DNA of 64,000 bases from assembly GCF_004022215.1 (NCBI RefSeq), contig NZ_SAUZ01000013.1, forward strand, positions 1 through 64,000, in the 5' to 3' direction. Positions 1 to 64,000 of the stretch are shown here, one piece after another. The notes below the pieces were generated by a model, which saw only the letters and a program-made list of their open reading frames with translations, did no database searches and was not told where the DNA came from. Each line of letters begins with the position of its first letter. Position 1 is the first letter of the stretch. Position numbers and translations under genes: made by a program. Origin of the DNA: Paenirhodobacter populi. GTDB taxonomy: Bacteria; Pseudomonadota; Alphaproteobacteria; Rhodobacterales; Rhodobacteraceae.

Positions 1-158
1 GCGGAGATCGACCGCACGAAACCGAGGCCAGACAGATCAAGCTCATCGACGAACAGGTCAACGACGCGAACAAGATCATCCTCACCGATCCAGTCTTCCA
101 GCCGCTCGGGGAAAAGCACCGTCTGGCCGCGCTGAACGCCCTCGATGAAACCGGCCAT
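1..158 (-). mobile_element. IS1182-type transposase, N-terminal part (cut by window edge)
   Basis: Reading leftward from an ATG at 158, the frame stays open to position 1 and encodes 52 residues that begin MAGFIEGVQRGQTVLFPERL and continue through EDWIGEDDLVRVVDLFVDEL. This is the usual opening of IS1182-family DDE transposases common in alphaproteobacteria. The rest of the gene lies outside the window, so intactness cannot be judged. Just upstream, the complement of 196-210 reads GTGTGTCAAAACCCG and may belong to the element's terminal repeat, but the opposite end is not visible. The element bounds a lower-GC accessory island. Family recognition is from memory of the N-terminal motif. Confidence 0.8.
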
Positions 159-364
159 GCTGATCTCCCGCTACCGAGAAAGCATAGCGTGCCAACGGGT
201 TTTGACACACCCTCGGCCCATAACTGCCGTTCATGCGATCCGACAGGTAAGGCACTTGCAAGCGCATAGTCGCAGGATACCTCAGCGAATGCTGCGTTGA
301 GAGATGACCTCAGCCTGCGTCGGATAGTTACGAAAATATGTTGCGTAAAACATAAAATTGCTCG

Positions 365-2120
365 TCAGATATCCTCTTCAAAATCATCAAGATCAGGATC
401 AAAAATATCAAGCCTGCTTTCCCACGGATCGCTATCCTCTCCGTAGTCTTCGCCAAGCGTTTGGAACTTGCGACAGTTCTCGGAACATTGGACTCGAATA
501 AGATGTTGCCATTGAGTGTGGCAGATCGACGCCCATTTAGCGCAGCCTCTAACAAACTGTTTATCTTAGGGAGATCTACCGCAAGGTTGCTTGCTGACGC
601 ATCGAAGAATGAGACCCTCTGATCTCGAAGCGCACTGAAATATGGGTCAGTGGCGACGGCAGCTTCCGCTCCAAGAATTTTCCAAGACTTCCGTGTACCT
701 GCTTCATATATGAGCATCCAATGTTCACCTTGGAGGTCTTCGGATGTAATATTCCCGATCCACTCCGAAATATTGCCGCGTCCAGACAGCAACGATCGAC
801 TGCGCATCATAAGGAATAAACAGCCACAAACACTGTTTTCAACGCGTGCCGCTAGTTCCGTTGCCCTCTCACCCAACTTAATTGATAGTGATCGACAGAA
901 CCAAAGGGTCCACGCGACTTCGTAATGATGATTTTATGGCGCATGCTCTTCGATCATGGCTTCGGAAAATTCCTTAACTCTCGCGCCGATTGGGTAGCCA
1001 GCCGCAGCATAGGTGCAAATAATCTTTACAACTGAGTCTAGGCAGTTCGAGTTCTCTCGAGCGATTCGAAGAAGGAACGGTTCATAAATGTCCCAGTTCG
1101 CTTTCTCAATCAAAACCCTAGAGGGCTTTCGAATAGAAAATGAAGAAATGCTTTCATCTGGCCACGATTTCGCAAGTCTTATCGACTCACTGAAAAACCG
1201 CATCAGGTCACGGCGTTGGTTGTGCGATCGCGCCCGAATTCGAAGCTGTGTGATGTCGCCGGGCCATCGCTCTTCGTTGAACTCTAGAGCATTGATAATT
1301 CGTGTCTTAGACGCATTTAGTTGTAAGTCGAAGGCAAGTATTGCGTCTCGTAACGCAGCGAGAAATGCCTCTGCATCTACATGAGAAGAAAAACAGAGAA
1401 AGAAGTCATCCATGTAATGGTAGTCGGCCGTTAGCTTAGCAAAGTTCGATTGCCCAACCTGCTGTTCAACCGCACAGAGAATGAATTCAGAGATAATGCG
1501 AGATGTATCAGGACCGACCGGAATACCTATCGTTTGCCCATCCTGACACGATCGCATTAGCGCATCAATAAAGTTTCCAAACACGGCGGGATCGATGGTA
1601 CTTCGGTTCCTCTTCGCCGCTCTCTTGCCATGTAAAGCCTAGGGAATCGAATGCATATAAATCGCATGATAAAAGCTTAAAACGTCAGTCTGTAGAATAG
1701 CTCGTGCGGTCGCGTAAGCTTGGATACGCTTTTCTGATAGCACCGACAGCTTCTCCAGCTGCACAGGCCTCCCTCCGTCAGCTGTAATCGCAGCCGGAGT
1801 TAAGCTGATACTAGAACTCGCAAAAATGGTTTCGAACTCGCCCTGATGTTCTGCGAGCACCTTCGTTAGTAAAAACTGATTAACCGGGTTTGGAATGGCA
1901 AGCATGCGACGTGAATGTCCTTTGCGTGCCATATCAAATCTCGCGTAACGGCTTACTGGTAGGTAATTTCTTTTTTGCTGCTGGCTTAAGCCAGCCTCAT
2001 GCGCCTTCCAGCGTGCTTCCACCCCAGCTATTTTATCCGTAAAAGAACAGTGCTGAAAGGGGGAGGAAATTCCTTTGGGAGGTACCCCTTAGTGATCAGG
2101 TGTCTTCTTAACCTTCTTGG
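365..2120 (-). pseudogene. Reverse transcriptase pseudogene (two nonsense codons, two frameshifts)
   Basis: The pieces joined here are one degraded reverse transcriptase of about 580 residues. An N-terminal piece (ITKGYLPKEFPPPFST) is in one frame. A likely 1-nt loss near 2046-2055 shifts to the frame with SRRMLAIPNPVNQFLL and the motif A region TDVLSFYHAIYMHSIP. A TAG at 1639-1641 then stands where relatives have Trp, and the frame continues ALHGKRAAKRNRS. The catalytic YMDD is encoded by 1405-1416. A TAA at 934-936 interrupts HAP/NHHYEVAWTLWFC, again in frame. A second shift near 534-538 is needed to read WASICHTQWQHLIRVQC and the acidic tail GEDYGEDSDPWESRLDIFD, ending at a TGA at 365-367. 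No good start codon remains. The protein resembles chromosomal, non-intron RTs of the defence-associated (DRT/UG) type, but I cannot assign a subgroup. The DNA is AT-richer than the flanks. Confidence 0.85.
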
Positions 2121-2149
2121 CTAACGAATGACATGATAGTTTCGATGGG

Positions 2150-2499
2150 TCTGCGCCCCATGTTGCGATATCCGAGATGGGGTCGTTCACTTCTACCAAC
2201 CATGACACGCTGTCCCAAGGCAGAGCCTGCGTCGGTGCCCCGTCATGGTTGCCGACCACCAGATGCCGCCGCGCGCCGGGAAGCTGACCGAAGATCGTCC
2301 TCAACCAACTCTCTTCTTTGGCCTTCGGCCCGAAGGCGAAGTCGCCGATGAACCAAAGGTCATCTTCCGCCCCGACCTTCTCCCAGAGACGTTCGATCAT
2401 CACCGAATTCATGTGGTTCGTGTCGCGGGACGGTCTGCGGGCGTTGGCGATGACACTCTCATGCCCGAAGTGAGGATCGGCGGTCTACCAGTACGTCAT
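2150..2499 (-). pseudogene. Truncated calcineurin-like metallophosphoesterase
   Basis: From an ATG at 2499 the frame reads MTYW, a TAG at 2485-2487, then TADPHFGHESVI. This is the standard opening of small calcineurin-like phosphoesterases with a stop in place of an aromatic residue at codon 5. The remaining frame keeps three metal-binding blocks: DPH, GDFAFG and GNHD. The C-terminal His motifs (GHxH) are absent: similarity fades after the VEV at about 2170 and the frame runs into unrelated sequence next to the reverse transcriptase remnant. A shorter product from the ATG at 2412 would lack the first metal-binding block. I therefore call it a dead fragment with a nonsense codon and a 3' truncation at a recombination junction. 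Confidence 0.72.
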
Positions 2500-2700
2500 G
2501 GCTGTCTTCGCTTAGGGAGTCTCCTGACCGAGACCCGCTATGCCATATCCCGGCGGTCGGAAACAGATGCGCACCAGATCAGATCCCGAGCCCTGCGCGC
2601 GCGCCATTTTCGCCCGAACCGCAGGTATTTCCGATCGGGGCAGCATGATGGTTCAGCTTTCAGTTGGGTCTCGGGCACAATAAAATTAATGAATTGCGAT

Positions 2701-2722
2701 GCTATCGGATGTGCTATCGGAT
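2701..2722. repeat. Direct repeat GCTATCGGAT x2
   Basis: GCTATCGGAT occurs at 2701-2710 and again at 2713-2722, a 12-bp step, so both copies sit on nearly the same helix face. It lies about 240 bp upstream of the regulator gene of the Tn7-like module. It could be a pair of protein-binding sites, either for TnsB near a transposon end or for the regulator. No function is shown by the sequence alone. Confidence 0.5.
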
Positions 2723-2804
2723 TTGATATCATTCATGCTCGCGTACTGGATATGGTGTTTGCAAGCATAAGCCAGAATGATCCCGGCCTCCGCCTGCATT
2801 CAAG

Positions 2805-2830
2805 TGTAAACAATAAATCGTTTGTTTACA
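2805..2830. promoter_or_regulatory. Inverted repeat, candidate operator
   Basis: TGTAAACAA (2805-2813) and TTGTTTACA (2822-2830) are perfect inverted 9-mers separated by 8 bp, giving a dyad of 26 bp in an AT-rich context. It lies 130 bp upstream of the GTG start of the Ner-like regulator. A likely role is operator for that regulator or a transposase-binding site. The choice between these is inference. Confidence 0.5.
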
Positions 2831-2959
2831 TGTGCGTGCGAATTGACCCCGATTTTCAGGGAGTATCTCCCGCAAAAATCCCAATATCCCAAAAGCCATA
2901 TATTGATTTGATCGCGAATCGGTGCCAATCGCTGAAAGCGAATCACCTGGAGGGATGCT

Positions 2960-3193
2960 GTGCTGACCCTGACCAATGGACACGAATGGCTGAAAGCACG
3001 TCTGCACGAGCGTGGATCGTCCTTTGCCAGGATTGCCCGGGAACTTGGCGTTACTCCTTCCGCGGTGACCCACGCAGCAAAAGGGCGACATAAATCCAGA
3101 AAGATCACCGTCGCCATCGCCGCCCATGCGGGGATCGACCCTGAGGAAATCCAGAAGCACGAAGGAGGTGAAGACCAGTCCCAAAATCCGTGA
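2960..3193 (+). CDS. Ner/Nlp-like small HTH regulator
   Basis: A 77-residue protein starting with GTG at 2960, preceded by GGAGGG at 2950-2954 with good spacing. Residues about 20-50 (SFARIARELGVTPSAVTHAA, then KGRHKSRK) form a helix-turn-helix of the Ner/Nlp winged type, the class used by Mu-like phages and some Tn7-like elements as a regulator of transposition genes. It is read in the same direction as the TnsA-TniQ genes and ends 166 bp before tnsA. The gap holds two strong hairpins. The most natural role is a repressor of the transposition operon acting at the dyad at 2805-2830, but that is inference. The residues after about 65 look like a short unstructured tail. Confidence 0.75.
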   Translation: MLTLTNGHEWLKARLHERGSSFARIARELGVTPSAVTHAAKGRHKSRKITVAIAAHAGIDPEEIQKHEGGEDQSQNP

Positions 3194-3206
3194 GGGAAAA
3201 CGAAAA

Positions 3207-3232
3207 GGCTCAGGAACTGCAATTCCTGAGCC
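3207..3232 (+). terminator. Perfect 10-bp hairpin after the regulator gene
   Basis: GGCTCAGGAA (3207-3216) pairs perfectly with TTCCTGAGCC (3223-3232) around a 6-nt loop, 13 bp after the regulator's stop codon. No T-run follows on the + strand, but an A-run precedes it, so it resembles a terminator for the minus strand as much as for the plus. It could attenuate transcription between the regulator and tnsA. Confidence 0.45.
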
Positions 3233-3308
3233 CTTCGAGGAAGATCAACGATCCACCCCTTTTCTTAGGTCATTGATCCATTTTCCCCAAGCGCAAGTCA
3301 AGAGCAAA

Positions 3309-3330
3309 CGCAGGCGAATGCTCGCCTGCG
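3309..3330 (+). repeat. 9-bp hairpin upstream of tnsA
   Basis: CGCAGGCGA (3309-3317) is the exact inverse of TCGCCTGCG (3322-3330), with loop ATGC. It ends 30 bp before the tnsA start and 19 bp before its ribosome-binding site. It is the second strong hairpin in the short regulator-tnsA gap and could influence translation or termination there. Confidence 0.4.
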
Positions 3331-3359
3331 AACAGCATTGAACATCTTGGAGAAGCAGA

Positions 3360-4055
3360 ATGACACGCATTCAAGGCGCGGAGGTTTCCTCCGGCGTCAC
3401 CCTTCCTCTCATGTCCCGCGCCACACGCCGGGTTCCGATGCGCTCCCGGTTCAGTTGCCGGGGCTGGACAGTCATCACCAGAAGGCAGGACGGCCACCGC
3501 TTCCGCGTCCAGTTCGAGAGCCTTCTGGAACTTCTGACGATTCAGATGGCAGCCACGTTGCAGAGTTTTATCGATCTGATCGAACAGCCGTTCGAGGTGC
3601 CTTTCGTCGATGCGATGGGCAAACCCGGCACCCATCATATCGACCTTCTGGTCGTGCTCGATGATGGCCGGAAACTGGCCATCGCTGTTAAGCCCGCCGC
3701 AAAAGTAACTCCGAAATTCCGAGAGGTGCTGGCGGCTGTGAAACGATATCTGCCGTCTGATCTCGCGGACGACCTGATCCTTGTCACCGATCAGGACTTC
3801 ACGCGCGCTCAGGCCCAGAATGCCCTGCGCTACATCGAGTTCAGCAAACGCCCCGATGTCGAGGCCGATGATGCTGTCACGCGCGCAATCACCTCGACCC
3901 ATGGCATCGTGAGAATGCGCGACTTTGCCATGCTGACCGGGTTGGCAGGACGCGGCTATCGCGCCGCATTCCGTGCGGCGTTTCGCGGACAGTTGGAGGT
4001 GCTGACCGACGGCCTGATCAACCAGCATACGCTTGTGAAAGCGAGGGCGGCATGA
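3360..4055 (+). CDS. tnsA: TnsA-like transposon endonuclease subunit
   Basis: A 231-residue protein of the TnsA N-terminal nuclease type. TnsA cuts the 5' ends of a Tn7-like element so that it moves by cut-and-paste. The start at 3360 follows GGAG at 3349-3352. The PD-(D/E)xK-like core can be traced as E53 (VQFESLLEL), D95 (HHIDLLVVL) and K111 (AIAVKP). The usual Gln/Glu two residues before the Lys is Ala109 here, a substitution that may be shared by this branch. Residues about 115-225 form a C-terminal region that would contact TnsC in the Tn7 model. The stop overlaps the tnsB start as ATGA. Identification rests on the catalytic pattern together with position directly ahead of TnsB, TnsC and TniQ. 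Confidence 0.85.
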   Translation: MTRIQGAEVSSGVTLPLMSRATRRVPMRSRFSCRGWTVITRRQDGHRFRVQFESLLELLTIQMAATLQSFIDLIEQPFEVPFVDAMGKPGTHHIDLLVVLDDGRKLAIAVKPAAKVTPKFREVLAAVKRYLPSDLADDLILVTDQDFTRAQAQNALRYIEFSKRPDVEADDAVTRAITSTHGIVRMRDFAMLTGLAGRGYRAAFRAAFRGQLEVLTDGLINQHTLVKARAA

Positions 4056-6223
4056 CCTTCCACTCCGTCCCGACGTCACGCCCGATCATACGGTCCTTGC
4101 GGCCAAGCTCGACTATAAAAATCGGGGAAATCGCCTATTCGCCAGAGGGGGCCGATTATCACGGCACCATGCTGCGGCGGCTCGACCAGCCAGAGGTCGT
4201 CGAACACTTCACTTGGGAAGATGTCGCGGCCCTGCGCGCCGAGGGTCGCTGGCGTTACACCCCGGCCCCGGCGGTTCGCGCCGGGGCGACCATGCTTCCC
4301 TTGGACCTGACACATTTAGCCCCGAAGGAACGGGCAAAGGTCACGTTCATGGCGCGAGTGCTGCATGGCTTGCATGATCTTGAAGCGAAGGGAGAGCTGA
4401 AGTTCACTGACCAGGGGCTGGAAGAGGCATTGGGCAAGATACTGCCACGCCTCGCCGAGGCCTACGTCAACCAGCAAATCCCCGGCCGCCAGCCCCGGTT
4501 CGGCGATCAGGTCCAGCTTCCTCAGGCACCATCCACACGGTCCATCCGGCGGGTCTACCGCAAATTCGTCCGCGCCAACTTCGATCTTCGCGTTCTTGTT
4601 CGCAAAACACAGTTTGGCAAAGCCCGCAGCCATTTTGAGCCCGAGGTTGAGGAACTGCTGGGGCAGAGCGTCAGGGAATTTGGCAAGGAGGGGGGAAGCG
4701 ACGCCAGAACCGTGGCCAACAACACACAGCAAATGATTCTACGCGTGAGCCAGACCCGACTCGACAATGGTCAGTCCGCCCTCACCATTCCCAGTCTCCG
4801 AACCATCGAGCGGCGCATCGCAAGGCTCGATCGGTTCGAAATGACCGCCCTTCGCGAAGGTATCGACGCGGCACGGAAAAAATTCGCCACAAGCGGCCTC
4901 GGAATTCAGCAGATGGCGCAGTTCCCCGGTGAGCGCATCGAAATCGATGAGTGGTGGGTGGACCTCTGGACCTATTTCGCGCGTCTGGGAGTGATGCGGG
5001 CGCTGCCACCAGAGCTTCGCGAGAAAATTCCCCAAGGCCGCCGCTATCTCTACGCGATCATCGACTGCGCCACCCGTTGCATCCTGGCGCTTCTTGTGGC
5101 GGAACGGCCAAGTGCCGAGGCCGCGATGCGCGCGCTCCGCATGGCATCGGTTGACAAGACCGACTATGCCCGTGCCATCGGTGCCAAAAGCCCCTGGTCC
5201 TTTTGCGCCGGTTTCTCGACCGTCTGCGCGGATACCGGTTCAGCCTTCAATTCGGATGCGTTCATGGCGGCCGTGAACAGCATCGGAGCGACCATGCTAT
5301 TTCCGCCGGTCGCGATTCCTGAGCTTCGGGCACATGAAGAGCGCTCTTTTGGGAACCTCAGCAATAACATGACACCATACCTGTCTGGTCGGACGTTTCC
5401 CAACCCGGTTGCCCGAGGCGACTACCCAACCGAGGCGCGGTCGGCTCTGGATGACGAAGATCTGACGCGGGTTCTGTCGCTATACGTCATCGACCACTAC
5501 CATAACCGTCCCCATCGTGGCCTCAACGGGCAGTCACCAGCCAATCGCTGGCGCGAATTGGAAGATCAGTTTGCCGTAAGTGAACCTGCCGATATCCACA
5601 CTCTGCGTGCGGCCTTGGGCGTGGAGTTCATCCGTAGGCCCTCGAAAAAGGGGATCGAGCTTTTTTCCCAACATTACACCTGCGAGGCCTTACGCCAACT
5701 TTGGGTCAAGGGCAGGTGCAGCCCTCTCCGCGTCAAGGCGGATCCGGCCGATATCGGTGCCATCTCCGTCGAGCTCAACGGCCGGTGGGAAACGGCGGAA
5801 GCTGTTTCGGCGACTCCGCTGTTCGGGGTTTCCCTCGCCGAGTGGACCGAGAAATTCAGGACTATCAAACAGCGCTACGCGCATGAGGCAGAGCTGACGG
5901 AGTCGATCAGAGCCCGGGCGATCGAGGAAATCTGTGCAATAGACAAGGCTGCCCGCATCCGCGCGAATGTTCTGCCGGGCGAGCCATCCCATCAGCAAAT
6001 CAGAGCCGTACAAGCCAACCTCTTCAATGGCACCAGCTTTCGGAGCGGGCCGGCAATCCTCACGACCCCGGCCAAGGCCTTTATTGGCCAGCGGATAGAA
6101 CTCCCACCGGATGACAGCGATCCTGGGACAAAACCCGAAAAAGATACGGCGCCGATCCCTGAGACGTCCCCCTCATCCTCTCCCGAAGTCGATGCAAGTG
6201 AATGGGGGTTCGATGATGAGTAA
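4052..6223 (+). CDS. tnsB: TnsB/TniA-like DDE transposase
   Basis: A 723-residue Mu/TnsB-type transposase that would bind the transposon ends and carry out 3' cleavage and strand transfer. An N-terminal winged-helix region (to about 270) precedes an integrase core with D299 (ERIEIDEWWVDLW), D394 (TVCADTGSAF) and E430 (AHEERSFG). The D-E spacing of 35 residues is the classic retroviral-integrase value. The segment HYHNRPHRGLNGQSPANRW (about 480-500) is a family hallmark after the core, followed by a Mu-type beta-barrel. The acidic C-terminal tail (about 680-723) fits a TnsC-contacting segment. It starts at the ATGA overlap with tnsA and overlaps tnsC by 11 bp. The frame is intact with all catalytic residues, so the transposase may still be active. 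Confidence 0.93.
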   Translation: MTFHSVPTSRPIIRSLRPSSTIKIGEIAYSPEGADYHGTMLRRLDQPEVVEHFTWEDVAALRAEGRWRYTPAPAVRAGATMLPLDLTHLAPKERAKVTFMARVLHGLHDLEAKGELKFTDQGLEEALGKILPRLAEAYVNQQIPGRQPRFGDQVQLPQAPSTRSIRRVYRKFVRANFDLRVLVRKTQFGKARSHFEPEVEELLGQSVREFGKEGGSDARTVANNTQQMILRVSQTRLDNGQSALTIPSLRTIERRIARLDRFEMTALREGIDAARKKFATSGLGIQQMAQFPGERIEIDEWWVDLWTYFARLGVMRALPPELREKIPQGRRYLYAIIDCATRCILALLVAERPSAEAAMRALRMASVDKTDYARAIGAKSPWSFCAGFSTVCADTGSAFNSDAFMAAVNSIGATMLFPPVAIPELRAHEERSFGNLSNNMTPYLSGRTFPNPVARGDYPTEARSALDDEDLTRVLSLYVIDHYHNRPHRGLNGQSPANRWRELEDQFAVSEPADIHTLRAALGVEFIRRPSKKGIELFSQHYTCEALRQLWVKGRCSPLRVKADPADIGAISVELNGRWETAEAVSATPLFGVSLAEWTEKFRTIKQRYAHEAELTESIRARAIEEICAIDKAARIRANVLPGEPSHQQIRAVQANLFNGTSFRSGPAILTTPAKAFIGQRIELPPDDSDPGTKPEKDTAPIPETSPSSSPEVDASEWGFDDE

Positions 6224-7232
6224 CACGGTTCCTGCTGCCGCCCGCCCAGACGTTCAGGACATCGACCTCGCCTTGGCTCGGCTTCGTGCACGTTTCTTTG
6301 CGCACCGCCACTACCGAGACTTGCAGGAGAGCTTCACGACATTACTGAATCGGCGTCGCGCCGATCTGAAGCTCGGAAGCCAGAACGAAGCGCGCGGAAT
6401 CGCCATTATCGGAGATTCCGGGTCCGGGAAGACAATGGCCGTAAGGCGGTTGCTTGCAACCTACCCGGACCTGCAAACCGTGCGGCCGGGGATCCAGAGG
6501 GCAGATGCGGTAAGCCTCAGCCTCCCGTCTCCCGCCAGCGTCAAGTTCGTGGGTCTCGCTTGCCTGAATGTGCTTGGTTATCCGCTGCGACGAGACCGAA
6601 CCACGGCCATCATCTGGGCTCTGGTCCACAGCAATCTGCGGCTGCGACAGACGCTGGTGCTGCATTTCGACGAGGCCCAGGACTTCTACATCAACCAGAA
6701 TGCGCGAGAGATGCAGTCGATGATCAACACGCTCAAGGCGCTGATGCAGAATCCCGACTGGCCGGTGAGCATTGTCCTCAGCGGGATGCCCCAACTTCGC
6801 AATCTGATTAACATGGACCCGCAACTGGCCCGGCGCTTCACGCCTGTCCAGTTCACCAAGTTCGACCCTGCACTGGACATCACCCCGATCGTGAAGATGG
6901 TTACCGGCTACGCGGAGGCTGCCGGTCTGGAGGTTGGGCCGAATCTGAAAGACAAGTCATTCGTCAGGCGTTTGATCTATGCTGGGGACGGAGAGTTCGG
7001 GTTGACGGTCGAACTGCTTCGCTTCGCCGTCGAAAGCGCCCTGCGTACCGGAAGATCAGCCATTGACCTCTCCTGCTTTGTTCAGGGCTTTGCCCTACGC
7101 TCCGGTTGCGCGCCAGATTTCAACCCATTCCTGCGAGAGGATTCTACAACCATCAACCCCCGCCTGCTTCTGTTGGGCCGTACAACGGAAGAGGACCATC
7201 CGGCCCCCATATCAAAGGGACGCCGGAAATGA
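6213..7232 (+). CDS. tnsC: TnsC/TniB-like AAA+ transposition regulator
   Basis: A 339-residue AAA+ ATPase that in Tn7-like systems forms filaments on target DNA and connects the target selector (TniQ) to the transposase. I take the ATG at 6213 (MMSNTVPAAARPD), inside the end of tnsB, because the longer upstream frame lies wholly within tnsB. Walker A is GDSGSGKT at 67-74. Walker B is TLVLHFDEAQ with D153 and E154. The sensor-like segment VSIVLSGMPQL follows, and the arginine-rich QLARRF region is the likely Arg finger. The stop overlaps the tniQ start as ATGA, so the four transposition genes are translationally coupled. The protein is close in size to TniB/TnsC of compact Tn7-like elements. 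Confidence 0.9.
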   Translation: MMSNTVPAAARPDVQDIDLALARLRARFFAHRHYRDLQESFTTLLNRRRADLKLGSQNEARGIAIIGDSGSGKTMAVRRLLATYPDLQTVRPGIQRADAVSLSLPSPASVKFVGLACLNVLGYPLRRDRTTAIIWALVHSNLRLRQTLVLHFDEAQDFYINQNAREMQSMINTLKALMQNPDWPVSIVLSGMPQLRNLINMDPQLARRFTPVQFTKFDPALDITPIVKMVTGYAEAAGLEVGPNLKDKSFVRRLIYAGDGEFGLTVELLRFAVESALRTGRSAIDLSCFVQGFALRSGCAPDFNPFLREDSTTINPRLLLLGRTTEEDHPAPISKGRRK

Positions 7233-8017
7233 GCAGTTTTGCGTTTGGCATGTCGCCGAAACCGTTCGAGTCTGCAATCAGCCTCGCATTGCGTATCACC
7301 ATGAGGCTTTGCATTCCCAGCATCGCCGACTGCTTGCTCGATTTGGGGATCAATTGGCCTCTTTTCCGCCGTGGTCAGCCAGCAGCGATCCAACATTTCG
7401 CAGACATTATCGATACAGACAGCACCGTTCTGCTGCGCGATTCTTGTGCTCCGCGGTCGGAAGGTCAGTTCAGCTTTCGAGGTCACCTTCTTGACCGGCC
7501 GATGGTGAATCGGCGCGAAATACGATTGTGCCCACATTGCATTCTGGAAGACGATGATCGCGAGGGCGCTCTCGGACGATATGGTCGATCCTACTGGCAG
7601 TTGACCCAGTTTCGGACCTGTCCACGCCACGGAACACCGATCATGTCGCTGCCCGCGCCGCGCCACGCCTTGGACTTCGCGCCGGTCGTCGAACGGAGTT
7701 TGGAGAGCATCCGACAAAATGCAGGTGCCGCCACCGTTCGACAACACGGTTTTGAATCTTGGCTGCTGCATCGTCTGGCGGGCCAGAGAACGGACTACTG
7801 GTTTGACGATCTGGAAATCAGCGTGGTCGCGCAGTTCTGTGAAAAAGTCGGGATTGCGCTATGCTTCGGTGGCGCGACAGCACCTCGGCAGCTTGAAGAC
7901 GGGCAGCTCGCCATCGCAACCGGGGCAGCTTTCCAGCACCTTGCGGCCACGACCACTGGCGTTGAACCTCTCCTGCGGGAAATCTGGACGAACACCTGCT
8001 CCACACGCCCGGCGTGA
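7229..8017 (+). CDS. tniQ: TniQ-family target selector, probably C-terminally truncated
   Basis: A 262-residue TniQ protein. In Tn7-like elements TniQ/TnsD binds the insertion site, or a CRISPR complex, and recruits TnsC. The TniQ zinc finger is present as C101-x2-C104 (LCPHC) and C131-x2-H134 (CPRHG), with the usual YW..L..F..CPRHG spacing. Most TniQ proteins are longer. This one loses family resemblance after LLREI at about 7985 and ends in TNTCSTRPA at 8017, where the ordinary chromosome resumes with nfeR. I infer that the 3' part was lost at the island edge. If so, the element may have lost target selection even though tnsABC are intact. No CRISPR repeats or cas genes accompany it. Confidence 0.8.
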   Translation: MSSFAFGMSPKPFESAISLALRITMRLCIPSIADCLLDLGINWPLFRRGQPAAIQHFADIIDTDSTVLLRDSCAPRSEGQFSFRGHLLDRPMVNRREIRLCPHCILEDDDREGALGRYGRSYWQLTQFRTCPRHGTPIMSLPAPRHALDFAPVVERSLESIRQNAGAATVRQHGFESWLLHRLAGQRTDYWFDDLEISVVAQFCEKVGIALCFGGATAPRQLEDGQLAIATGAAFQHLAATTTGVEPLLREIWTNTCSTRPA

Positions 8018-8063
8018 GTGATCTCTGCCCGGTTCAGCGCAAGGCGGCGGTGATAAATATTTT

Positions 8064-8090
8064 CCGATATATCTTTAATTCCGATATATC
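8064..8090 (+). promoter_or_regulatory. Candidate NfeR operator (direct repeats)
   Basis: CCGATATATC occurs at 8064-8073 and again at 8081-8090, 17 bp apart. The second copy is inside the perfect palindrome CGATATATCG (8082-8091). The pair ends about 18 bp before the start of the PadR-type gene at 8109. Auto-repressing PadR regulators usually bind such short palindromic repeats at their own promoter, so this is a good operator candidate. Confidence 0.5.
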
Positions 8091-8108
8091 GTGATTTAGA
8101 TTGGCCGC

Positions 8109-8675
8109 ATGAGACATATGCACGACAAGGATCACGGCCGTCCGCACAGGCCGGACCATGCCCCCGGCGAAGGCCGCGGGGATCACCTGCACCCGAAGGG
8201 CGCCCGGCGCGGCCGGGGGCCGTTCGACTATGGCGCGCTGCGCCTGTTCATCCTCGCGCTGATCGCCGACGAGCCGCGGCACGGCTACGAACTGATGCGC
8301 ATCATCGAGGAACGCACGCAGGGCCGCTACATTCCCAGCCCCGGCGTGATCTATCCGACACTCGCCTGGCTCGACGACATGGGCTTCGTCACGACCGAGA
8401 CCGAGGCCGGGCGCAAATCGCATCGCATCACGCCCGAGGGGATGGCCTTTCTGGCCGCCAACCGGGACCGTGTCGATGCGCTGCTGTCGCGCGACTGGAG
8501 CAGCATCGAAGAGGATGCCGATCCGGTCCGCGCCGGGATGCAGGCGGTGAAATCCGCGCTGGTTTCGGCGCTGCGCCACGGTGATGCCGATGCCGGCGCA
8601 CGGGCGGAGATCGCGGCGATTCTGAACACGGCGGCACAGGCCATCCGCGCCCGTGCCGGGACCAAGGAGGACTGA
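8109..8675 (+). CDS. nfeR: PadR-family metal-responsive repressor, NfeR (YqjI)-like
   Basis: A 188-residue PadR-type regulator. The first 38 residues are rich in His, Asp, Gly and Arg (MRHMHDKDHGRPHRPDH), like the metal-binding N-terminal tail of E. coli YqjI/NfeR. The winged helix follows (residues about 40-115), with the family blocks HGYELM, SPGVIYPTLAWLDD and GRKSHRITPEG. NfeR represses the adjacent ferric-reductase gene and is relieved by nickel in E. coli. Here the next gene, 3 bp away in effect (stop 8675, start 8676), encodes the NfeF-type reductase, which matches that pairing. The repeats at 8064-8090 are the probable operator. The metal specificity is inferred from the pairing and the His-rich tail only. 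Confidence 0.82.
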   Translation: MRHMHDKDHGRPHRPDHAPGEGRGDHLHPKGARRGRGPFDYGALRLFILALIADEPRHGYELMRIIEERTQGRYIPSPGVIYPTLAWLDDMGFVTTETEAGRKSHRITPEGMAFLAANRDRVDALLSRDWSSIEEDADPVRAGMQAVKSALVSALRHGDADAGARAEIAAILNTAAQAIRARAGTKED

Positions 8676-9422
8676 ATGGAACAGATCATCACCCGCCACC
8701 GCTTTGACATCCGGCGGCGTCACCTGACGGTGGCGGAAAAGAGCTGGCTGACCCCGCACATGATCCGCATCGTGCTGGAGGGCGAGGAACTTGCCGATTT
8801 CCAGAGCCTTGCGCCCGACGACCATATCAAGCTGTTCTTCCCCACCGGCACCGACAAGCCCGAGATGCGCGATTATACCCCGCGCGCCCTTGACCGGGCG
8901 GCGCGGCGGCTGACCATCGACTTTGCCGTGCATGAGGCTGGCCCCGCCACGCAATGGGCGATCGACGCCCGACCCGGCGACGGGCTGGAAATCGGCGGTC
9001 CGCGCGGTTCGGCGGTGGTGGCGCAGGTGTTCGACTGGTGGCTGCTGATCGGCGATGAAACCGCGCTGCCCGCGATGGGCCGCTGGGTCGAGGAGATGCC
9101 CGAGGGCACCCGCGTCACCACGCTCGGTCTGGTGACCGGGGCGGAGGAGGAACAATCCTTCGCCACCCGCGCCGCGCATGAGGCGCGCTGGCTCCACCGG
9201 CCCGCCGAAGCGGCGGCGGATCCGACGGCGGCGCTTGCGGCGGCGGCGGGGCTTGACCTGCCGGAAGGCCGGGGGTTCATCTGGATCGCGGCGGAGGCCT
9301 CGGTCGCGCGCACCCTGCGCGCGCATTTCCTGACCGAACGCGGCCATCCGCGGGAGTGGGTCAAGGCCTCGGGCTACTGGGTGCAGGGGCAGGCCGACGC
9401 CCATGACAAGCTGATCGACTGA
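8676..9422 (+). CDS. nfeF: Siderophore-interacting FAD-binding ferric reductase, NfeF (YqjH)-like
   Basis: A 248-residue SIP-family flavoprotein, which uses FAD and NAD(P)H to reduce ferric siderophores in the cytoplasm and release iron. The start at 8676 lies directly behind the nfeR stop with AAGGAGG at 8664-8670. Visible blocks are the FAD-binding RDYTPRALD (about residues 66-74), PGDGLEIGGPRG, the NAD-domain entry WWLLIGDETALPAMGRW, FIWIAAEASVARTLR, and the C-terminal ASGYWVQGQADAHDKLID. The last matches the xGYW.xGxADAH ending of YqjH. It forms a two-gene operon with its presumed repressor. The GGGGCC hairpin at 9432-9446 may end the transcript. Confidence 0.87.
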   Translation: MEQIITRHRFDIRRRHLTVAEKSWLTPHMIRIVLEGEELADFQSLAPDDHIKLFFPTGTDKPEMRDYTPRALDRAARRLTIDFAVHEAGPATQWAIDARPGDGLEIGGPRGSAVVAQVFDWWLLIGDETALPAMGRWVEEMPEGTRVTTLGLVTGAEEEQSFATRAAHEARWLHRPAEAAADPTAALAAAAGLDLPEGRGFIWIAAEASVARTLRAHFLTERGHPREWVKASGYWVQGQADAHDKLID

Positions 9423-9431
9423 GATCGCGGC

Positions 9432-9446
9432 GGGGCCTTTGGCCCC
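9432..9446 (+). terminator. Short GC hairpin after nfeF
   Basis: GGGGCC, TTT, GGCCCC forms a compact hairpin 10 bp after the nfeF stop codon, followed by TCTC rather than a T-run. It is a weak terminator candidate separating nfeF from the SDR gene 48 bp further on. Confidence 0.4.
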
Positions 9447-9493
9447 TCTCGCAACGCGCGTTCCCCCCCGGAGTGTTTTCAAAGAGGCATCAC

Positions 9494-10207
9494 ATGACCC
9501 TGAACGGCAAGACGGTTCTGATCCTTGGCGGCAGCTCCGGCTTCGGGCTTGAAATCGCACGTCAGGCGGCGGCCGAGGGCGCGCGGCTGGTGATCGCCGG
9601 GCGCGACGGCGCCAAGGCCGCCCGCGTCGGGGCGGAGCTTGGGGCGCATCTGGCCGAGGGGCTCGATGCGACCGATCCCGCCGCGCTCGAGGCATTGCTG
9701 ACGCGCACCGGGCCGGTCGATCACGCCGTGTCGATGATCGGCGGGGCGATGGGGGGCGGGTTCCTGTCCGCCGACATGGCCACCATCCGGCAGGCGATCG
9801 AGGAGAAGTTCTTTGCCAATCTGCAGATCGCGCGCGTTCTGGCCCCGCATCTGGCACAGGGCGGCAGCCTGACGCTGACAGCGGGGTCGGGCGGACGGCC
9901 GGACAACGCCTCGGGCGCGATCATCGGTAACGAGGGGATCTCGACCCTGGTGCGCGGGCTGGCGGTCGAACTGGCGCCGAAGGTGCGCGCCAATGCCGTG
10001 GCGCCCACCTGGACGCCGACGCCCCTGTGGCGCGGGATGAGCCCGGCGGAGGTCGAGGAGATCCGCACCCGTTTCGCCACGCAGATCCCGCTTGGCCGCA
10101 CCGCCGATCCGGCCGAGGTGGCCACGGCCTATCTGTTCCTGATGCGCTGCGGTTTTGTCACCGGGCAGACCGTCACCGTGGATGGTGGGCTGACGCTGGT
10201 GCAGTAG
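9494..10207 (+). CDS. SDR-fold protein lacking the catalytic Tyr and Lys
   Basis: A 237-residue short-chain dehydrogenase/reductase fold protein. I choose the ATG at 9494, which follows AAGAGG. The N-terminal cofactor motif GGSSGFG (residues 12-18) and the C-terminal PLGRTADPAEVATAYLFLM and GQTVTVDGG blocks are typical SDR. The active-site helix is not. Aligning VRGLAVELAPKVRANAVAP with the normal helix puts Ala and Asn where YxxxK should be (GAIIGNEGIS). A family of such proteins exists among proteobacteria, so this is probably a genuine atypical SDR with a binding role or altered chemistry rather than a mutation. The substrate cannot be told from context. The gene ends next to a copy of the dispersed element. 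Confidence 0.8.
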   Translation: MTLNGKTVLILGGSSGFGLEIARQAAAEGARLVIAGRDGAKAARVGAELGAHLAEGLDATDPAALEALLTRTGPVDHAVSMIGGAMGGGFLSADMATIRQAIEEKFFANLQIARVLAPHLAQGGSLTLTAGSGGRPDNASGAIIGNEGISTLVRGLAVELAPKVRANAVAPTWTPTPLWRGMSPAEVEEIRTRFATQIPLGRTADPAEVATAYLFLMRCGFVTGQTVTVDGGLTLVQ

Positions 10208-10275
10208 GGGCCAGCCCCCTCCCGGCGCGGCCACGGGCCGCGCGTTCGCCGGGGATATTCATGGAAAAACGACGG
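10208..10275 (+). repeat. Dispersed 3' element, copy A
   Basis: Starts at the base after the stop codon of the SDR gene. In this reading direction it has a G/C hairpin (GGGGCCAGCCCC), a long central hairpin whose arms are GCGCGGCC and GGCCGCGC, then CCGGGGATATTCATGGAAAA and ACGACGG. The first and last blocks match the other four copies in the window; the central hairpin has different bases but is still fully paired. The convergent ferric-reductase-like gene ends at 10295. Confidence 0.75.
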
Positions 10276-10294
10276 CCTACAAGTGAGCGGGATG

Positions 10295-10886
10295 TCAGGA
10301 CCGGCGCAGCAGCCGCAGGCCCGAACTGGCGCCGACGGCAAGCGATGCGAGGATGACGAGACAGAGCAGCGCCTTGTTGTTCGGCTCGATCACGCCGAAG
10401 ATCAACCATGCGTGGATCACGGCGCACAGGGCGCTGGCGACGGCGAGGCCAAGATGCAGCGGCCGCCAGATGCGGGGCGGGATCTGGCGCCGCAACGTGG
10501 ACACGATGCCCGCCGCCAGCAGCCCGGCAAACCCCGCGACGCCCCATGCCGAAAACGTCGTCAGCGCCCGCAGCAGCAGGGCGTCGGTGATGTCCTCGGG
10601 GCTGTAGAGCCAGAGCCCGGCGACATGGGCGAGCGCCAGCGCAAGGATCGCCGCACCCAGCCAGCGGTGTCGCCGACGCCCGGCGCGGGTCGCCCACGCC
10701 GCTGACCGGTAAGGGCCGCACCGCCAGCAGCGCCAGCGCCGCCGTGCCCGTAAGCCCGCCGAAGATCCAGACCGCCTCGCGCCCGCGTTGCAGCGGCGAG
10801 GCCGCGGCCAGCCCGAAGGCCACGGCGGCCAGCACCAGCACGGGGATCACCATCCGTCGGGGCAGGCGGTCAGCTTTGTTGGGCAT
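10295..10886 (-). pseudogene. Ferric-reductase-like transmembrane protein, frameshifted
   Basis: From an ATG at 10886 the frame encodes two hydrophobic helices (VIPVLVLAAVAFGLAA and IFGGLTGTAALALLAVRPL), then degenerates into Arg/Pro-rich sequence. In the next frame the rest of the protein is clear: RRHRWLGAAILALALAHVAG, then FSAWGVAGFAGLLAAG, RPLHLGLAVASALCAVIHAW and LLCLVILASLAVGASSGLRL, ending at 10295. A one-base difference near 10695-10705 joins the halves into a membrane protein of about 197 residues. Conserved His in helices (LALAHV, RPLH, VIHAW) match the haem-binding pattern of the ferric-reductase-like domain (YedZ/FRE type). The start overlaps the end of the dioxygenase-like gene. 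The break is either a true mutation or a sequencing error. Confidence 0.7.
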
Positions 10887-11305
10887 TGCCGCCGGTCGTA
10901 GGCTGAAGCACGAAACCGACCGTCATCGCCTTGCGGTCCCCACGGCCCAGAACCGGCCGCAGGAACAGCCTTTCGTAGCCGGGATCGTCATAGGCGACAT
11001 GGATATGAAGCTGCCCGCCCATCGGACGGATTTCCGAGATCTGCATGACATAGCGCCCGTTCGCATCGGTCATGACCGAGCCGTGGTTCGACGGCTCCCG
11101 CTCGCCGCCGCGGCCGGTCGCGGACCAGACCTGCACCCGGATGCCGGGAATGGGCGCGCAGCTTCCGGCTTCGCGCTCCACGCCCGAGACCTGCCAGCCG
11201 GTGCCGAGGTTCTGCACCAGCGGCGCGCCGGGTTTCAGCCAGCGCCGGGAAGGATGTCATCTGCAAGAGGGACAAGGCCATCGCGGCGGCTGTGATCGGT
11301 CGCAT
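10870..11305 (-). pseudogene. Secreted intradiol-dioxygenase-like protein, frameshifted
   Basis: An ATG at 11305 gives a signal peptide (MRPITAAAMALSLLQMTSFP, ALA). The mature part lies in another frame: LKPGAPLVQNLGTGWQVSGV, then CAPIPGIRVQVW, SNHGSVMTDANGRYVMQ and GGQLHIHVAYDDPGYERLFL, ending at 10870. A one-base change near 11240 separates the two. The mature segment (about 115 residues) resembles small periplasmic proteins annotated as dioxygenase-like, a beta-sandwich related to intradiol dioxygenases, with HxH available for metal binding. It overlaps the downstream membrane gene, so the pair is likely one operon. Both members carry a single frameshift, which points to joint decay or to assembly errors in GC-rich sequence. 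An internal start at 11217 would give a protein without export signal. Confidence 0.65.
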
Positions 11306-11418
11306 CGCTTGTCTCCGGTATTGATGATCCCTGCGGGGGTGACCAACAGTCCCACCCCCGGGCGATCATCGCAACGCTCACGGCCGATCCGGCGCTAAAT
11401 CTTTCGTGAGGGCAGGGG

Positions 11419-11649
11419 TCAATACCGCCCGCCGCGGTCGAACCAGTGCTGGGGCGCATCCCACAGGCGGCGGGCGGCCTCGGCCTTGGCCTCGGACCAT
11501 TCGACGCCGATGTCGTCGAGCAGATGCGCATCAAGCTGCGCGAGGCTGAGCCGTTGCCGGCGCAGCGCCCTGAGCGCCACGATCCGGCGCAGGATCGAAA
11601 CCGGACGGCGGACCAGCCGGATACCGGAGAAAGCATATTCACGGATCAT
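11419..11649 (-). CDS. DUF1127 small protein
   Basis: A 76-residue basic protein starting at 11649 with AAGGAG seven bases upstream. Residues about 20-65 (RRIVALRALRRQRLSLAQLD, then AHLLDDIGVEWSEAKAEA) are the DUF1127/YjiS domain, whose LaqLDdhLLrDIGl core is conserved in alphaproteobacteria. Members are small, often stress- or phosphate-responsive, and some bind RNA. Which applies here is unknown. It is transcribed away from the LysR gene, so the two share a 126-bp promoter region and may be co-regulated. Confidence 0.88.
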   Translation of the reverse strand: MIREYAFSGIRLVRRPVSILRRIVALRALRRQRLSLAQLDAHLLDDIGVEWSEAKAEAARRLWDAPQHWFDRGGRY

Positions 11650-11775
11650 TTGTGGCTCCTTTCGTCACGTCATCCCGTGATATTACGGGGGTTGTTTCCA
11701 CGGATCCTGATATACCCTTGACGAACCCATTCTCATAACCAAAGATTGTGCGGGTCATAATCAAGGATCGTGATA

Positions 11776-12687
11776 ATGCCCCGCACACTCGACCTGACAG
11801 CCCTGCGCGCCGTCGTCACCGTCGCCGAAAGCGGCAGCGTGACCCGCGCCGCGCAGATCCTGAACCTGACGCAATCCGCCGTTTCGATGCAGATCCGGCG
11901 GCTGGAGGAATCGCTCGGCCAGCCGCTGTTCAACCGCGCGCAGCGGCGGATGGAGCTGAGCGTGCAGGGCGAGCGGATCGTGGATTACGGGCGCCGGATG
12001 CTGCGGCTGAACGACGAGGCGCTGTGTTCCATCGGCGCGGCGGAGGGGTTGCAGGACCTGCGCCTTGGCGTGCCGCATGACATCGTTTCGCCGCAGATCC
12101 CGGCGATCCTGCGGTTGATGACGCTGGGTTGGCCGCGTCTGCGGATCGTGCTGACGGTGGCGAACAGCGTGGCATTGCTCGAAGGGTTCGCGGACGGATC
12201 GCTCGACATGATCCTGACGACGGAACAGCGTCCCGGCCCGCAGGGGGTGGCGCTGGGCCTGCGCCGGCTGGTGTGGCTGGGCGCGCCGGGGACGGTGGTG
12301 CGGCCCGACAGGCCGCTGCGGATCGCGCTTGGCAAGACCTGCGCCTTTCGCGCCGTTGCCTTCGAGGCGCTGGAGGCCGCCGGGATCATCGCCGAAAACG
12401 CCCTTGACGGGGACAGCGACGCGGTGATCGACGCGACGGTGGCGGCGGGCATGGCGGTGACGACGCGGCTGGAAGGCACCGGCATCGCGGGGTGCGAGGA
12501 ACTCGGCCCCGCCTCGGGTCTGCCCGACCTCGGCCATTCGGTCATCTGCTTCTACGACCGCACCAGCATGACCGGCGAGGCGATCGAGGCGCTGCGCGCC
12601 GAAATCCGCCGCGCCTACGCCACGCCCGACCCGCAGCCGCGCCCCGAGGCGCCCGCCCGCCGGGTGCCCGCATATTCACCGGACTGA
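11776..12687 (+). CDS. LysR-family transcriptional regulator
   Basis: A 303-residue LysR-type regulator. I take the ATG at 11776 because AAGGA lies at 11764-11768. The N-terminal winged helix is textbook (LTALRAVVTVAESGSVTRAA, then LNLTQSAVSMQIRRLEESLG, QPLFNR). The substrate-binding domain follows from about residue 90. The gene lies 73 bp upstream of ugpB in the same direction and is divergent from the DUF1127 gene, so it may control either. A Pho box candidate in the gap before ugpB suggests that the transporter is also or instead under PhoB. The effector cannot be deduced. The C-terminal 25 residues are Pro/Arg-rich and probably disordered. Confidence 0.88.
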   Translation: MPRTLDLTALRAVVTVAESGSVTRAAQILNLTQSAVSMQIRRLEESLGQPLFNRAQRRMELSVQGERIVDYGRRMLRLNDEALCSIGAAEGLQDLRLGVPHDIVSPQIPAILRLMTLGWPRLRIVLTVANSVALLEGFADGSLDMILTTEQRPGPQGVALGLRRLVWLGAPGTVVRPDRPLRIALGKTCAFRAVAFEALEAAGIIAENALDGDSDAVIDATVAAGMAVTTRLEGTGIAGCEELGPASGLPDLGHSVICFYDRTSMTGEAIEALRAEIRRAYATPDPQPRPEAPARRVPAYSPD

Positions 12688-12694
12688 AACCCGT

Positions 12695-12712
12695 CCGCCA
12701 CAGGACTGTTAC
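12695..12712 (+). promoter_or_regulatory. Candidate Pho box upstream of ugpB
   Basis: CCGCCAC (12695-12701), AGGA, CTGTTAC (12706-12712) has the 11-bp period of a PhoB box (CTGTCAT half-sites). The second half-site is good and the first is weak. It lies 49 bp before the ugpB start. Ugp operons are PhoB-regulated in other bacteria, which supports the reading, but this copy is below the quality of the site at 17089. Confidence 0.4.
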
Positions 12713-12760
12713 ATTTTCCGCAGAGGTTCCGCGCAGCAAGTCAACCGACAGGAGCTTCTG

Positions 12761-14059
12761 ATGCGCAACATCCTTCTGGTCGCCGGGGCGCTGACGCTCG
12801 GCGGCACGGCGCTGAACGCGGCGCCGACCCAGATCACGTGGTGGCACGGCATGGGCGGCGCGAACGAACAGGTGATCAACCAGGTCGCGCAGAAATTCAA
12901 CGAATCGCAATCGGCCTGCGCGATCACGCCGGTGTCCAAGGGCACCTATGAAGAGGCGCTGGCCTCGGGCATCGCGGCCTTCCGCTCCAAGGAACAGCCC
13001 AATATCCTGCAGGTCTTCGATGCCGGCGCGGCGACGATCATCAACGCCAAAGGCGCGACCATCCCGGCCGAGGATATCCTGTCGCAGAACGGCCACAAGC
13101 TGGACCGCGACGCCTTCATCAACGGCGTGCGCTATTTCTACGCCGATGCCGACGGCAAGTTCATCGGCATGCCGTTCAATTCCTCGGCGCCGATCATGTA
13201 TGTCAACGAAGAGGCGATGCAGAAGGCCGGGGTCGAGCCGCCGAAGACCTGGCAGGATTTCGAGAAGATCGCCCCGAAGCTGAAGGAGGCGGGCTATATC
13301 GGCATGACCGCCTCGCAGCTGACCTGGATGTTCTTCGAGAACTTCTTCTCGCGCAACAACATCCAGATGGCGTCGAACAACAACGGCTACGACAGCTTTC
13401 AGGGCACGACGCTGAACGCGACGAATCCCGAGCTGGTCGCCTTCTTCCAGAAGCTCAAGGACTGGCACGACAAGGGGTATTTCGGCTATTACGGCGCCGG
13501 CTGGAACGACAACCAGAAGCCCTTCGAGGAAGGCAAGGTGGCGCTGTGGATCGGGTCCTCGGGCTCGTTCGGCGGGCTGTCGCAGACCGCGACGATGCCT
13601 TTCTCGGCCGATTTCCTGCCCTATGACGCGGATGCGAAGGACGGCAACAAGTCGAGCTTCATCGGCGGCGCCTCGCTCTTCGCCATGTCGGGGCATCCGG
13701 CCGAGCAGAACAAATGCACCGCCGATTTCTTCAACTTCCTGACCTCGACGGATATCCAGAAGTTCTACCACGAACAGACGGGCTATGTCGCCATCACCAC
13801 CGCCGCCTACGAGGCCGCCAAGGCCGATGGCTGGTATGAAAAGCATCCGCAGGCCGAAGTCGGCATCAAGCAGCTGATGCTGCCGCAGGGCGAATGGTCG
13901 AAGGGCTACCGGCTGGGCTTCTATCCGCAGATCCGGGTGGTCGAGGAACGCGAGTTCAACAAGATCTTCTCGGGCGAAACCACGGTCGAGGATGCCTTCA
14001 AGGCGATCGAGACCGAGGGCAACGACCTGCTGGCGCGGTTCGCCAAGACCTCCGGCTGA
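12761..14059 (+). CDS. ugpB: sn-Glycerol-3-phosphate ABC transporter, binding protein
   Basis: A 432-residue periplasmic solute-binding protein (MalE/UgpB class) with a signal peptide ending around GGTALNAAP. It would capture sn-glycerol-3-phosphate and glycerophosphodiesters for import as a phosphorus and carbon source. UgpB hallmarks are TQITWWHGMGGANEQVINQV at the mature N-terminus, the PFNSSAPIMYVNEEAMQKAG block, and GEWSKGYRLGFYPQIRVVEE near the end. The start at 12761 follows AGGAG. The genes ugpA, ugpE and ugpC follow in the same order as in other ugp operons, with short gaps, completing the importer. Confidence 0.93.
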   Translation: MRNILLVAGALTLGGTALNAAPTQITWWHGMGGANEQVINQVAQKFNESQSACAITPVSKGTYEEALASGIAAFRSKEQPNILQVFDAGAATIINAKGATIPAEDILSQNGHKLDRDAFINGVRYFYADADGKFIGMPFNSSAPIMYVNEEAMQKAGVEPPKTWQDFEKIAPKLKEAGYIGMTASQLTWMFFENFFSRNNIQMASNNNGYDSFQGTTLNATNPELVAFFQKLKDWHDKGYFGYYGAGWNDNQKPFEEGKVALWIGSSGSFGGLSQTATMPFSADFLPYDADAKDGNKSSFIGGASLFAMSGHPAEQNKCTADFFNFLTSTDIQKFYHEQTGYVAITTAAYEAAKADGWYEKHPQAEVGIKQLMLPQGEWSKGYRLGFYPQIRVVEEREFNKIFSGETTVEDAFKAIETEGNDLLARFAKTSG

Positions 14060-14128
14060 TCGCCGGTCCCATGCAAGCCGGGTCCGCGACGCGGGCCCGG
14101 CCTTCGCCATTCCGCGAGGCGCCCGCCC

Positions 14129-15094
14129 ATGTCCGTTCCCTCCACCTCCCTTCAGACTTCCCCGAGCGGCATCGCGCGCCTTCGCGCCCGGCTGGCCGCC
14201 CCGCCCGAGGCCGCGAAGCGCGTGCAGTTCCGCCGACCGCTGCTGCCCTGGCTGCTTCTGGCGCCGCAGCTTGCGGTGGTCGCGACCTTCTTCTACTGGC
14301 CCTCGGCGCAGGCCGTCATCTCGTCCTTCTACATCGAGGATCCGTTCGGCTTTGGCGCCACCTTCGTCGGGCTGGACAATTACGCCGATGCGGTGGGATC
14401 GTCCGAATATATCCGCATCGCCGGTTTCACGGTGATGTTCACCGTGATCGTGACGGTGCTGTCGCTGGCGATCGGCATGCTGCTGGCGGTCAAGGCGGAC
14501 AAGGTGATCCGCGGCAGGCCCGCCTATCGCACCGCGCTGATCGCCGTCTATGCGATCGCGCCGCCTGTCGCCGGGCTGATCGGGATGATGCTGTTCGACC
14601 AGCATATCGGCTCGATCGTGCGGTTCGCGGCGCTGTTCGGCTGGAACATGCAGGTCGGGCTGAGCTACTGGGACACGGCCTTCGCGATGATCGTCGTCGC
14701 GGTCTGGCTGCAGATCCCCTACAATTTCATCTTCGTGCTGTCGGGGTTGCAGGCGATCCCCTCGGCGGTGCGCGAGGCGGCGCTGATCGACTGCCGCAAC
14801 GGGCTGCGCCGGTTCCGCACGGTGATCCTGCCGCTGCTGGCGCCGACGGCCTTCTTCCTGATGATCATCAACATCACCTACGCGCTGTTCGACACCTTCG
14901 CGCTGATCGACGTGATGGTGAAGGACAAGCCCGCCAACAACCCGATCACGCTGGTCTACAAGGTCTATCTGGACGGGTTCCGCGGCAATGACATCGGCGG
15001 GTCCTCGGCGCAGTCGGTGATCCTGATGGCGGTGGTGCTGGTGCTGACGCTGTTCCAGTTCCGCTACATCGAGCGGCGCGTGCATTACGGATGA
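14129..15094 (+). CDS. ugpA: sn-Glycerol-3-phosphate ABC transporter permease UgpA
   Basis: A 321-residue inner-membrane permease with six predicted helices. The first is LLPWLLLAPQLAVVATFFYW near residue 40, preceded by a cytoplasmic basic N-terminus. The EAA loop (IPSAVREAALIDCRNGLRRF, about 210-230) contacts the ATPase UgpC. The sequence INITYALFDTFALIDVM is characteristic of UgpA/MalF-type permeases. It follows ugpB by 69 bp and precedes ugpE by 4 bp, consistent with one transcript. It forms the heterodimeric channel with UgpE. Confidence 0.92.
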   Translation: MSVPSTSLQTSPSGIARLRARLAAPPEAAKRVQFRRPLLPWLLLAPQLAVVATFFYWPSAQAVISSFYIEDPFGFGATFVGLDNYADAVGSSEYIRIAGFTVMFTVIVTVLSLAIGMLLAVKADKVIRGRPAYRTALIAVYAIAPPVAGLIGMMLFDQHIGSIVRFAALFGWNMQVGLSYWDTAFAMIVVAVWLQIPYNFIFVLSGLQAIPSAVREAALIDCRNGLRRFRTVILPLLAPTAFFLMIINITYALFDTFALIDVMVKDKPANNPITLVYKVYLDGFRGNDIGGSSAQSVILMAVVLVLTLFQFRYIERRVHYG

Positions 15095-15098
15095 TGCG

Positions 15099-15941
15099 AT
15101 GAACCGGATGAAACCCTTCGACCACCTGATCCTGATCCTCGGCACGCTGTTCATGGTGTCGCCGATCGCGATCGCGGTGATGACCTCGACCCATACCGCG
15201 GCCGACATCCATGCGAACGGGCTGAGCCTGCTGCCCGGAGGCCATGGGTTCGAGACCTATGAAACCGTGCTGACCCGGCAGGGCGGCTTTACCGGGCAGG
15301 TCACGGGCACGCGGATGATGATGAACTCCGTCATCCTCGGGCTGGGCTTCGCGGTGGGCAAGATCGTGTTCTCGATGCTGGCGGCCTATGCGCTGGTGTA
15401 TTTCCGCTTCCGCTTCGCCACCGTGATGTTCTGGGTGATCTTCACCACGCTGCTCCTGCCGCTGGAGGTCCGGATCATGCCCTCCTATCAGGTGATGTCG
15501 GGGCTTGGCCTGCTGAACACCTACACCGGGCTGATCGTGCCGCTTCTGGCCTCGGCCACGGGCACGTTCTATTTCCGCCAGTTCTTCAAATCCGTGCCGG
15601 ACGAATTGCTGGAGGCCGCGCGGATCGACGGCGCGGGGCCGGTGCGGTTCTTCATCGACGTGCTGATCCCGCTGTCGCGCACGATGATCGCGGCGATCTT
15701 CATCATCATGTTCGTCTATGGCTGGAACCAGTATCTGTGGCCGATGCTGATGACGACGGACGAACGTTTCTTCACCCTGATGCGCGGCATCAAGCAGATC
15801 CTGCAGGTGTGGATCGGCTCGCAGATCCCCGACTACAACGAGGCCTTCGCGCTTGCCGTTCTGGCGCTGTTGCCGCCGGTCGTGATGGTCGTGGTCTTCC
15901 AGAGCTGGTTCATCAAGGGTCTAACCGAAAGCGACAAGTGA
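15099..15941 (+). CDS. ugpE: sn-Glycerol-3-phosphate ABC transporter permease UgpE
   Basis: A 280-residue second permease of the Ugp importer, with six helices starting at [20 protein letters not shown]. The EAA motif is at [20 protein letters not shown] (about 165-185). The segment [20 protein letters not shown] and the end [20 protein letters not shown] are typical MalG/UgpE features. The gene starts 4 bp after ugpA and ends 1 bp before the ugpC ATG, so translation is tightly coupled. Together with UgpA it makes the membrane pore. Confidence 0.93.
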
Positions 15942-15942
15942 C

Positions 15943-17031
<1,089 letters not shown>

Positions 17032-17088
17032 TCGACGGGGCCGGATCATGACATGCTGGTGGCGACTCCGTCGCTTTGACCCTTCCGA

Positions 17089-17106
17089 TTGTCATGAAGC
17101 TGTAAC
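17089..17106 (+). promoter_or_regulatory. Candidate Pho box upstream of second ABC importer
   Basis: TTGTCAT (17089-17095), GAAG, CTGTAAC (17100-17106) fits the PhoB consensus of two CTGTCAT-like half-sites 11 bp apart, differing at one position in each half. It lies 77 bp before the start of the binding-protein gene. It is the main evidence that the downstream importer and hydrolases serve phosphorus acquisition. Confidence 0.55.
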
Positions 17107-17183
17107 GGCGGCGGCGTAGGCAGCCCGCATGTCGGAGGCAGAGGCTTTCGCACGAAACACAGGATTCCCGAAAGGAGTGACCG

Positions 17184-18155
17184 ATGTCACGTTTCGCTCT
17201 TGCCCTTGTTCTGCCGGTGATGCTGCCCTTCGCGGCCGCGGCGGAAACGCTCACGCTGTATACGTCGCAGCCGAACGAGGATGCGCAACAGACCGTCGAC
17301 GCCTTCAAGGCTGCCAATCCGGGTATCGAGGTCAACTGGGTGCGCGACGGCACCACCAAGCTGATGGCGCGCCTCGCGGCCGAGATCAAGGCCGGCGCGG
17401 CGCAGCCCGATGTTCTGCTGATCTCGGACACCGTGACGCTGGAAGGGCTGGCGCAGCAGGGCGACCTTGCCGCCTATCCTTCGCCCGAGGCGGCGGCCTA
17501 CGACCCGGCACTGTATAGCGCCGAGGGATATTACTACTCGACCAAGCTGATCACCACGGGCATCGCCTACAACACCGGCGTGACGGAAAAGCCCGCCTCC
17601 TGGGCGGATCTGGCGAAGCCGGAATACAAGAACCTCGTGGCGATGCCCTCGCCGCTCTATTCCGGGGCGGCGCTGATCCATATGGCGACGCTGACCGCGG
17701 ACCCCGACCTCGGTTGGGGTTACTACGAGGATCTGGCGAAGAACGGCACGCAGGCCGATGGCGGCAATGGCGCGGTGTTCAAGGCCGTCGCCTCGGGTGA
17801 AAAGCCCTATGGCGTGCTGGTGGACTACATGGCGCTGCGCGCCAAGGCGGACGGCTCGCCCATCGACTTCGTCTTCCCGAAGGAAGGCGTGACCTATGTG
17901 ACCGAGCCCGTCGCCATCCTGAAAGGCGCGCGCAACATCGAGGCGGCGCAGAAGTTCGTCGATTTCGTGCTGTCCGAACAGGGGCAGGATGTCGTCGTCA
18001 AGATGGGCTACATCCCGGCCCGCAACGGCGTCGCCAGCCCCGAGGGCTTCCCCGCCCGCGACAGCCTCAAGCTGATGCCCTTCGACGCGGCGAAGACGCT
18101 CGCCGATACCCAGGTGAACCTGCAACGCTTCTCGGACATCTTCGGCATCCAATGA
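17184..18155 (+). CDS. ABC importer binding protein (iron/phosphonate-type class)
   Basis: A 323-residue periplasmic binding protein with signal peptide MSRFALALVLPVMLPFAAAA. The mature protein begins ETLTLYTSQPNEDAQQTVDA, the pattern of the Fe(III)/2-aminoethylphosphonate/putrescine-like class (FbpA, PhnS, AepX). The iron-binding adjacent tyrosines of FbpA are not evident at the usual place. YYYSTKLITTGIAYNTGV lines the cleft, as is common for the phosphonate branch. A Pho box candidate lies upstream, and the downstream genes add a phosphodiesterase-like and a phosphatase-like enzyme, so an organophosphorus ligand is more likely than iron. The exact ligand is not determinable here. The stop overlaps the permease start. 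Confidence 0.8.
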   Translation: MSRFALALVLPVMLPFAAAAETLTLYTSQPNEDAQQTVDAFKAANPGIEVNWVRDGTTKLMARLAAEIKAGAAQPDVLLISDTVTLEGLAQQGDLAAYPSPEAAAYDPALYSAEGYYYSTKLITTGIAYNTGVTEKPASWADLAKPEYKNLVAMPSPLYSGAALIHMATLTADPDLGWGYYEDLAKNGTQADGGNGAVFKAVASGEKPYGVLVDYMALRAKADGSPIDFVFPKEGVTYVTEPVAILKGARNIEAAQKFVDFVLSEQGQDVVVKMGYIPARNGVASPEGFPARDSLKLMPFDAAKTLADTQVNLQRFSDIFGIQ

Positions 18156-19858
18156 CGTCAGCGGTTGCCCGAACAGGGGTTGGCCGGTCTCCGGACCGGC
18201 TGATCTCATTGCTTTTGCTGCCGGTCGCGCTGATCGCGCTTGGCCCGATCCTGCGGCTGCTGGCCGAGGGGCTGGGCTATGGCGAGGGGCTGACCTTCGC
18301 CCATGTCGGCGAGGTGATGGGCCGCAACAGCACCCGCATCGCGCTGTGGCATTCGCTGGTCACGGCGGGCGGCGGAACGGTGATTTCGGTGCTGATCGGC
18401 GCGGCCTTCGCCTTCGTCGTGGCGCTGACCGATATCCGGGCCAAGGCGGCGCTGGTCTTTTGCCTGATGATCCCGATGATGATCCCGCCGCAGATCACCG
18501 CGCTGGCGTGGATGCAGATGATGGGGCCGTCCTCGGTGCTGCTCAAGACGCTGGGGATCGCGCCGCCGATGGGCAGCCCGCAGCCGCTGCGCTCGGCCGG
18601 GGGGATCGCGCTGCTGCTGGGCATCCAGCATGCGGCCATCGTGTTCCTGACGCTGCGCGCCGGTCTGCGCATGATCCCCGCCGATCTGGTCGAGGCGGCC
18701 CGCATGTCCGGAGCGCGCGGCTGGCGCGTCTGGGGGCGGATCGTGCTGCCGCTGAGCCTGCCGAGCCTTGCCGCCGGGGCGGCGATGACCTTCGTCACCG
18801 CGCTTGGCAATTTCGGCATTCCGGCGATGCTGGGGATTCCGGCGCGCTATTCCACGCTGCCGACGCTGATCTATCAGCGGCTGACCGGCATGGGGCCTTC
18901 GGTCCTGCCCGAGGTGGCGGTGCTGGCGCTGCTGATCGGTGCCGTCGCCATCGCGGGTGTGCTGCTCAGCCGTCTGATGCTGTCGCGTCGCTCGCTAGGC
19001 CTTGTGGGCCTGTCGGGGCGGCCGCTGGCGCTGGCGCTCGGCTCGGCGCGGATATGGGTCGAGGCGGGGCTTTGGGCCTTCATCTTCCTGATCCTCGTGC
19101 TGCCGCTGCTGGCGCTGCTGGCGACCTCGCTGGTGCCCGCATACGGCGTGCCCCTGACGTTTGGCAGCGCGACGTTCGACGCCTGGAACGAGGTGCTGTT
19201 GCGCCAGCCCGTCACCCGGCGCGCCTATGCCAATTCGCTGCTGCTGGCGGGGCTTGCCTCGGTCATCCTGATGGCGGTGGCGCTGCCTCTGGCGTGGGTG
19301 ATGAGCCGCCGCCCCACGATCTGGACCCGCGCGGTCGATACGCTGGTCGATCTGCCCTATGCGCTGCCCGGGGTGGTGCTGGCGATCGCCTGCATCCTTG
19401 CCTTCATGCGCATCCCCTTCACCGGGATCACGCTCTATGGCACGCTGTGGATCATCCTGATCGCCTATCTGGCGCGGTTCCTTGTGGTGATGCTGCGCCC
19501 GGTGCAGGCGGCGATCGGCCAGCTCGACCCGGCGATGGAGGAAGCGGCGGCCAGCGCCGGCGCCCGCCTTGGCCGCAGGCTGTGGCGGATCGTGCTGCCG
19601 CTCGCCGCGCCCTCGGCGGCGGCGGGGGCGATCCTCGTGTTTCTCACGGCGGTGAATGAACTGACCGTCTCGGCGCTGCTCTGGTCCTCGGGGACGGAAA
19701 CGCTTGGCGTCGTCATCTTCAACCTCGAAGACAGCGGCGAGACGGTGATGGCCTCGGCCCTTGCGATGTCGATCGTGGTGCTGGTCATCGCGCTGATGGG
19801 CTGCGTGCAGATCGGTGCTGCCCGCCTGCCGAAAGGAGTGGTCCCGTGGCAGAACTGA
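18152..19858 (+). CDS. ABC importer permease, fused double-permease (FbpB/AepV type)
   Basis: A 568-residue permease in which two six-helix modules are fused, as in FbpB, ThiP and phosphonate importers of the same class. Two EAA loops are visible: LVEAARMSGARGWRVWGRIV (about 190) and MEEAAASAGARLGRRLWRIV (about 470). It starts at 18152 within the end of the binding-protein gene (ATGA) and overlaps the ATPase gene by 13 bp, so the importer is translated as a unit. The likely cargo follows from the operon context (organophosphorus) and not from the permease sequence. Confidence 0.86.
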   Translation: MTSAVARTGVGRSPDRLISLLLLPVALIALGPILRLLAEGLGYGEGLTFAHVGEVMGRNSTRIALWHSLVTAGGGTVISVLIGAAFAFVVALTDIRAKAALVFCLMIPMMIPPQITALAWMQMMGPSSVLLKTLGIAPPMGSPQPLRSAGGIALLLGIQHAAIVFLTLRAGLRMIPADLVEAARMSGARGWRVWGRIVLPLSLPSLAAGAAMTFVTALGNFGIPAMLGIPARYSTLPTLIYQRLTGMGPSVLPEVAVLALLIGAVAIAGVLLSRLMLSRRSLGLVGLSGRPLALALGSARIWVEAGLWAFIFLILVLPLLALLATSLVPAYGVPLTFGSATFDAWNEVLLRQPVTRRAYANSLLLAGLASVILMAVALPLAWVMSRRPTIWTRAVDTLVDLPYALPGVVLAIACILAFMRIPFTGITLYGTLWIILIAYLARFLVVMLRPVQAAIGQLDPAMEEAAASAGARLGRRLWRIVLPLAAPSAAAGAILVFLTAVNELTVSALLWSSGTETLGVVIFNLEDSGETVMASALAMSIVVLVIALMGCVQIGAARLPKGVVPWQN

Positions 19859-20922
19859 TCTTTTCCGGCGTGTCGAAACGGTTCGAGGGAACCACGGCGC
19901 TGAACGACATCGACGCCCGGATCGGGTCCGGCGAATTCGTGGCGCTGCTGGGGCCGTCGGGCTGCGGCAAGACCACGCTCTTGCGTCTGGCCGCGGGGTT
20001 CGAGGCCCCGACGGGCGGCGAGATCCGGCTGGGCCAACGGGTGCTGGCCTCCGCCACGGCCTTCGTCCCGCCCGAGGACCGCAACATCGGCATCGTGTTC
20101 CAGTCCTACGCGCTCTGGCCGCATATGACCGTGGCGGGCAATGTCGCCTTTCCACTGGAGGTGCGCGGCATATCGGGGGCCGAACGCGCCCGCCGCGTGG
20201 CCGAGGCGCTGGAGCTGACCGGCCTTTCCGCCTATGGCGCGCGCTTCCCCGCGCAGCTTTCGGGCGGGCAGCGGCAGCGCGTCGCGCTGGCCCGTTGTCT
20301 GGTGGCGGAACCGGGGGCGGTCTTGCTGGATGAGCCTTTGGCCAATCTCGACCTCGCGCTGCGCGCCTCGATGCAGGAGGCTTTCGCGGCCTTCCATCGG
20401 CGCACCGGGGCGACGATGCTTTACGTGACGCATGACCAGACCGAGGCGCTGGCGCTGGCCGACCGCGTGGCGGTGATGCGCGAGGGCCGGATCCGGCAGT
20501 TCGACGCGCCGGAAACGCTCTATGCCCGCCCGCGCGACTGTTTCGTCGCCGGGTTCGTCGGCGACGGGGCGGTGATCGGTTGCCGCGCGGTGGGGCCGCT
20601 GACGCGCGCGGGGCTGGTGGTCGAGGCTCTGGGTCAGCGGATCGAGGCGCGCGGCGACGATCCCGCCCCCACCCACCTGTGCCTGCGCCCCGAGGATGTC
20701 GTGCCGGACCCGGACGGCCCGCTGACCGCCCGCGTCAGCGCGGTGCGCTATATCGGCGGCCGCTTCCGTCTGGTGCTGGAGACCGAGGCCGAGACCATCG
20801 TCACCGTCAGCCCGCAGCGCGCCGCGATGGGCGAGCTGCTGCGCCTGCGGATCCGCCATCCCTGGGCCTTCCGCGATCCCGATGCGCCGGTCCGGCCCTG
20901 GGCGGAGCTGTGCGATGCCTGA
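19846..20922 (+). CDS. ABC importer ATPase (FbpC/PotA type)
   Basis: A 358-residue ATPase. GTG at 19846 precedes AELIFSGVSKRFEGTTALND, overlapping the permease end. Walker A is GPSGCGKTT (about residues 36-44), signature [19 protein letters not shown], Walker B VLLDEPLANLDL, and switch YVTHDQTEAL. The C-terminal TOBE domain spans about 240-358. It drives the importer encoded just upstream. The stop lies 8 bp inside the next gene, encoding a metallo-beta-lactamase, indicating that the hydrolase is made together with the transporter. Confidence 0.88.
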   Translation: MAELIFSGVSKRFEGTTALNDIDARIGSGEFVALLGPSGCGKTTLLRLAAGFEAPTGGEIRLGQRVLASATAFVPPEDRNIGIVFQSYALWPHMTVAGNVAFPLEVRGISGAERARRVAEALELTGLSAYGARFPAQLSGGQRQRVALARCLVAEPGAVLLDEPLANLDLALRASMQEAFAAFHRRTGATMLYVTHDQTEALALADRVAVMREGRIRQFDAPETLYARPRDCFVAGFVGDGAVIGCRAVGPLTRAGLVVEALGQRIEARGDDPAPTHLCLRPEDVVPDPDGPLTARVSAVRYIGGRFRLVLETEAETIVTVSPQRAAMGELLRLRIRHPWAFRDPDAPVRPWAELCDA

Positions 20923-21991
20923 TCCCGCGCGGTTCGAGATCCTTTCGGGTCTGGGCGCGAAGGGCCCGGCCTGCATCCGGCTGCGCACCGGGCGGCATGT
21001 CTGGTTGCTGGATGTCGGCTCGGGGCCGGAGGCCGACGCGCCCTTTCGCCCCGAATGGCTCGACGGTGCCGATGCGGTGTTCATCAGCCACGATCACGTC
21101 GATCATGTCGGCGGGGCCGTCCATGCGGTGCGCGCCGGTCTGCCGATCCGCTGCACGGCGCAGACGGCCCGGGCGCTGCCGCCCGGCGCGCGGGTGCAGG
21201 TTCTGCCCGAGCGGGGCGAGACGGTCATCGACGGCATCCGTCTTGTCACCGGGCGCGACGGCCATGCGCTTGGCGGGATCTGGATGTGGTTCGATCTGGG
21301 CGAGGGGCTGTTCTATTCAGGCGACTGGTCGGCGGAATCGCAGTGGTTCGCCTTCGACATGCCGCAGGTGACGGTGGGGACCGCGCTGATCGACTGTTCC
21401 TATCGCCGTGATGACGTTTCGCAGGACCGGCGGCGGGCGGAGCTGGATGCTACCTTGGATGCCCTCGGACCCGAAGTGCAGGTGCTGTTCCCCGTGCCGC
21501 CCTCGGGCCGGGCCGGGGAGCTGGCGCTGCATCTGTTGCCACGCGGCGGGGTCACGCTTGACGATACCTGCCGGGAGGCGGTGCGGGCGGCGCTCGCCTC
21601 GGACGGGGTGACGCCGCGGGCGCGTGATCTGCGGCCGTTGCTCGACCGGCCCTTCGATCCCGCGGCGCGCTATCTGATCTGCGATACGCCGGATGCCGAT
21701 GGCGGCATGGCCGCGCGGATGGTGCGGGACTGGCGGGGGCAGGGGCGGCTTGGCCGTGATGCGCGGGTGGTGTTCACCGGACACATGACCGCGCCCGCCC
21801 GGGCGATTGCCGCCGAGGGTGGGCTGTTCCGGCGCTGGAACGTGCATCCGCCGCTGCACGACCAGATCGCCATGGTGCGGCAGTTGCGGGCGCGCCGCTT
21901 TGCCCCGCTGTTCTGCGAGGATCCGGCGGATTACCTCTCCGAGCCGGGCTTCACTGCCGCACCGCTGCTGGACGGATGGGGGCTGTTGTGA
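20915..21991 (+). CDS. Metallo-beta-lactamase-fold hydrolase
   Basis: A 358-residue cytoplasmic MBL-fold enzyme. The ATG at 20915 overlaps the ATPase gene by 8 bp. The metal site is clear: H59-x-H61-x-D63-H64 (ISHDHVDHVGG), followed by GRDGHALGG and YSGDW. The second half contains VVFTGHMTAPARAIAAEG and NVHPPLHDQIAMVRQLRARR, reminiscent of the C-terminal motifs of nucleic-acid-processing MBL proteins. In this operon it sits between a Pho-box-controlled importer and a histidine phosphatase, so a phosphodiesterase acting on the imported compound is an attractive guess. I know of no characterised enzyme with this arrangement. Confidence 0.78.
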   Translation: MPDPARFEILSGLGAKGPACIRLRTGRHVWLLDVGSGPEADAPFRPEWLDGADAVFISHDHVDHVGGAVHAVRAGLPIRCTAQTARALPPGARVQVLPERGETVIDGIRLVTGRDGHALGGIWMWFDLGEGLFYSGDWSAESQWFAFDMPQVTVGTALIDCSYRRDDVSQDRRRAELDATLDALGPEVQVLFPVPPSGRAGELALHLLPRGGVTLDDTCREAVRAALASDGVTPRARDLRPLLDRPFDPAARYLICDTPDADGGMAARMVRDWRGQGRLGRDARVVFTGHMTAPARAIAAEGGLFRRWNVHPPLHDQIAMVRQLRARRFAPLFCEDPADYLSEPGFTAAPLLDGWGLL

Positions 21992-22557
21992 CTTTGCCCC
22001 GGCGTGCCTTCTGCCTGATCCGCCATGGCGAGACCGATGCCAACCGCGACGGCATCATCGCCGGCCGGACCGAGGCACGGCTGACCGCGCGCGGACGGGC
22101 GGCGGCGGCGGGGCTGGCGATCCTCGACTGGCCCGGCAGGATCGCGGTCTTTTCCAGCCCGCAGGAGCGTGCCCGCGAAACCGCCGCGCTGGCCTTTCCG
22201 GGGTTGCGGGTGACGGTGCTGGCCGGGCTGCGCGAACGCGACTGGGGCCGGTTCGAGGGCAGACCCCTTGCCGAACGCCCCGACCGCGAAGCCCCGGCCG
22301 AGGGTTGGGAGGACTGGTCCGCGATGGTCGACCGGGTGGAATGGGCGATCGCGCAGGCTGTTGCGCGCAGCGGCGCTGCGCTGCCCGTCATCGTCGCGCA
22401 TTCCGGCGTGATCCGCGCGGCCCGGGTGTTGACCGGGGGCGGGGCGGGCGGCCCTTCGGCGGAAAACGCCCTGCCGTTGTTGTTCGCGCCGGTGGGTGGG
22501 GGCTGGCGTGAAGGGCGGCTTTTCACCGACGGGCCGGCGCGCGGGCGGATGGGGTGA
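21988..22557 (+). CDS. Histidine phosphatase family protein
   Basis: A protein of about 189 residues of the phosphoglycerate-mutase-like histidine phosphatase superfamily. I take the GTG at 21988, which overlaps the preceding TGA; the ATG at 21976 is an alternative. The catalytic LIRHGETDANRDG lies at the N-terminus, RERDWGRFEGRP in the middle supplies Arg and Glu, and PVIVAHSGVIRA supplies the second active-site His. Members remove phosphate from sugars, nucleotides or other monoesters. As the last gene of the Pho-box operon, it could release phosphate from the product of the MBL enzyme. A copy of the dispersed element follows at once. Confidence 0.85.
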   Translation: MTLPRRAFCLIRHGETDANRDGIIAGRTEARLTARGRAAAAGLAILDWPGRIAVFSSPQERARETAALAFPGLRVTVLAGLRERDWGRFEGRPLAERPDREAPAEGWEDWSAMVDRVEWAIAQAVARSGAALPVIVAHSGVIRAARVLTGGGAGGPSAENALPLLFAPVGGGWREGRLFTDGPARGRMG

Positions 22558-22559
22558 AA

Positions 22560-22627
22560 GGGGGCGCCGCCCCCTCTTTGCGCTGACGCGCAAATTCACC
22601 CCCGGGATATTTAGGGAAAAACGACGG
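22560..22627 (+). repeat. Dispersed 3' element, copy B
   Basis: Begins 3 bp after the histidine phosphatase stop. Order in this direction: GGGGGCGCCGCCCCC hairpin, central hairpin with arms TTTGCGC and GCGCAAA, then CACCCCCGGGATATTTAGGG and AAAAACGACGG. The outer blocks match the other copies; the central arms are AT-richer but still perfectly paired. Confidence 0.78.
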
Positions 22628-22756
22628 CCAGAAGCGGTGCCTGCGTGTCGACTGGCTTACGTTGCGACCGAAACCGGCGTTCGGGGTTCCCATCATGGCT
22701 TCGGACGCTATCTGTGGAGGAGTCGGGCTGTGCAGGAGTCGGGGAAGGAGGCAACC

Positions 22757-23287
22757 ATGACGACAGCACCCATCACACGTGAAGAGATCGGCGCGCGCGA
22801 CCGTCAGCTCACCCGGACCACGCGGCGGCGCAATGCGTTCGAATATCTGGCCGGAGGGGCGGCGATGCTGTTCTTTCTGGTCATGGCGGTCTGGACCTTT
22901 GCGAAGGGCGGCTCGGCGGCCCAGATGCTGATCGCGGTGGGGTTCGCGGTACTGGCGCTTGGGGTGGCCGTGGCGGGCTGGCACCTGTTCCGGCAAAGCC
23001 GCCGTGCCGCGGCGGGCGGTGGCATCGCCGCCGATGCCGGCTATCTGGAAGGGCGCCTTGCGCGCGAACGCGACCTGCTGCGGTCCGCCTGGCTGTGGTA
23101 TGCCGGGCCGATGGTGCCGGGCTTCGCGCTGATCTACGGCGGGGTCTTCCTGTCCGGCGGCGTCGCTTTCGCGACCATCGCGGGCGGGCTGACCCTCGCC
23201 TTTCTGATCCTTGTCGCCGTGATCAACCGGCGCGCCGCGGCCTGCATCGACCGGGAGATCGCGGATCTGCGCCATCGCAGGACGTAA
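22757..23287 (+). CDS. Four-helix inner-membrane protein of unknown function
   Basis: A 176-residue protein from the ATG at 22757 with AAGGAGG immediately upstream; the longer open frame to the left is not needed. Two helix pairs are seen: [15 protein letters not shown] with [20 protein letters not shown], and [19 protein letters not shown] with [21 protein letters not shown] basic cytoplasmic loop separates the pairs. I do not recognise a family. The layout is reminiscent of small membrane proteins partnering regulators, but no partner is adjacent. Its 3' end overlaps the convergent bioB gene by 65 bp. Confidence 0.72.
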
Positions 23288-24281
23288 GCGCCGCTTCGGC
23301 GGGCGGCTCGGGCAGCCGCGCCGCCCGCATGCCGAGCCGGGCCAGAAGCGCGGCATCGCGGTCGCGCCCCGGATTGCCGGTGGTCAGCAGCACATCGCCG
23401 GTGAAGATGGAATTGGCGCCGGCGAGGAAGCACATCGCCTGCATCTCGTCGCTCATGGCGTCGCGGCCGGCCGACAGCCGCACGACGCTTTGTGGCATCA
23501 GGATGCGGGCGAGCGCGACCAGCCGGACGAAGGCGATGGCGTCGGCGGGGCGGGCCTTGTCCATCACCGGCGCGCCCTCGATCTCGTTCCACATGTTGAG
23601 CGGCACGCTTTCGGGATGCCGTTCCAGCGTGGCGAGCGTCACCAGCATGGAAATGCGGTCCGCGACCGTTTCACCCATGCCGACGATGCCGCCGCAGCAG
23701 ACGTTGATCCCGCCCGCGCGGACATGGGCCAGCGTTTCCAGCCGGTCGTCCATTGTGCGGGTGGTGATGATTTCCGGGTAGAAATCGCGGGAGGTGTCGA
23801 TGTTGTGGTTGTAGTAATCCAGCCCCGCCTCGGCCAGCCGGTCCACCTGCGGCGGCGTCAGCATGCCGAGCGTGACGCAGGTTTCAAGACCAAGCGCCTT
23901 CACCCCCGCAATCATCGCGCAGACCGTATCCATGTCGCGGTCCTTGGGGCTGCGCCAGGCCGCGCCCATGCAAAAGCGCGTGGCGCCCCCGGCCTTGGCG
24001 CGGCGCGCCTCGGCCAGGACGCGCTGCACCTCCATCAGTTTGGTCGCTTTGACGCCGGTTTTCCAATGCGCGCTTTGCGAGCAATAGCCGCAATCCTCCG
24101 GGCAGCCGCCGGTCTTGATGGAGAGGAGCGTGGCGGTTTCCACCTCGGCCGGGTCGAAATGCTGCCGATGGACCTGCTGGGCGCGGAACATCAGATCCGG
24201 AAGGGGAAGATCATAGATAATTTTCGCCTCGGCTTCGGTCCAGTCGGTGCGCGGCGCCTCGATCTGCGCGGGGCGGTTCAT
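23223..24281 (-). CDS. bioB: Biotin synthase
   Basis: A 352-residue radical-SAM enzyme that inserts sulfur into dethiobiotin in the last step of biotin synthesis. The [4Fe-4S] cysteines are C60, C64 and C67 ([14 protein letters not shown]). Further family blocks are [37 protein letters not shown] and [17 protein letters not shown], the last around the [2Fe-2S] region. The start overlaps the end of bioY by 4 bp, so the two are co-transcribed. The C-terminus extends past the usual end by roughly 25 Arg/Pro-rich residues and its coding overlaps the convergent membrane gene by 65 bp. Regulation is by BioR boxes upstream of bioY. Confidence 0.95.
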
Positions 24282-24856
24282 TTGCGGGCCTCGCCGCGCA
24301 GGCGTGCAGGGATCAGTGCGGCGCCGAGCGCGACCATCGAGATGTTGATCAGATCGCCGAGGATGAAGGGCAGGAAGCCGAGCGTGACGATCTGCCCCGC
24401 CGGGACGTAAAGGCCAAGCCATGCCAGCCCCGCCGCATAGGTGACGCCCAGCCCCGCCAGCATGGCAAGCACCCGCCCCGCCATCCCGCGTCCGCGTGCC
24501 AGCGTGCCGGTCAGCCAGCTTGCGGCAAGGAAACCAAGCAGATAGCCGCCGGTCGGGCCGACCATATAGGCGAGGCCGATGCCGCGTTCCGGGGTTCCGG
24601 AAAAGACCGGCAGCCCCGCCGCCCCCGCGCCCAGATAGGCAAGGAAGGTCGCCGTGGCGAGCCGCGGCCCCGCGGCCAGCGCGATCCCCATCACCGCCAG
24701 CGTGTGCAGCGTCATCGGCACCGGCCAGGACGGCACCCGGACCTTGGCGCAAATCGTGATCAGCGCGACGCCGAGCACGATGGCCCCCGCCGTCTTCGCT
24801 GCGGAAAGAAGCCTCGGCCGGGATATGGCAAGCGTCTGGGTGGGCGTCTGGTTCAT
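24278..24856 (-). CDS. bioY: Biotin transporter BioY
   Basis: A 192-residue integral membrane protein, the substrate-binding (S) component of energy-coupling-factor biotin import. BioY can also work without its own ATPase. Family signatures are [54 protein letters not shown] and [20 protein letters not shown]. Six helices are apparent. It sits between bioR and bioB in the same direction and is preceded by three BioR-box-like sites, one of them perfect. The locus therefore combines uptake with the last biosynthetic step, both under biotin feedback. Confidence 0.93.
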
Positions 24857-24871
24857 CTTGTCACCTTCATA

Positions 24872-24881
24872 TTATAGATAA
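24872..24881. promoter_or_regulatory. BioR box upstream of bioY
   Basis: TTATAGATAA is the exact reverse complement of the alphaproteobacterial BioR site TTATCTATAA. It lies 16 bp upstream of the bioY start. A weaker copy, TTATCTACGA (8 of 10), follows at 24891-24900. Confidence 0.88.
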
Positions 24882-24933
24882 TTGAAACGGTTATCTACGA
24901 TGAATCCACAAGATGGTGCAGTTGGCAAGAATT

Positions 24934-24943
24934 ATATAGATAA
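24934..24943. promoter_or_regulatory. Second BioR box, at the end of bioR
   Basis: ATATAGATAA matches the BioR box at 9 of 10 positions and ends 2 bp from the bioR stop codon, 78 bp upstream of bioY. With the sites at 24872 and 24891 it makes a cluster of three in the bioR-bioY gap, suggesting cooperative repression of bioYB. Confidence 0.65.
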
Positions 24944-24944
24944 T

Positions 24945-25613
24945 TTATCCAACGATGGCGAAAGCATCCCGTTTGCGCCCGCCGGCGACGGGAATCGGGC
25001 GGTGGCCGATCCATTGCACATGCCGCGCCAGCGTCGACAGCGCGGTTTCGGTATCGCCCCGGCGCAAGGCCGTCAGGATGGTGCGGTGGTCGTGATCGGT
25101 CCGCGCCTCCCAATCCGATTGCCATGCGGCGAACAGGAAGCGCGCGCTGGCCGCGTGCAGATCGTCGATCGAGGCGAGCAGGCGCGGCATCCCGCAGGGT
25201 TCGAGGATCAGGCGGTGAAAGCGGCGGTTCGCCTCTTCCCACGACCGGACATCGCGGGAATTGTCGCCGGCCTTCGTGGCTTCCTCGGCGGCATCGATGA
25301 TCGCGGGCGTCAGATGCGGCAGGGCATGGCGCAGGGCCAGCACCTCCAGCGCCGCGCGCATTTCGGCGACTTCCTTGACCTCGGAGAGGTCGAAGGCGGC
25401 CACACGCACGCCCCGGCGCGGTTCGCTGACGGCCAGACCCTGCGCCTCCAGCCGGCGAAAGGCCTCGCGCACGGGGACATGGCTCGCGCCGAATTCGGCG
25501 GCGATGTGATCCTGCCGAAGCCGCGCGCCGGGCGCGATCTCGCCGGCGATGATCCGCTCCGCCAAGGTGCGGCTGATGCGGGCGGCCAGGGTTTCTTCCG
25601 ATTTTACCGTCAT
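24945..25613 (-). CDS. bioR: GntR-family biotin repressor BioR
   Basis: A 222-residue FadR-subfamily GntR regulator. Alphaproteobacteria use BioR instead of BirA to repress biotin genes. The N-terminal winged helix spans about residues 8-75 ([20 protein letters not shown], then [20 protein letters not shown]). The helical FCD effector domain follows, with the motif [19 protein letters not shown] and [12 protein letters not shown]. Identification comes from its place directly upstream of bioYB together with perfect and near-perfect BioR boxes. A weaker box at 25617-25626 immediately before its own start suggests autoregulation. Confidence 0.92.
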
Positions 25614-25616
25614 GTT

Positions 25617-25626
25617 TCACAGATAA
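25617..25626. promoter_or_regulatory. Weak BioR box before bioR
   Basis: TCACAGATAA agrees with the BioR box at 8 of 10 positions and lies 4 bp upstream of the bioR ATG. A site so close to the start would block translation-initiation-region transcription, so it fits autorepression. Confidence 0.5.
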
Positions 25627-25832
25627 TTTGCCGGGCGGGGATTGTCGATCAATCTTGCGCGACACCCGACGCATGGGGCGGCAGGCGGTTGACCGCGCCC
25701 GGCGGGAGGAGGATCGTGACAGCGCCCCCGATCCGCAGGCTCGGACCGGGCGGCCGCCGGGGGAAATCCCCGAGGAAACGGGAGGGCTCATTCGCGGCCA
25801 TATGCGGCCGCGACGGAAACAGGAGCTGCCAG

Positions 25833-26429
25833 ATGGCTGTCAGAAGAAGGGGTTTCAACGCCGGTCTTGCGGGGGTCGGCATCACCGGGCTGTTGTCGCC
25901 TGCCTCCGCTTTCGCCGCGCCGGCGGTATCGCCCGAGGTGCTGCAACTGGAACCCAACGGCTGGATGCCGAACAATCCGCGCCTGCCGGTGCTGCTGTAT
26001 CGCGGGGCGGTGGATCTGTCCGGGCCGGACCCGGCGGCGAATTTCGAGGCGCTCTTCGACCGGAATGGATGGCCTGCCGCATGGCGCAACGGGGTCTTCA
26101 CCTTCCACCATTACCACTCGACGGCGCATGAGGTGCTGGGCTTCGCGGGCGGCAGCGCGCGGCTGATCCTTGGCGGTCCGGGCGGGCAGGAGGTCGAGGT
26201 GAATGCCGGCGATGTCGCCCTGCTGCCGACCGGGACCGGGCATTTCAAGCAATCCTCGACGCCCGGTTTTCTGGTGGTGGGCGGCTATCCGCCGGGGCAG
26301 AGCCCGGACCTGTGCCGCGAGGGCGCGACGCAGGACATGCTCGACCGGATGGCCACATTGCCCTTCCCGGACAGCGATCCGGTGAATGGCATGGAACCGC
26401 CGCTGACGACCTACTGGCATCGCGGCTGA
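25833..26429 (+). CDS. Exported cupin protein, YjlB-like
   Basis: A 198-residue protein starting at the ATG at 25833 behind AGGAG; open frame further left lies across the bioR region and is not used. [20 protein letters not shown] followed by [10 protein letters not shown] is a Tat-type signal, implying export of a folded, perhaps metal-loaded protein. The mature part ([20 protein letters not shown], then [35 protein letters not shown]) is a single cupin of the YjlB type with the metal-binding pattern HHYHS...E. Biochemical function of the family is not established. It is divergent from bioR and followed by a strong hairpin. Confidence 0.83.
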
Positions 26430-26437
26430 GGCGGGAC

Positions 26438-26459
26438 CCCGGCGCCCCGCGGCGCCGGG
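26438..26459. terminator. Hairpin between convergent genes
   Basis: CCCGGCGCC (26438-26446) pairs with GGCGCCGGG (26451-26459) around CCGC. It lies 9 bp after the cupin stop and 10 bp from the doxX stop, which converge here. There is no T-run, so it would be a bidirectional, Rho-assisted or structural terminator. Confidence 0.5.
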
Positions 26460-26468
26460 ATCGCCGTG

Positions 26469-26876
26469 TCAGATCCGCGTGGTCGGGCGCAGCGCCTTGG
26501 CCCCGTCGCCCAGCAGCGCCAGCGCGAACATCACCACGGCCCACATCACCGGATATTCCCAGCCGCCGCCATTCGGCGCGGCGAAGCTGAAGCCGTTCTG
26601 CGCATGACCGAAAAGCGCCGCGCCCAGCAGGTGGACGCCGAAGATCACCGCAAAGATCCGGCTGTAGACGCCAAGGATCAGCGCGACCCCACCGACCAGC
26701 TCAAGCGCGATCGCGACATAGCCCAGAAAGCCCGGCAGCCCGAGCGACTGGAAATATCCGGCGGTGCCGGCGGGGGTGAAGACAAAGACTTTCGTCAGCC
26801 CGTGGATGATGAACAGCACGCCCGTCAGGACGCGCAGGACGAGCGCCGCATAGGGGGCGTATTTCGTGTCGATCAT
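26469..26876 (-). CDS. DoxX-family membrane protein
   Basis: A 135-residue four-helix membrane protein. The ATG at 26876 has AAGGAG with ideal spacing, so the longer upstream frame is rejected. LVLRVLTGVLFIIHGLTKVF is the DoxX signature start, followed by GYFQSLGLPGFLGYVAIALE, LVGGVALILGVYSRIFAVIF, and the characteristic GGWEYPVMWAVVMFALALLG. DoxX proteins are linked to quinone or thiosulfate metabolism and redox stress in different bacteria. No neighbour clarifies the role. The gene is convergent with the cupin gene. Confidence 0.88.
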   Translation of the reverse strand: MIDTKYAPYAALVLRVLTGVLFIIHGLTKVFVFTPAGTAGYFQSLGLPGFLGYVAIALELVGGVALILGVYSRIFAVIFGVHLLGAALFGHAQNGFSFAAPNGGGWEYPVMWAVVMFALALLGDGAKALRPTTRI

Positions 26877-27055
26877 GTCAATCTCCTTCGAGGCCCGCAG
26901 GACCGGGCGATGCCCGGCGCGGGATGGGTGCAACGGGGCAAACCCGGACTTCGGGTGCCCCGTTCTGATGGAGTGACTATGCGCATCGGGGATCAGGAAC
27001 GATATGGCGAACTCGTTGAATGACTATCGCCATTCCGTTCCGAATGGGCGACCAA

Positions 27056-27182
27056 GCTCCACCGCTCCACCGCTCCACCGCTCCACCGCTCCACCGCTCC
27101 ACCGCTCCACCGCTCCACCGCTCCACCGCTCCACCGCTCCACCGCTCCACCGCTCCACCGCTCCACCGCTCCACCGCTCCAC
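27056..27182. repeat. 8-bp tandem repeat (about 16 copies of GCTCCACC)
   Basis: Fifteen perfect copies of GCTCCACC run from 27056 to 27175, followed by a seven-base partial copy. Because 8 is not a multiple of 3, every frame on both strands reads an 8-residue repeat (for example STAPPLHR), which creates meaningless long open frames. The array lies between the doxX start and the rutD end, outside any credible gene, and is followed within 50 bp by copy C of the dispersed element. Such perfect octamer arrays mutate by slippage and often differ between strains. Confidence 0.95.
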
Positions 27183-27228
27183 GGTCTGGCGCGGCCGAAC
27201 CAACTGCCCCGGCCTTCCTCCCATCATC

Positions 27229-27282
27229 TTTCCAAAAATATCCCGGGGGTGAGCGCGGTACGCGCGAGGGGGCTGGCCCCCT
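27229..27282 (-). repeat. Dispersed 3' element, copy C
   Basis: On the minus strand this follows the rutD stop by 85 bp. It reads AGGGGGCCAGCCCCCT, a central hairpin with arms GCGCG and CGCGC, then CACCCCCGGGATATTTTTGG. Compared with copies D and E (arms GCCCG and CGGGC), both arms changed together so that pairing is kept. Confidence 0.78.
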
Positions 27283-27366
27283 GACCCGCCCTCCGTCTGT
27301 ATCAACGGTTCCTGAACCTCACCCGGCAGATCCCATCAGACCGGGATGGATCAGGACCTGTCCCGA

Positions 27367-28161
27367 TCAGACCGCCTCGACACTCCCGAGACCGTCGAAG
27401 AAATCGCCAATCACCCGGTTGAACCGGGCGGGACTGGTGACGTTGAGGGCATGGCCGCCCTCGGGTTCCAGCACCAGCCGGGCACCGGGGATGCCCTCGG
27501 CCAGCCGCACCGACCGCGACCACGGCACCAGCATGTCGTCGCGGCTGGCGACGATCAGCACCGGCGCCGCGACCTCGGCCAGCCTGTCGTCCACGTCGAA
27601 GGCGCGCAGCGCGGCGATGCGGCGGGTGATGTTCCCGGCACCCTGAAAATGCGCGATCCCATGCGCTTCCTCTTCCGCCAGCCGGGCGGCGTTCCGGGCC
27701 ATCCATTCGGCGGGATAGAGGAACAGCGGCTGCGCCTTGAGAAATGCCTCGACGCCGGTATCGCGCAACAACGCCAGCCGCACGTCGAAACACCGCCCGG
27801 AATGCGCGTCGGCGCGGCTCCATGCGTTGATCAGCACGAGGCTGGCGATCCGGTCGGGTTCGCGCAGCGCGAGGTCCAGCCCCATCAGCCCGCCAAGCGC
27901 ATGGCCGATGAAATGCGCGCGCGGGGTGCCCGAGGCCCGCATCACCTCGATCACATCGTCAGCCATGTCGGCGATGGTGGTGCCCTCGGGCACGGTGCCG
28001 CCGGTGCGGGCGCAGCCGCGATGGTCGTAGGTCACGACGCGGAACCGCGCCCGCAGCGCCTCGATCTGCGGCGCCCAATAGCCCGCCGAACCGCCAAGGC
28101 CCGAGGACAGCAGCACCGTTTCCGCCTCGGGCGACGGCCCGTCCAGAATGTCGAACTTCAT
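27367..28161 (-). CDS. rutD: RutD, aminoacrylate hydrolase-type alpha/beta hydrolase
   Basis: A 264-residue alpha/beta-hydrolase fold protein. In the Rut uracil pathway RutD speeds conversion of 3-aminoacrylate to malonic semialdehyde and ammonia. The start MKFDILDGPSPEAETVLLSS and GLGGSAGYWAPQIEAL match RutD, as do VVTYDHRGCARTGGTVPEG and FIGHALGGLMGLDLAL. The nucleophile elbow is GHALGG, with Ala at the usual Ser position, a known oddity of RutD proteins. It is the last gene of rutABCD, 4 bp after rutC. Confidence 0.92.
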   Translation of the reverse strand: MKFDILDGPSPEAETVLLSSGLGGSAGYWAPQIEALRARFRVVTYDHRGCARTGGTVPEGTTIADMADDVIEVMRASGTPRAHFIGHALGGLMGLDLALREPDRIASLVLINAWSRADAHSGRCFDVRLALLRDTGVEAFLKAQPLFLYPAEWMARNAARLAEEEAHGIAHFQGAGNITRRIAALRAFDVDDRLAEVAAPVLIVASRDDMLVPWSRSVRLAEGIPGARLVLEPEGGHALNVTSPARFNRVIGDFFDGLGSVEAV

Positions 28162-28165
28162 CGGA

Positions 28166-28555
28166 TCACTTCTTGCCGATATGCGCGACCGTTGCGATCT
28201 CGACCAGCGCGCCGGGCTTCACCAGCTCGACCTTGACGCAGTAACGCGCCGGTTTGTCGCCGGGGAAATATTCGGCATAGACCTCGTTCACCGCGCCGTA
28301 ATTGGCCCAGTCGGTGACGAAGACATGGTTCATCGTCACATCGGCCATGGTGCCGCCCGCCGCCTCGATCACCGATTTGATGATGTCGAGCACATGCCGC
28401 GTCTGCGCCTTCGGATCGTCCAGATGGACCACGTTGTTGTCCTTGTCGAAAGGCAGCGTGCCCGAGACATAGACCACCCCATCCGCCAGCGTGCCGGGCG
28501 AATAGGGTGCAAGCGGCTTGCCGCTGCCAGCGGGAACGACGATTTCCATGGGCAT
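28166..28555 (-). CDS. rutC: RutC, aminoacrylate deaminase (RidA/YjgF family)
   Basis: A 129-residue protein of the RidA/YjgF family, trimeric in relatives. RutC handles 3-aminoacrylate released from peroxyureidoacrylate cleavage. [20 protein letters not shown], then [40 protein letters not shown] and [20 protein letters not shown] are all in the order of RutC; the Arg near the end (PARYCVK) is the catalytic one in the family. The ATG at 28555 is preceded by AGGAG; a second ATG lies at 28549. Confidence 0.94.
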
Positions 28556-28569
28556 TTCCGGATCTCCTG

Positions 28570-29307
28570 TTACTGGTTCTCGGGGGCGATCTGGCGGATC
28601 GCACCGCTGAAATCGGCGGTGGTGGACACCCAGCCGAAGAATTTCTCGATATTGTAGATCGCCGCGTCCTGCATGAACTGCGGGCCGAGGTGATGCGTCG
28701 CATCCTCCAGCACCACCGGGAAATATTCCAGATGGAAGGCGTCGCGGATCGAGCTTTCGACGCAGACATTCGTGGCGATGCCGACGAAGATCAGGTTGCG
28801 GATGCCACGGGCGCGCAGCGTCGAATCCATCGTCGAATTGAAGAAGCCCGAATAGCGCGTCTTTGGCACGACGATATCGCCGGGTTGCGGGGTCAGCTCA
28901 TCGACGATGGCATAGTCCCAGCCGCCCTTGGACAGCAGCTCGCCCTGCCGGTCGGGATGCGCGCGCATGTATTTCAGCGCGTTCGACTTGTGCCAGTTGG
29001 GCGAACCGGGGCCACCCGCCTCGACGTAATCGCTGTCCCAGCCGTTCTGGAAATAGATCACCGGAACCCCCGCGGCGCGCGCGGCATCCAGCGTCAGGCG
29101 GATGTTCTCGATCACCGATTTCGCGCCCGAGATGTCGAAGCCGGCGATGTCGACATAGCCGCCCTCGGTCGAATAGGCGTTCTGCATGTCCACCACGATG
29201 ACGGCGGTGTCGTCGGGGTCGATCACCAGCGCCTCGGGCCGGGCGGGCAGGGTGATCTTGCGCCCCTTGCGGCCCTGTGTGGTGTCGACGACGGTCTCGG
29301 TGGTCAT
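28570..29307 (-). CDS. rutB: RutB, ureidoacrylate amidohydrolase
   Basis: A 245-residue isochorismatase-fold amidohydrolase that cleaves ureidoacrylate peracid or ureidoacrylate to aminoacrylate and carbamate in the Rut pathway. The Asp of the catalytic triad is in [20 protein letters not shown]. The Lys is in [20 protein letters not shown] and the Cys in [20 protein letters not shown]. The start overlaps the rutA stop (ATGA). Length and motif order are those of RutB in E. coli. Confidence 0.95.
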
Positions 29308-30389
29308 TCCGCCGCCTCCGCATAGATGTGCTGGCGCGATTTCATCAGCGGCTGGACGTATTTGCCGAACTTGTCGATGCCTTCGAGGAAATCGTCGAAG
29401 GTCAGCATGACGCCCCCGGTGCCGGGCACCTCGCCCATTTCATCCAGCATGGCGGCCACTTCCTCAAAAGATCCGATGATCGTGCCCATGTTGAAATTCA
29501 CCGCCGAGACCGGCTGCGTCATGTGCCGCACGTTGGTATCGCTGCCCGAGGTCTTGTCGGCCTGGCTTTGCAGACCCATCCAGGCGATGGCGTCCTGATC
29601 GGCGCCGGCCTTGTAATGTTCCCACTTCGCCCAGGCCTCTTCCGAGGTCTCCTCGGCGATGACCATGGTGAGCACGAAGGACCGCACGTCCCGCCCGGTC
29701 TTGGCCGTCGCGGCCAGCAGCCGTTCGTTCGTCGGCGCAAAGGCCTGCGGCGTGTTGATCCCCGCCCCGAAGCAGAAGCTGTAATCCGCGAATTTGGCCG
29801 AGAAGGCGAGCCCCTTGTCCGACGACCCCGCGCAGATCAGCTTCACATCGCCCTGCGGCACGGGTTTCATGTGGCAGTCGTCCATCTGGAAGAACTGGCC
29901 CTTGAAGTCCGACTCGCCGGTGGTCAGCAGTTCCTTCAGCACCGTGGTGTATTCGGTCAGGTATTGGTAGCGGTCGCCGAAATAGTCGTCGCCGGGCCAC
30001 AGGCCCATCTGGCTGTATTCCGGCCTTTGCCAGCCGGTCACCAGATTCACCCCGAACCGCCCGCCCGAGATGGAATCGATCGTCGTCGCCATCCGCGCCA
30101 CGATGGCGGGCGGCATCACCAGCGTTGCCGCCGTGCCGAACAGCTTGATCTTCGACGTGACCGCGGCAAGCCCGGCCATCAGCGTGAAGGATTCAAGGTT
30201 GTAGTCCCAGAATTCCGTCTTGCCGCCAAAGCCGCGCAGCTTGATCATCGACAGCGCGAAATCGAACCCGTAGCCCTCGGCCTTCAGGGTGATTTCCTTG
30301 TTCAGCTCGAAGCTCGGCTTGTATTGCGGCGAGGTCTCGGAAATCAGCCAGCCGTTGTTGCCGATCGGGATGAAAACTCCGACTTCCAT
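29304..30389 (-). CDS. rutA: RutA, pyrimidine monooxygenase
   Basis: A 361-residue FMN-dependent monooxygenase that opens the uracil ring using O2 and reduced flavin. I start at the ATG at 30389 ([20 protein letters not shown]), because AGGAG lies nine bases upstream; the in-frame GTG at 30398 would overlap that site. The sequence follows E. coli RutA closely: [56 protein letters not shown] and [20 protein letters not shown]. RutA needs a flavin reductase (RutF), which is not encoded next to it in this window. It is the first gene of rutABCD and lies behind the shared 25-bp site at 30465. Confidence 0.96.
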
Positions 30390-30464
30390 GTGTTGCACCT
30401 CCTGTTGGTCGCCGTTTCAGCGGTCTGACAGAAGGGTAGGCGCCGTCGCGGCGCGGCGAAAAGA

Positions 30465-30489
30465 ATGATTTTTGACTATGTGATAAAAA
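30465..30489. promoter_or_regulatory. Shared 25-bp operator candidate, rut copy
   Basis: Composed of ATGATTTTT, a G, ACT, three variable bases and TGATAAAAA; 21 of 25 positions are identical to 45333-45357 ahead of the BMP transporter operon. T-rich and A-rich halves form a partial dyad. It lies 76-100 bp upstream of the rutA start, on the promoter side. It does not resemble the E. coli RutR site (TTGACCA/TGGTCAA). Confidence 0.6.
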
Positions 30490-30582
30490 ATGCGTCTGGG
30501 GGATATGTTCAGGGCGGCCCTGCCCGATATTCGGGCTTTCCGGGGCCGCCCTGCGCAACTGTCAGGCAGTCGCCAGATGCCG

Positions 30583-32019
30583 TCAGGCGTCGAGCCGGGT
30601 GACGAAACGGGTGTCCAGATAGGCGTCGATCGCCTCGGACCCGCCCTCGGTGCCGATGCCGGAATCGAGGATGCCGCCGAACGGCACCTCGGGCAGCGCG
30701 AGGCCCAGATGGTTCATCGTCAGCATGCCCGAGCGCACCTCGTTCTGCAGCCGGTTCGCGGTGGCGATGTCCTGCGTGAAGGCATAGGCCGCAAGGCCGT
30801 AGCGCAGGCGGTTCGCCTCGGCGATGGCGGCGTCGGCGGTGTCGAAGCGGTTGATGACGGCGAGGGGGCCGAAGGGCTCCTCGTTCATCACCTCGGCCGT
30901 CACCGGCACGTCGGCAAGGACGGTGGGTTCAAAGAACCAGCCCTCGTTGCCGATCCGGTGGCCGCCGGTGACCAGCCGCCCGCCCTTGTCGACCGCATCG
31001 GCGATCATCCGTTCCAGCGCCGGGATGCGGCGTTCGTTGGCCAGAGGCCCCATCTGGCTGTTCGGATCGGACCCCGGTCCGACGCGCAGCTTGCCCGCGA
31101 TGTCGGCGAAACGTTCGGTGAAGGCGTCGGCGATGTCGTTCTGCACAAGGAACCGGGTGGGCGAGACGCAGACCTGCCCGGCGTTGCGGAACTTGTGGCC
31201 GGCCATCAGCTGGGCCACCGCATCCACATCCACGTCGTCGAAGACCAGCACCGGCGCATGGCCGCCCAGCTCCATCGTCGCCTTCTTCATGTGCAGCCCG
31301 GCGAGCGAGGCGAGCTGCTTGCCCACCGGGGTCGAGCCGGTGAACGAGATCTTGGCGATCACCGGATGCGGGATCAGGTAGGACGAGATCTCGGCCGGGT
31401 CGCCGTAGACGAGGTTGATGACCCCTTCCGGAATGCCCGCATCGGCAAAGCAGCGGATCATCGCGGCGGGGGAGGCCGGCGTTTCCTCGGGCGCCTTGAC
31501 GATGATCGAACAGCCCGCGGCGACGGCGGCGGACAGCTTGCGCACCACCTGATTGATCGGGAAGTTCCACGGCGTGAAGGCGGCGACGGGGCCGACGGGC
31601 TGGCGGATCGTCAGCTGCGTGACGCCGCCGCGCCGGGCGGGGATCACCTGACCATAGGTGCGGCGCGCCTCCTCGGCGAACCAGTCGATCACATCGGCGG
31701 CGGAGAGGGTCTCGCCCTTGGCCTCGGCCAGCGGCTTGCCCTGTTCGGCGGTCATGATGGCGGCGATTTCATCGGCGCGGTCGCGCAGCAGCCCCGCCGC
31801 CTTGCGCATCAGCTTGTAACGGTCGAAGGCCGAGGTCGCGGCCCAGCCCGGAAACGCCTTTGCCGCCGCGTCGAGCGCAAGGTCCAGATCCGCCTTGGCC
31901 GCATGGGCGACCTTGCCGATGGCGCTGCCGGTCGCCGGGTCGATGACGTCGATCGTGCGGCCGTCAAGCGCGTCGCGCCAGGTTCCGCCGATGAAAAGTT
32001 GGGTGTCCGGATAGCTCAT
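30583..32019 (-). CDS. NAD(P)-dependent aldehyde dehydrogenase (succinate-semialdehyde type)
   Basis: A 478-residue ALDH. The ATG at 32019 ([20 protein letters not shown]) follows AGGAGG. Motifs: [20 protein letters not shown], the substrate/cofactor glycine motif [10 protein letters not shown], the general base in MELGGHAP, and the catalytic Cys in [12 protein letters not shown]. The family includes succinate- and malonate-semialdehyde dehydrogenases. It is read toward rutA and ends 194 bp before it. RutE (malonic semialdehyde reductase) is not seen here, so this enzyme could dispose of the malonic semialdehyde made from uracil by oxidation. That link is inference from position. The shared operator lies between this gene and rutA, so it may have a separate promoter. 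Confidence 0.87.
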
Positions 32020-32659
32020 GTTCGCCTCCTGCTGGATTCGCATTCGATGCGACAGTTGCGGGCGCACCGGCGGGACGCAAGCCCCTTGCCGCGGCAGAAG
32101 TCAGATTCCGCCGGCTGCCCGCCAGCGATCTTGGATCGAGCGACCGGGATATCCCCAGACGCACCGCCGTTTCGTTCGAGCCGGTGGCGACGGTCAGCGG
32201 GCCGCATCCATCAGTGCGCCGCGGATCACCGAACAGACCTGTTCGGACAGGTTTCCACGGTCGGTTCTTGTCAGGTTCGCCATCGCCTTCTCCCGTATGT
32301 GGAGGCAGCATGTATCCGTCCCGGCGCCCGCCCGAAGCGGGCATTTTCAGCGGTGGCCCGGCCGTCAGGATCGGCGCGTCGCCCCGGATGGGGATCACGG
32401 CATCCGCCGCCCGCAACGAAGCCATCCGTCAATGATCTCCGTCTTTTTGTGACTTTTTAGATTGGAGAGCGCCGGGCAGGGAAGTCCTGTCGGGCGGAAC
32501 CTGCGGCGGAATGCAGCGCCCCACCCCGGCGGGTGCAGCAATATATTGAGGCTCTGTGACAACCACGCTAACGTCATGCGAAGCGTCGGCCCTTCCGCCG
32601 CGAAAGATGCAGCAGGGGACGCCGGGACCGGCGCCCGGAAGCAACAGGGGTAACCAACA
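32020..32659. other. Intergenic region with no recognisable gene
   Basis: These 640 bases separate two divergent genes. Open frames exist on both strands, but none has a convincing start, domain or protein-like composition. The stretch must hold the promoters of the ALDH gene and of the peptide-type importer. TTTTTGTGACTTTTTAG around 32441-32460 and AATATATTGAGG at 32551-32562 are the AT-rich candidates. It could also hide remnants of a lost regulator gene, but I see no homology to support one. Confidence 0.5.
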
Positions 32660-34297
32660 ATGACCATGCAATTGCGCAAGACCATCGCGCGGCTCTCGGC
32701 AAGCGCCTGCCTCATCGCGCTGGCGGCAGGGATGCCGGCTCTTGCGGACACGCCGAAGGACACGCTCGTCGAAGCCTTCGCGATCGACGACATCATCAGC
32801 CTCGACCCCGCCGAGGCGTTCGAGCTTTCGACCGCCGAGATCACCTCGAACAGCTACAGCCTGCTGGTGCGGCTGGACCCCGAGGATACCTCGAAAGTGG
32901 TGCCCGATCTCGCCGAAAGCTGGACCGTCTCGGATGACGGCATGACCTATACGTTCAAGCTGAAGCCCGGCGTCAAATTCGCCTCGGGCAATCCGCTGAC
33001 GGCGGAGGACGTGGCCTTTTCGATCGAGCGTGTGGTGAAGCTGGACAAGAGCCCGGGCTTCCTGTTCACCCAGCTTGGGCTGAGCGGCGAGAACGTGGCC
33101 GAAAAGGCCCGCGCGGTCGATCCGGAAACCTTCGAGATGACCGTAGACAAGCCCTATGCGCCGAGCTTCGTGCTGAACGTGCTGTCGGCGACGCCGGGCG
33201 CGGTCGTTGACAAGGAACTCGTGCTGTCGAAGGCCAAGGCGGTGACGCCCTCGGCCGAATATGCCTATGACACCGATTTCGGCAACGAATTCCTCAAGAC
33301 CGGCTATGCCGGCTCCGGCCCCTTCGTCACCCGCGTCTGGAAGGCGAACGAGGCGGTCGTGCTGGAACGCAACGACAATTATACCGGCGAAAAGCCGAAG
33401 CTCGCCCGCGTGATCTACCGCCACATGAAGGAAAGCTCGGCGCAGCGTCTGGCGCTGGAATCGGGCGATATCGACGTGGCGCGGAACCTTGATCCGAACG
33501 ATCTGAACGCGATCGAGAACAACCCGAACCTGACGCTCGACAGCGCGCCGAAGGGCACGATCTACTACATCAGCTTCAACCAGAAGAACCCGAACCTCGC
33601 GAAGCCCGAGGTCGACGAGGCAATGAAATACCTGATCGACTATGATGCGATCGGCAGCACGCTGCTGAAGGGCGTGGGGGTGATCCACCAGACCTTCCTG
33701 CCGACCGGACAGCTTGGCGCGATCGAGGACACGCCCTACAAGCTCGACGTGGCGAAGGCCAAGGAACTGCTGGCCAAGGCCGGCCTGCCGGACGGCTTCT
33801 CGGTCACGATGGACGTGCGCTCCACCCAGCCGGTGTCGGGCGTCGCGGAATCGATCCAGCAGACCGCCGCGCAGGCGGGCGTGAAGATCGAGATCATCCC
33901 CGGCGACGGCAAGCAGACGCTGACCAAGTATCGCGCCCGCAACCACGACATCTACATCGGTCAGTGGGGCTCGGACTACTGGGATCCGAACTCGAACGCG
34001 CAGACCTTCGCCTACAACGCCGACAATTCGGACGACAGCCCGCTGAAGACTTCGGCCTGGCGCAACGCCTGGGATCTGCCGGAGCTGTCGAAGCAGACCG
34101 ATGCGGCGCTGCTGGAAAGCGATACGGAAAAGCGTGCCGCGATCTATGAGGACATCCAGCGCAAGGTGCTTGCGGACAGCCCCTTCGCCTTCATCTGGCA
34201 ACAGGTCGAGGTGGCCGGCGTGTCGAACAAGGTCGAGGGATACAAGCTCGGGCCGACCTTCGATTCCAACTACCTCACCAATGTCTCGAAGAACTGA
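32660..34297 (+). CDS. Dpp/Opp-type ABC importer, binding protein
   Basis: A 545-residue periplasmic protein of solute-binding family 5. The signal peptide ends at GMPALADTP. The family signature starts at residue about 70 (KVVPDLAESWTVSDDGMTYT, then FKLKPGVKFASGNPLTAEDV). A C-terminal IYEDIQRKVLADSPFAFIWQ is typical. This class binds peptides, nickel-chelates, opines or other amides. With purine/pyrimidine catabolic genes on both sides the ligand may be a nitrogen source, but the sequence does not fix it. Two permease and two ATPase genes follow to make a complete importer. Confidence 0.88.
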   Translation: MTMQLRKTIARLSASACLIALAAGMPALADTPKDTLVEAFAIDDIISLDPAEAFELSTAEITSNSYSLLVRLDPEDTSKVVPDLAESWTVSDDGMTYTFKLKPGVKFASGNPLTAEDVAFSIERVVKLDKSPGFLFTQLGLSGENVAEKARAVDPETFEMTVDKPYAPSFVLNVLSATPGAVVDKELVLSKAKAVTPSAEYAYDTDFGNEFLKTGYAGSGPFVTRVWKANEAVVLERNDNYTGEKPKLARVIYRHMKESSAQRLALESGDIDVARNLDPNDLNAIENNPNLTLDSAPKGTIYYISFNQKNPNLAKPEVDEAMKYLIDYDAIGSTLLKGVGVIHQTFLPTGQLGAIEDTPYKLDVAKAKELLAKAGLPDGFSVTMDVRSTQPVSGVAESIQQTAAQAGVKIEIIPGDGKQTLTKYRARNHDIYIGQWGSDYWDPNSNAQTFAYNADNSDDSPLKTSAWRNAWDLPELSKQTDAALLESDTEKRAAIYEDIQRKVLADSPFAFIWQQVEVAGVSNKVEGYKLGPTFDSNYLTNVSKN

Positions 34298-34313
34298 CCG
34301 GCAGGGCTGAGGC

Positions 34314-35381
34314 ATGGCGGTCATTGATGCCACCGAGGGATCCGGGCGCCGACGCGCCCGGTTCCTGAAGCCGCTTTCGGGTGTGCTGCGTTTCGCCGTG
34401 GTGATCCTCACCACCTATCTGGGGCTGCTTGCCGTCACCTTCTTCATCGGGCGTGTCGTGCCGGTGGACCCGGTGCTGGCGGTTCTGGGGGACCGGGCGC
34501 CGGCCTCCGCCATCGCGCGGGTGCGGGCGGAAATGGGGCTCGACCTGCCGCTGTGGCAGCAATTCCTGCTGTATCTGAAACAGGTGCTGTCGGGCAATCT
34601 GGGCAATTCGGTCCTGACCTCGCGCCCGGTTCTGGAAGACGTGATGCGGGTCTTTCCCGCGACGCTGGAACTGGCGACCTTCGGCACCATCGTCGGCACC
34701 GCGATCGGCATTCCGCTGGGGGTTCTGGCGGCGGTGAAGCGCGGCTCGATCACCGATCAGGTCGTGCGGCTGATCGGCCTTGCGGGCTATTCGATCCCGA
34801 TCTTCTGGCTGGCGCTTCTGGGGCTGGTGCTGTTCTACGCCAAGCTGCACTGGGTCGCCTTTCCGGGGCGGATCGACGTCACCTATGAATACACTTTCAC
34901 CCCGATCACCGGGATGCTGCTGTTCGACGCCCTGATCCAGCGCGAATGGGACGTGGCCTGGGACGTGTTCCGCCATATCGTCCTGCCGGGCTGTCTGCTT
35001 GGGTATTTCTCGCTCGCCTATATCAGCCGGATGACGCGCTCGTTCATGCTGAACGAACTCGGGCAGGAATATATCGTCGCCGCCCGCGCCAAGGGCCTGT
35101 CGGAACAGCGGATCATCTGGTTTCACGCGCTGCGCAACGCGGCCGTGCCGCTGGTGACCGTTGTGGCGCTGTCCTATGCCGGGCTGCTCGAAGGATCGGT
35201 GCTGACGGAAACGGTATTCTCGTGGCCGGGGCTCGGGCTCTACATCACCAACTCGCTGCAGAACGCCGACATGAACGCGGTTCTGGGCGGGACGATCGTG
35301 ATCGGCTCGGTGTTCATCGCGCTCAACCTGTTTTCCGATTTCCTCTACCGGACGCTTGATCCGAGGACGCGGGTGAAATGA
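34314..35381 (+). CDS. Dpp/Opp-type permease 1 (DppB-like)
   Basis: A 355-residue six-helix permease with FAVVILTTYLGLLAVTFFIG as first helix. The DppB block RAEMGLDLPLWQQFLLYLKQ, the EAA loop EYIVAARAKGLSEQRIIWFH, and SYAGLLEGSVLTETVFSWPG near the end identify the subunit. Starts 17 bp after the binding-protein gene and overlaps the next permease by 4 bp. It forms the membrane channel with the DppC-like protein. Confidence 0.9.
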   Translation: MAVIDATEGSGRRRARFLKPLSGVLRFAVVILTTYLGLLAVTFFIGRVVPVDPVLAVLGDRAPASAIARVRAEMGLDLPLWQQFLLYLKQVLSGNLGNSVLTSRPVLEDVMRVFPATLELATFGTIVGTAIGIPLGVLAAVKRGSITDQVVRLIGLAGYSIPIFWLALLGLVLFYAKLHWVAFPGRIDVTYEYTFTPITGMLLFDALIQREWDVAWDVFRHIVLPGCLLGYFSLAYISRMTRSFMLNELGQEYIVAARAKGLSEQRIIWFHALRNAAVPLVTVVALSYAGLLEGSVLTETVFSWPGLGLYITNSLQNADMNAVLGGTIVIGSVFIALNLFSDFLYRTLDPRTRVK

Positions 35382-36304
35382 CCGACATCTCCCAATTCCA
35401 GAGCCGGCGCGACTGGCTGCTGAGCAATCAGCCCGCCTCGCGGCTGCAAGCGCGGCTCGGGCGCGCCTACATGATCTGGCTGAGCTTTTCGGCGAACCGG
35501 CTGGCGCTGGTGGGTCTGGCCGTCATTCTGGGGCTGCTGCTGGTGGCGCTGTTCGCGCCGTGGCTTGCGCCGCGCTCGCCCTTCGTCGGGGATCTGGCCA
35601 ATGCGCGGCTGCTGCCGCCGGGGACGGATGGCTACCTGCTGGGGACCGACAGTCAGGGGCGGGACATCCTGTCGCGGCTGATCCACGGCTCGCGGCTGAC
35701 GCTGATGGTGGTGGTGCTGGTGGCGATCATCGCCGCGCCTCTGGGTCTGCTGGTCGGCGCGGTTGCGGGCTATGCCGGCGGCTGGATCGATGCCGTGCTG
35801 ATGCGGATCACCGACATCTTCCTCGCCTTCCCGAAACTGGTGCTGGCCATGGCCTTCGTCGCCGCCCTCGGCCCGGGGATCGAGAATGCGGTGCTGGCCA
35901 TCGCCATCACCTCCTGGCCGCCCTATGCCCGCATGGCGCGGGCCGAGGCGATGGGCGTGCGCAATTCGGATTACATCGCCGCGGTGCGGCTGATGGGGGC
36001 GAGCCCGGCGCGGATCGTGATCCGGCACATCATGCCGATGTGCCTGTCTTCGCTGATCGTGCGGGTGACGCTCGACATGGCGGGGATCATCCTGACGGCG
36101 GCGGGGCTTGGCTTCCTCGGCCTCGGGGCGCAGCCGCCCTTGCCGGAATGGGGGGCGATGATCGCCTCGGGCCGGCTCTACATCCTCGACCAGTGGTGGG
36201 TGGCGACGATGCCCGGCATCGCCATCGTGATCGTCAGCCTCGGCTTCAACCTGCTGGGCGATGGGCTGCGCGATGCGCTCGATCCGCGGGAGGCCGGCAA
36301 ATGA
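35378..36304 (+). CDS. Dpp/Opp-type permease 2 (DppC-like)
   Basis: A 308-residue permease partner. The N-terminal domain is cytoplasmic, then LVGLAVILGLLLVALFAPWL makes the first helix. The DppC hallmark HLLGTDSQGRDILSRLIHGSR appears here as YLLGTDSQGRDILSRLIHGS. The EAA loop is NSDYIAAVRLMGASPARIVI, and LTAAGLGFLGLGAQPPLPEW is equally typical. ATGA overlaps join it to genes on both sides. Confidence 0.92.
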   Translation: MTDISQFQSRRDWLLSNQPASRLQARLGRAYMIWLSFSANRLALVGLAVILGLLLVALFAPWLAPRSPFVGDLANARLLPPGTDGYLLGTDSQGRDILSRLIHGSRLTLMVVVLVAIIAAPLGLLVGAVAGYAGGWIDAVLMRITDIFLAFPKLVLAMAFVAALGPGIENAVLAIAITSWPPYARMARAEAMGVRNSDYIAAVRLMGASPARIVIRHIMPMCLSSLIVRVTLDMAGIILTAAGLGFLGLGAQPPLPEWGAMIASGRLYILDQWWVATMPGIAIVIVSLGFNLLGDGLRDALDPREAGK

Positions 36305-37131
36305 CCCTGCTGACGGTGGAAAACCTCAAGGTCCATTACCCGACCCGCACGGGTCTGGTCGAGGCGGTGCGCGGCGTCTCCTTCACCCTTGGCCGGGAAC
36401 GGCTGGGGATCGTGGGCGAAAGCGGCTCGGGCAAGTCGCAGACGGGCCGCGCGATCATGGGGCTGACGCCGCCCTCGGCGCTGATCACGGCGGACCGGCT
36501 GGACTATGCCGGGATCGACCTGTTGCGCGCCTCGGCCCGCCAGCGCCGGTCGCTGCGCGGTGGGCGCATCGCGATGGTGTTGCAGGATCCGAAATATTCG
36601 CTCGATCCGGTGATGACCATCGGCAAACAGATCGTGGAAACCCTGCGCACCCATGCCCGCGTTCCGGGGGACGAGGCGCGCCGCCGCGCCCTCGAAATGC
36701 TGGAAGCCGTGCAGATCCGCGATCCGGAACGGGTCTACGACCTCTACCCGCACGAGGTATCGGGCGGCATGGGGCAGCGCGTGATGATCGCCATGATGCT
36801 GATCGCCGGGCCCGAGATGCTGATCGCGGACGAACCGACCTCGGCCCTGGACGTGACCGTGCAGCTCGAAGTCCTGTCGATCCTCGACCGGCTGGTGCGC
36901 GACCGCGGCATGGGGCTGATCTTCATCAGCCACGACCTGCGGCTGGTGTCGTCCTTCTGCGACAGGGTGCTGGTCATGTATGCGGGCCGGGTGGTCGAGG
37001 AAATCGCCGCCGGAGACCTCGCCCACGCGAAACATCCCTATACGCGCGGCCTGATCGACTGCGTGCCGAAACTGGGCGAGGATCGCCATCCCCTGCCCGT
37101 TCTTGACCGCAAGCCGGAGTGGGCGCAATGA
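36301..37131 (+). CDS. Dpp/Opp-type ATPase 1 (DppD-like)
   Basis: A 276-residue ATPase with Walker A GESGSGKSQ (about 39-47), signature VSGGMGQRVMIAMMLIAGPE and Walker B MLIADEPTSALDVT, followed by the switch FISHDLRLV. The C-terminal PYTRGLIDCVPKLGEDRHPL is the conserved tail of oligopeptide importer ATPases, though it is shorter than usual and lacks the four-Cys iron-sulfur motif found in some members. It pairs with the DppF-like protein to energise the importer. Confidence 0.9.
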   Translation: MTLLTVENLKVHYPTRTGLVEAVRGVSFTLGRERLGIVGESGSGKSQTGRAIMGLTPPSALITADRLDYAGIDLLRASARQRRSLRGGRIAMVLQDPKYSLDPVMTIGKQIVETLRTHARVPGDEARRRALEMLEAVQIRDPERVYDLYPHEVSGGMGQRVMIAMMLIAGPEMLIADEPTSALDVTVQLEVLSILDRLVRDRGMGLIFISHDLRLVSSFCDRVLVMYAGRVVEEIAAGDLAHAKHPYTRGLIDCVPKLGEDRHPLPVLDRKPEWAQ

Positions 37132-37886
37132 CCGCGATCCTGAGTGTTGCGCACCTCAGGGTGCGGTTCGACGATTACCTCGCGCTTGATGATGTCAGCA
37201 TCTCGGTGGCGCCCGGGGCGTCCTTCGGGCTGGTGGGCGAATCCGGTTCGGGCAAGTCGACGCTTCTGCGCGCGGTGGCGGGGCTCGCGCCGGTGGACGC
37301 GGGCGAGATCACCGTGGCGGGCGAGACGATGCAGGGCGGGCGCCGGTCGCGCGACTTCTACCACAAGGTGCAGATGGTATTTCAGGATCCCTACGGATCG
37401 CTGCACCCGCGCCAGACGGTGGACCGCGCGCTGCTCGAACCGCTGGCGATCCACGGTTTCACCGATACCGACGCCCGCATCCGCCGCGCGCTGGACGAGG
37501 TCGGGCTCGGCCCCTCCTTCCGCTTCCGCTATCCGCATCAGATGTCGGGCGGGCAGCGTCAGCGCATCGCCATCGCCCGCGCGCTGATCCTCGAACCGGA
37601 AATCCTGCTGCTGGACGAACCGACCTCGGCGCTCGACGCCTCGGTGCAGGCCGAGGTGCTGAACCTCCTCGAACAGGTGCGGGGCGAACGCGGGCTGACC
37701 TTCGTCATGGTCAGCCACGATCTGGGCGTGGTCACCCATATGTGCGAAAGGCTCGCCGTCATGCAGGGCGGCCGGATCGTCGAGGAAGTCGCCGCCGCCG
37801 ATCTGGCGCGGGGCGTGGTGACGACCGACTACACCCGCCACCTGATGGTGGCGAGCAAGGGCTTCGTCCGCCCGGAAACGGTCTGA
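37128..37886 (+). CDS. Dpp/Opp-type ATPase 2 (DppF-like)
   Basis: A 252-residue ATPase starting at the ATGA overlap at 37128 (MTAILSVAHLRVRFDDYLAL). Walker A is GESGSGKST, the Q-loop region is VFQDPYGSLHPRQTV (a DppF/OppF hallmark), signature MSGGQRQRIAIARALILEP, Walker B LLLDEPTSALDAS and switch MVSHDLGVV. It closes the five-gene importer operon and is followed by a convergent deaminase gene with copy D of the dispersed element in between. Confidence 0.92.
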   Translation: MTAILSVAHLRVRFDDYLALDDVSISVAPGASFGLVGESGSGKSTLLRAVAGLAPVDAGEITVAGETMQGGRRSRDFYHKVQMVFQDPYGSLHPRQTVDRALLEPLAIHGFTDTDARIRRALDEVGLGPSFRFRYPHQMSGGQRQRIAIARALILEPEILLLDEPTSALDASVQAEVLNLLEQVRGERGLTFVMVSHDLGVVTHMCERLAVMQGGRIVEEVAAADLARGVVTTDYTRHLMVASKGFVRPETV

Positions 37887-37956
37887 AAGGCGAGGGCGCG
37901 AAACTCCGGATACGCCACATCCGCGCGCCCTCGATCCCACCCGAAGCGCCCTTCCT

Positions 37957-38019
37957 GCCGTCGTTTTTCCATAAATATCCCGGGGGTGAGCCCGGAACGG
38001 GCGAGGGGGCTGGCCCCCT
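37957..38019 (-). repeat. Dispersed 3' element, copy D
   Basis: On the minus strand it starts 18 bp after the stop of the CodA-like gene: AGGGGGCCAGCCCCCT, central hairpin with arms GCCCG and CGGGC, then CACCCCCGGGATATTTATGG and AAAAACGACGG. It is identical to copy E over 54 consecutive bases although the two lie 16.7 kb apart. Confidence 0.82.
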
Positions 38020-38037
38020 CTCTCCCTCACCACCGGC

Positions 38038-39327
38038 TCAGACGCCGGGCACGTAATCCCGGCCCGGATCCACCTCGGCCGGGCGGCCTTCCAGCGACAG
38101 CAAAGATACCCGCGGCAGGGTGCGGCTGATGACCTTGCCGGCCTTCAGCACATAAAGCCGCGCGGGTTTCAGCCGGATCGCCTCGACCACATCGGCTGCC
38201 TGCAACACCACCAGATCGGCGTTGCAGCCGACCTCGACCCCGTAGCCCGGCAATTCCATCGTGCGGGCGGAATTCACGGTGATCGCGTCGTAGATGCGCT
38301 TCTTGTCCTCGATCCCACCCATCTGGCCGACATGCACCGCCATATGCGCGACCTCGACCATGTCGGCCGAACCCATCGAATACCACGGGTCCATGCAGCA
38401 ATCCTGACCGAGCGAAACGTTCACCCCGGCCTCCATCAACTCGCGCACCCGGGTCAGGCCGCGCCGCTTGGGATAGGTATCGTGGCGACCCTGCAACATG
38501 ATGTTGATCAGCGGGTTGGGGGTGGCGTTGATCCGCGCCTCGGCCATCAGCGGGATAAGCTTCGACACATAGTAATTGTCCATCGAATGCATCGAGGTCA
38601 GGTGCGAGCCGTTCACCCGCCCCTGAAGCCCGTGGCGGATCGTCTCGGCGGTCAGCGTCTCGATATGGCGCGACATCGGATCGTCGGTCTCGTCGCAATG
38701 GATGTCGACGGGCAGGCCGCGTTCGGCCGCGATCCGGCAAAGGGCTTCGAGCGAACGCCGCCCGTCCTCCATCGTGCGCTCGAAATGCGGGATGCCGCCC
38801 ACGACGTCGATCCCCATGTCCAGCGCGCGTTCCAGCGACTTTGCCCCCTCGGGCGCGCGGTAATAGCCGTCCTGCGGAAAGGCGACGAGCTGCAGGGTGA
38901 TGTAGTCCTTCACCCGGTCGCGGACCTCCAGCATCGCCTCGGCCGTCACCAGCCGGGGGTCCGAGGTGTCGACATGGCTGCGGATGAACAACAGCCCCTG
39001 CGACACGGCCAGATCGCAATAGCGCAGCGCGCGTTCGACCAGCGCCTCGCGGGTCAGCGTCGGGCGCAGCTCGCCCCACAGCGCGATCCCCTCCAGCAGC
39101 GTTCCCGACACGTTCATCCGCGGCAGGCCGAGCGAGAGGGTCGCATCCAGATGGAAATGCGGGTCGCAGAAGGCCGGGCTGATCAGGCGGCCCGTCACGT
39201 CGATTTCCTCGCGCGCGGTGGCCTCGATACGCTTTTCGATCGCGGCGATTTTGCCGCCCGTCACGCCAAGGTCTACGCCCGCGCGCCCGTCGGGCAGGTT
39301 GCCGTTGCGCAGGATGATGTCGAACAT
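38038..39327 (-). CDS. Cytosine-deaminase-like amidohydrolase (CodA family)
   Basis: A 429-residue cytosolic metal-dependent deaminase. The metal ligands of E. coli CodA are all present with a constant offset of four: H57, H59 (DPHFHLDAT), H210, H242 and D309, plus the proton-shuttling E213 (HCDETDD). The ring-binding Gln is kept in VAFPQDG. The specificity loop differs: CodA has GHDD, here GQDC, so the residue matching CodA D314 is Cys310 and the one matching H312 is Gln308. The enzyme therefore likely deaminates a related ring compound rather than, or as well as, cytosine. It starts a block with the BMP-type importer and amidase; the permease gene ends 15 bp upstream, so it is probably the last gene of that operon. 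Confidence 0.85.
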   Translation of the reverse strand: MFDIILRNGNLPDGRAGVDLGVTGGKIAAIEKRIEATAREEIDVTGRLISPAFCDPHFHLDATLSLGLPRMNVSGTLLEGIALWGELRPTLTREALVERALRYCDLAVSQGLLFIRSHVDTSDPRLVTAEAMLEVRDRVKDYITLQLVAFPQDGYYRAPEGAKSLERALDMGIDVVGGIPHFERTMEDGRRSLEALCRIAAERGLPVDIHCDETDDPMSRHIETLTAETIRHGLQGRVNGSHLTSMHSMDNYYVSKLIPLMAEARINATPNPLINIMLQGRHDTYPKRRGLTRVRELMEAGVNVSLGQDCCMDPWYSMGSADMVEVAHMAVHVGQMGGIEDKKRIYDAITVNSARTMELPGYGVEVGCNADLVVLQAADVVEAIRLKPARLYVLKAGKVISRTLPRVSLLSLEGRPAEVDPGRDYVPGV

Positions 39328-39342
39328 CTCGGGTCCTTTCGT

Positions 39343-40290
39343 TCAGATGCGTTCGCCGCGCCGGTAGGGTTTCATCAGCGCCTGCGGCACCCGTGCCCGG
39401 CGCGCCATCACCGCCAGCGCGACGATCGACAGGATATAGGGGATCATCAGGAAGATCTGATAGGGCAGATCCCCGGTCAGCACCGTTTGCAGGCGCAACT
39501 GGAAAGCGTCGAAGAACGCGAACAGGAGCGCCCCCAGAAGCGCGCGCCCCGGCCTCCATGATGCAAAGACGACAAGCGCGATGCAGATCCAGCCGCGCCC
39601 CTGCACCATCGTCGGGAAGAAGCTGTTGAAGGCTGACAGCGTCAGGAACGCGCCCCCCACCGCCATCAGCGCCGATCCGGCGATCACCGCGCCGTAGCGC
39701 AGGGCGGTCGGGTTCAGCCCCTGCGCATCCGCCGCCTGCGGGTTTTCCCCGGTCATGCGGATCGCAAGGCCCAGAGGCGTGCGGAACAGCACCCATGCCA
39801 GCGCGATGGCCAGCCCGATCGCCAGCCATGTCGGCGCGGTCTGGTTGAACAGTGCCGCGCCAAGGAAAGGCAGGTCCGACAGCACCGGGATATGCACCGG
39901 CGCGAAAGGGGTGACGGTCGGCGGCGTGCCCGCCACCGGCACCATCAGCCGGAACAGGTAATAGCTCAGGCTCGCGGCGAACAGGGTCACCCCCAGCCCC
40001 GAGACATGCTGCGACAGGCCAAGCGTCACCGTCAGTCCCGCATGCAGCGCGCCAAAGATCCCGCCGCAGATCGCCGCGACCAGCAGCCCCGTCCACAGGT
40101 CGCATCCCTGATAGACGGCAAGCCAGCCTGCCATCGCGCCGAAGGTCATGATCCCCTCGATGCCCAGATTCAGTACCCCCGCCCGTTCGCACAACAGCGC
40201 GCCGAGGGTGCCGAAGATCAACGGTGTCGCGATCCGCAGCACGGCGGCCCAGAGCCCGGCAGAGCCGAGGATGTCCATCATCTCGTTCAT
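39343..40290 (-). CDS. BMP-type nucleoside/purine ABC importer, permease 2 (YufQ-like)
   Basis: A 315-residue permease of the branched-chain/nucleoside superfamily (YufQ/NupQ). LIFGTLGALLCERAGVLNLG followed by IEGIMTFGAMAGWLAVYQG is the superfamily signature. GGAFLTLSAFNSFFPTMVQG and RGWICIALVVFASWRPGRAL are typical of the second subunit. It starts at an overlap with the first permease. The importer class carries nucleosides, purines or related heterocycles. Confidence 0.9.
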   Translation of the reverse strand: MNEMMDILGSAGLWAAVLRIATPLIFGTLGALLCERAGVLNLGIEGIMTFGAMAGWLAVYQGCDLWTGLLVAAICGGIFGALHAGLTVTLGLSQHVSGLGVTLFAASLSYYLFRLMVPVAGTPPTVTPFAPVHIPVLSDLPFLGAALFNQTAPTWLAIGLAIALAWVLFRTPLGLAIRMTGENPQAADAQGLNPTALRYGAVIAGSALMAVGGAFLTLSAFNSFFPTMVQGRGWICIALVVFASWRPGRALLGALLFAFFDAFQLRLQTVLTGDLPYQIFLMIPYILSIVALAVMARRARVPQALMKPYRRGERI

Positions 40291-41336
40291 CGCCGGATCC
40301 TGTAGCGGGTGAAGAACAGCGCGACCAGCATCGACAGCAGCGACAGCGCCACCGTGACATCGGCGATATAGGTGGGGATGCCCATGGCGCGGCTCATGCC
40401 ATCCGCGCCGACATACATCATCGCGGTGAACAGCGCGGCGGCGACCACGCCCAGAGGGTTCAGCCCCGCCAGCATGGCGACGACGATGCCGGAATAGCCG
40501 TAGCCCGGCGACAGGTCGGTGGTGACGTAGCCCTTGACGCCCATCACCTCGACCGCGCCCGCAAGACCGGCCAGCCCGCCCGAGATCATCGCGACCAGAA
40601 CCAGCGTCCGGCCAAGCGGCACGCCGGCAAAGACGGCGCCGCCCGGGCTAAGTCCGGCGGCGCGCGATTGCAGGCCAAAGGTGGTGCGCGCCTGCACGAA
40701 CCACACGACCAGTGCCAGCGCGACGGCGATGACCAGCCCGACATGCAGCCGCGAGCGCGCCACCAGCCGCGGCAGCATACCGTTGTCCGAGATGGGCAGG
40801 GATTGCGGCCAGCCGAAGGCCATCGGATCCTTCAGCACCGTGTCGATCAGCATCGACACGAACAGCACCGCGACGAAGTTCAAAAGCAGCGTGGTCACCA
40901 CCTCATCGACCTGAAACCGCAGCCGCAGCCACAGCGGCAGCAACAGCAGCACCATCCCCGCCGCCGCCCCGGCGACCAGCAGCACCGGGATCTGCACGAT
41001 GGGCGGCCAGTCGGGGATCAGCAGGCTGCTGACCGTCACCGCCGCGACGGCGCCAAGGTAAAGCTGCCCCTCGGCCCCGATGTTCCACAGCCGCGCGCGG
41101 AAGGCCACGGCGGCGGCAAGGCCCGTCAGGATCAGCGGAATGGCGCGGGTCAGCGTTTCCGTCGCGGCGAGGCGGGAGCCGAAAGCCTCGGTCACGATCA
41201 GGCCATAGGCGCGCAGGACCGGCGCGCCGGCCAGCGCGATCAGCCCCCCGGCGAGCGCCAGCGCCGCCGCCACCGCGATCAGCGGTGTGGCGAGGGCCAG
41301 CCACGGGGGCAGGTGGTCGCGGGGTTCAAGACGCAT
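40287..41336 (-). CDS. BMP-type nucleoside/purine ABC importer, permease 1 (YufP-like)
   Basis: A 349-residue permease with 9-10 helices. AFRARLWNIGAEGQLYLGAV is the hallmark of the YufP/NupP subunit. VDEVVTTLLLNFVAVLFVSM and GYGYSGIVVAMLAGLNPLGV are also family blocks. The start lies 11 bp inside the end of the ATPase gene, so the transporter subunits are coupled. It pairs with the YufQ-like subunit to make the membrane channel. Confidence 0.92.
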   Translation of the reverse strand: MRLEPRDHLPPWLALATPLIAVAAALALAGGLIALAGAPVLRAYGLIVTEAFGSRLAATETLTRAIPLILTGLAAAVAFRARLWNIGAEGQLYLGAVAAVTVSSLLIPDWPPIVQIPVLLVAGAAAGMVLLLLPLWLRLRFQVDEVVTTLLLNFVAVLFVSMLIDTVLKDPMAFGWPQSLPISDNGMLPRLVARSRLHVGLVIAVALALVVWFVQARTTFGLQSRAAGLSPGGAVFAGVPLGRTLVLVAMISGGLAGLAGAVEVMGVKGYVTTDLSPGYGYSGIVVAMLAGLNPLGVVAAALFTAMMYVGADGMSRAMGIPTYIADVTVALSLLSMLVALFFTRYRIRR

Positions 41337-42840
41337 CCTCGGCCTCCATCCAGTCGCCCGCCATCATCAGGCCAAGGCGGCGCGCATCGGCGCCCTCGGC
41401 CGCGACCGGGGGCGACAGGCGGCCGCCGACGATCGCCTGAATCCGGTCGGACAGCGCCATCACCTCGTCAAGATCCTCGGAAATCAGCAGCACGGCGGTG
41501 CCGGCCCGCCGCGCCGCAAGGATGCGTTCATGGACCGCCGCCACCGCCCCTTCGTCAAGCCCGCGCGCGGGCTGCGCCGCGATCAGGATGCGCGGCCTGC
41601 GGGACAGGTTGCGGCCAAGGATCAGCTTTTGCACATTGCCGCCCGACAGCAGCCGGATCGGCCGCGCGGCCCCGCCGCCGCGCACGTCGAATTCCGCCAT
41701 GATCCGCTCGGCATCCGCCATGCCCGCCTGCCGGTCGACAAAGCCGTGCCGGGAATAGTCCCCGATCCGTTCGAGCACGACGTTTTCCCAGATCGCCATC
41801 TCGCCCACGACGCCTTCGTGGTTGCGATCCTCGGGGATGCGGCCGATGCCTGCGGCGATGGCGTCGGTGACGGTCAGGTTGCCGATGGGCTGGCCGAACA
41901 GCCGCACCTCGCCGCCGCTGCGCCGGGCGGTGCCGCCCAGCAGGGCGGCAAGCGGCTTCTGCCCGTTGCCGGAGACGCCGATGATGCCCAGCACCTCGCC
42001 TTCGCGCAGGTGCAGGCCCACGGATTTCAGCCGGTTGACGCCCGCCTCGCGCAGGGTGACATCGGTCAGTTCCAGCACCACGGCCCCCGGCGTCGCCGCG
42101 TCGCGCACCGGGCGGGTGACGGCGCGGCCGACCATGAGTTCCGCCAGTTCGGCGCGGCTGGTTTCCGCCGCGCGGCGTTCCGCCACCAGCCTGCCGCCGC
42201 GCAGCACCAGAATGCGGTCCGCCGTCGCCATCACCTCGGGCAGCTTGTGGCTGATGAAGATCAGCGACAGCCCCTGCCGCGCCATGCCCTTGAGCGTGGC
42301 GAAAAGATGCTCGGCCTCGATATTCGTCAGCACGGCGGTGGGTTCGTCCAGCACAAGGATCCGCACGTCATTGTACAGCGCCTTGAGGATTTCCACCCGC
42401 TGCTGTTCGCCCACCGACAGATCGCCAAGCCGCGCGTCCGGATCGACCGCCAGCCCGAATTTCCGCGACAGCGCCAAGAGCTTCGCCCGTCCCGCGGCGG
42501 TGTTCGAGCGCGGCGACCACAGGCTTTCGGTGCCGGTCATGACGTTTTCCAGAACCGTCAGGTTCGGGGCGAGCGAGAAGTGCTGATAGACCATGCCGAT
42601 CCCGGCCCGGATCGCCATCCGCGGCCGACCGGGCGGCAGGACGGCGCCCGCCACGCGGATGATGCCACTGTCGGGGGTGTAATGGCCGGAAAGGATGCTC
42701 ATCAGCGTGGTCTTGCCCGCGCCGTTTTCGCCCAGAAGGGCGATGATCTCGCCCTGTGCCAGCGTCAGCGAGATGTCGTCATTCGCCCGGGTGGTGCCGA
42801 AGCTCTTGCTGACATGCTCGATTTCAAGGATCGGGGTCAT
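41326..42840 (-). CDS. BMP-type nucleoside/purine ABC importer, double ATPase (YufO-like)
   Basis: A 504-residue protein with two ATPase modules, as in sugar and nucleoside importers of the RbsA/YufO class. The first has Walker A GENGAGKTT, signature LSVGEQQRVEILKALYNDV and Walker B ILVLDEPTAVL. The second has a degenerate Walker A (GVSGNGQKPL) and the signature LSGGNVQKLILGRNL, which is normal for this class. I take the ATG at 42840, which overlaps the amidase stop by 4 bp. Longer open frame further right lies within the amidase gene and is not used. Confidence 0.93.
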   Translation of the reverse strand: MTPILEIEHVSKSFGTTRANDDISLTLAQGEIIALLGENGAGKTTLMSILSGHYTPDSGIIRVAGAVLPPGRPRMAIRAGIGMVYQHFSLAPNLTVLENVMTGTESLWSPRSNTAAGRAKLLALSRKFGLAVDPDARLGDLSVGEQQRVEILKALYNDVRILVLDEPTAVLTNIEAEHLFATLKGMARQGLSLIFISHKLPEVMATADRILVLRGGRLVAERRAAETSRAELAELMVGRAVTRPVRDAATPGAVVLELTDVTLREAGVNRLKSVGLHLREGEVLGIIGVSGNGQKPLAALLGGTARRSGGEVRLFGQPIGNLTVTDAIAAGIGRIPEDRNHEGVVGEMAIWENVVLERIGDYSRHGFVDRQAGMADAERIMAEFDVRGGGAARPIRLLSGGNVQKLILGRNLSRRPRILIAAQPARGLDEGAVAAVHERILAARRAGTAVLLISEDLDEVMALSDRIQAIVGGRLSPPVAAEGADARRLGLMMAGDWMEAEDAS

Positions 42841-44183
42841 GCGGCCAGCCCCGCTATGGCGAAGGGGTGTTGCCAGCGGTCTTCCCGTTCCAGCAGGGCG
42901 GCGGCGGCCAGCAGGCGTTCCTCGCCCCCCATCGGGGCGATGAGCTGCACCGGCAGCGGCAGGCCCTTGTCCGAGCCGAAGGGCAGCGTCAGCGCCGGGA
43001 AGCCCGAGATATTGGCCAGCGCGGCCAAGGGTGCGAAGGCGGTCATGCGGGCGAAATGCGCCTGAATGTCGGTGCCCCGCGTCGGGAAGGAGCCGATGGG
43101 CGGCGGCGCGGCGGCGAGCATGGGGGTCAGGATCAGGTCCACGCCCTCGAAAACGCGCCACAGGTCGCGGCTGACAAGGGCCATGTCGGTGGTGATCCGC
43201 CAGACCTCGGCCCCGGTCATCGCGGCGCCAAGGTCACGGGCGGCGCGGGTCATGGGTTCCGCCTGCGCGAAATCCAGCGGCAGGGTGGCGAGGTTGACCG
43301 CGACGATGGCGGCAAAGAGCCGGGCGCTTTCGCGCGCGGCAGCCAGCAGGGCGGCGCTGTCGATGGGCACGATCCGGTGGCCGTGGGGTTCCAGCGCGCG
43401 GGCGGCCTCTTCGACAACGGCAAGGCGGGGGGCATCGGCGGTTTCGGTCAGCAGGCCGATGCGCAGCGGGCCTTCGGGCGCATAGGCGACGGGCGGGAAG
43501 GGGCCGCGCGTCTCCCCCCGGCAAGCGGCGAAGATCGCCGCCGTGTCGCGCACCGACCGGCAGACGGCGAGTTCCGAGGCGATGCCGCCGAGGTAATTGC
43601 CATATCCCGGCCCGGCGGGGAGGCTGCCGCGTCCGGGCTTCAGCCCGACCAGCCCGCAGCAGGCCGCGGGCACCCGGATCGAGCCGCCCGCATCCGTCGC
43701 ATGGGCGATGGCGACGATCCCGGCGGCGACGGCGGCGGCGGCCCCGCCCGAGGACCCGCCCGCCGTCAGGTCAGGGGCCAGAGGATTGCGGCAGATGGGG
43801 CCGACGGCGGGCTCGCTTGCCAGCGACAGGCCGAATTCGGGCGCGGTGGTGGTGCCGAAGACGCAGAGCCCGGCCGCTCGGAACCGTGCCGCCAGATCGG
43901 AATCCGCCGTGCCCGGATCGTCGGCCAGCAGCCGCGATCCGGCGCGCATGGGAAAGCCCGCGAAAGGCCCGCCCAGATCCTTGACCAGCGTGGGCACTCC
44001 GGCAAAGGGACCGGGCGCGGGATCGCGCGCCGCCGCCCGCCCGCGCGCGGCATCCAGATGCACGATCGCGCCCAGATCCGCGTGGCGGGCGGCGGCGGCC
44101 AATGCGGCCTCCATCGCCTCGGAGGGCGACAGGCGACCGGAGCGGATCGTCCCGGCCAGCCCCGATGCGTCCTGCGTGGTCAC
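42837..44183 (-). CDS. Amidase-signature family hydrolase
   Basis: A 448-residue amidase. The Ser-cisSer-Lys triad can be placed: Lys in TLVKDLGG (about residue 68), the cis-Ser in AGGSSGGAAAAVAAG, and the nucleophile in ATDAGGSIRVPAACCGLVGL. It lies between the binding-protein gene (7 bp upstream) and the ATPase gene (4 bp overlap), so it is an integral part of the importer operon and probably hydrolyses an amide or ureide related to the imported ligand. Candidates are allophanate, ureido acids or other ring-opening products. The sequence does not decide. Confidence 0.88.
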   Translation of the reverse strand: MTTQDASGLAGTIRSGRLSPSEAMEAALAAAARHADLGAIVHLDAARGRAAARDPAPGPFAGVPTLVKDLGGPFAGFPMRAGSRLLADDPGTADSDLAARFRAAGLCVFGTTTAPEFGLSLASEPAVGPICRNPLAPDLTAGGSSGGAAAAVAAGIVAIAHATDAGGSIRVPAACCGLVGLKPGRGSLPAGPGYGNYLGGIASELAVCRSVRDTAAIFAACRGETRGPFPPVAYAPEGPLRIGLLTETADAPRLAVVEEAARALEPHGHRIVPIDSAALLAAARESARLFAAIVAVNLATLPLDFAQAEPMTRAARDLGAAMTGAEVWRITTDMALVSRDLWRVFEGVDLILTPMLAAAPPPIGSFPTRGTDIQAHFARMTAFAPLAALANISGFPALTLPFGSDKGLPLPVQLIAPMGGEERLLAAAALLEREDRWQHPFAIAGLAA

Positions 44184-44189
44184 GGCAGG

Positions 44190-45176
44190 TTACTTCGGCT
44201 CGTTCGCATCCGCGGGAACGGTGAAGGCGCCCGATTTGATGTCCGCGCGGACCTTTTCCATCGCTTCCTCGGCCTCGGCGGGGGCGACGCCCTTGACATA
44301 GGCGATGTCCGAGCCGCCTTCCTTCAGCAGCCCGTAGGAGGTGTAGTCGCGCCCGACCGGCTTGCCCGCCTGCACATCGGCGATCGCCGCGTCGAGGATC
44401 GGGCGGAAACCCCAGAGCGCGTTGGCGAAGACCGTGCCCGGATACATCGGCGTATAGTCGATGAGCGAGCCGACCGCCTGAATCCCGCGTTCCTTCGCCG
44501 CATCCGCCGTGCCGATGCGTTCGCCGAACAGGATGTCGGCGCCGCCGTCGATCAGCGCGAGCCCCGCCTCGCGCGCCTTGGGCGGGTCGAAGAAGGTGCC
44601 GATCCAGCTGACCTTGTGGGTGGCATCGGGGTTCACGGCCTTGACGCCTTCGGCGAAGGCATTGATCAGCAGGTTGATTTCCGGGATCGGCATGGCGCCG
44701 ACCGAGCCCACGGAATTGGTCTTCGTCATCTTGCCCGCAAGCATCCCGGCCAGATAGGCGCCGTCATAGTTCCATGTGCCGAAGACGCCGAAATTGTCGC
44801 CCGCCGGGCCGGTGCTGGAACCGAGGACGAAGGCCGTATCCGGGTAATCCGCCGCCACCTGCCGGGCCTGCCGCTCGATCGGGTAGCATTCGCCGATGAT
44901 GAGTTTCGCGCCCTGTTCGGCATATTGGCTCATCGCGCGGGGGTAATCGGTGGGGGAGACGGCTTCGGAGAATACATATTCGATCTGCCCTTCCTTCGCC
45001 GCGTCAAGCAGCGCCTGATGCAGCACGGAATTCCAGGCGTTCTCGACCGGCGAGCCGTGGATGCCGGCGACCTTGAGCGGCGTCGCGGCGCGCAGCGGCG
45101 CGGCCAGCGTGCCGGCGCCAAGAACCAGTCCCGATTGCAGGAGGAACCTGCGCGAAAGGCGAAAATCTTTGGTCAT
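44190..45176 (-). CDS. BMP-family ABC importer binding protein
   Basis: A 328-residue periplasmic protein of the basic-membrane-protein (BMP) family, which binds nucleosides or purines. The ATG at 45176 gives a Tat-like signal (LSRRFLLQSGLVLGAGTLAA, then PLRAAT). Family features: LKVAGIHGSPVENAWNSVLH, GECYPIERQARQVAADYPDT, FGTWNYDGAYLAGMLAGKMT and the KVSWIGTFFDPPKAREAGLA segment. It is the first gene of a six-gene operon (binding protein, amidase, ATPase, two permeases, deaminase) behind the shared 25-bp site at 45333. Confidence 0.92.
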   Translation of the reverse strand: MTKDFRLSRRFLLQSGLVLGAGTLAAPLRAATPLKVAGIHGSPVENAWNSVLHQALLDAAKEGQIEYVFSEAVSPTDYPRAMSQYAEQGAKLIIGECYPIERQARQVAADYPDTAFVLGSSTGPAGDNFGVFGTWNYDGAYLAGMLAGKMTKTNSVGSVGAMPIPEINLLINAFAEGVKAVNPDATHKVSWIGTFFDPPKAREAGLALIDGGADILFGERIGTADAAKERGIQAVGSLIDYTPMYPGTVFANALWGFRPILDAAIADVQAGKPVGRDYTSYGLLKEGGSDIAYVKGVAPAEAEEAMEKVRADIKSGAFTVPADANEPK

Positions 45177-45332
45177 CCCGGTGCTCCCCGCATCTGATGT
45201 GATCTTGCGAGCCAGTTCGGAGGCTCGCACGGAAAAGTCAATCGGCCGGAGTGCGGGCAGCGCCAAAGCCCGTGCCGCGGTGCGGCTTTCCGGGATGGCG
45301 CTGCCCTTGCGGCGGCAAATTCGCAAGCTGCG

Positions 45333-45357
45333 ATGATTTTTTACTCAATGATAAAAA
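45333..45357. promoter_or_regulatory. Shared 25-bp operator candidate, BMP-operon copy
   Basis: ATGATTTTT, a T, ACT, three variable bases and TGATAAAAA; it matches 30465-30489 ahead of rutA at 21 of 25 positions. It lies 157-181 bp upstream of the BMP binding-protein start and 29 bp from the hpxO stop. The same regulator would thereby couple uracil degradation to purine-type uptake. Confidence 0.6.
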
Positions 45358-45385
45358 CATCGGATGAAACCGCCGCCGCGGATCG

Positions 45386-46543
45386 TCAGCCGAGGGGGTT
45401 GCCCTCGATATTCGCGAGGATGCCCTTCATGATATGGGTGCCGTCTTCCTTGCGCAGATCGGCATACCATGCGGCGGTCGCCTCCGGGTCCTTGGCATGG
45501 GTCACGTCGCAGCGCTTGCGGGCGCGCAGGACCAGTTCGCCTGCGCGCGGGGCGCGCTTGTCCTGATAGCGGATCAGCGCATCCTCGACGCCATAGGTGT
45601 TGGTCTGCAGGGCGATTGCCAGAACGACGGAATCCTCCATCGCCATGCAGCCACCCTGACCGATGTCGGGCGCGGTGTTGTGGGCGGAATCGCCCAGAAT
45701 CGCCACGCGCCCCTTCACCCAGACCGGATTCGGGTCGATGTCGAGGATCTCGACCCGGTTGGTGCGGGCGGGGTCGATGCTGTCGATCAGCTTCTGCACC
45801 GGCGCGGCCCAGCCCCGGAAATTCTCGCGCAGCGTGTTCTGATAGGTGGCGCGGTCGTTCGGCAGGCCCTGCGGCAGCGGCACGTCGAAGAAGAAATAGA
45901 ACCGCCCCTCCGCCACCGGCATCACCGAGACGCGCTTGCCCTCGCCCACGAAGGTGGTCCATTGCGTGGCGGGGGCGATGCTTTCGTCGATCTCGATCAG
46001 GCCGTTCCAGTTGACGTAGCCGGTGTAGCGCCGTTCCGCCTTGTGGCCCCAGACATAGCTGCGCACGCCCGAATGCGCGCCGTCGGCGCCGATCAGCAGA
46101 TCGCCCGTCACGGTCGCGCCATCGGTGAAGGTCGCGGTGACCACGCCATCCGCCTCGGCGACCGAGGCAAGCTCGCGCCCCAGATGGATGCGGTCGAGCC
46201 CGAATGCGTCCATCAGCATCAGTTGCAGATCGGCGCGGGCGACGGGCCATGCGCGCTGGCCGACCTCTTTATACAGGGGTTCGAGGCTGAACTGCGTCAT
46301 CACCGACCCGTCGAGCCCGTCGACATAGGCCATCGTGTCCATCTGCCCGGCCAGCGTCCGGGCCTGTTCATGCAGGCCGAGGTAATTGAGGCATTTCACC
46401 CCGTTCGGCCACAGCGACAGCGCCGCCCCAACGGGCTTCACCTCCGTCACCCGTTCGTAAATGTCGACGTCATACCCAATACGCTTGAGCGCGATGCCGG
46501 CGGTCAGACCGCCCATCCCCGCGCCAATGATAATCGCTTTCAT
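45386..46543 (-). CDS. hpxO: FAD-dependent urate hydroxylase HpxO
   Basis: A 385-residue flavoprotein that oxidises urate to 5-hydroxyisourate with NADH and O2, the non-uricase route of purine breakdown. The Rossmann motif is GAGMGG at 7-12, then GADGAHS near 152-158 and [20 protein letters not shown]. The residues known to hold urate in Klebsiella HpxO, Arg204 and Tyr216, are present at the same numbers ([18 protein letters not shown]). The C-terminal [20 protein letters not shown] and HIMKGIL also match. It lies directly upstream of the BMP operon in the same direction, separated by 210 bp with the shared operator. The next enzymes of the pathway (hydroxyisourate hydrolase, OHCU decarboxylase) are not in this window. 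Confidence 0.93.
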
Positions 46544-46734
46544 GCTCTTCCCCCGGTGTCATCGTCTTCGCACGCGCTGCGCGCGCATGCCCCGACTGGG
46601 CCGGTCCAGAATGCGTGCGTCGCGCCCGAAGGGTAGCCGACTTCCCGGGCGAAGCGCAATTCCGGGGCATTTCGTCGCGATGAAGGCCCGTTTCGGCGGC
46701 ACTCGCCTGAAAAACGCTCGATTCGCGGGCAGGG

Positions 46735-47289
46735 TCAGCGCGGGCTGCGTTTCGCCAGAATGCGTTGCAGCGTGCGGCGGTGCATGTTCAGCCGCCGCGC
46801 GGTTTCCGAGACGTTGCGGTCGCACAGCTCATAGACGCGCTGGATATGTTCCCAGCGGACGCGGTCGGCGCTCATCGGGTTTTCGGGCGGCGGCGGCAGG
46901 GATTCGCTGCGCGCCAAGAGCGCATTGGTGATGTCGTTCGCATCGGCGGGCTTCGACAGGTAATCCGTCGCGCCCATCTTCACCGCGGCGACGGCGGTGG
47001 CGATCGCGCCATAACCCGTCAGCACCACGATCCGCGCATCGGCGCGGCGTTCACGCAGCGCCTCGACCACCTCGAGCCCGTTGCCATCCTCAAGCCGCAG
47101 GTCGATCACCGCATAGGCCGGCGTCTTCGCCATGACGATCGCCTTGCCGGCCTCTACCGTCTCGGCGATCTCGGTTTCGAAACCGCGCTTCTCCATCGCG
47201 CGGGCGAGGCGGGTCAGAAAGGCCGTATCGTCGTCGACAAGCAGAAGCGTCCGGTCCGGACCGAGTTCGGCAAGTTCATGGTCTGCCAT
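46735..47289 (-). CDS. regA: Redox response regulator RegA/PrrA/ActR
   Basis: A 184-residue global redox regulator. In Rhodobacteraceae it controls respiration, photosynthesis, nitrogen and carbon fixation. The receiver domain has D19/D20 (LLLVDDD), phospho-acceptor D63 (YAVIDLRLEDGNGLEVVEAL) and K in YLSKPADA. The proline linker PPPPENPMS leads to the Fis-type helix-turn-helix (NVSETARRLNMHRRTLQRIL). Numbering of D63 agrees with RegA. Usually a senC gene precedes regA; here regA directly faces regB across 156 bp. Confidence 0.96.
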   Translation of the reverse strand: MADHELAELGPDRTLLLVDDDTAFLTRLARAMEKRGFETEIAETVEAGKAIVMAKTPAYAVIDLRLEDGNGLEVVEALRERRADARIVVLTGYGAIATAVAAVKMGATDYLSKPADANDITNALLARSESLPPPPENPMSADRVRWEHIQRVYELCDRNVSETARRLNMHRRTLQRILAKRSPR

Positions 47290-47445
47290 CGCGCTTCCCC
47301 CTGATCTGGCTGCAACCCCTTGTAGAACGGGATTTTCCCGGGGTCAATTTTGCGCAACGCGGTCGATGTGGCAAGCCTTGCACATTGAAGAGCCGCGCCC
47401 CCCCGGCTATCACCGGGGATCACCCGGCAAACGCGAGGATCAGGA

Positions 47446-48819
47446 ATGGACGAGCAGTCGGACCGCGGCATCTGGAGCCCGCTGGATCACAACGACTGGA
47501 TCCGGCTCAGGACGCTGATCTTCCTGCGGTGGGGGGCGGTCATCGGGCAGACGGCGGCGGTGCTGGCGGCGTGGTCGCTTTACGATGTCGCGCTGGACCT
47601 GACGCTGTGCCTGACGGTGATCGGGGTTTCGGTGTTGGCCAACCTTGCGGCGCGGTTCGTCTTTCCCGAAAGCCGGCGGGTGACGCAGGTGGAAATGACC
47701 GCGATGCTGCTGTTCGACACGACGCAGCTGGCGTTGCTGCTGTCGATCACCGGCGGGCTGAACAATCCCTTCGCGCTGTTCATTCTGGTGCCGGTGACGA
47801 TCGCGGCGACGGCGCTGGAACGCAGGGCGATCCTGTTCCTTGGGGTCTGCACCATCGCGCTGATCAGCCTTGTCTCGGGGTTCCATCTGCCGCTTGTCAC
47901 CCATGGCGGAGAGGTCATCGCCGTGCCCCCGCTGGTGGAACTGGGCTATTGGCTGGCGATCGTCATCGGGGTGATCTTCCTTGGGACATATGCGCATGGA
48001 ATCGCTACCGAAATCCGATCCATGGCCGATGCGTTGCAGGCGACGCAGATGGCGCTGTCGCGCGAACAGAAGCTGACCGATCTGGGCGGGGTCGTGGCGG
48101 CGGCGGCGCATGAGCTGGGCACGCCGCTGGCGACGATCAAGCTGGTGTCGTCGGAGCTGGCGGATGAGCTGGAAGGGGATGAGGATCTGCACGCGGATGT
48201 GCTGCTGATCCGCGATCAGGCGGATCGCTGCCGCGACATCCTGCGGTCCATGGGGCGGGCCGGCAAGGACGACCTGCACATGCGCAGCGCGCCGCTGCTG
48301 GCCGTGCTGCGCGAGGCGGCCGAGCCGCATATGGACCGTGGCAAGCTGCTGCATTTCGATCTGGTCTCGGGCGCTGAGCGGCAGCCGCTGGTGCATCGCT
48401 ATCCGGAACTGATCCACGCGCTGCGCAACCTGATCCAGAACGCGGTGGATTTCGCCCGCTCGACGGTCTGGATCGAGGCGGAATGGACCGCGCATGAGAT
48501 CATCGTCCGGATCACCGACGACGGGCCGGGCTATGCGCCGGGGGTGCTGGGCCGGATCGGCGATCCCTATCTGCATCGCCGCGCCGCCGATCGCGTGCAT
48601 CGCCCGGAATACGAAGGCATGGGCCTTGGCCTGTTCATCGCCAAGACGCTGTTGCAGCGCACCGGCGCGCATCTGCGCTTTGCCAACAGCCCCGTCCCCG
48701 CCGCCGAGCCGGGCGCGCTGCCGCGCCCTTCGGGCGCGATGGTCGAGCTGATCTGGCCGGCGGACAGGCTGCTTGCGCCCGAAGGGGCGCTTGGCGAAAA
48801 CCGCCTGATAATGCCGTGA
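47446..48819 (+). CDS. regB: Redox sensor histidine kinase RegB/PrrB/ActS
   Basis: A 457-residue membrane kinase with six helices, partner of RegA. The quinone-sensing heptad GGLNNPF is at 103-109. The phosphorylated His is H222 (AAAAHELGTPLATIKL), and the redox-active Cys is C262 in QADRCRDILRSMG, 40 residues later exactly as in RegB (225 and 265). Catalytic boxes: NLIQNAVDFARS (N), DDGPGY (G1) and GLGLFIAKTLL (G2). All redox-sensing residues are retained. It is divergent from regA. Confidence 0.96.
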   Translation: MDEQSDRGIWSPLDHNDWIRLRTLIFLRWGAVIGQTAAVLAAWSLYDVALDLTLCLTVIGVSVLANLAARFVFPESRRVTQVEMTAMLLFDTTQLALLLSITGGLNNPFALFILVPVTIAATALERRAILFLGVCTIALISLVSGFHLPLVTHGGEVIAVPPLVELGYWLAIVIGVIFLGTYAHGIATEIRSMADALQATQMALSREQKLTDLGGVVAAAAHELGTPLATIKLVSSELADELEGDEDLHADVLLIRDQADRCRDILRSMGRAGKDDLHMRSAPLLAVLREAAEPHMDRGKLLHFDLVSGAERQPLVHRYPELIHALRNLIQNAVDFARSTVWIEAEWTAHEIIVRITDDGPGYAPGVLGRIGDPYLHRRAADRVHRPEYEGMGLGLFIAKTLLQRTGAHLRFANSPVPAAEPGALPRPSGAMVELIWPADRLLAPEGALGENRLIMP

Positions 48820-48894
48820 ATTCCAAAAGAATACGCTTAACCGCCCATTAACCCCTTTTGCCGATGATTGCCGCATCGCGAGCGGGAGTTTTCG

Positions 48895-50466
48895 ATGCAG
48901 TTCGATTGGTTTCAGGCGGTTCTGATCATCCTGAGTTCGGCCGGGGCGGCGGTTCTGGCGCTGGTCTTCTCGGCCCGGCTGGTGGATCCGCGAACGGCCC
49001 GCAAGGGCGGCGAAGCGGTGCCCGGGCCGGAACCGGCCGTGTTCCTGTTTCAGGGGAAGCGTCTGCTCGATACCACCGGGCCGGGGCGCAGCCTGCTGGA
49101 AACGGCGACGATGGCGGGGGATGACTGGTCGCGGCTGCTGTCCTTCGTCGGGCCGCGTTTTCCGGAGTTCGAGGGGGCGGTTCCCACCCTTGCCGACCGG
49201 CGCGATCCTCTGGTCCTGACCGCGGCGGCGGAGGGGCGGCGGCATCCGGTGCAGCTGCGCGCCGAAGACGTGAACGGCGCGATCCGGATCACCATCCTCG
49301 ATCCGGAGGCGGAAGGCCACGGCCGCGCCGTCGATGCGCTGTCCTTCCTGGCGATGGAGGATGAGCTGGAGCTGATGCGCCGGACATTGGATTGCCTGCC
49401 CGCCCTTGTCTGGCGCGAGGCCGAGGATGGCGAGGTGATCTGGGCGAACCGGGCCTATCTTGCGCGATGCGACGCGGACGACGTGGCGGGCGAGGACACC
49501 TTCACCTGGCCCCTGCCGAGGCTGTTCCCCCCCACGCGGGACGGCGATGCCCCGCATCGCGCCCGCATCACCCGCGCGGGCGTGCAGCAGCCGGATCACT
49601 GGTTCGAGCGACACTGTTTCCCGCTGGCGCAGGGGCGGTTGCAGTTCGCCTTCGCCGCCGATGCCACGGTGAAGGCCGAACAATCGCTGCACGGTTTCGT
49701 CCAGACCCTGTCGAAGACCTTCGCCGATCTGCCGATCGGGCTTGGCGTTTTCGACCGGCAGCGCAAGCTGCAACTGTTCAACCCCGCGCTGATCGAGCTG
49801 ACGCAGCTGCATGCCGAATTCCTGATCGGGCGGCCATCGCTGCATTCCTTCCTCGACCGTCTGCGCGAGGCGCGGATGGTGCCCGAGCCGAAGGATTACC
49901 GAAGCTGGCGGCTGCAGATGACCGAACTGGAAAAGGCCGCGGCGGCGGGGTTCCATTCCGAGACCTGGAACCTCCCCGGCGGACAGACCTACCGCGTGAC
50001 CGGGCGGCCGCATCCCGATGGCGCGGTGGCCTTCCTGTTCGAGGATATCACCACGGAAATGACCCTGACCCGGCGCTTTCGCGCGGAAATGGCCCTGGGG
50101 CAGGATGCGCTGGACCAGATGCAGGAGGCGGTGGCGGTGTTCCGTGCCTCGGGCGATCTGGCCTTTTCCAACCGGCGCTATGACGATCTGTGGGGGGTCG
50201 AGCCGGCAACCAGCCTGTCGCGCATCACCTTGCGCGATTCGGTCCGGCTGTGGGAGGAAGGCTGCGGCCCGAGCCCGATCTGGGAGGCGCTGGGCGCCGC
50301 CTCGCCCGCCGGTGCCCGGGGCACCCTGCGGCTGCCGGACGGTCGGATGCTGGAATGTCACGCAAGGCCGATCGGGGCGGGGGCGCTGCTGGTGGGCTTC
50401 CAGCCAGTGGCCGCCCCGGCGGTGTTGGAAGAGGCTGGCGGAACGGATCTGCTCCACCGGGCCTGA
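48895..50466 (+). CDS. Membrane-anchored PAS-domain protein without kinase domain
   Basis: A 523-residue protein from the ATG at 48895. One N-terminal helix (AVLIILSSAGAAVLALVFSA) anchors it. Then come two or three PAS-like modules: one at about 155-260 (LDCLPALVWREAEDGEVIWA), one at about 275-400 (TFADLPIGLGVFDRQRKLQL), and one at about 405-500 (ALDQMQEAVAVFRASGDLAF). The protein stops shortly after the last module; no His-kinase, GGDEF or other output domain is seen, unlike the longer PAS sensor kinases it resembles. It follows regB by 75 bp in the same direction but has its own spacing, so a link with redox sensing is only a possibility. Confidence 0.72.
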   Translation: MQFDWFQAVLIILSSAGAAVLALVFSARLVDPRTARKGGEAVPGPEPAVFLFQGKRLLDTTGPGRSLLETATMAGDDWSRLLSFVGPRFPEFEGAVPTLADRRDPLVLTAAAEGRRHPVQLRAEDVNGAIRITILDPEAEGHGRAVDALSFLAMEDELELMRRTLDCLPALVWREAEDGEVIWANRAYLARCDADDVAGEDTFTWPLPRLFPPTRDGDAPHRARITRAGVQQPDHWFERHCFPLAQGRLQFAFAADATVKAEQSLHGFVQTLSKTFADLPIGLGVFDRQRKLQLFNPALIELTQLHAEFLIGRPSLHSFLDRLREARMVPEPKDYRSWRLQMTELEKAAAAGFHSETWNLPGGQTYRVTGRPHPDGAVAFLFEDITTEMTLTRRFRAEMALGQDALDQMQEAVAVFRASGDLAFSNRRYDDLWGVEPATSLSRITLRDSVRLWEEGCGPSPIWEALGAASPAGARGTLRLPDGRMLECHARPIGAGALLVGFQPVAAPAVLEEAGGTDLLHRA

Positions 50467-50484
50467 CGGGCGCCGCCCGCAATG

Positions 50485-50513
50485 AAAAGCCCGCCCGCAC
50501 GGGGCGGACGGGC
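50485..50513 (-). terminator. Intrinsic terminator of the DUF481 gene
   Basis: On the minus strand GCCCGTCCG (50513-50505) pairs with CGGGCGGGC (50497-50489), one G-U pair, and is followed by TTTT. It lies 23 bp after the DUF481 stop and is a normal Rho-independent terminator. The convergent PAS gene ends at 50466. Confidence 0.82.
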
Positions 50514-50535
50514 AAGGTTTGCGCGGATCGCTCGA

Positions 50536-51366
50536 TCAGAAGCCGAAGACCAGCGACACACCAAAGGTGTTGTCGGTTTTCTTGCGGCCCTCGACCGGGG
50601 CGCTGTTGAAGTCGGTCTTGTAGCTGATGCGCGTGGTCATGACGTCGGTCATCTTCACGTTCAGCGCAAGATCGTTGGTGTTCAGCGTGCCCGCATCCGA
50701 CTTCAGGATGTCGGTGTCGTTGGTCAGGAAGACGTTCTCGTTGAACTGGTAGTAGAAGCGCGAGGAGACGATCCCCGCGAATTCGGTGTCGTCGTCACGC
50801 AGCGAGTCGTTGACCTGATAGTAGCGCGCACCGATACCGGCCTGCACACGCCAGGTCATGTTCTGCTCGTTCAGCACCCGGTAACCCGGGCCGACGCCGA
50901 CGAAGCTGTCCTTGCGGTAGGAGGCGAAGTCGTCCTGCTCATACCGGGCAAGGCCGAAGGCGTAGAGACGATCGTCGAAGTAGTAGTTGCCTTCGTAGAA
51001 GCCGAACACATCCTGCTTCGACCGTTTGTCGTCGTCCTTGCCGTATTCGATGCCGACGCCGAAGGTGTGCTGCCAGGGGCCCGCACCATAGGTGAGCTTA
51101 CCGGCCAGCGCGAGATCGTCGGTGTCGGTATTGCCCGAGGTCCCGGCATAGGTCAGCGCCATCGCCCCGCTCCAGCCCGGCCGGAACGCGTTCGGCCCGA
51201 AACGCTGGCTGTCGTTCATGTCGGACAGATTCTTGTTCGCCTCGTTGCGGACGTCGGTGATGCGGTCATCAAGGCTGTCGATGCCGGTCACGGCGCTTTG
51301 GGCGAAGGCCTGCGTTCCCGCGAGCGCGGTTGCGGCCAGCAGGGCAGAGGTGGTGACAAGTTTCAT
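50536..51366 (-). CDS. DUF481-family outer-membrane beta-barrel protein
   Basis: A 276-residue protein with signal peptide MKLVTTSALLAATALAGTQA (cleavage after FAQ). After a short coiled stretch (SLDDRITDVRNEANKNLSDM) the remainder alternates polar and aromatic residues in antiparallel strands. GWSGAMALTYAGTSGNTDTD is the DUF481 opening, and the last strand ends NTFGVSLVFGF with a terminal Phe, the usual outer-membrane assembly signal. Such proteins are salt-induced barrels of unknown function (YdiY in E. coli). It has its own promoter and a clear terminator, so it is monocistronic. Confidence 0.9.
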   Translation of the reverse strand: MKLVTTSALLAATALAGTQAFAQSAVTGIDSLDDRITDVRNEANKNLSDMNDSQRFGPNAFRPGWSGAMALTYAGTSGNTDTDDLALAGKLTYGAGPWQHTFGVGIEYGKDDDKRSKQDVFGFYEGNYYFDDRLYAFGLARYEQDDFASYRKDSFVGVGPGYRVLNEQNMTWRVQAGIGARYYQVNDSLRDDDTEFAGIVSSRFYYQFNENVFLTNDTDILKSDAGTLNTNDLALNVKMTDVMTTRISYKTDFNSAPVEGRKKTDNTFGVSLVFGF

Positions 51367-51889
51367 CGTGATACTCCGTAGACTGGTCCCGACGGGAAAT
51401 TCCCCGTGGGCTGCGCCTTACATCGTGCGAACGGGGGGGAATAACAGGCGGGTCCGCTGCGCGCCGCAAGTGGTGTTACGCAATTGCCACATGCCTTCTT
51501 GTTGAATTTGCAGAATTTTGCCGTCCGTGATCGGCATCCGGCCAGTTCTTGCCGCTTTCGCCTGTCACGAAAAAGTCAGCGCCGGAAATTGGGAACCAAG
51601 CCCGATCTGCGGCGTTTCACGAACACATCGTTTTCCAAAAACCGGCCTCGCGGAGAAATTCGCGGGGCCTATCTTTTTCGGCCCGGCACGGACCGAAACG
51701 CCCGCCCCGCGAAGGGAGCCCGGCGCATTCGGTGACATCGCAACGCGCGCCGATCCTTCCGCGCGGCCGAATGGTGCATACCGTTCAAGATGGATTATCC
51801 CGCCGCGGAACGCGGATATACTGCGGGGGCATCCGCGCCCCCGCCCATCCCGGCGGAGCCGAAAGAAAAACTTGCAGGAGGAATACCCC
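51367..51889. other. Intergenic region, promoters only
   Basis: 523 bases between two divergent genes. No convincing coding sequence is present; open frames to the right in + lie upstream of the thioredoxin-fold gene and lack a domain. It should carry promoters for both genes. A small inverted repeat CCGCG-GAA-CGCGG lies at 51803-51815, 75 bp upstream of the next start, and could be an operator. Confidence 0.5.
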
Positions 51890-52447
51890 ATGACCCGCCC
51901 CGCCCCCCATGCCGATCCGCTGTTCTGGGGCCACGGCCCGCGCATCTTCGAGATGTTCCTTGAGCCGACCTGCCCGTTTTCCGTCCGCGCCTTCGGCAAG
52001 ATGGATGCGCTGCTGGATCAGGCCGGGCCTGACCGGATCACCGTCCGGCTGCGGATGCAGTCGCAGCCCTGGCACATGTTCTCGCCCGTCGTGGTGCGCT
52101 GCGTGCTGGCAGCCTCGATGCTGGACGGCGGGCGGGAAAACGCCAAGGCCGTGCTGGCCGCCGTCGCCGCGCATCGCGAGGAATTCGAGTTCGAGAAGCA
52201 CTGCAAAGGGCCGAACATGGACGCCACGCCGAACCAGATCATCGCCCGGATCGAGGACTATGCCGGCCTGAAACTGGCCGAGGCCTTCGAATTTCCCGAG
52301 CTGGAGGCCGCGATCAAATGGCACGCGAAATACGCTCGGCAGAACGGCATCCACGTATCGCCGACATTCATGATCGACGGGCTCGTGCAGCCGGATATCG
52401 GCAGCGGCGATCCGGTCGAAAGCTGGGTCGAAAAGCTGCTCGGCTGA
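51890..52447 (+). CDS. DsbA-like thioredoxin-fold protein with single active Cys
   Basis: A 185-residue cytoplasmic protein from the ATG at 51890, preceded by CAGGAGG. The fold is thioredoxin-like with a helical insert. The active motif is C28-P-F-S (FLEPTCPFSVRAFGKMDALL), so one of the two Cys of CxxC is replaced by Ser, as in some DsbA-like isomerases and glutathione-dependent enzymes. The cis-Pro loop is HVSPTFMIDG. It converges with a CPYC-type DsbA gene 4 bp away, so a redox or peroxide-linked role is likely but unproven. Confidence 0.82.
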   Translation: MTRPAPHADPLFWGHGPRIFEMFLEPTCPFSVRAFGKMDALLDQAGPDRITVRLRMQSQPWHMFSPVVVRCVLAASMLDGGRENAKAVLAAVAAHREEFEFEKHCKGPNMDATPNQIIARIEDYAGLKLAEAFEFPELEAAIKWHAKYARQNGIHVSPTFMIDGLVQPDIGSGDPVESWVEKLLG

Positions 52448-52451
52448 ACGG

Positions 52452-52967
52452 TCAGCCCGCCGCCGCCAGCGCATCGGCGATCGACTGCGCGTCCTGCGCG
52501 CCGTCGTAGCGCGTTCCGTTGATGAACAGCGACGGCGTGCCGTTCACGCCGCTGCGCACGCCGCCGGTGAAATCGTGGCGGACATGCTGTTCCCGGCTGC
52601 CGTCGAAGGCGCTGCGGATCGCCGCCTGCGACAGGCCGAGCTGTTCGCCGTAAGCCACCAGACTTTCGTCATCCAGCGCGTCCTGATTCTGAAACAGCAC
52701 CTCGTGCATCTGCCAGAACTTGCCCTCGCTCGCCGCGGCCTCGGCCATTTCGGCGGCGCGTTCGGCATGGGGATGGGCCTCGGACAGCGGAAAATGCCGG
52801 AATACGAAACACAGGTTGTCGCCGAAGGCCTGACGGATCGCGGCGATTTCCGGGAAAAGCGCGCCGCAATAGGGGCATTCGTAATCGCCGTATTCCACCA
52901 GTTGCAGCGGTGCGTCGAGCGGGCCGAGGTGATGGTCGCTGGCCGAGACGGGCGGGCGCAGGCTCAT
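52452..52967 (-). CDS. DsbA-family disulfide oxidoreductase (CPYC)
   Basis: A 171-residue thioredoxin-fold protein. It lacks a signal peptide, so it is probably cytoplasmic. The active site is C31-P-Y-C34 in LQLVEYGDYECPYCGALFPE, and the cis-Pro loop is SGVNGTPSLFINGTRYDG. FRHFPLSEAHPHAERAAEMA is the common insert motif of this DsbA/NhaA-thioredoxin group. It overlaps the upstream peroxiredoxin gene (ATGA), which suggests that it recycles or cooperates with that enzyme. Confidence 0.88.
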   Translation of the reverse strand: MSLRPPVSASDHHLGPLDAPLQLVEYGDYECPYCGALFPEIAAIRQAFGDNLCFVFRHFPLSEAHPHAERAAEMAEAAASEGKFWQMHEVLFQNQDALDDESLVAYGEQLGLSQAAIRSAFDGSREQHVRHDFTGGVRSGVNGTPSLFINGTRYDGAQDAQSIADALAAAG

Positions 52968-53461
52968 GCGGCACCGCCCTTCACCCCGAGCGCGTCCAGC
53001 GCGTCGAGGATCCCGTCCGCCCCCGGATTGATGCCGACGGGGGAAAGGTAGCTCCAGCGGATCACGCCCTCGCCGTCGATGACATACAGGGACCGCTCGG
53101 CCACACCTTCGGTGGCGCGATAGCTGTGATAGGTGCGGGCGACGGCGCCCTTCGGCTCGAAATCCGACAGCAGCGGGAAATGGATCTTGTTCGCCTTGGC
53201 GAAGGCCTCATGGCACCAGACGCCGTCGACGGAAATCCCCATCAGCTCGGCGCCATAGGCGGAAAATTCGGACAGCATTTCATTATACAGCACCATCTGG
53301 TCGCTGCAGACGGGGCTCCAGTCCGCGGGATAGAAGGCCAGAATGACCGGCCTGCCGCGCAGGTCGGACAGCTTGACCAACTGGTCGGGCGTCGAGTGGA
53401 GGGAAAAGTCCGGCGCCTTCGTGCCGGGTTGAAGCAGGACGTTCGCTGCCGTGTCGGCCAT
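52964..53461 (-). CDS. Peroxiredoxin (AhpC/TSA family)
   Basis: A 165-residue peroxiredoxin from the ATG at 53461, preceded by GAGGTG. The peroxidatic Cys is C52 in FYPADWSPVCSDQM, matching the PxxxTxxC environment with Ser in place of Thr. FPLLSDFEPKGAVARTY and RSLYVIDGEGVIRWSYLSP are family blocks. Cys83 (GVWCHEAF) could act as an additional thiol. It reduces peroxides with thiol donors, and the overlapping CPYC protein is a candidate donor. A further in-frame start at 53515 would add residues with no counterpart. Confidence 0.92.
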   Translation of the reverse strand: MADTAANVLLQPGTKAPDFSLHSTPDQLVKLSDLRGRPVILAFYPADWSPVCSDQMVLYNEMLSEFSAYGAELMGISVDGVWCHEAFAKANKIHFPLLSDFEPKGAVARTYHSYRATEGVAERSLYVIDGEGVIRWSYLSPVGINPGADGILDALDALGVKGGAA

Positions 53462-53654
53462 GATATGCACCTCGCTGCGATCACGGATGGCGCCGGTCCG
53501 ATGAGGGCCGGACATGGCGTCAGTGTCCTCCCCCCGTGACGGAAATACAAGCAGGCGCGCGCTCTCACGATGAGGTGAGCCGTCGTGATCGCCGGTTTTC
53601 CCGGTCCGGGCCTATATCCAAAGGAACGGTCTTACGACATGGGAAACGGAACGG

Positions 53655-54638
53655 ATGGTCTCACGGCGGATCTTCTCGCTGGGTCTGGGCGCGGCGCTGG
53701 CCGCACCGGCCCTTGGGCGCGCGCAGGGCGCGGCATTGGCCGAACTGCGCCAGTCCGCCGGTGCGCTGCGGCAGTTGCATGCGATCACGGTGCAGCGCGG
53801 CGATGATGTGATCCTGGCCGAGGCCCCGCGCGGTCCCGGCCTGTCGCGGTCCGCGAACATCAAATCCTGCTCGAAAAGCGTGCTCGCCCTGTTGGTCGGT
53901 TCGGCGATCGCGGGCGGGCAGCTCCGCCTGTCCGACCGGCTTGGTGACATCGCCCCGCGCCTCGTCCCCGCTGACGCGACCGAAGGCGCGGCGGGGCTGA
54001 CGATCGAGGATCTGGTGACGCTGCGGGCCGGGCTCGCCAGCACGTCGGGGGCGAATTACGGCGCTTGGGTCGCCTCGCCGAACTGGGTGGCCTATGCGCT
54101 GCGCCAGCCCCGGATCGCGCCGGCGGGCGGGCGGATGATCTATTCCACCGGATCGACGCATGTGCTTGGCGCGGCGCTGGCGACGGTCACGGGCGACAGC
54201 CTGCTGACCCTGTCGCGCCGCTCGCTGGGCGCCGGTCTGGGGATCGAGATTCCCTCGTGGACGCGCGATCCGCAGGGCTTCTACTTCGGCGGCAACGAAA
54301 TGGCCCTGACGCCCGAGGCCATGCTGCGCATCGCCGTGATGATGCGCGACGGCGGGCGCTATCGGGACCGGCAGGTCATCGACCGCGACTGGATCGAGGC
54401 CTCGCGCCAGCCCCGCACCCGCTCACCCTATTCGGGCCTGTCCTATGGCTACGGCTGGTTTCTCAGCCCCAGCGGCTGGACGCTGGCGCGCGGCTATGGC
54501 GGGCAGCTCATCGCCGCGCATCCGGCGCGCGGGCTGGCGGTGGCGATCACCTCGGACCCTCAGCAACCGGCCAGATCCGAAGGCTATTTCGGCGATCTGA
54601 TGCGGCTGCTCGACGGCCCGGTGCGCGCCCTGGGCTAG
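53655..54638 (+). CDS. Exported serine hydrolase, beta-lactamase/esterase class C fold
   Basis: A 327-residue protein starting with a Tat-like signal (MVSRRIFSLGLGAALAAPAL). The SxxK nucleophile is S71-C-S-K74 (NIKSCSKSVLALL), the second motif is YSTG (MIYSTGSTHVLGAAL, Ser-Thr in place of the usual YxN), and the third is GYGGQLIAA in place of HxG/KTG. This fold covers esterases, D-aminopeptidases and class C beta-lactamases. Resistance should not be assumed. A copy of the dispersed element and a convergent alcohol dehydrogenase follow. Confidence 0.86.
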   Translation: MVSRRIFSLGLGAALAAPALGRAQGAALAELRQSAGALRQLHAITVQRGDDVILAEAPRGPGLSRSANIKSCSKSVLALLVGSAIAGGQLRLSDRLGDIAPRLVPADATEGAAGLTIEDLVTLRAGLASTSGANYGAWVASPNWVAYALRQPRIAPAGGRMIYSTGSTHVLGAALATVTGDSLLTLSRRSLGAGLGIEIPSWTRDPQGFYFGGNEMALTPEAMLRIAVMMRDGGRYRDRQVIDRDWIEASRQPRTRSPYSGLSYGYGWFLSPSGWTLARGYGGQLIAAHPARGLAVAITSDPQQPARSEGYFGDLMRLLDGPVRALG

Positions 54639-54698
54639 GCTTGGGGGGAAGGGCGCCTCCCCGCCGACACAAAGCTGCCCGAAACAGCCCTGAGCCTT

Positions 54699-54757
54699 TC
54701 GTGTTTCCATAAATATCCCGGGGGTGAGCCCGGAACGGGCGAGGGGGCTGGCCCCCT
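54699..54757 (-). repeat. Dispersed 3' element, copy E
   Basis: Lies 147 bp after the adhP stop on the minus strand. It reads AGGGGGCCAGCCCCCT, central hairpin GCCCG/CGGGC, then CACCCCCGGGATATTTATGG, and is identical to copy D over 54 bases. The final block is ACACGA rather than ACGACGG, so divergence begins at that side. Confidence 0.82.
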
Positions 54758-54903
54758 GCGCCCCATCCCCATGCGCACCGCCCGGACAACGCGACCACGG
54801 GCAGGCCAAATGTTTCGCCCCCGGAAACGCCGAAGGCGCAGAGGTTTCCCTCTGCGCCCCCGGGGAGGCGGACGGCGGGTTTCCCTCCGCCGCCCGGATC
54901 GGA

Positions 54904-55932
54904 TCAGGCGAAGTCGAGGACGATGCGTCCGTCGATCTGGCCCTTCTCCATCTTGTGGAAGACATCGTTGATCTCTTCCAGCTTGGCCTTGGCGGTATGG
55001 GCATGCACCAGCCCGCGCGAGGCGAAATCGATCGATTCCGCCAGATCCAGCCGCGTGCCCACGATCGAGCCGCGCACCGTGATCCCGTTCAGCACCATGT
55101 CGAAGATCGACATCGGGAATTCCCCCGGCGGCAGGCCGTTCAGGGCGATGGTGCCGCCGCGGCGGGCGAATTGCAGCGCCTGATGGAAGGCCTTGGTCGA
55201 GACCGCGGTGACCAGAACCCCATGCGTGCCGCCGCCGGTTTCCTTGCGGATCGCCGCGACCGGATCGGTGTTGAGCGCGTTCACCGTGACCTCGGCCCCC
55301 AGCTCCTTCGCCAGCTTCAGCTTGCTGTCGTCGATGTCGACGGCCGCGACATGCAGCCCCATGGCCTTGGCATATTGCACCGCCATGTGGCCAAGCCCGC
55401 CGATGCCCGAGATGGTCACCCATTCGCCGGGTTTCGCCTCGGTCATCTTCAGGCCCTTGTAGACCGTCACGCCGGCGCACAGGACCGGCGCGATCTCGAC
55501 GAAATTCACGTCGTCCGGCAGGTGGCCCACGTAATTCGGGTCGGCCAGCACATATTCCGCGAAGGCGCCGTTGATCGAATAGCCGGAATTCTGCTGCTTT
55601 TCACACAGCGTTTCCCAGCCGCCCAGACAGTGTTCGCAATAACCGCAGGCGGAATAGAGCCACGGCACCCCGACCTTGTCGCCTTCCTTGATATGCTTCA
55701 CGCCCTGTCCGACCCCGACCACATGGCCCACGCCTTCGTGCCCCGGAATGAAGGGCGGTTTCGGCTTCACCGGCCAGTCGCCCATCATCGCGTGCAGGTC
55801 GGTGTGGCAGACGCCGCAGGCCTCGACCTTCACGAGGATCGTGCCGGGGGCGACTTCGGGCACCGCGGCTTCCTCGATCACCAGAGGCGCGCCAAATTCC
55901 CGCACAACGGCGGCTTTCATCGTCTTCGTCAT
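54904..55932 (-). CDS. adhP: Zinc-dependent alcohol dehydrogenase AdhP
   Basis: A 342-residue class III-type zinc alcohol dehydrogenase that oxidises primary alcohols with NAD. Catalytic zinc: C in [20 protein letters not shown], His in GHEGVGHV and Cys in [15 protein letters not shown]. Structural zinc: the four Cys in [20 protein letters not shown]. The cofactor motif is GIGGLGHMA. It starts 63 bp after the aldehyde dehydrogenase gene in the same direction, so alcohol is probably converted to acid by the pair. Confidence 0.95.
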
Positions 55933-55995
55933 GGAAATCTCCCGTATTCTGAGGGGGCACCCCGAAACCGGGATGCCCGATGCATTGCGGGCGTT

Positions 55996-57522
55996 TCAGA
56001 AGAAGCCGAGCTTCTTCGGCGAATAGCTGACCAGCACGTTCTTGGTTTCCTGATAATGGTCGAGCATCATCTTGTGTGTTTCCCGACCGATGCCGGACTG
56101 CTTGTAGCCGCCGAAGGCCGCCCCCGCCGGATAGAGGTGGTAGCAGTTGGTCCAGACGCGGCCGGCCTCGATCCCCCGCCCGGCACGGTAGGCGGTGTTC
56201 ATGTCGCGCGACCAGACGCCGGCGCCAAGGCCGTAGACGGTGTCATTGGCGATCTCGATCGCCTCTTCCGGGGTCTTGAAGGTGGTGACGGAAACTACGG
56301 GTCCGAAGATTTCCTCCTGGAAGACACGCATCTTGTTGTTGCCTTCAAAGATCGTCGGCTTGATGTAATAGCCGCCTTCGATGTCGCCGCCGAAGTGGTT
56401 GGCCTCGCCGCCGGTCAGGACCTTCGCGCCTTCGTTCAGGCCGATGTCCATGTAGCTCAGGATCTTGTCGTATTGCTGTTTCGAGGCCTGCGCGCCGATC
56501 ATCGTGCCACCGGCACGCGGATCGCCCGCCTGAATTGCCTCGACCCGCTTGAGCGCCCTTTCCATGAAGCGGTCGTAGATCGATTCCTGGATCAGCGCGC
56601 GCGACGGGCAGGTGCAGACCTCGCCCTGATTCAGCGCGAAGAAGGTGAAGCCTTCCAGCGCCTTGTCGAAGAAGTCGTCATCCTCGTCCATCACATCGGC
56701 GAAGAAGATGTTGGGCGACTTGCCCCCGAGTTCGAGCGTGATGTTCGTCAGGTTGTCGGCGGCGGCGCGCATGATGCCCTTGCCCACCGGGGTCGAACCG
56801 GTGAAGGCCACCTTGCGGATCCGCGGGTTCGAGGCCAGCGGTGCGCCCGCCTCCGCCCCGGTGCCGCTGACGATGTTGACGACGCCCGGCGGCAGCAGAT
56901 CGCCGACAAGCTCCATCAGCACGAGGATCGAGGCCGGCGTCTGTTCCGCCGGTTTCAGCACGACGCAATTGCCCGCGGCCAGCGCCGGGGCAAGCTTCCA
57001 CGCCGCCATCAGGATCGGGAAGTTCCACGGGATGATCTGGCCGACGACGCCAAGCGGCTCCTTGTAGTGATAGGCGACGGTATCGGCGTCGATTTCCCCG
57101 ATCGAGCCTTCCTGCGCGCGGATCACGCCGGCGAAATAGCGGAAATGGTCGATCGTCAGCGGAATGTCCGCGGCGGTGGTTTCGCGCAGCGGCTTGCCGT
57201 TGTCCCAGGTTTCGGCCAGCGCGATCTGTTCGAGGTTCGCCTCGATCCGGTCGGCGATCTGGTTCAGGATGCGCGAGCGCTGCGTGACCGAGGTTTCTCC
57301 CCAGGCGCGGCGGGCGGCATGGGCGGCGTCCAGCGCAGCCTCGACATCCGAGGCGTCGGAGCGCGGCACCTCGCACACCACATGGCCGGTCACCGGCGAG
57401 ATGTTTTCCATGTAGCGGCCGGATTTCGGCGCGACCCATTCGCCGCCGATGTAATTGTCATAGCGCGCCTTGAACGGCGCGGCCGAAGTGAAGGTTTCGG
57501 TCTGGATTTTGTCTTCTGGCAT
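55996..57522 (-). CDS. NAD-dependent aldehyde dehydrogenase (acetaldehyde type, AldB/ExaC-like)
   Basis: A 508-residue ALDH. The N-terminus ([20 protein letters not shown]), the [20 protein letters not shown] block, [20 protein letters not shown], and the catalytic Cys in [14 protein letters not shown] are diagnostic for the AldB/ExaC branch; [20 protein letters not shown] ends the protein. Such enzymes oxidise acetaldehyde from ethanol use. The gene is read from a promoter with an 18-bp palindrome at 57644-57661, just downstream of a GAF/Fis regulator that probably controls it. It leads into adhP. Confidence 0.94.
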
Positions 57523-57643
57523 TTTTTCCTCCTCCCAACATCATCGGCGGAACCGGATGGTGCCGCCGTCGTCCTCCGTGGGTGTCATTTTGCCCTTTCG
57601 CCTCCTCAAACGAAGGGGTGCGACATTGATCCACGGCGCCGAT

Positions 57644-57661
57644 TGTCCCGGTTCCGAGACA
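57644..57661. promoter_or_regulatory. Palindrome upstream of the ALDH gene, candidate activator site
   Basis: TGTCCCGGTTCCGAGACA is an almost perfect 18-bp palindrome (TGTC, CGG, CCG, GACA), 122 bp upstream of the ALDH start and 9 bp from the end of the regulator gene. GAF/Fis activators of the AcoR group bind such TGTC-GACA dyads at distance from the promoter. Similar half-sites precede the regulator itself at 58686. Confidence 0.55.
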
Positions 57662-57670
57662 GTCGGAAAC

Positions 57671-58660
57671 TCAATTCTGCCGTTCCGCGCGCAGGCCGAG
57701 CGCGTCCATCTTGCGGTAGAGCGTCGCGCGCCCGATCCGCAGGTCGCGCGCGGCGGCGGAGACATTGCCCCCCGCCCGGCGCAGCGCGCGCAGCACCTCG
57801 GACCGCAGGGCATCCTGCAAGCCGCCGCGTGTCCCCCCGGCCGCGTCGCGCAGCAGGTCCGCCGCCGGGCGGTGCAGGGCGATATCCGCGTCGGTGATGC
57901 CGAAGGCGCGGCGCGCGGCGCGGTTGCAGCCAAGGATCAGGTCGTCGCGGTCCACCGCGATCTGGCACGGTCCCTGCGCGGGGTCGCCCGGCATCACGAT
58001 GATCCGCGCCTTGGGGAAGGCGGCGGCAAAGAGTTCACAGCCGATCCGGGTCGCGGCGTCCTGCACCGTCAGGCCGATCAGCCGGGCCTGCGCCTCGCTC
58101 AGGTCGCGGCGGCAGGACGAGATGTCGACCACCCCGGCCAGACCGCCGCCCGGCGCCTCTATCGGCGCGCCCATGCAGGTCAGCGCCAGATTGCGCGTGT
58201 GGAAATGCTGGTCGTGCCAGATCACCACCGGGCGCCGTTCGGTCAGGCAGGTGCCGATACCGTTCGTGCCTTCGTCCGCCTCGGACCAGCTTGCGCCCGC
58301 GGCCAGCCCGGCGCCGCCGAAATCGGCGCTGTCGGCGGGGTGGCTGCGTTCCTCGAGGATCAGCCCGTCCGGCCCGCTGAGGATCACCGCGCTGCCGGTA
58401 TCCATCGCCGCCGCCGCCAGCCGGTTCAGGATCGGCCCGGCGATGCGCAGCAGGTCCTGCGCCGCCTCGCGCCGTTCGCGCAGGGTGGATTGCGGCACGC
58501 GGTCCGGGCGACGGATTTCGGCGGGGTCGAGCTGGTGGTGCATCAGCGACCGCCGCCACGACGCGGCAACGGCGGAGCGGCCGGGCGCGGGCGATTCTGC
58601 CGTCCGGCGCACCAGTTCGACGTGATCCTGAACGGAAACTTGGCTGGTCAAGGTCGTCAT
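57671..58660 (-). CDS. GAF-Fis transcriptional regulator (AcoR-like without AAA+ domain)
   Basis: A 329-residue regulator from the ATG at 58660 (MTTLTSQVSVQDHVELVRRT). Residues about 30-60 (VAASWRRSLMHHQLDPAEIR) and the following GAF domain (GTNGIGTCLTERRPVVIWHD, then CMGAPIEAPGGGLAGVVDIS) are the AcoR signature. A short PAS-like piece follows, then a Fis-type helix-turn-helix (GGNVSAAARDLRIGRATLYR). No AAA+ sigma-54 activating module is present, so it must act on sigma-70-type promoters. It is directly upstream of the aldehyde and alcohol dehydrogenase genes and presumably responds to an alcohol or aldehyde. Confidence 0.88.
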   Translation of the reverse strand: MTTLTSQVSVQDHVELVRRTAESPAPGRSAVAASWRRSLMHHQLDPAEIRRPDRVPQSTLRERREAAQDLLRIAGPILNRLAAAAMDTGSAVILSGPDGLILEERSHPADSADFGGAGLAAGASWSEADEGTNGIGTCLTERRPVVIWHDQHFHTRNLALTCMGAPIEAPGGGLAGVVDISSCRRDLSEAQARLIGLTVQDAATRIGCELFAAAFPKARIIVMPGDPAQGPCQIAVDRDDLILGCNRAARRAFGITDADIALHRPAADLLRDAAGGTRGGLQDALRSEVLRALRRAGGNVSAAARDLRIGRATLYRKMDALGLRAERQN

Positions 58661-58685
58661 CCTTGTCAGAATCTGCAAGAGGCGG

Positions 58686-58708
58686 TGTCTCGCATGGTCC
58701 CCGGGACA
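58686..58708. promoter_or_regulatory. TGTCTCG / CGGGACA inverted half-sites
   Basis: TGTCTCG (58686-58692) faces CGGGACA (58702-58708) across 9 bp, 26 bp upstream of the GAF/Fis regulator start. The half-sites match those of the palindrome at 57644. It is a candidate autoregulatory site. Confidence 0.42.
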
Positions 58709-58904
58709 ACGGCGCCACCGGCAGGCGGACCGAAGACGGAAGGCCGCCGCGACGTGGTGGTGACGTAGCTGCGGCATTCTGCCTCAGAGAGAGTAGCCTG
58801 CCCCCTGCCAAAGACAAGCAACGAAATCGTGCGCGCGGGTTTCCGTGGCGTCAGCTGCGCCGGCCCCGTTTCCGGGGCCGGGCGTGGGTCATTTCAGATC
58901 GGGG

Positions 58905-60707
58905 TCATTTCAGGTGATGCGGCGGCTCCATCCCCCAGACGGGCGTGTCGATCCCGGCCTGACGGGCCTTGAGCTGCAGCGACAGATAGCGCGAATAATG
59001 GCGCGACTGGTGCAGGTTGCCGCCGTGGAACCACAGCCCCTCCTGCATCGTCGGCTTCCACATGTTGCGCTGTTCGCCTTCCCACGGGCCGGGATCCTTG
59101 GTCGTGTCCGAGCCGAGGCCCCAGCACTTGCCGACCCTGTCCGCGACCTCCTGCGAGATCAGATCCGCCGCCCAGCCGTTCATCGAACCATATCCCGTCG
59201 CATAGACGACCAGATCGGCGGGCAGTTCGGTGCCGTCGTCCAGCACCACGGCATCCTCGCTCAGATGGCTGATGCCCTTGCCCGATTGCAGCTTGATCGA
59301 GCCGTCGATCACCAGATCGCAGGCCCCCACGTCGATGTAATAGCCCGAGCCCCGGCGCAGGTATTTCATGAACAGGCCGGATTCGTCGTCGCCGAAGTCC
59401 AGCATGAACCCCGCCTTTTCCAGCGCGGCGTAGAAATCCGCGTCGCGGCGCTTGATCTCGTCATATTGCGGGATGTGGAATTCGTGCATGATCCGGTAGG
59501 GGATCGAGGCAAAGATCATGTCCGCCTTGTCATGGGTGATGCCGTTCGCCACCGCCTGTTCGGAATAGAGCCCGCCGAGGCAGACCTCCATCAGGCTGTC
59601 CGACTTGACGATATGGGTGGACGAACGCTGCACCATCGTCACATCCGCCCCGCCTTCCCAAAGCGCCGCGCAGATGTCGTGGGCCGAGTTGTTGGAGCCG
59701 ATCACCACCACCTTCTTGCCGCGATACGCCTCGGGTCCCGGATGCTGGCTGGAATGCTGCTGTTCGCCCTTGAACACGTCCTGACCGGGGATGGTGGGGA
59801 TGTTCGGCTTGCCCGACATGCCGGTGGCAAGGACAAGCTGCTTCGGGTGCAGGGTGATCTCTTCGCCGTCGCGGTCCACGATCACGGTCCATTCCTTTGC
59901 CGCGTCGTCCCAGGTGGCGGATTTCGCCGTGGTCTTCGACCAGTAGTTCAGCTCCATCACCTTGGTATACATTTCCAGCCAGTCGCCGATCTTGTCCTTG
60001 GGCGCGAAGACCGGCCAGTTGTCCGGGAAGGGGATGTAGGGCAGGTGATCGTACCAGACCGGATCGTGCAGGCACAGGGACTTGTAGCGCTTGCGCCACT
60101 GGTCGCCGGGGCGTTCGTGCCGGTCGACGATGATCGCGGGCACACCCAGTTGCCGCAGCCGCGCGCCAAGCGCGATGCCGCCCTGCCCGCCGCCGACGAT
60201 CAGCACATAGGGCTGTTCCTCATGGCCAAGGCGGGTGGATTCCTCCTCGCGCTTTTCCTTCCAGGTCTTGCGGTCCGGGTCGTGGCCGTGTTCGGCGCCC
60301 ATCGGACGGCGCAGGCCGCGGGGTTCCTCGTGGCCCTTCAACTCGTGCAGCGTGGTCAGCAGGGTCCAGATCTTGCCCTCCTTCATCCGGATATAGCCGA
60401 CGCCGCGCCCGGTTTCCGTCTCGAACTTCAGCCAGCCCTCGGTGACATCGCCGGAATCGGTCACCTGTTCGTCGGGGTCGAGGTAGAGCTTCTGCGGCCG
60501 GATCGCATCAAGCTGCGCGGCCGCCATGTCGCGGATCTGGTCGCGGCCCTCGCAGGTCTTCAGGTTCCAGGTGAAGGCCGCCAGATCGCGCCAGAAACCG
60601 GTTTCCAGAAACAGGTCCGCCACCGCCTGCGCGTCGCGCGCGACCAGCGCCTGTTCCAGATCGGCCACCAATGCGGTCAGGGCGCCCTGTTGGGTCGAAT
60701 CGAGCAT
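58905..60707 (-). CDS. Flavin-containing (Baeyer-Villiger type) monooxygenase with NTF2-like N-terminus
   Basis: A 600-residue flavoprotein. Of two adjacent ATGs the one at 60707 has the better spacing from GGAGG. Residues about 5-125 form a SnoaL/NTF2-like domain (DLFLETGFWRDLAAFTWNLK). The FAD Rossmann motif is GGGQGG at 172-177. A second one for NADPH is GSNNSAHDICAAL, followed by VYATGYGSM. This architecture is found in flavin monooxygenases annotated for hydroxylation or ketone oxidation. The BVMO fingerprint FxGxxxHxxxWP is not clearly present (QHSSQHPGPEAYRGK stands in the region). It lies near alcohol and aldehyde dehydrogenases and between two GAF-type regulators. Its substrate is unknown, possibly a ketone or aldehyde. 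Confidence 0.83.
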   Translation of the reverse strand: MLDSTQQGALTALVADLEQALVARDAQAVADLFLETGFWRDLAAFTWNLKTCEGRDQIRDMAAAQLDAIRPQKLYLDPDEQVTDSGDVTEGWLKFETETGRGVGYIRMKEGKIWTLLTTLHELKGHEEPRGLRRPMGAEHGHDPDRKTWKEKREEESTRLGHEEQPYVLIVGGGQGGIALGARLRQLGVPAIIVDRHERPGDQWRKRYKSLCLHDPVWYDHLPYIPFPDNWPVFAPKDKIGDWLEMYTKVMELNYWSKTTAKSATWDDAAKEWTVIVDRDGEEITLHPKQLVLATGMSGKPNIPTIPGQDVFKGEQQHSSQHPGPEAYRGKKVVVIGSNNSAHDICAALWEGGADVTMVQRSSTHIVKSDSLMEVCLGGLYSEQAVANGITHDKADMIFASIPYRIMHEFHIPQYDEIKRRDADFYAALEKAGFMLDFGDDESGLFMKYLRRGSGYYIDVGACDLVIDGSIKLQSGKGISHLSEDAVVLDDGTELPADLVVYATGYGSMNGWAADLISQEVADRVGKCWGLGSDTTKDPGPWEGEQRNMWKPTMQEGLWFHGGNLHQSRHYSRYLSLQLKARQAGIDTPVWGMEPPHHLK

Positions 60708-60817
60708 CATTTCCTCCCTTTGCTCCTGTCCGGGCGATGCCGGGGCCTCCCAACCCCTTCGCGGCATGGCCAGACGAATGCGATCAGCCTGCATCACCCG
60801 CCGGAGCGGCCCAAGCG

Positions 60818-60878
60818 CCGTGGCCGCGCCACGGGATTTCAAGGGCTTGGCCGGCGCCCCCGTGGCAACCCGCGCCAC
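60818..60878. promoter_or_regulatory. Two GTGGC/GCCAC inverted repeats in divergent promoter
   Basis: CCGTGGCCGCGCCACGG (60818-60834) and GTGGC-N7-GCCAC (60862-60878) lie about 44 bp apart in the 283-bp gap between the monooxygenase and the AcoR-like gene. Paired sites of this kind are typical upstream activator sequences. The most likely ligand is the divergent AcoR-like protein. Confidence 0.42.
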
Positions 60879-60992
60879 AGGTGCGGCGCCCCGCCGCCAC
60901 AGGGGAAATTTCGGTGTTTGCGGTATCGCCCCCTGCGGTTACCCTGATCCCGCCGGACCCTTTGGGAGGAGAGACCGGCAAGGGAGGAATAC

Positions 60993-62831
60993 GTGGAGGA
61001 TCTGCGTCATATCCGCGAAATCGAACAGGTTTCGCAGGGCGCTCCGGCGTCCCGCGATCCGGTCGTCGTGGCAAGCTGGCTGCGCTGCCTGAACCAGCAT
61101 GGCCTCGACCCCGCCCGCCGGGCCGAGGCCTATATCGTGCCCGACGCGGCCCTGCGCGCCCACCGGCAGCGGTCCGAGGACCTGATCGCCATCGCCCGCT
61201 CGGGGATCGAGAACCTGTACCGGCTGGTCGCCGGGCAGAATTACGTGCTGCTGCTGGCCGATCATTCCGGGGTGACGGTCGAATACATGGGCGATGCCGC
61301 GCAAAAGGCGGAACTGCGCCGCTCGGGCCTGTTCCTTGGCGCGGAATGGCGGGAATCGCGGGCGGGGACCAATGCACTGGGCGCCTGTCTGGAAACGGGG
61401 GAATCGCTTGTCATCCATCAAAGCGACCATTTCGACGTGACGCATGGCGGGCTGTCCTGCACCGCCGCGCCGATCTACGACACGCGGGGCAAGCTGACGG
61501 CGGTGCTGGACATATCGCTGCTGTCCTCGCCCCGGCCGCGGGTCAGCCAGATGCTGGCGCTGAATCTGGTGCGGCAGACGGTGCGGCGGATCGAGCTGGC
61601 GAACATCATGGCCGAAAGCCGGCGCGAATGGGTGCTGCGGCTGTCGGGCAGCCCGGATTTTCTGGATGTCGACCCCGAGGCGGCGGTGTCGCTGGACGGC
61701 GCGGGCTGCGTGATCGGCATGACGCATGGCGCGGCGCGGCTCTTGGCACGGGCGGCGGGGCAGGACTGGCGGGCGGCGGGGGATCTGATCGGGCGGCCGA
61801 TCTCGGATTTCCTGCGGGTGACGCCCGACCGGCTGGAAGACCTGACCCGGCAGCGCCCGGCGGCGGAACGGCTGATCCAGACGCGCGACGGCCATCACCT
61901 CTTCGGTCATGCGATCGAACCGCGCCGCCTGCCCCCGGCCCGGACGCGCGGCGATCCGCCCGCGCTGCCGCCCGCCCTGCGCGATCTGGCGGGGCCGGAG
62001 GATGCGGCGATGGCCGACCTGCTGGCCCATGCGGCGCGGCTGGCGCCGGGGCGGCTGCCCCTGCTGATCGAGGGGGAAACCGGCACCGGCAAGCTGACGC
62101 TCGCCCGCGCGATCCATGCGGCGGGGCGTGTCGGCCCCTGTGTCAGCGTGCCCTGCGCCGAACTGGCCGAGGGGGACGAGGCCCTGCTGTTCGGCCGCGT
62201 CGCCGGGCGGCGGCACGAGCCCGGCCTGATCGACGGGGCGCGGGGCGGGACGCTGATCCTCGACAAGGTGGGGGAGCTGCCCGCCCGGATGCAGGGGCGG
62301 CTGCTGCGCCTGCTGGGGGAGGGCGCGTGGCTGCCGATCGGCGCCACCCGGCCGGAACGCGCGGATCTGCGGCTGATCGCCACGCATCAGGGCGACCTGC
62401 TGGAGGCGGCGTCGGCCGGGCTGTTCCGCCGCGATCTGGCGCATCGGCTGGCGGGGGCGGTGCTGCGCCTGCCGCCCCTGCGGGCGCGGCGCGACCTGCT
62501 GTGGCTGGCGGAACGGCTGCTGAAGGCGGCGGGCGGGGCCGGGCGGCTGTCCCCCGCCGCATGGGCAAGCCTTGCGTCACATGACTGGCCGGGCAACCTG
62601 CATGAGCTGCACCACCTGATGGCGCAACTGTCGGCGGGGCTGCCGCGGGTCGTCGGCCCGGCGGATCTGCCGGCCCCGTTCGCGGAAAACGCCCCCGCCG
62701 CCGCCCGCGGCGATGCCGCGCTGCTGCGCCGGATCCTTGCCGAAACGGGCGGCAACGTGTCCGAGGCGGCGCGCCGTCTGGGCGTCGACCGGACCACGGT
62801 TCACCGGCGAATCCGGCGCTACGGCCTCTGA
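60993..62831 (+). CDS. AcoR-like regulator with degenerate AAA+ domain
   Basis: A 612-residue regulator starting with GTG at 60993 after AGGGAGGAA. An N-terminal AcoR region (PVVVASWLRCLNQHGLDPAR) and GAF domain (GTNALGACLETGESLVIHQS) precede a sigma-54 AAA+ module. Walker A is intact (G361-ETGTGK367). The Walker B region reads LILD424-K425 where active members have Asp-Glu, and the GAFTGA loop that touches sigma-54 is missing, with a net shortening between LLFG and GGTL. A Fis-type helix-turn-helix ends the protein (GGNVSEAARRLGVDRTTVHR). It probably binds ATP but should not open sigma-54 promoters. It is divergent from the monooxygenase gene, its likely target. Confidence 0.88.
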   Translation: MEDLRHIREIEQVSQGAPASRDPVVVASWLRCLNQHGLDPARRAEAYIVPDAALRAHRQRSEDLIAIARSGIENLYRLVAGQNYVLLLADHSGVTVEYMGDAAQKAELRRSGLFLGAEWRESRAGTNALGACLETGESLVIHQSDHFDVTHGGLSCTAAPIYDTRGKLTAVLDISLLSSPRPRVSQMLALNLVRQTVRRIELANIMAESRREWVLRLSGSPDFLDVDPEAAVSLDGAGCVIGMTHGAARLLARAAGQDWRAAGDLIGRPISDFLRVTPDRLEDLTRQRPAAERLIQTRDGHHLFGHAIEPRRLPPARTRGDPPALPPALRDLAGPEDAAMADLLAHAARLAPGRLPLLIEGETGTGKLTLARAIHAAGRVGPCVSVPCAELAEGDEALLFGRVAGRRHEPGLIDGARGGTLILDKVGELPARMQGRLLRLLGEGAWLPIGATRPERADLRLIATHQGDLLEAASAGLFRRDLAHRLAGAVLRLPPLRARRDLLWLAERLLKAAGGAGRLSPAAWASLASHDWPGNLHELHHLMAQLSAGLPRVVGPADLPAPFAENAPAAARGDAALLRRILAETGGNVSEAARRLGVDRTTVHRRIRRYGL

Positions 62832-62958
62832 CCCATGCGGCGAATTCGGAGAAGGAAAGCATTTTCAATAATGCGGGGCATTGGTATTGGGGTAGGGAGG
62901 CACTACCTGACACCCGTGCCACCACCCGCCAATCCCCTCGGAGCGACCGGTTTCTGAC

Positions 62959-64000
62959 ATGATAAAACGTTTGATTATTGCGATCGTCCTGCTGACTCTC
63001 GTCATCGGTGGCATTGTCGGGTTCAATCAGTTCCGCGCGAAGATGATCGCGCAGTATCTGGATTCGATGAAGAACGTCACCGTGCCGGTCACCGTGACCG
63101 AGGCGCAATCCGGCACCTGGACCCCCGGCATCGATGCGATCGGCACCGCCAATGCGCGGCAGGGCGCGGATCTGTCGACCGAGGCCTCGGGCGTGGTGCG
63201 CGAGATCCTGTTCCAGTCGAACGACACGGTGACCAGCAGCCAGCTGCTGGTGCAGATCGACGACCGGCAGGAACGCGCGGATCTGGAGGCGGCGAAAGCC
63301 TCGCTCAATCTGGCGCAGATCACGCTGAACCGGGCGCGCAACCTTCAGGAACGCGGCGTGACGGCGACCAGCACGCTCGACAGCGCGCAGGCCGAAGAGG
63401 TGTCCGCGCAGGCGCAGGTCGCGAAGCTCGAAGCCGTGTTGCAGACGAAACAGCTTCTGGCGCCCTTTGACGGCACCATCGGCATTCCGCGCATCGAGGT
63501 GGGGCAGTTCGTCGCCGCCGGCACCGTCTTTGCGACGTTGCAGGACCGCAGCCAGATGCGTGTCGATTTCGCTTTGACCGAACAACAGGCGGCGCAGGTG
63601 CGGCAGGGATTTTCCGTCACCGCCATCGACGAGGAAGGCGGCACCAGCTTTGAAGGCGAGATCACCGGCATCGACCCGAAGATCGACGCGAATTCGCGGC
63701 TGGTGACGGTGCGCGCGCTGCTGGACGAGGCCTCGGGCGAGGCGCTGACCCCGGGGCAGTTCCTGCGCGTGCGGGTCAACCTGCCGGCGGTGGAAAACGT
63801 CATCTCGCTGCCGCAGACGGTGGTGACGACCTCGCTGTATGGCGATTCCGTCTTTGTCGTGCGCGAGGAAACGCCCGAGGGCGCGGATGCGCCGCAGACC
63901 ATCGCCCGCGAGGTTTTCGTCAGGATCGGCCGGCGGCATGGAAACTCGGTCGAGATCCTCGAAGGTCTGAAGGCGGGCGACAGGGTGGTCGATGCGGGGC
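62959..64000 (+). CDS. RND efflux periplasmic adaptor (HlyD/MFP family), cut by window edge
   Basis: The frame opens at the ATG at 62959 and runs to the window end (347 codons seen). MIKRLIIAIVLLTLVIGGIV is a signal-anchor. GTANARQGADLSTEASGVVR and LLVQIDDRQERADLEAAKAS form the first lipoyl half, followed by a coiled-coil hairpin (LAQITLNRARNLQERGVTAT to VAKLEAVLQTKQ), then the second half LLAPFDGTIGIPRIEVGQFV. The beta-barrel domain follows, with ALTPGQFLRVRV. This is the standard order of MexA/AcrA-like adaptors. The transporter gene is expected just outside the window. Nothing in the upstream 127 bp looks like a regulator site beyond AT-rich promoter-like sequence. Confidence 0.92.
   Translation, partial: MIKRLIIAIVLLTLVIGGIVGFNQFRAKMIAQYLDSMKNVTVPVTVTEAQSGTWTPGIDAIGTANARQGADLSTEASGVVREILFQSNDTVTSSQLLVQIDDRQERADLEAAKASLNLAQITLNRARNLQERGVTATSTLDSAQAEEVSAQAQVAKLEAVLQTKQLLAPFDGTIGIPRIEVGQFVAAGTVFATLQDRSQMRVDFALTEQQAAQVRQGFSVTAIDEEGGTSFEGEITGIDPKIDANSRLVTVRALLDEASGEALTPGQFLRVRVNLPAVENVISLPQTVVTTSLYGDSVFVVREETPEGADAPQTIAREVFVRIGRRHGNSVEILEGLKAGDRVVDAG

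What the first reader, a model, noticed from the sequence alone, without database searches (positions are those of the whole stretch)
10208..54757. Five-copy intergenic element with covarying central hairpin, always 3' of a gene in the same direction
Copies A (10208-10275 +), B (22560-22627 +), C (27229-27282 -), D (37957-38019 -) and E (54699-54757 -) share GGGGGCCAGCCCCC-like and CACCCCCGGGATATTTATGG blocks, usually ending AAAAACGACGG. Between them is a hairpin whose arms differ but always pair: GCCCG/CGGGC (D, E), GCGCG/CGCGC (C), GCGCGGCC/GGCCGCGC (A), TTTGCGC/GCGCAAA (B). In all five, reading the blocks in this order puts the element downstream of a stop codon (0-147 bp) of a gene on that strand. 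Compensatory change shows selection on structure. The lack of a T-run after the hairpins argues against an ordinary terminator. It could be a 3'-end mRNA element, a termination/processing signal or a REP-like mobile palindrome.
Basis: seen in the sequence. Interest (0 to 1): 0.75.

Follow-up and report, generated by a model that had tools for sequence, protein, structure and literature searches.

The report
Widespread hairpin repeat at gene ends
A short DNA repeat with one or two perfect hairpins and a fixed 13-letter core sits just past the ends of many genes in one large bacterial family; its form and place suggest an end-of-gene signal, but I found no earlier description and its job still has to be proved in the laboratory.

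Summary
The five copies are real and belong to a very large family. The core CCCCGGGATATTT occurs 341 times in the window's genome; the reversed control occurs 0 times. The family is widespread in Rhodobacteraceae and nearly absent from other families sampled. A unit is hairpin 1 (GGGGG..CCCCC), usually a freely varying hairpin 2, the core and a purine-rich tail. In the own-genome sample 149 of 149 copies lie outside called genes, concentrated between convergent genes.

Pairing is strongly supported: 33 hairpin-2 arm pairs among 134 copies, 1 non-Watson-Crick pair in 722, against 79 in 833 for terminator-like hairpins.

"Always in the same direction" fails genome-wide. Four of the five copies lie between convergent genes, where either orientation qualifies; in tandem gaps 33 are sense and 23 antisense.

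Between two close species 8 of 11 sites are shared, with losses and changed hairpins. No RAYT transposase domain or target duplication was found.

Best reading: a gene-end transcript signal, moderate confidence. Main rival: a REP-like repeat.

The parts
10206..10275 (+). Copy A: degenerate unit; hairpin 1 overlaps the TAG stop of the gene 9473-10207; nested GCGCGGCC/GGCCGCGC hairpin; variant core CGGGGATATTC (10250-10260); tail ATGGAAAAACGACGG
22560..22627 (+). Copy B: hairpin 1 GGGGGCGCCGCCCCC (22560-22574), hairpin 2 TTTGCGC/GCGCAAA (22577-22594), core CCCCGGGATATTT (22600-22612), tail to 22627
27225..27282 (-). Copy C: hairpin 1 (27268-27281), hairpin 2 GCGCG/CGCGC, core (27236-27248), tail TTGGAAAGATG; the only one of the five in a tandem gap
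37957..38019 (-). Copy D: hairpin 1 (38005-38018), hairpin 2 GCCCG/CGGGC, core (37973-37985), tail ATGGAAAAACGACGG; convergent gap
54699..54757 (-). Copy E: hairpin 1 (54743-54756), hairpin 2 GCCCG/CGGGC, core (54711-54723), tail ATGGAAACACGAA; convergent gap
9473..10207 (+). Gene upstream of A: short-chain dehydrogenase (PF13561)
21988..22557 (+). Gene upstream of B: histidine phosphatase superfamily (PF00300)
27367..28161 (-). Gene upstream of C: alpha/beta hydrolase (PF00561)
38038..39327 (-). Gene upstream of D: amidohydrolase (PF07969)
54904..55905 (-). Gene upstream of E: zinc-type alcohol dehydrogenase (PF00107, PF08240)

Best explanation
It is a Rhodobacteraceae gene-end repeat that most likely punctuates transcripts. 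Read in the sense direction, a transcript passes one or two short, perfectly paired GC hairpins, then the fixed core C4-5-G-purine3-TATTT and a purine-rich tail. I infer that the hairpins protect the new 3' end or halt polymerase, and that the AU-rich core just downstream is where transcription stops or where an endonuclease such as RNase E cuts. A tail-to-tail pair would give each of two converging genes its own copy. Shown: anatomy, pairing, placement outside called genes and near gene 3' ends, preference for convergent gaps, spread through the family, conservation of the core, loss and change of copies over time. Inferred: that it acts on RNA, that it ends or processes transcripts, and the role of the core.
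For: 0 of 149 sampled own copies inside called genes; convergent 81, tandem 56, divergent 9 (edge 3), against 19.7, 89.9 and 36.5 expected from available intergenic length. With a broader definition, 74 of 109 convergent gaps of 90 nt or more carry a copy, against 52 of 345 tandem and 9 of 185 divergent. In tandem gaps 45 of 56 are nearer to the upstream stop than to the next start. In 400 kb of G487, 3 of 3 pairs lie in convergent gaps and 3 of 3 tandem singles are sense. The core is kept while hairpins vary: among own intergenic copies found by the tail alone, 139 of 156 with 0-3 changes have the exact core and none has 4-5 changes. Own gene ends with a copy have an ordinary terminator in 2 of 15 cases, against 19 of 42 element-free orthologous ends (p = 0.033).
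Against: Orientation is not fixed: 23 antisense against 33 sense in tandem gaps. Ordinary terminators are no commoner at ends facing an antisense copy (3 of 67) than at ends with a sense copy (7 of 76, p = 0.34). With length-matched convergent gaps the shortage of ordinary terminators at element ends is not significant, so replacement is not shown. Hairpins have almost no G-U pairs (1 in 722; 0 in 683 elsewhere), unlike terminator-like hairpins of the same genome, which is odd for a purely RNA-level constraint. There is no T-run, and no expression data were available. Of 49 orthologous gene ends in four relatives, 42 lack the core within 260 nt. Two of 17 core matches in G487 and 4 of 94 in other loci fell inside called genes.
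Confidence: 0.45

Rival explanations
1. A REP-like extragenic palindromic repeat: a dispersed, largely neutral or selfish repeat that accumulates at gene 3' ends because insertions elsewhere are harmful, copied or homogenised by an unidentified route; any effect on transcripts is secondary.
For: High copy number, placement between convergent and tandem genes with few in divergent gaps, near-random orientation in tandem gaps, pairs in opposite orientation, copy number from 19 to 341 in 18 genomes of one genus, presence or absence at orthologous ends. CGTC-tagged REPs of Alphaproteobacteria also lack a dedicated transposase (passages of PMC3733652).
Against: No Y1 domain (PF01797) in 18 of 18 genus genomes while the control search rang in 5 of 14 known genomes; other transposases were not sought. 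No target duplication above shuffled flanks; no decayed series of cores; 8 of 11 compared sites shared, at least in one half, between G486 and G487; hairpin 2 sequence is free, not conserved; no match in the phage collection with a 63-base query.
Confidence: 0.35
2. A DNA-level structure or protein site, for example a cruciform-forming or single-strand hairpin site, or a gyrase or nucleoid-protein site, placed where converging transcription builds up positive supercoils.
For: Arms change together and almost only as Watson-Crick pairs, so the palindrome is perfect on both strands; little orientation preference; concentration in convergent gaps; in relatives the two halves of a pair match each other better than non-partners (0.91 against 0.74, 0 of 2000 permutations).
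Against: In the window's own genome the tails of 11 pairs match partners no better than non-partners (0.773 against 0.762; 810 of 2000 permutations as high). A separate strict, non-palindromic core and tail need their own reason. No protein was identified.
Confidence: 0.14
3. A DNA uptake or recombination signal that has been co-opted into gene ends, as uptake signals are in Neisseria and Pasteurellaceae.
For: A fixed family-wide word in many copies, inverted pairs at gene ends; analogy with PMC1852404 (passages).
Against: 19 to 341 copies here rather than the 1,000 or more usual for uptake signals (passage); 0 of 149 in called genes; long structured unit rather than a word of about 9-11 nt; no uptake data.
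Confidence: 0.04

Closest known systems
CGTC-tagged REPs of Alphaproteobacteria (PMC3733652, passages read)
   Same: Dispersed palindromes, mostly between convergent or unidirectional genes, often as inverted dimers, no dedicated transposase
   Different: Those are short stems with an unpaired CGTC at one end and a CCA-like tail; here there are one or two hairpins, the second with free sequence, then a fixed C5-G-purine3-TATTT core and a purine-rich tail, about 60-85 nt; CGTC is not a regular foot
GTAG REPs / BIMEs with RAYT transposases (PMC2817692, passages read)
   Same: Copy number, 3'-intergenic placement, opposite-orientation pairs
   Different: GTAG is not a regular foot, no Y1_Tnp in 18 genus genomes, hairpin 2 sequence not conserved
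Intrinsic (Rho-independent) terminators
   Same: GC hairpin just past a stop codon, compensatory change
   Different: No T-run, a conserved core shortly past the hairpin, nearly no G-U pairs or mismatches
Terminators built from paired DNA uptake signals in Neisseria and Pasteurellaceae (PMC1852404, passages read)
   Same: Inverted pairs of a genus- or family-wide word at gene ends
   Different: Here the word is longer, absent from called genes in the own sample, and carried behind separate hairpins
HRC-8-4 motif of Rhodobacterales (PMC8632094, section 22 read)
   Same: Rhodobacterales-only structured intergenic element
   Different: That one is a terminator-like stem found mainly between the cco operons; this one is dispersed at many gene ends

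Membership tests
Intrinsic terminator | Stable GC hairpin downstream of a stop codon | tested here: met
   133 of the 134 own copies with a readable hairpin 1 and an inner part of 10-34 nt have a hairpin-2 stem of 4 or more Watson-Crick pairs; 15 of the 149 sampled copies were outside this set. Median 44 nt from stop to element edge in tandem gaps
Intrinsic terminator | Run of T directly after the hairpin | tested here: not met
   In the profile of 146 own copies the hairpin is followed by about TCAC and then the core CCCCGGGATATTT by which they were found
Intrinsic terminator | Transcripts end there | not testable with these tools
RAYT-associated REP | Y1 (TnpA-REP) transposase in the genome | tested here: not met
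   PF01797 at E 0.001 or better: 0 of 18 genus genomes; control genomes 5 of 14
RAYT-associated REP | GTAG tag at the hairpin foot | tested here: not met
   GTAG within 8 nt of the hairpin-1 foot in 3 of 134 own copies, 0 of 134 at the hairpin-2 feet
CGTC REP | Unpaired CGTC at one foot of the stem | tested here: not met
   CGTC at the hairpin-1 foot in 5 of 134, at the hairpin 1-2 junction in 9 of 134; in the complement of the tail in 27 of 134: not a regular feature
CGTC REP | Placement between convergent or unidirectional genes, opposite-orientation pairs | tested here: met
MITE / DNA transposon derivative | Target-site duplication | tested here: not met
   No excess of flanking repeats of 5-7 nt over shuffled flanks; the element's boundaries are only approximate, so a weak signal could be missed
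Any Rfam family | Score above the curated threshold | tested here: not met
   Window: 0 matches at gathering score. Seven loci with copies, E up to 1: only sub-threshold matches at the copies, mostly microRNA models that fit any long hairpin; a true RNase P RNA lies near one copy in L188
DNA uptake signal | Preferential uptake of DNA that carries it | not testable with these tools
   Needs a transformation assay

The most novel reading that the evidence does not exclude
A family-wide gene-end signal of a new type, usable from both sides: the sequence of its second hairpin is free but both arms must stay exactly complementary, and specificity comes from a strict core (C5-G-purine3-TATTT) shortly past the hairpin. 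In much of Rhodobacteraceae it would stand in for ordinary terminators at converging genes, and its hairpins are swapped between copies and renewed so that both arms change together.
Probability: 0.3. Interest if true: 0.75.

Novelty: new variant of a known kind. Interest (0 to 1): 0.55.

Why it matters
If it ends or trims transcripts, it is a major gene-end signal in a large, ecologically important bacterial family that tools looking for a hairpin plus T-run would miss; it would change operon and sRNA annotation there. If it acts on DNA, it is a natural test case for structure-specific sites at converging genes. In either case the near absence of G-U pairs in arms that otherwise vary freely is a specific, testable oddity.

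Tried and rejected
Rejected: chance; coding signal (0 of 149 in called genes); tRNA genes as hidden partners of the copies without a same-strand upstream gene (22 cases of the first, 855-kb sample); poor gene calls as the cause of antisense copies, because flanking genes mostly score high; RAYT-driven REP; target duplication; a phage-borne element (no phage match; 7 stretches in the viral collection); decayed relics.

Inconclusive: the terminator-replacement test. Own ends 2 of 15 against element-free orthologous ends 19 of 42; whole convergent gaps with 40-80 unmasked nt, 3 of 46 ends with a copy against 9 of 28 without, but no such difference in longer bins; length-matched ends, no significant difference under three settings. 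Fold energies of the five copies say nothing. A first gene caller put genes on wrong strands and was replaced. The first count of non-Watson-Crick pairs used a penalty that hid mismatches and was replaced. The control takes the first T-run within about 110 nt of every gene end, so some of its 88 hairpins may be no terminators and its mismatch rate may be too high; one search gives 66 of 957 under another rule. Contexts in other genera (94 matches: 19 convergent, 12 tandem sense, 5 tandem antisense, 3 divergent, 4 in genes, 51 at edges) are weak, because loci of 8 kb or less trained the gene caller on themselves. The pattern CCCCGGRRTATTT misses the GAGG and GAGA variants seen later, so copy numbers in relatives are lower bounds. 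My note says 18 gene ends; the right number is 15. The TniA/TniB island at 1-7500 was only named.

Papers: searches listed no description of this element. They cover only the held open-access library, and most lists were cut (for example 20 of 180 papers, 15 of 82, 10 of 170, 10 of 102). Passages were read of PMC7866481, PMC8632094 (its section 22), PMC1852404, PMC5107571, PMC3733652 and PMC2817692; all other papers were seen in search listings only.
Full report
OBSERVATION. The five copies are present as described. The core CCCCGGGATATTT, taken from four of them, occurs 341 times in the window's 4.78-Mb genome (176 forward, 165 reverse) and the same word read backwards occurs 0 times. Copy A is a degenerate member (core CGGGGATATTC). 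By my gene calls four of the five copies lie between converging genes and one (C) between tandem genes.

ANATOMY. Thirty own-genome loci, a profile of 146 copies (hairpin 1 recognised in 137) and 134 copies with a readable hairpin 1 and an inner part of 10-34 nt give the plan: hairpin 1 (GGGGG-CCAG-CCCCC or the CGCTG/CGCCG loop forms); hairpin 2, very variable, framed TC..TCAC or GTC..GACTC; core CCCC(C)GGGATATTT; two free bases; tail GGAA[AG]NA[CT]GA (99% at GGAA and GA); purine-rich to about +34; little conserved beyond. Other builds exist: a single hairpin followed by CACCCCCGAGGATATTT, and one large hairpin with CCTTCCACTGGAAGG. In other genomes hairpin 2 is often missing: 73 of 192 distinct copies with hairpin 1 have fewer than 12 nt between hairpin 1 and core.

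THE CORE IS KEPT, NOT MERELY RECENT. When own-genome copies are found by the tail alone, the preceding 13 bases match the core exactly in 139 intergenic cases and with 1, 2 or 3 changes in 9, 6 and 2; none has 4 or 5, and the rest are unrelated at 6 or more. Hairpin 2 has 61 distinct inner sequences and 33 distinct arm pairs among 134 copies.

PAIRING. Hairpin-2 stems of four or more Watson-Crick pairs: 133 of 134, against 12.5% after shuffling; with halves swapped between copies of equal length the rate falls from 98% to 35%. On 11 equal-length copies, one per distinct inner sequence and including window copy C, 4 of 5 hairpin-2 pairs have changes on both sides in 12 cells, none changes on one side only, 1 of 110 cells is unpaired, and 0 of 500 shuffles reach the covariation score. 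In 59 short-form copies from other genomes the two pairs below the G-run are Watson-Crick in 59 and 57, against shuffled means of 31.3 and 21.9. The strictness is unusual: non-Watson-Crick pairs are 1 of 722 in own copies and 7 of 683 elsewhere, none of the 7 a G-U. In terminator-like hairpins of the same genome they are 79 of 833 with 21 G-U (which may include hairpins that are no terminators), or 66 of 957 with 44 G-U under a rule that tolerates G-U. I have no firm explanation. Short stems that tolerate no weak pair, template-switch correction of imperfect palindromes (recalled, not tested), or a DNA-level constraint are all possible.

PLACEMENT. I called genes in 1,641,405 bases of the genome with a codon model trained on third-position GC. 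Of 149 exact cores, 0 lie in called genes; contexts are convergent 81, tandem sense 33, tandem antisense 23, divergent 9, contig edge 3. From available intergenic length one expects about 20 convergent, 90 tandem and 37 divergent. With a broader definition (166 copies), gaps of at least 90 nt carry an element in 74 of 109 convergent, 52 of 345 tandem and 9 of 185 divergent cases. In tandem gaps 45 of 56 copies are closer to the upstream stop than to the next start. Orientation is not decisive: 33 against 23 (p = 0.23; 37 against 28 with the broader set, p = 0.32); counting gaps, 24 have only sense, 14 only antisense and 9 both (my tally of the list).

PAIRS. In the own-genome sample neighbouring copies within 300 nt are 13 tail-to-tail and 7 head-to-head. 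In relatives G486 and G487 the listed positions show many tail-to-tail pairs with core spacing near 57 or 47-50; 20 such places were fetched and all are pairs. In 32 distinct pairs from relatives the two tails match better than non-partner tails (0.91 against 0.74; 0 of 2000 permutations), partly because genomes differ. In 11 own pairs they do not (0.773 against 0.762; 810 of 2000 permutations as high). In 400 kb of G487, 15 intergenic copies form 3 pairs, all convergent, and 9 singles (6 convergent, 3 tandem sense); 2 further matches fell inside called genes.

SPREAD. In 289 genomes across the class 30 have a match to CCCCGGRRTATTT; outside the own family the counts are 0-2 with one outlier of 6, and the three other members of the own family in that draw have 0, 1 and 2. 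The spread within the family rests: 152 of 198 family genomes have at least one match, up to 341, and 46 have none. In the genus 18 of 18 have it, 19 to 341 copies. Contig lengths suggest that G489 is Paenirhodobacter enshiensis DW2-9, so the window belongs to that genus as GTDB draws it; that the family is Rhodobacteraceae is inferred in the same way. Phages: no match with a 63-base query. Viral collection: 7 stretches. Plasmids: two Tritonibacter replicons at 83% identity; blastn with so short a query is insensitive.

EVOLUTION. For 15 gene ends that carry a copy in the own genome, 49 orthologous ends in four relatives were read; 7 have a core within 260 nt and 42 do not. Between G486 and G487, about 92% identical in one 4-kb locus, 11 sites of one syntenic region were compared: 8 share at least one half and 3 are absent or reduced in G487. 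At one site G487 and G499 keep exactly one hairpin 1, GGGGGGCGCTGCCCCCC, where G486 and G488 have the full pair, the left core altered in G488. This fits a collapse between the repeated GCCCCCC ends, or the reverse gain. At a shared site hairpin 2 reads GTCCGCAAGCGGAC in G486 and GTCCCTGCGGGAC in G487; at another, hairpin 2 of the right half is replaced as a whole; the core differs between GAGGTATTT and GGGATATTT, in both halves of a pair in one case. So copies descend vertically between close species, get lost, and appear to exchange parts.

FUNCTION. The unit sits where transcripts end and its hairpins are kept, so a transcript-end signal is the most economical reading. The test I hoped would decide it did not: ordinary hairpin-plus-T terminators are rarer at element ends than at element-free orthologous ends (2 of 15 against 19 of 42, p = 0.033), but in length-matched convergent gaps the difference is not significant, and ends facing an antisense copy do not keep more of them (3 of 67 against 7 of 76). 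AUAUU inside the core fits a published RNase E preference that I recall and did not check. Frequent antisense copies, strict Watson-Crick pairing and REP-like placement keep the DNA-level and REP-like readings open.

KNOWN OR NEW. No Rfam family matched above threshold. Ten literature searches listed no description; the library holds open-access papers only and most lists were cut. The nearest known kind is the REP class, above all the CGTC REPs of Alphaproteobacteria, from which it differs in plan. I class it as a new variant of a known kind.

Noticed in passing
window 1-7500: Low-GC stretch (47-61% per kb against 66% for the window) with a Mu-transposase C-terminal match just under Pfam's cut-off (4052-6223) and a TniB ATPase (6111-7232): probably a Tn7/Tn5053-like transposon or genomic island; my codon model called no genes before 8118.
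   Followed up: partly
L332 / L325 (G486, G487): A related build with core CCCCCAGCGTATTT followed by GCACCAAGAAAAAG sits close to an ordinary copy; its genome-wide abundance was not counted.
   Followed up: no
own-genome copies: Four main tail types (GGAAGAATGAA, GGAAAGATGAA, GGAAACACGAA, GGAAAAACGAC) occur with several of the common hairpin-2 types, as if modules were reshuffled between copies.
   Followed up: partly
L349 (G496), L366 (G334): In some relatives the tail has a different sequence (CACTGTTGAG, CAATTGGAAG), mirrored in both halves of the pair.
   Followed up: partly
G013: One genome of another family has 6 core matches; contamination or transfer was not checked.
   Followed up: no
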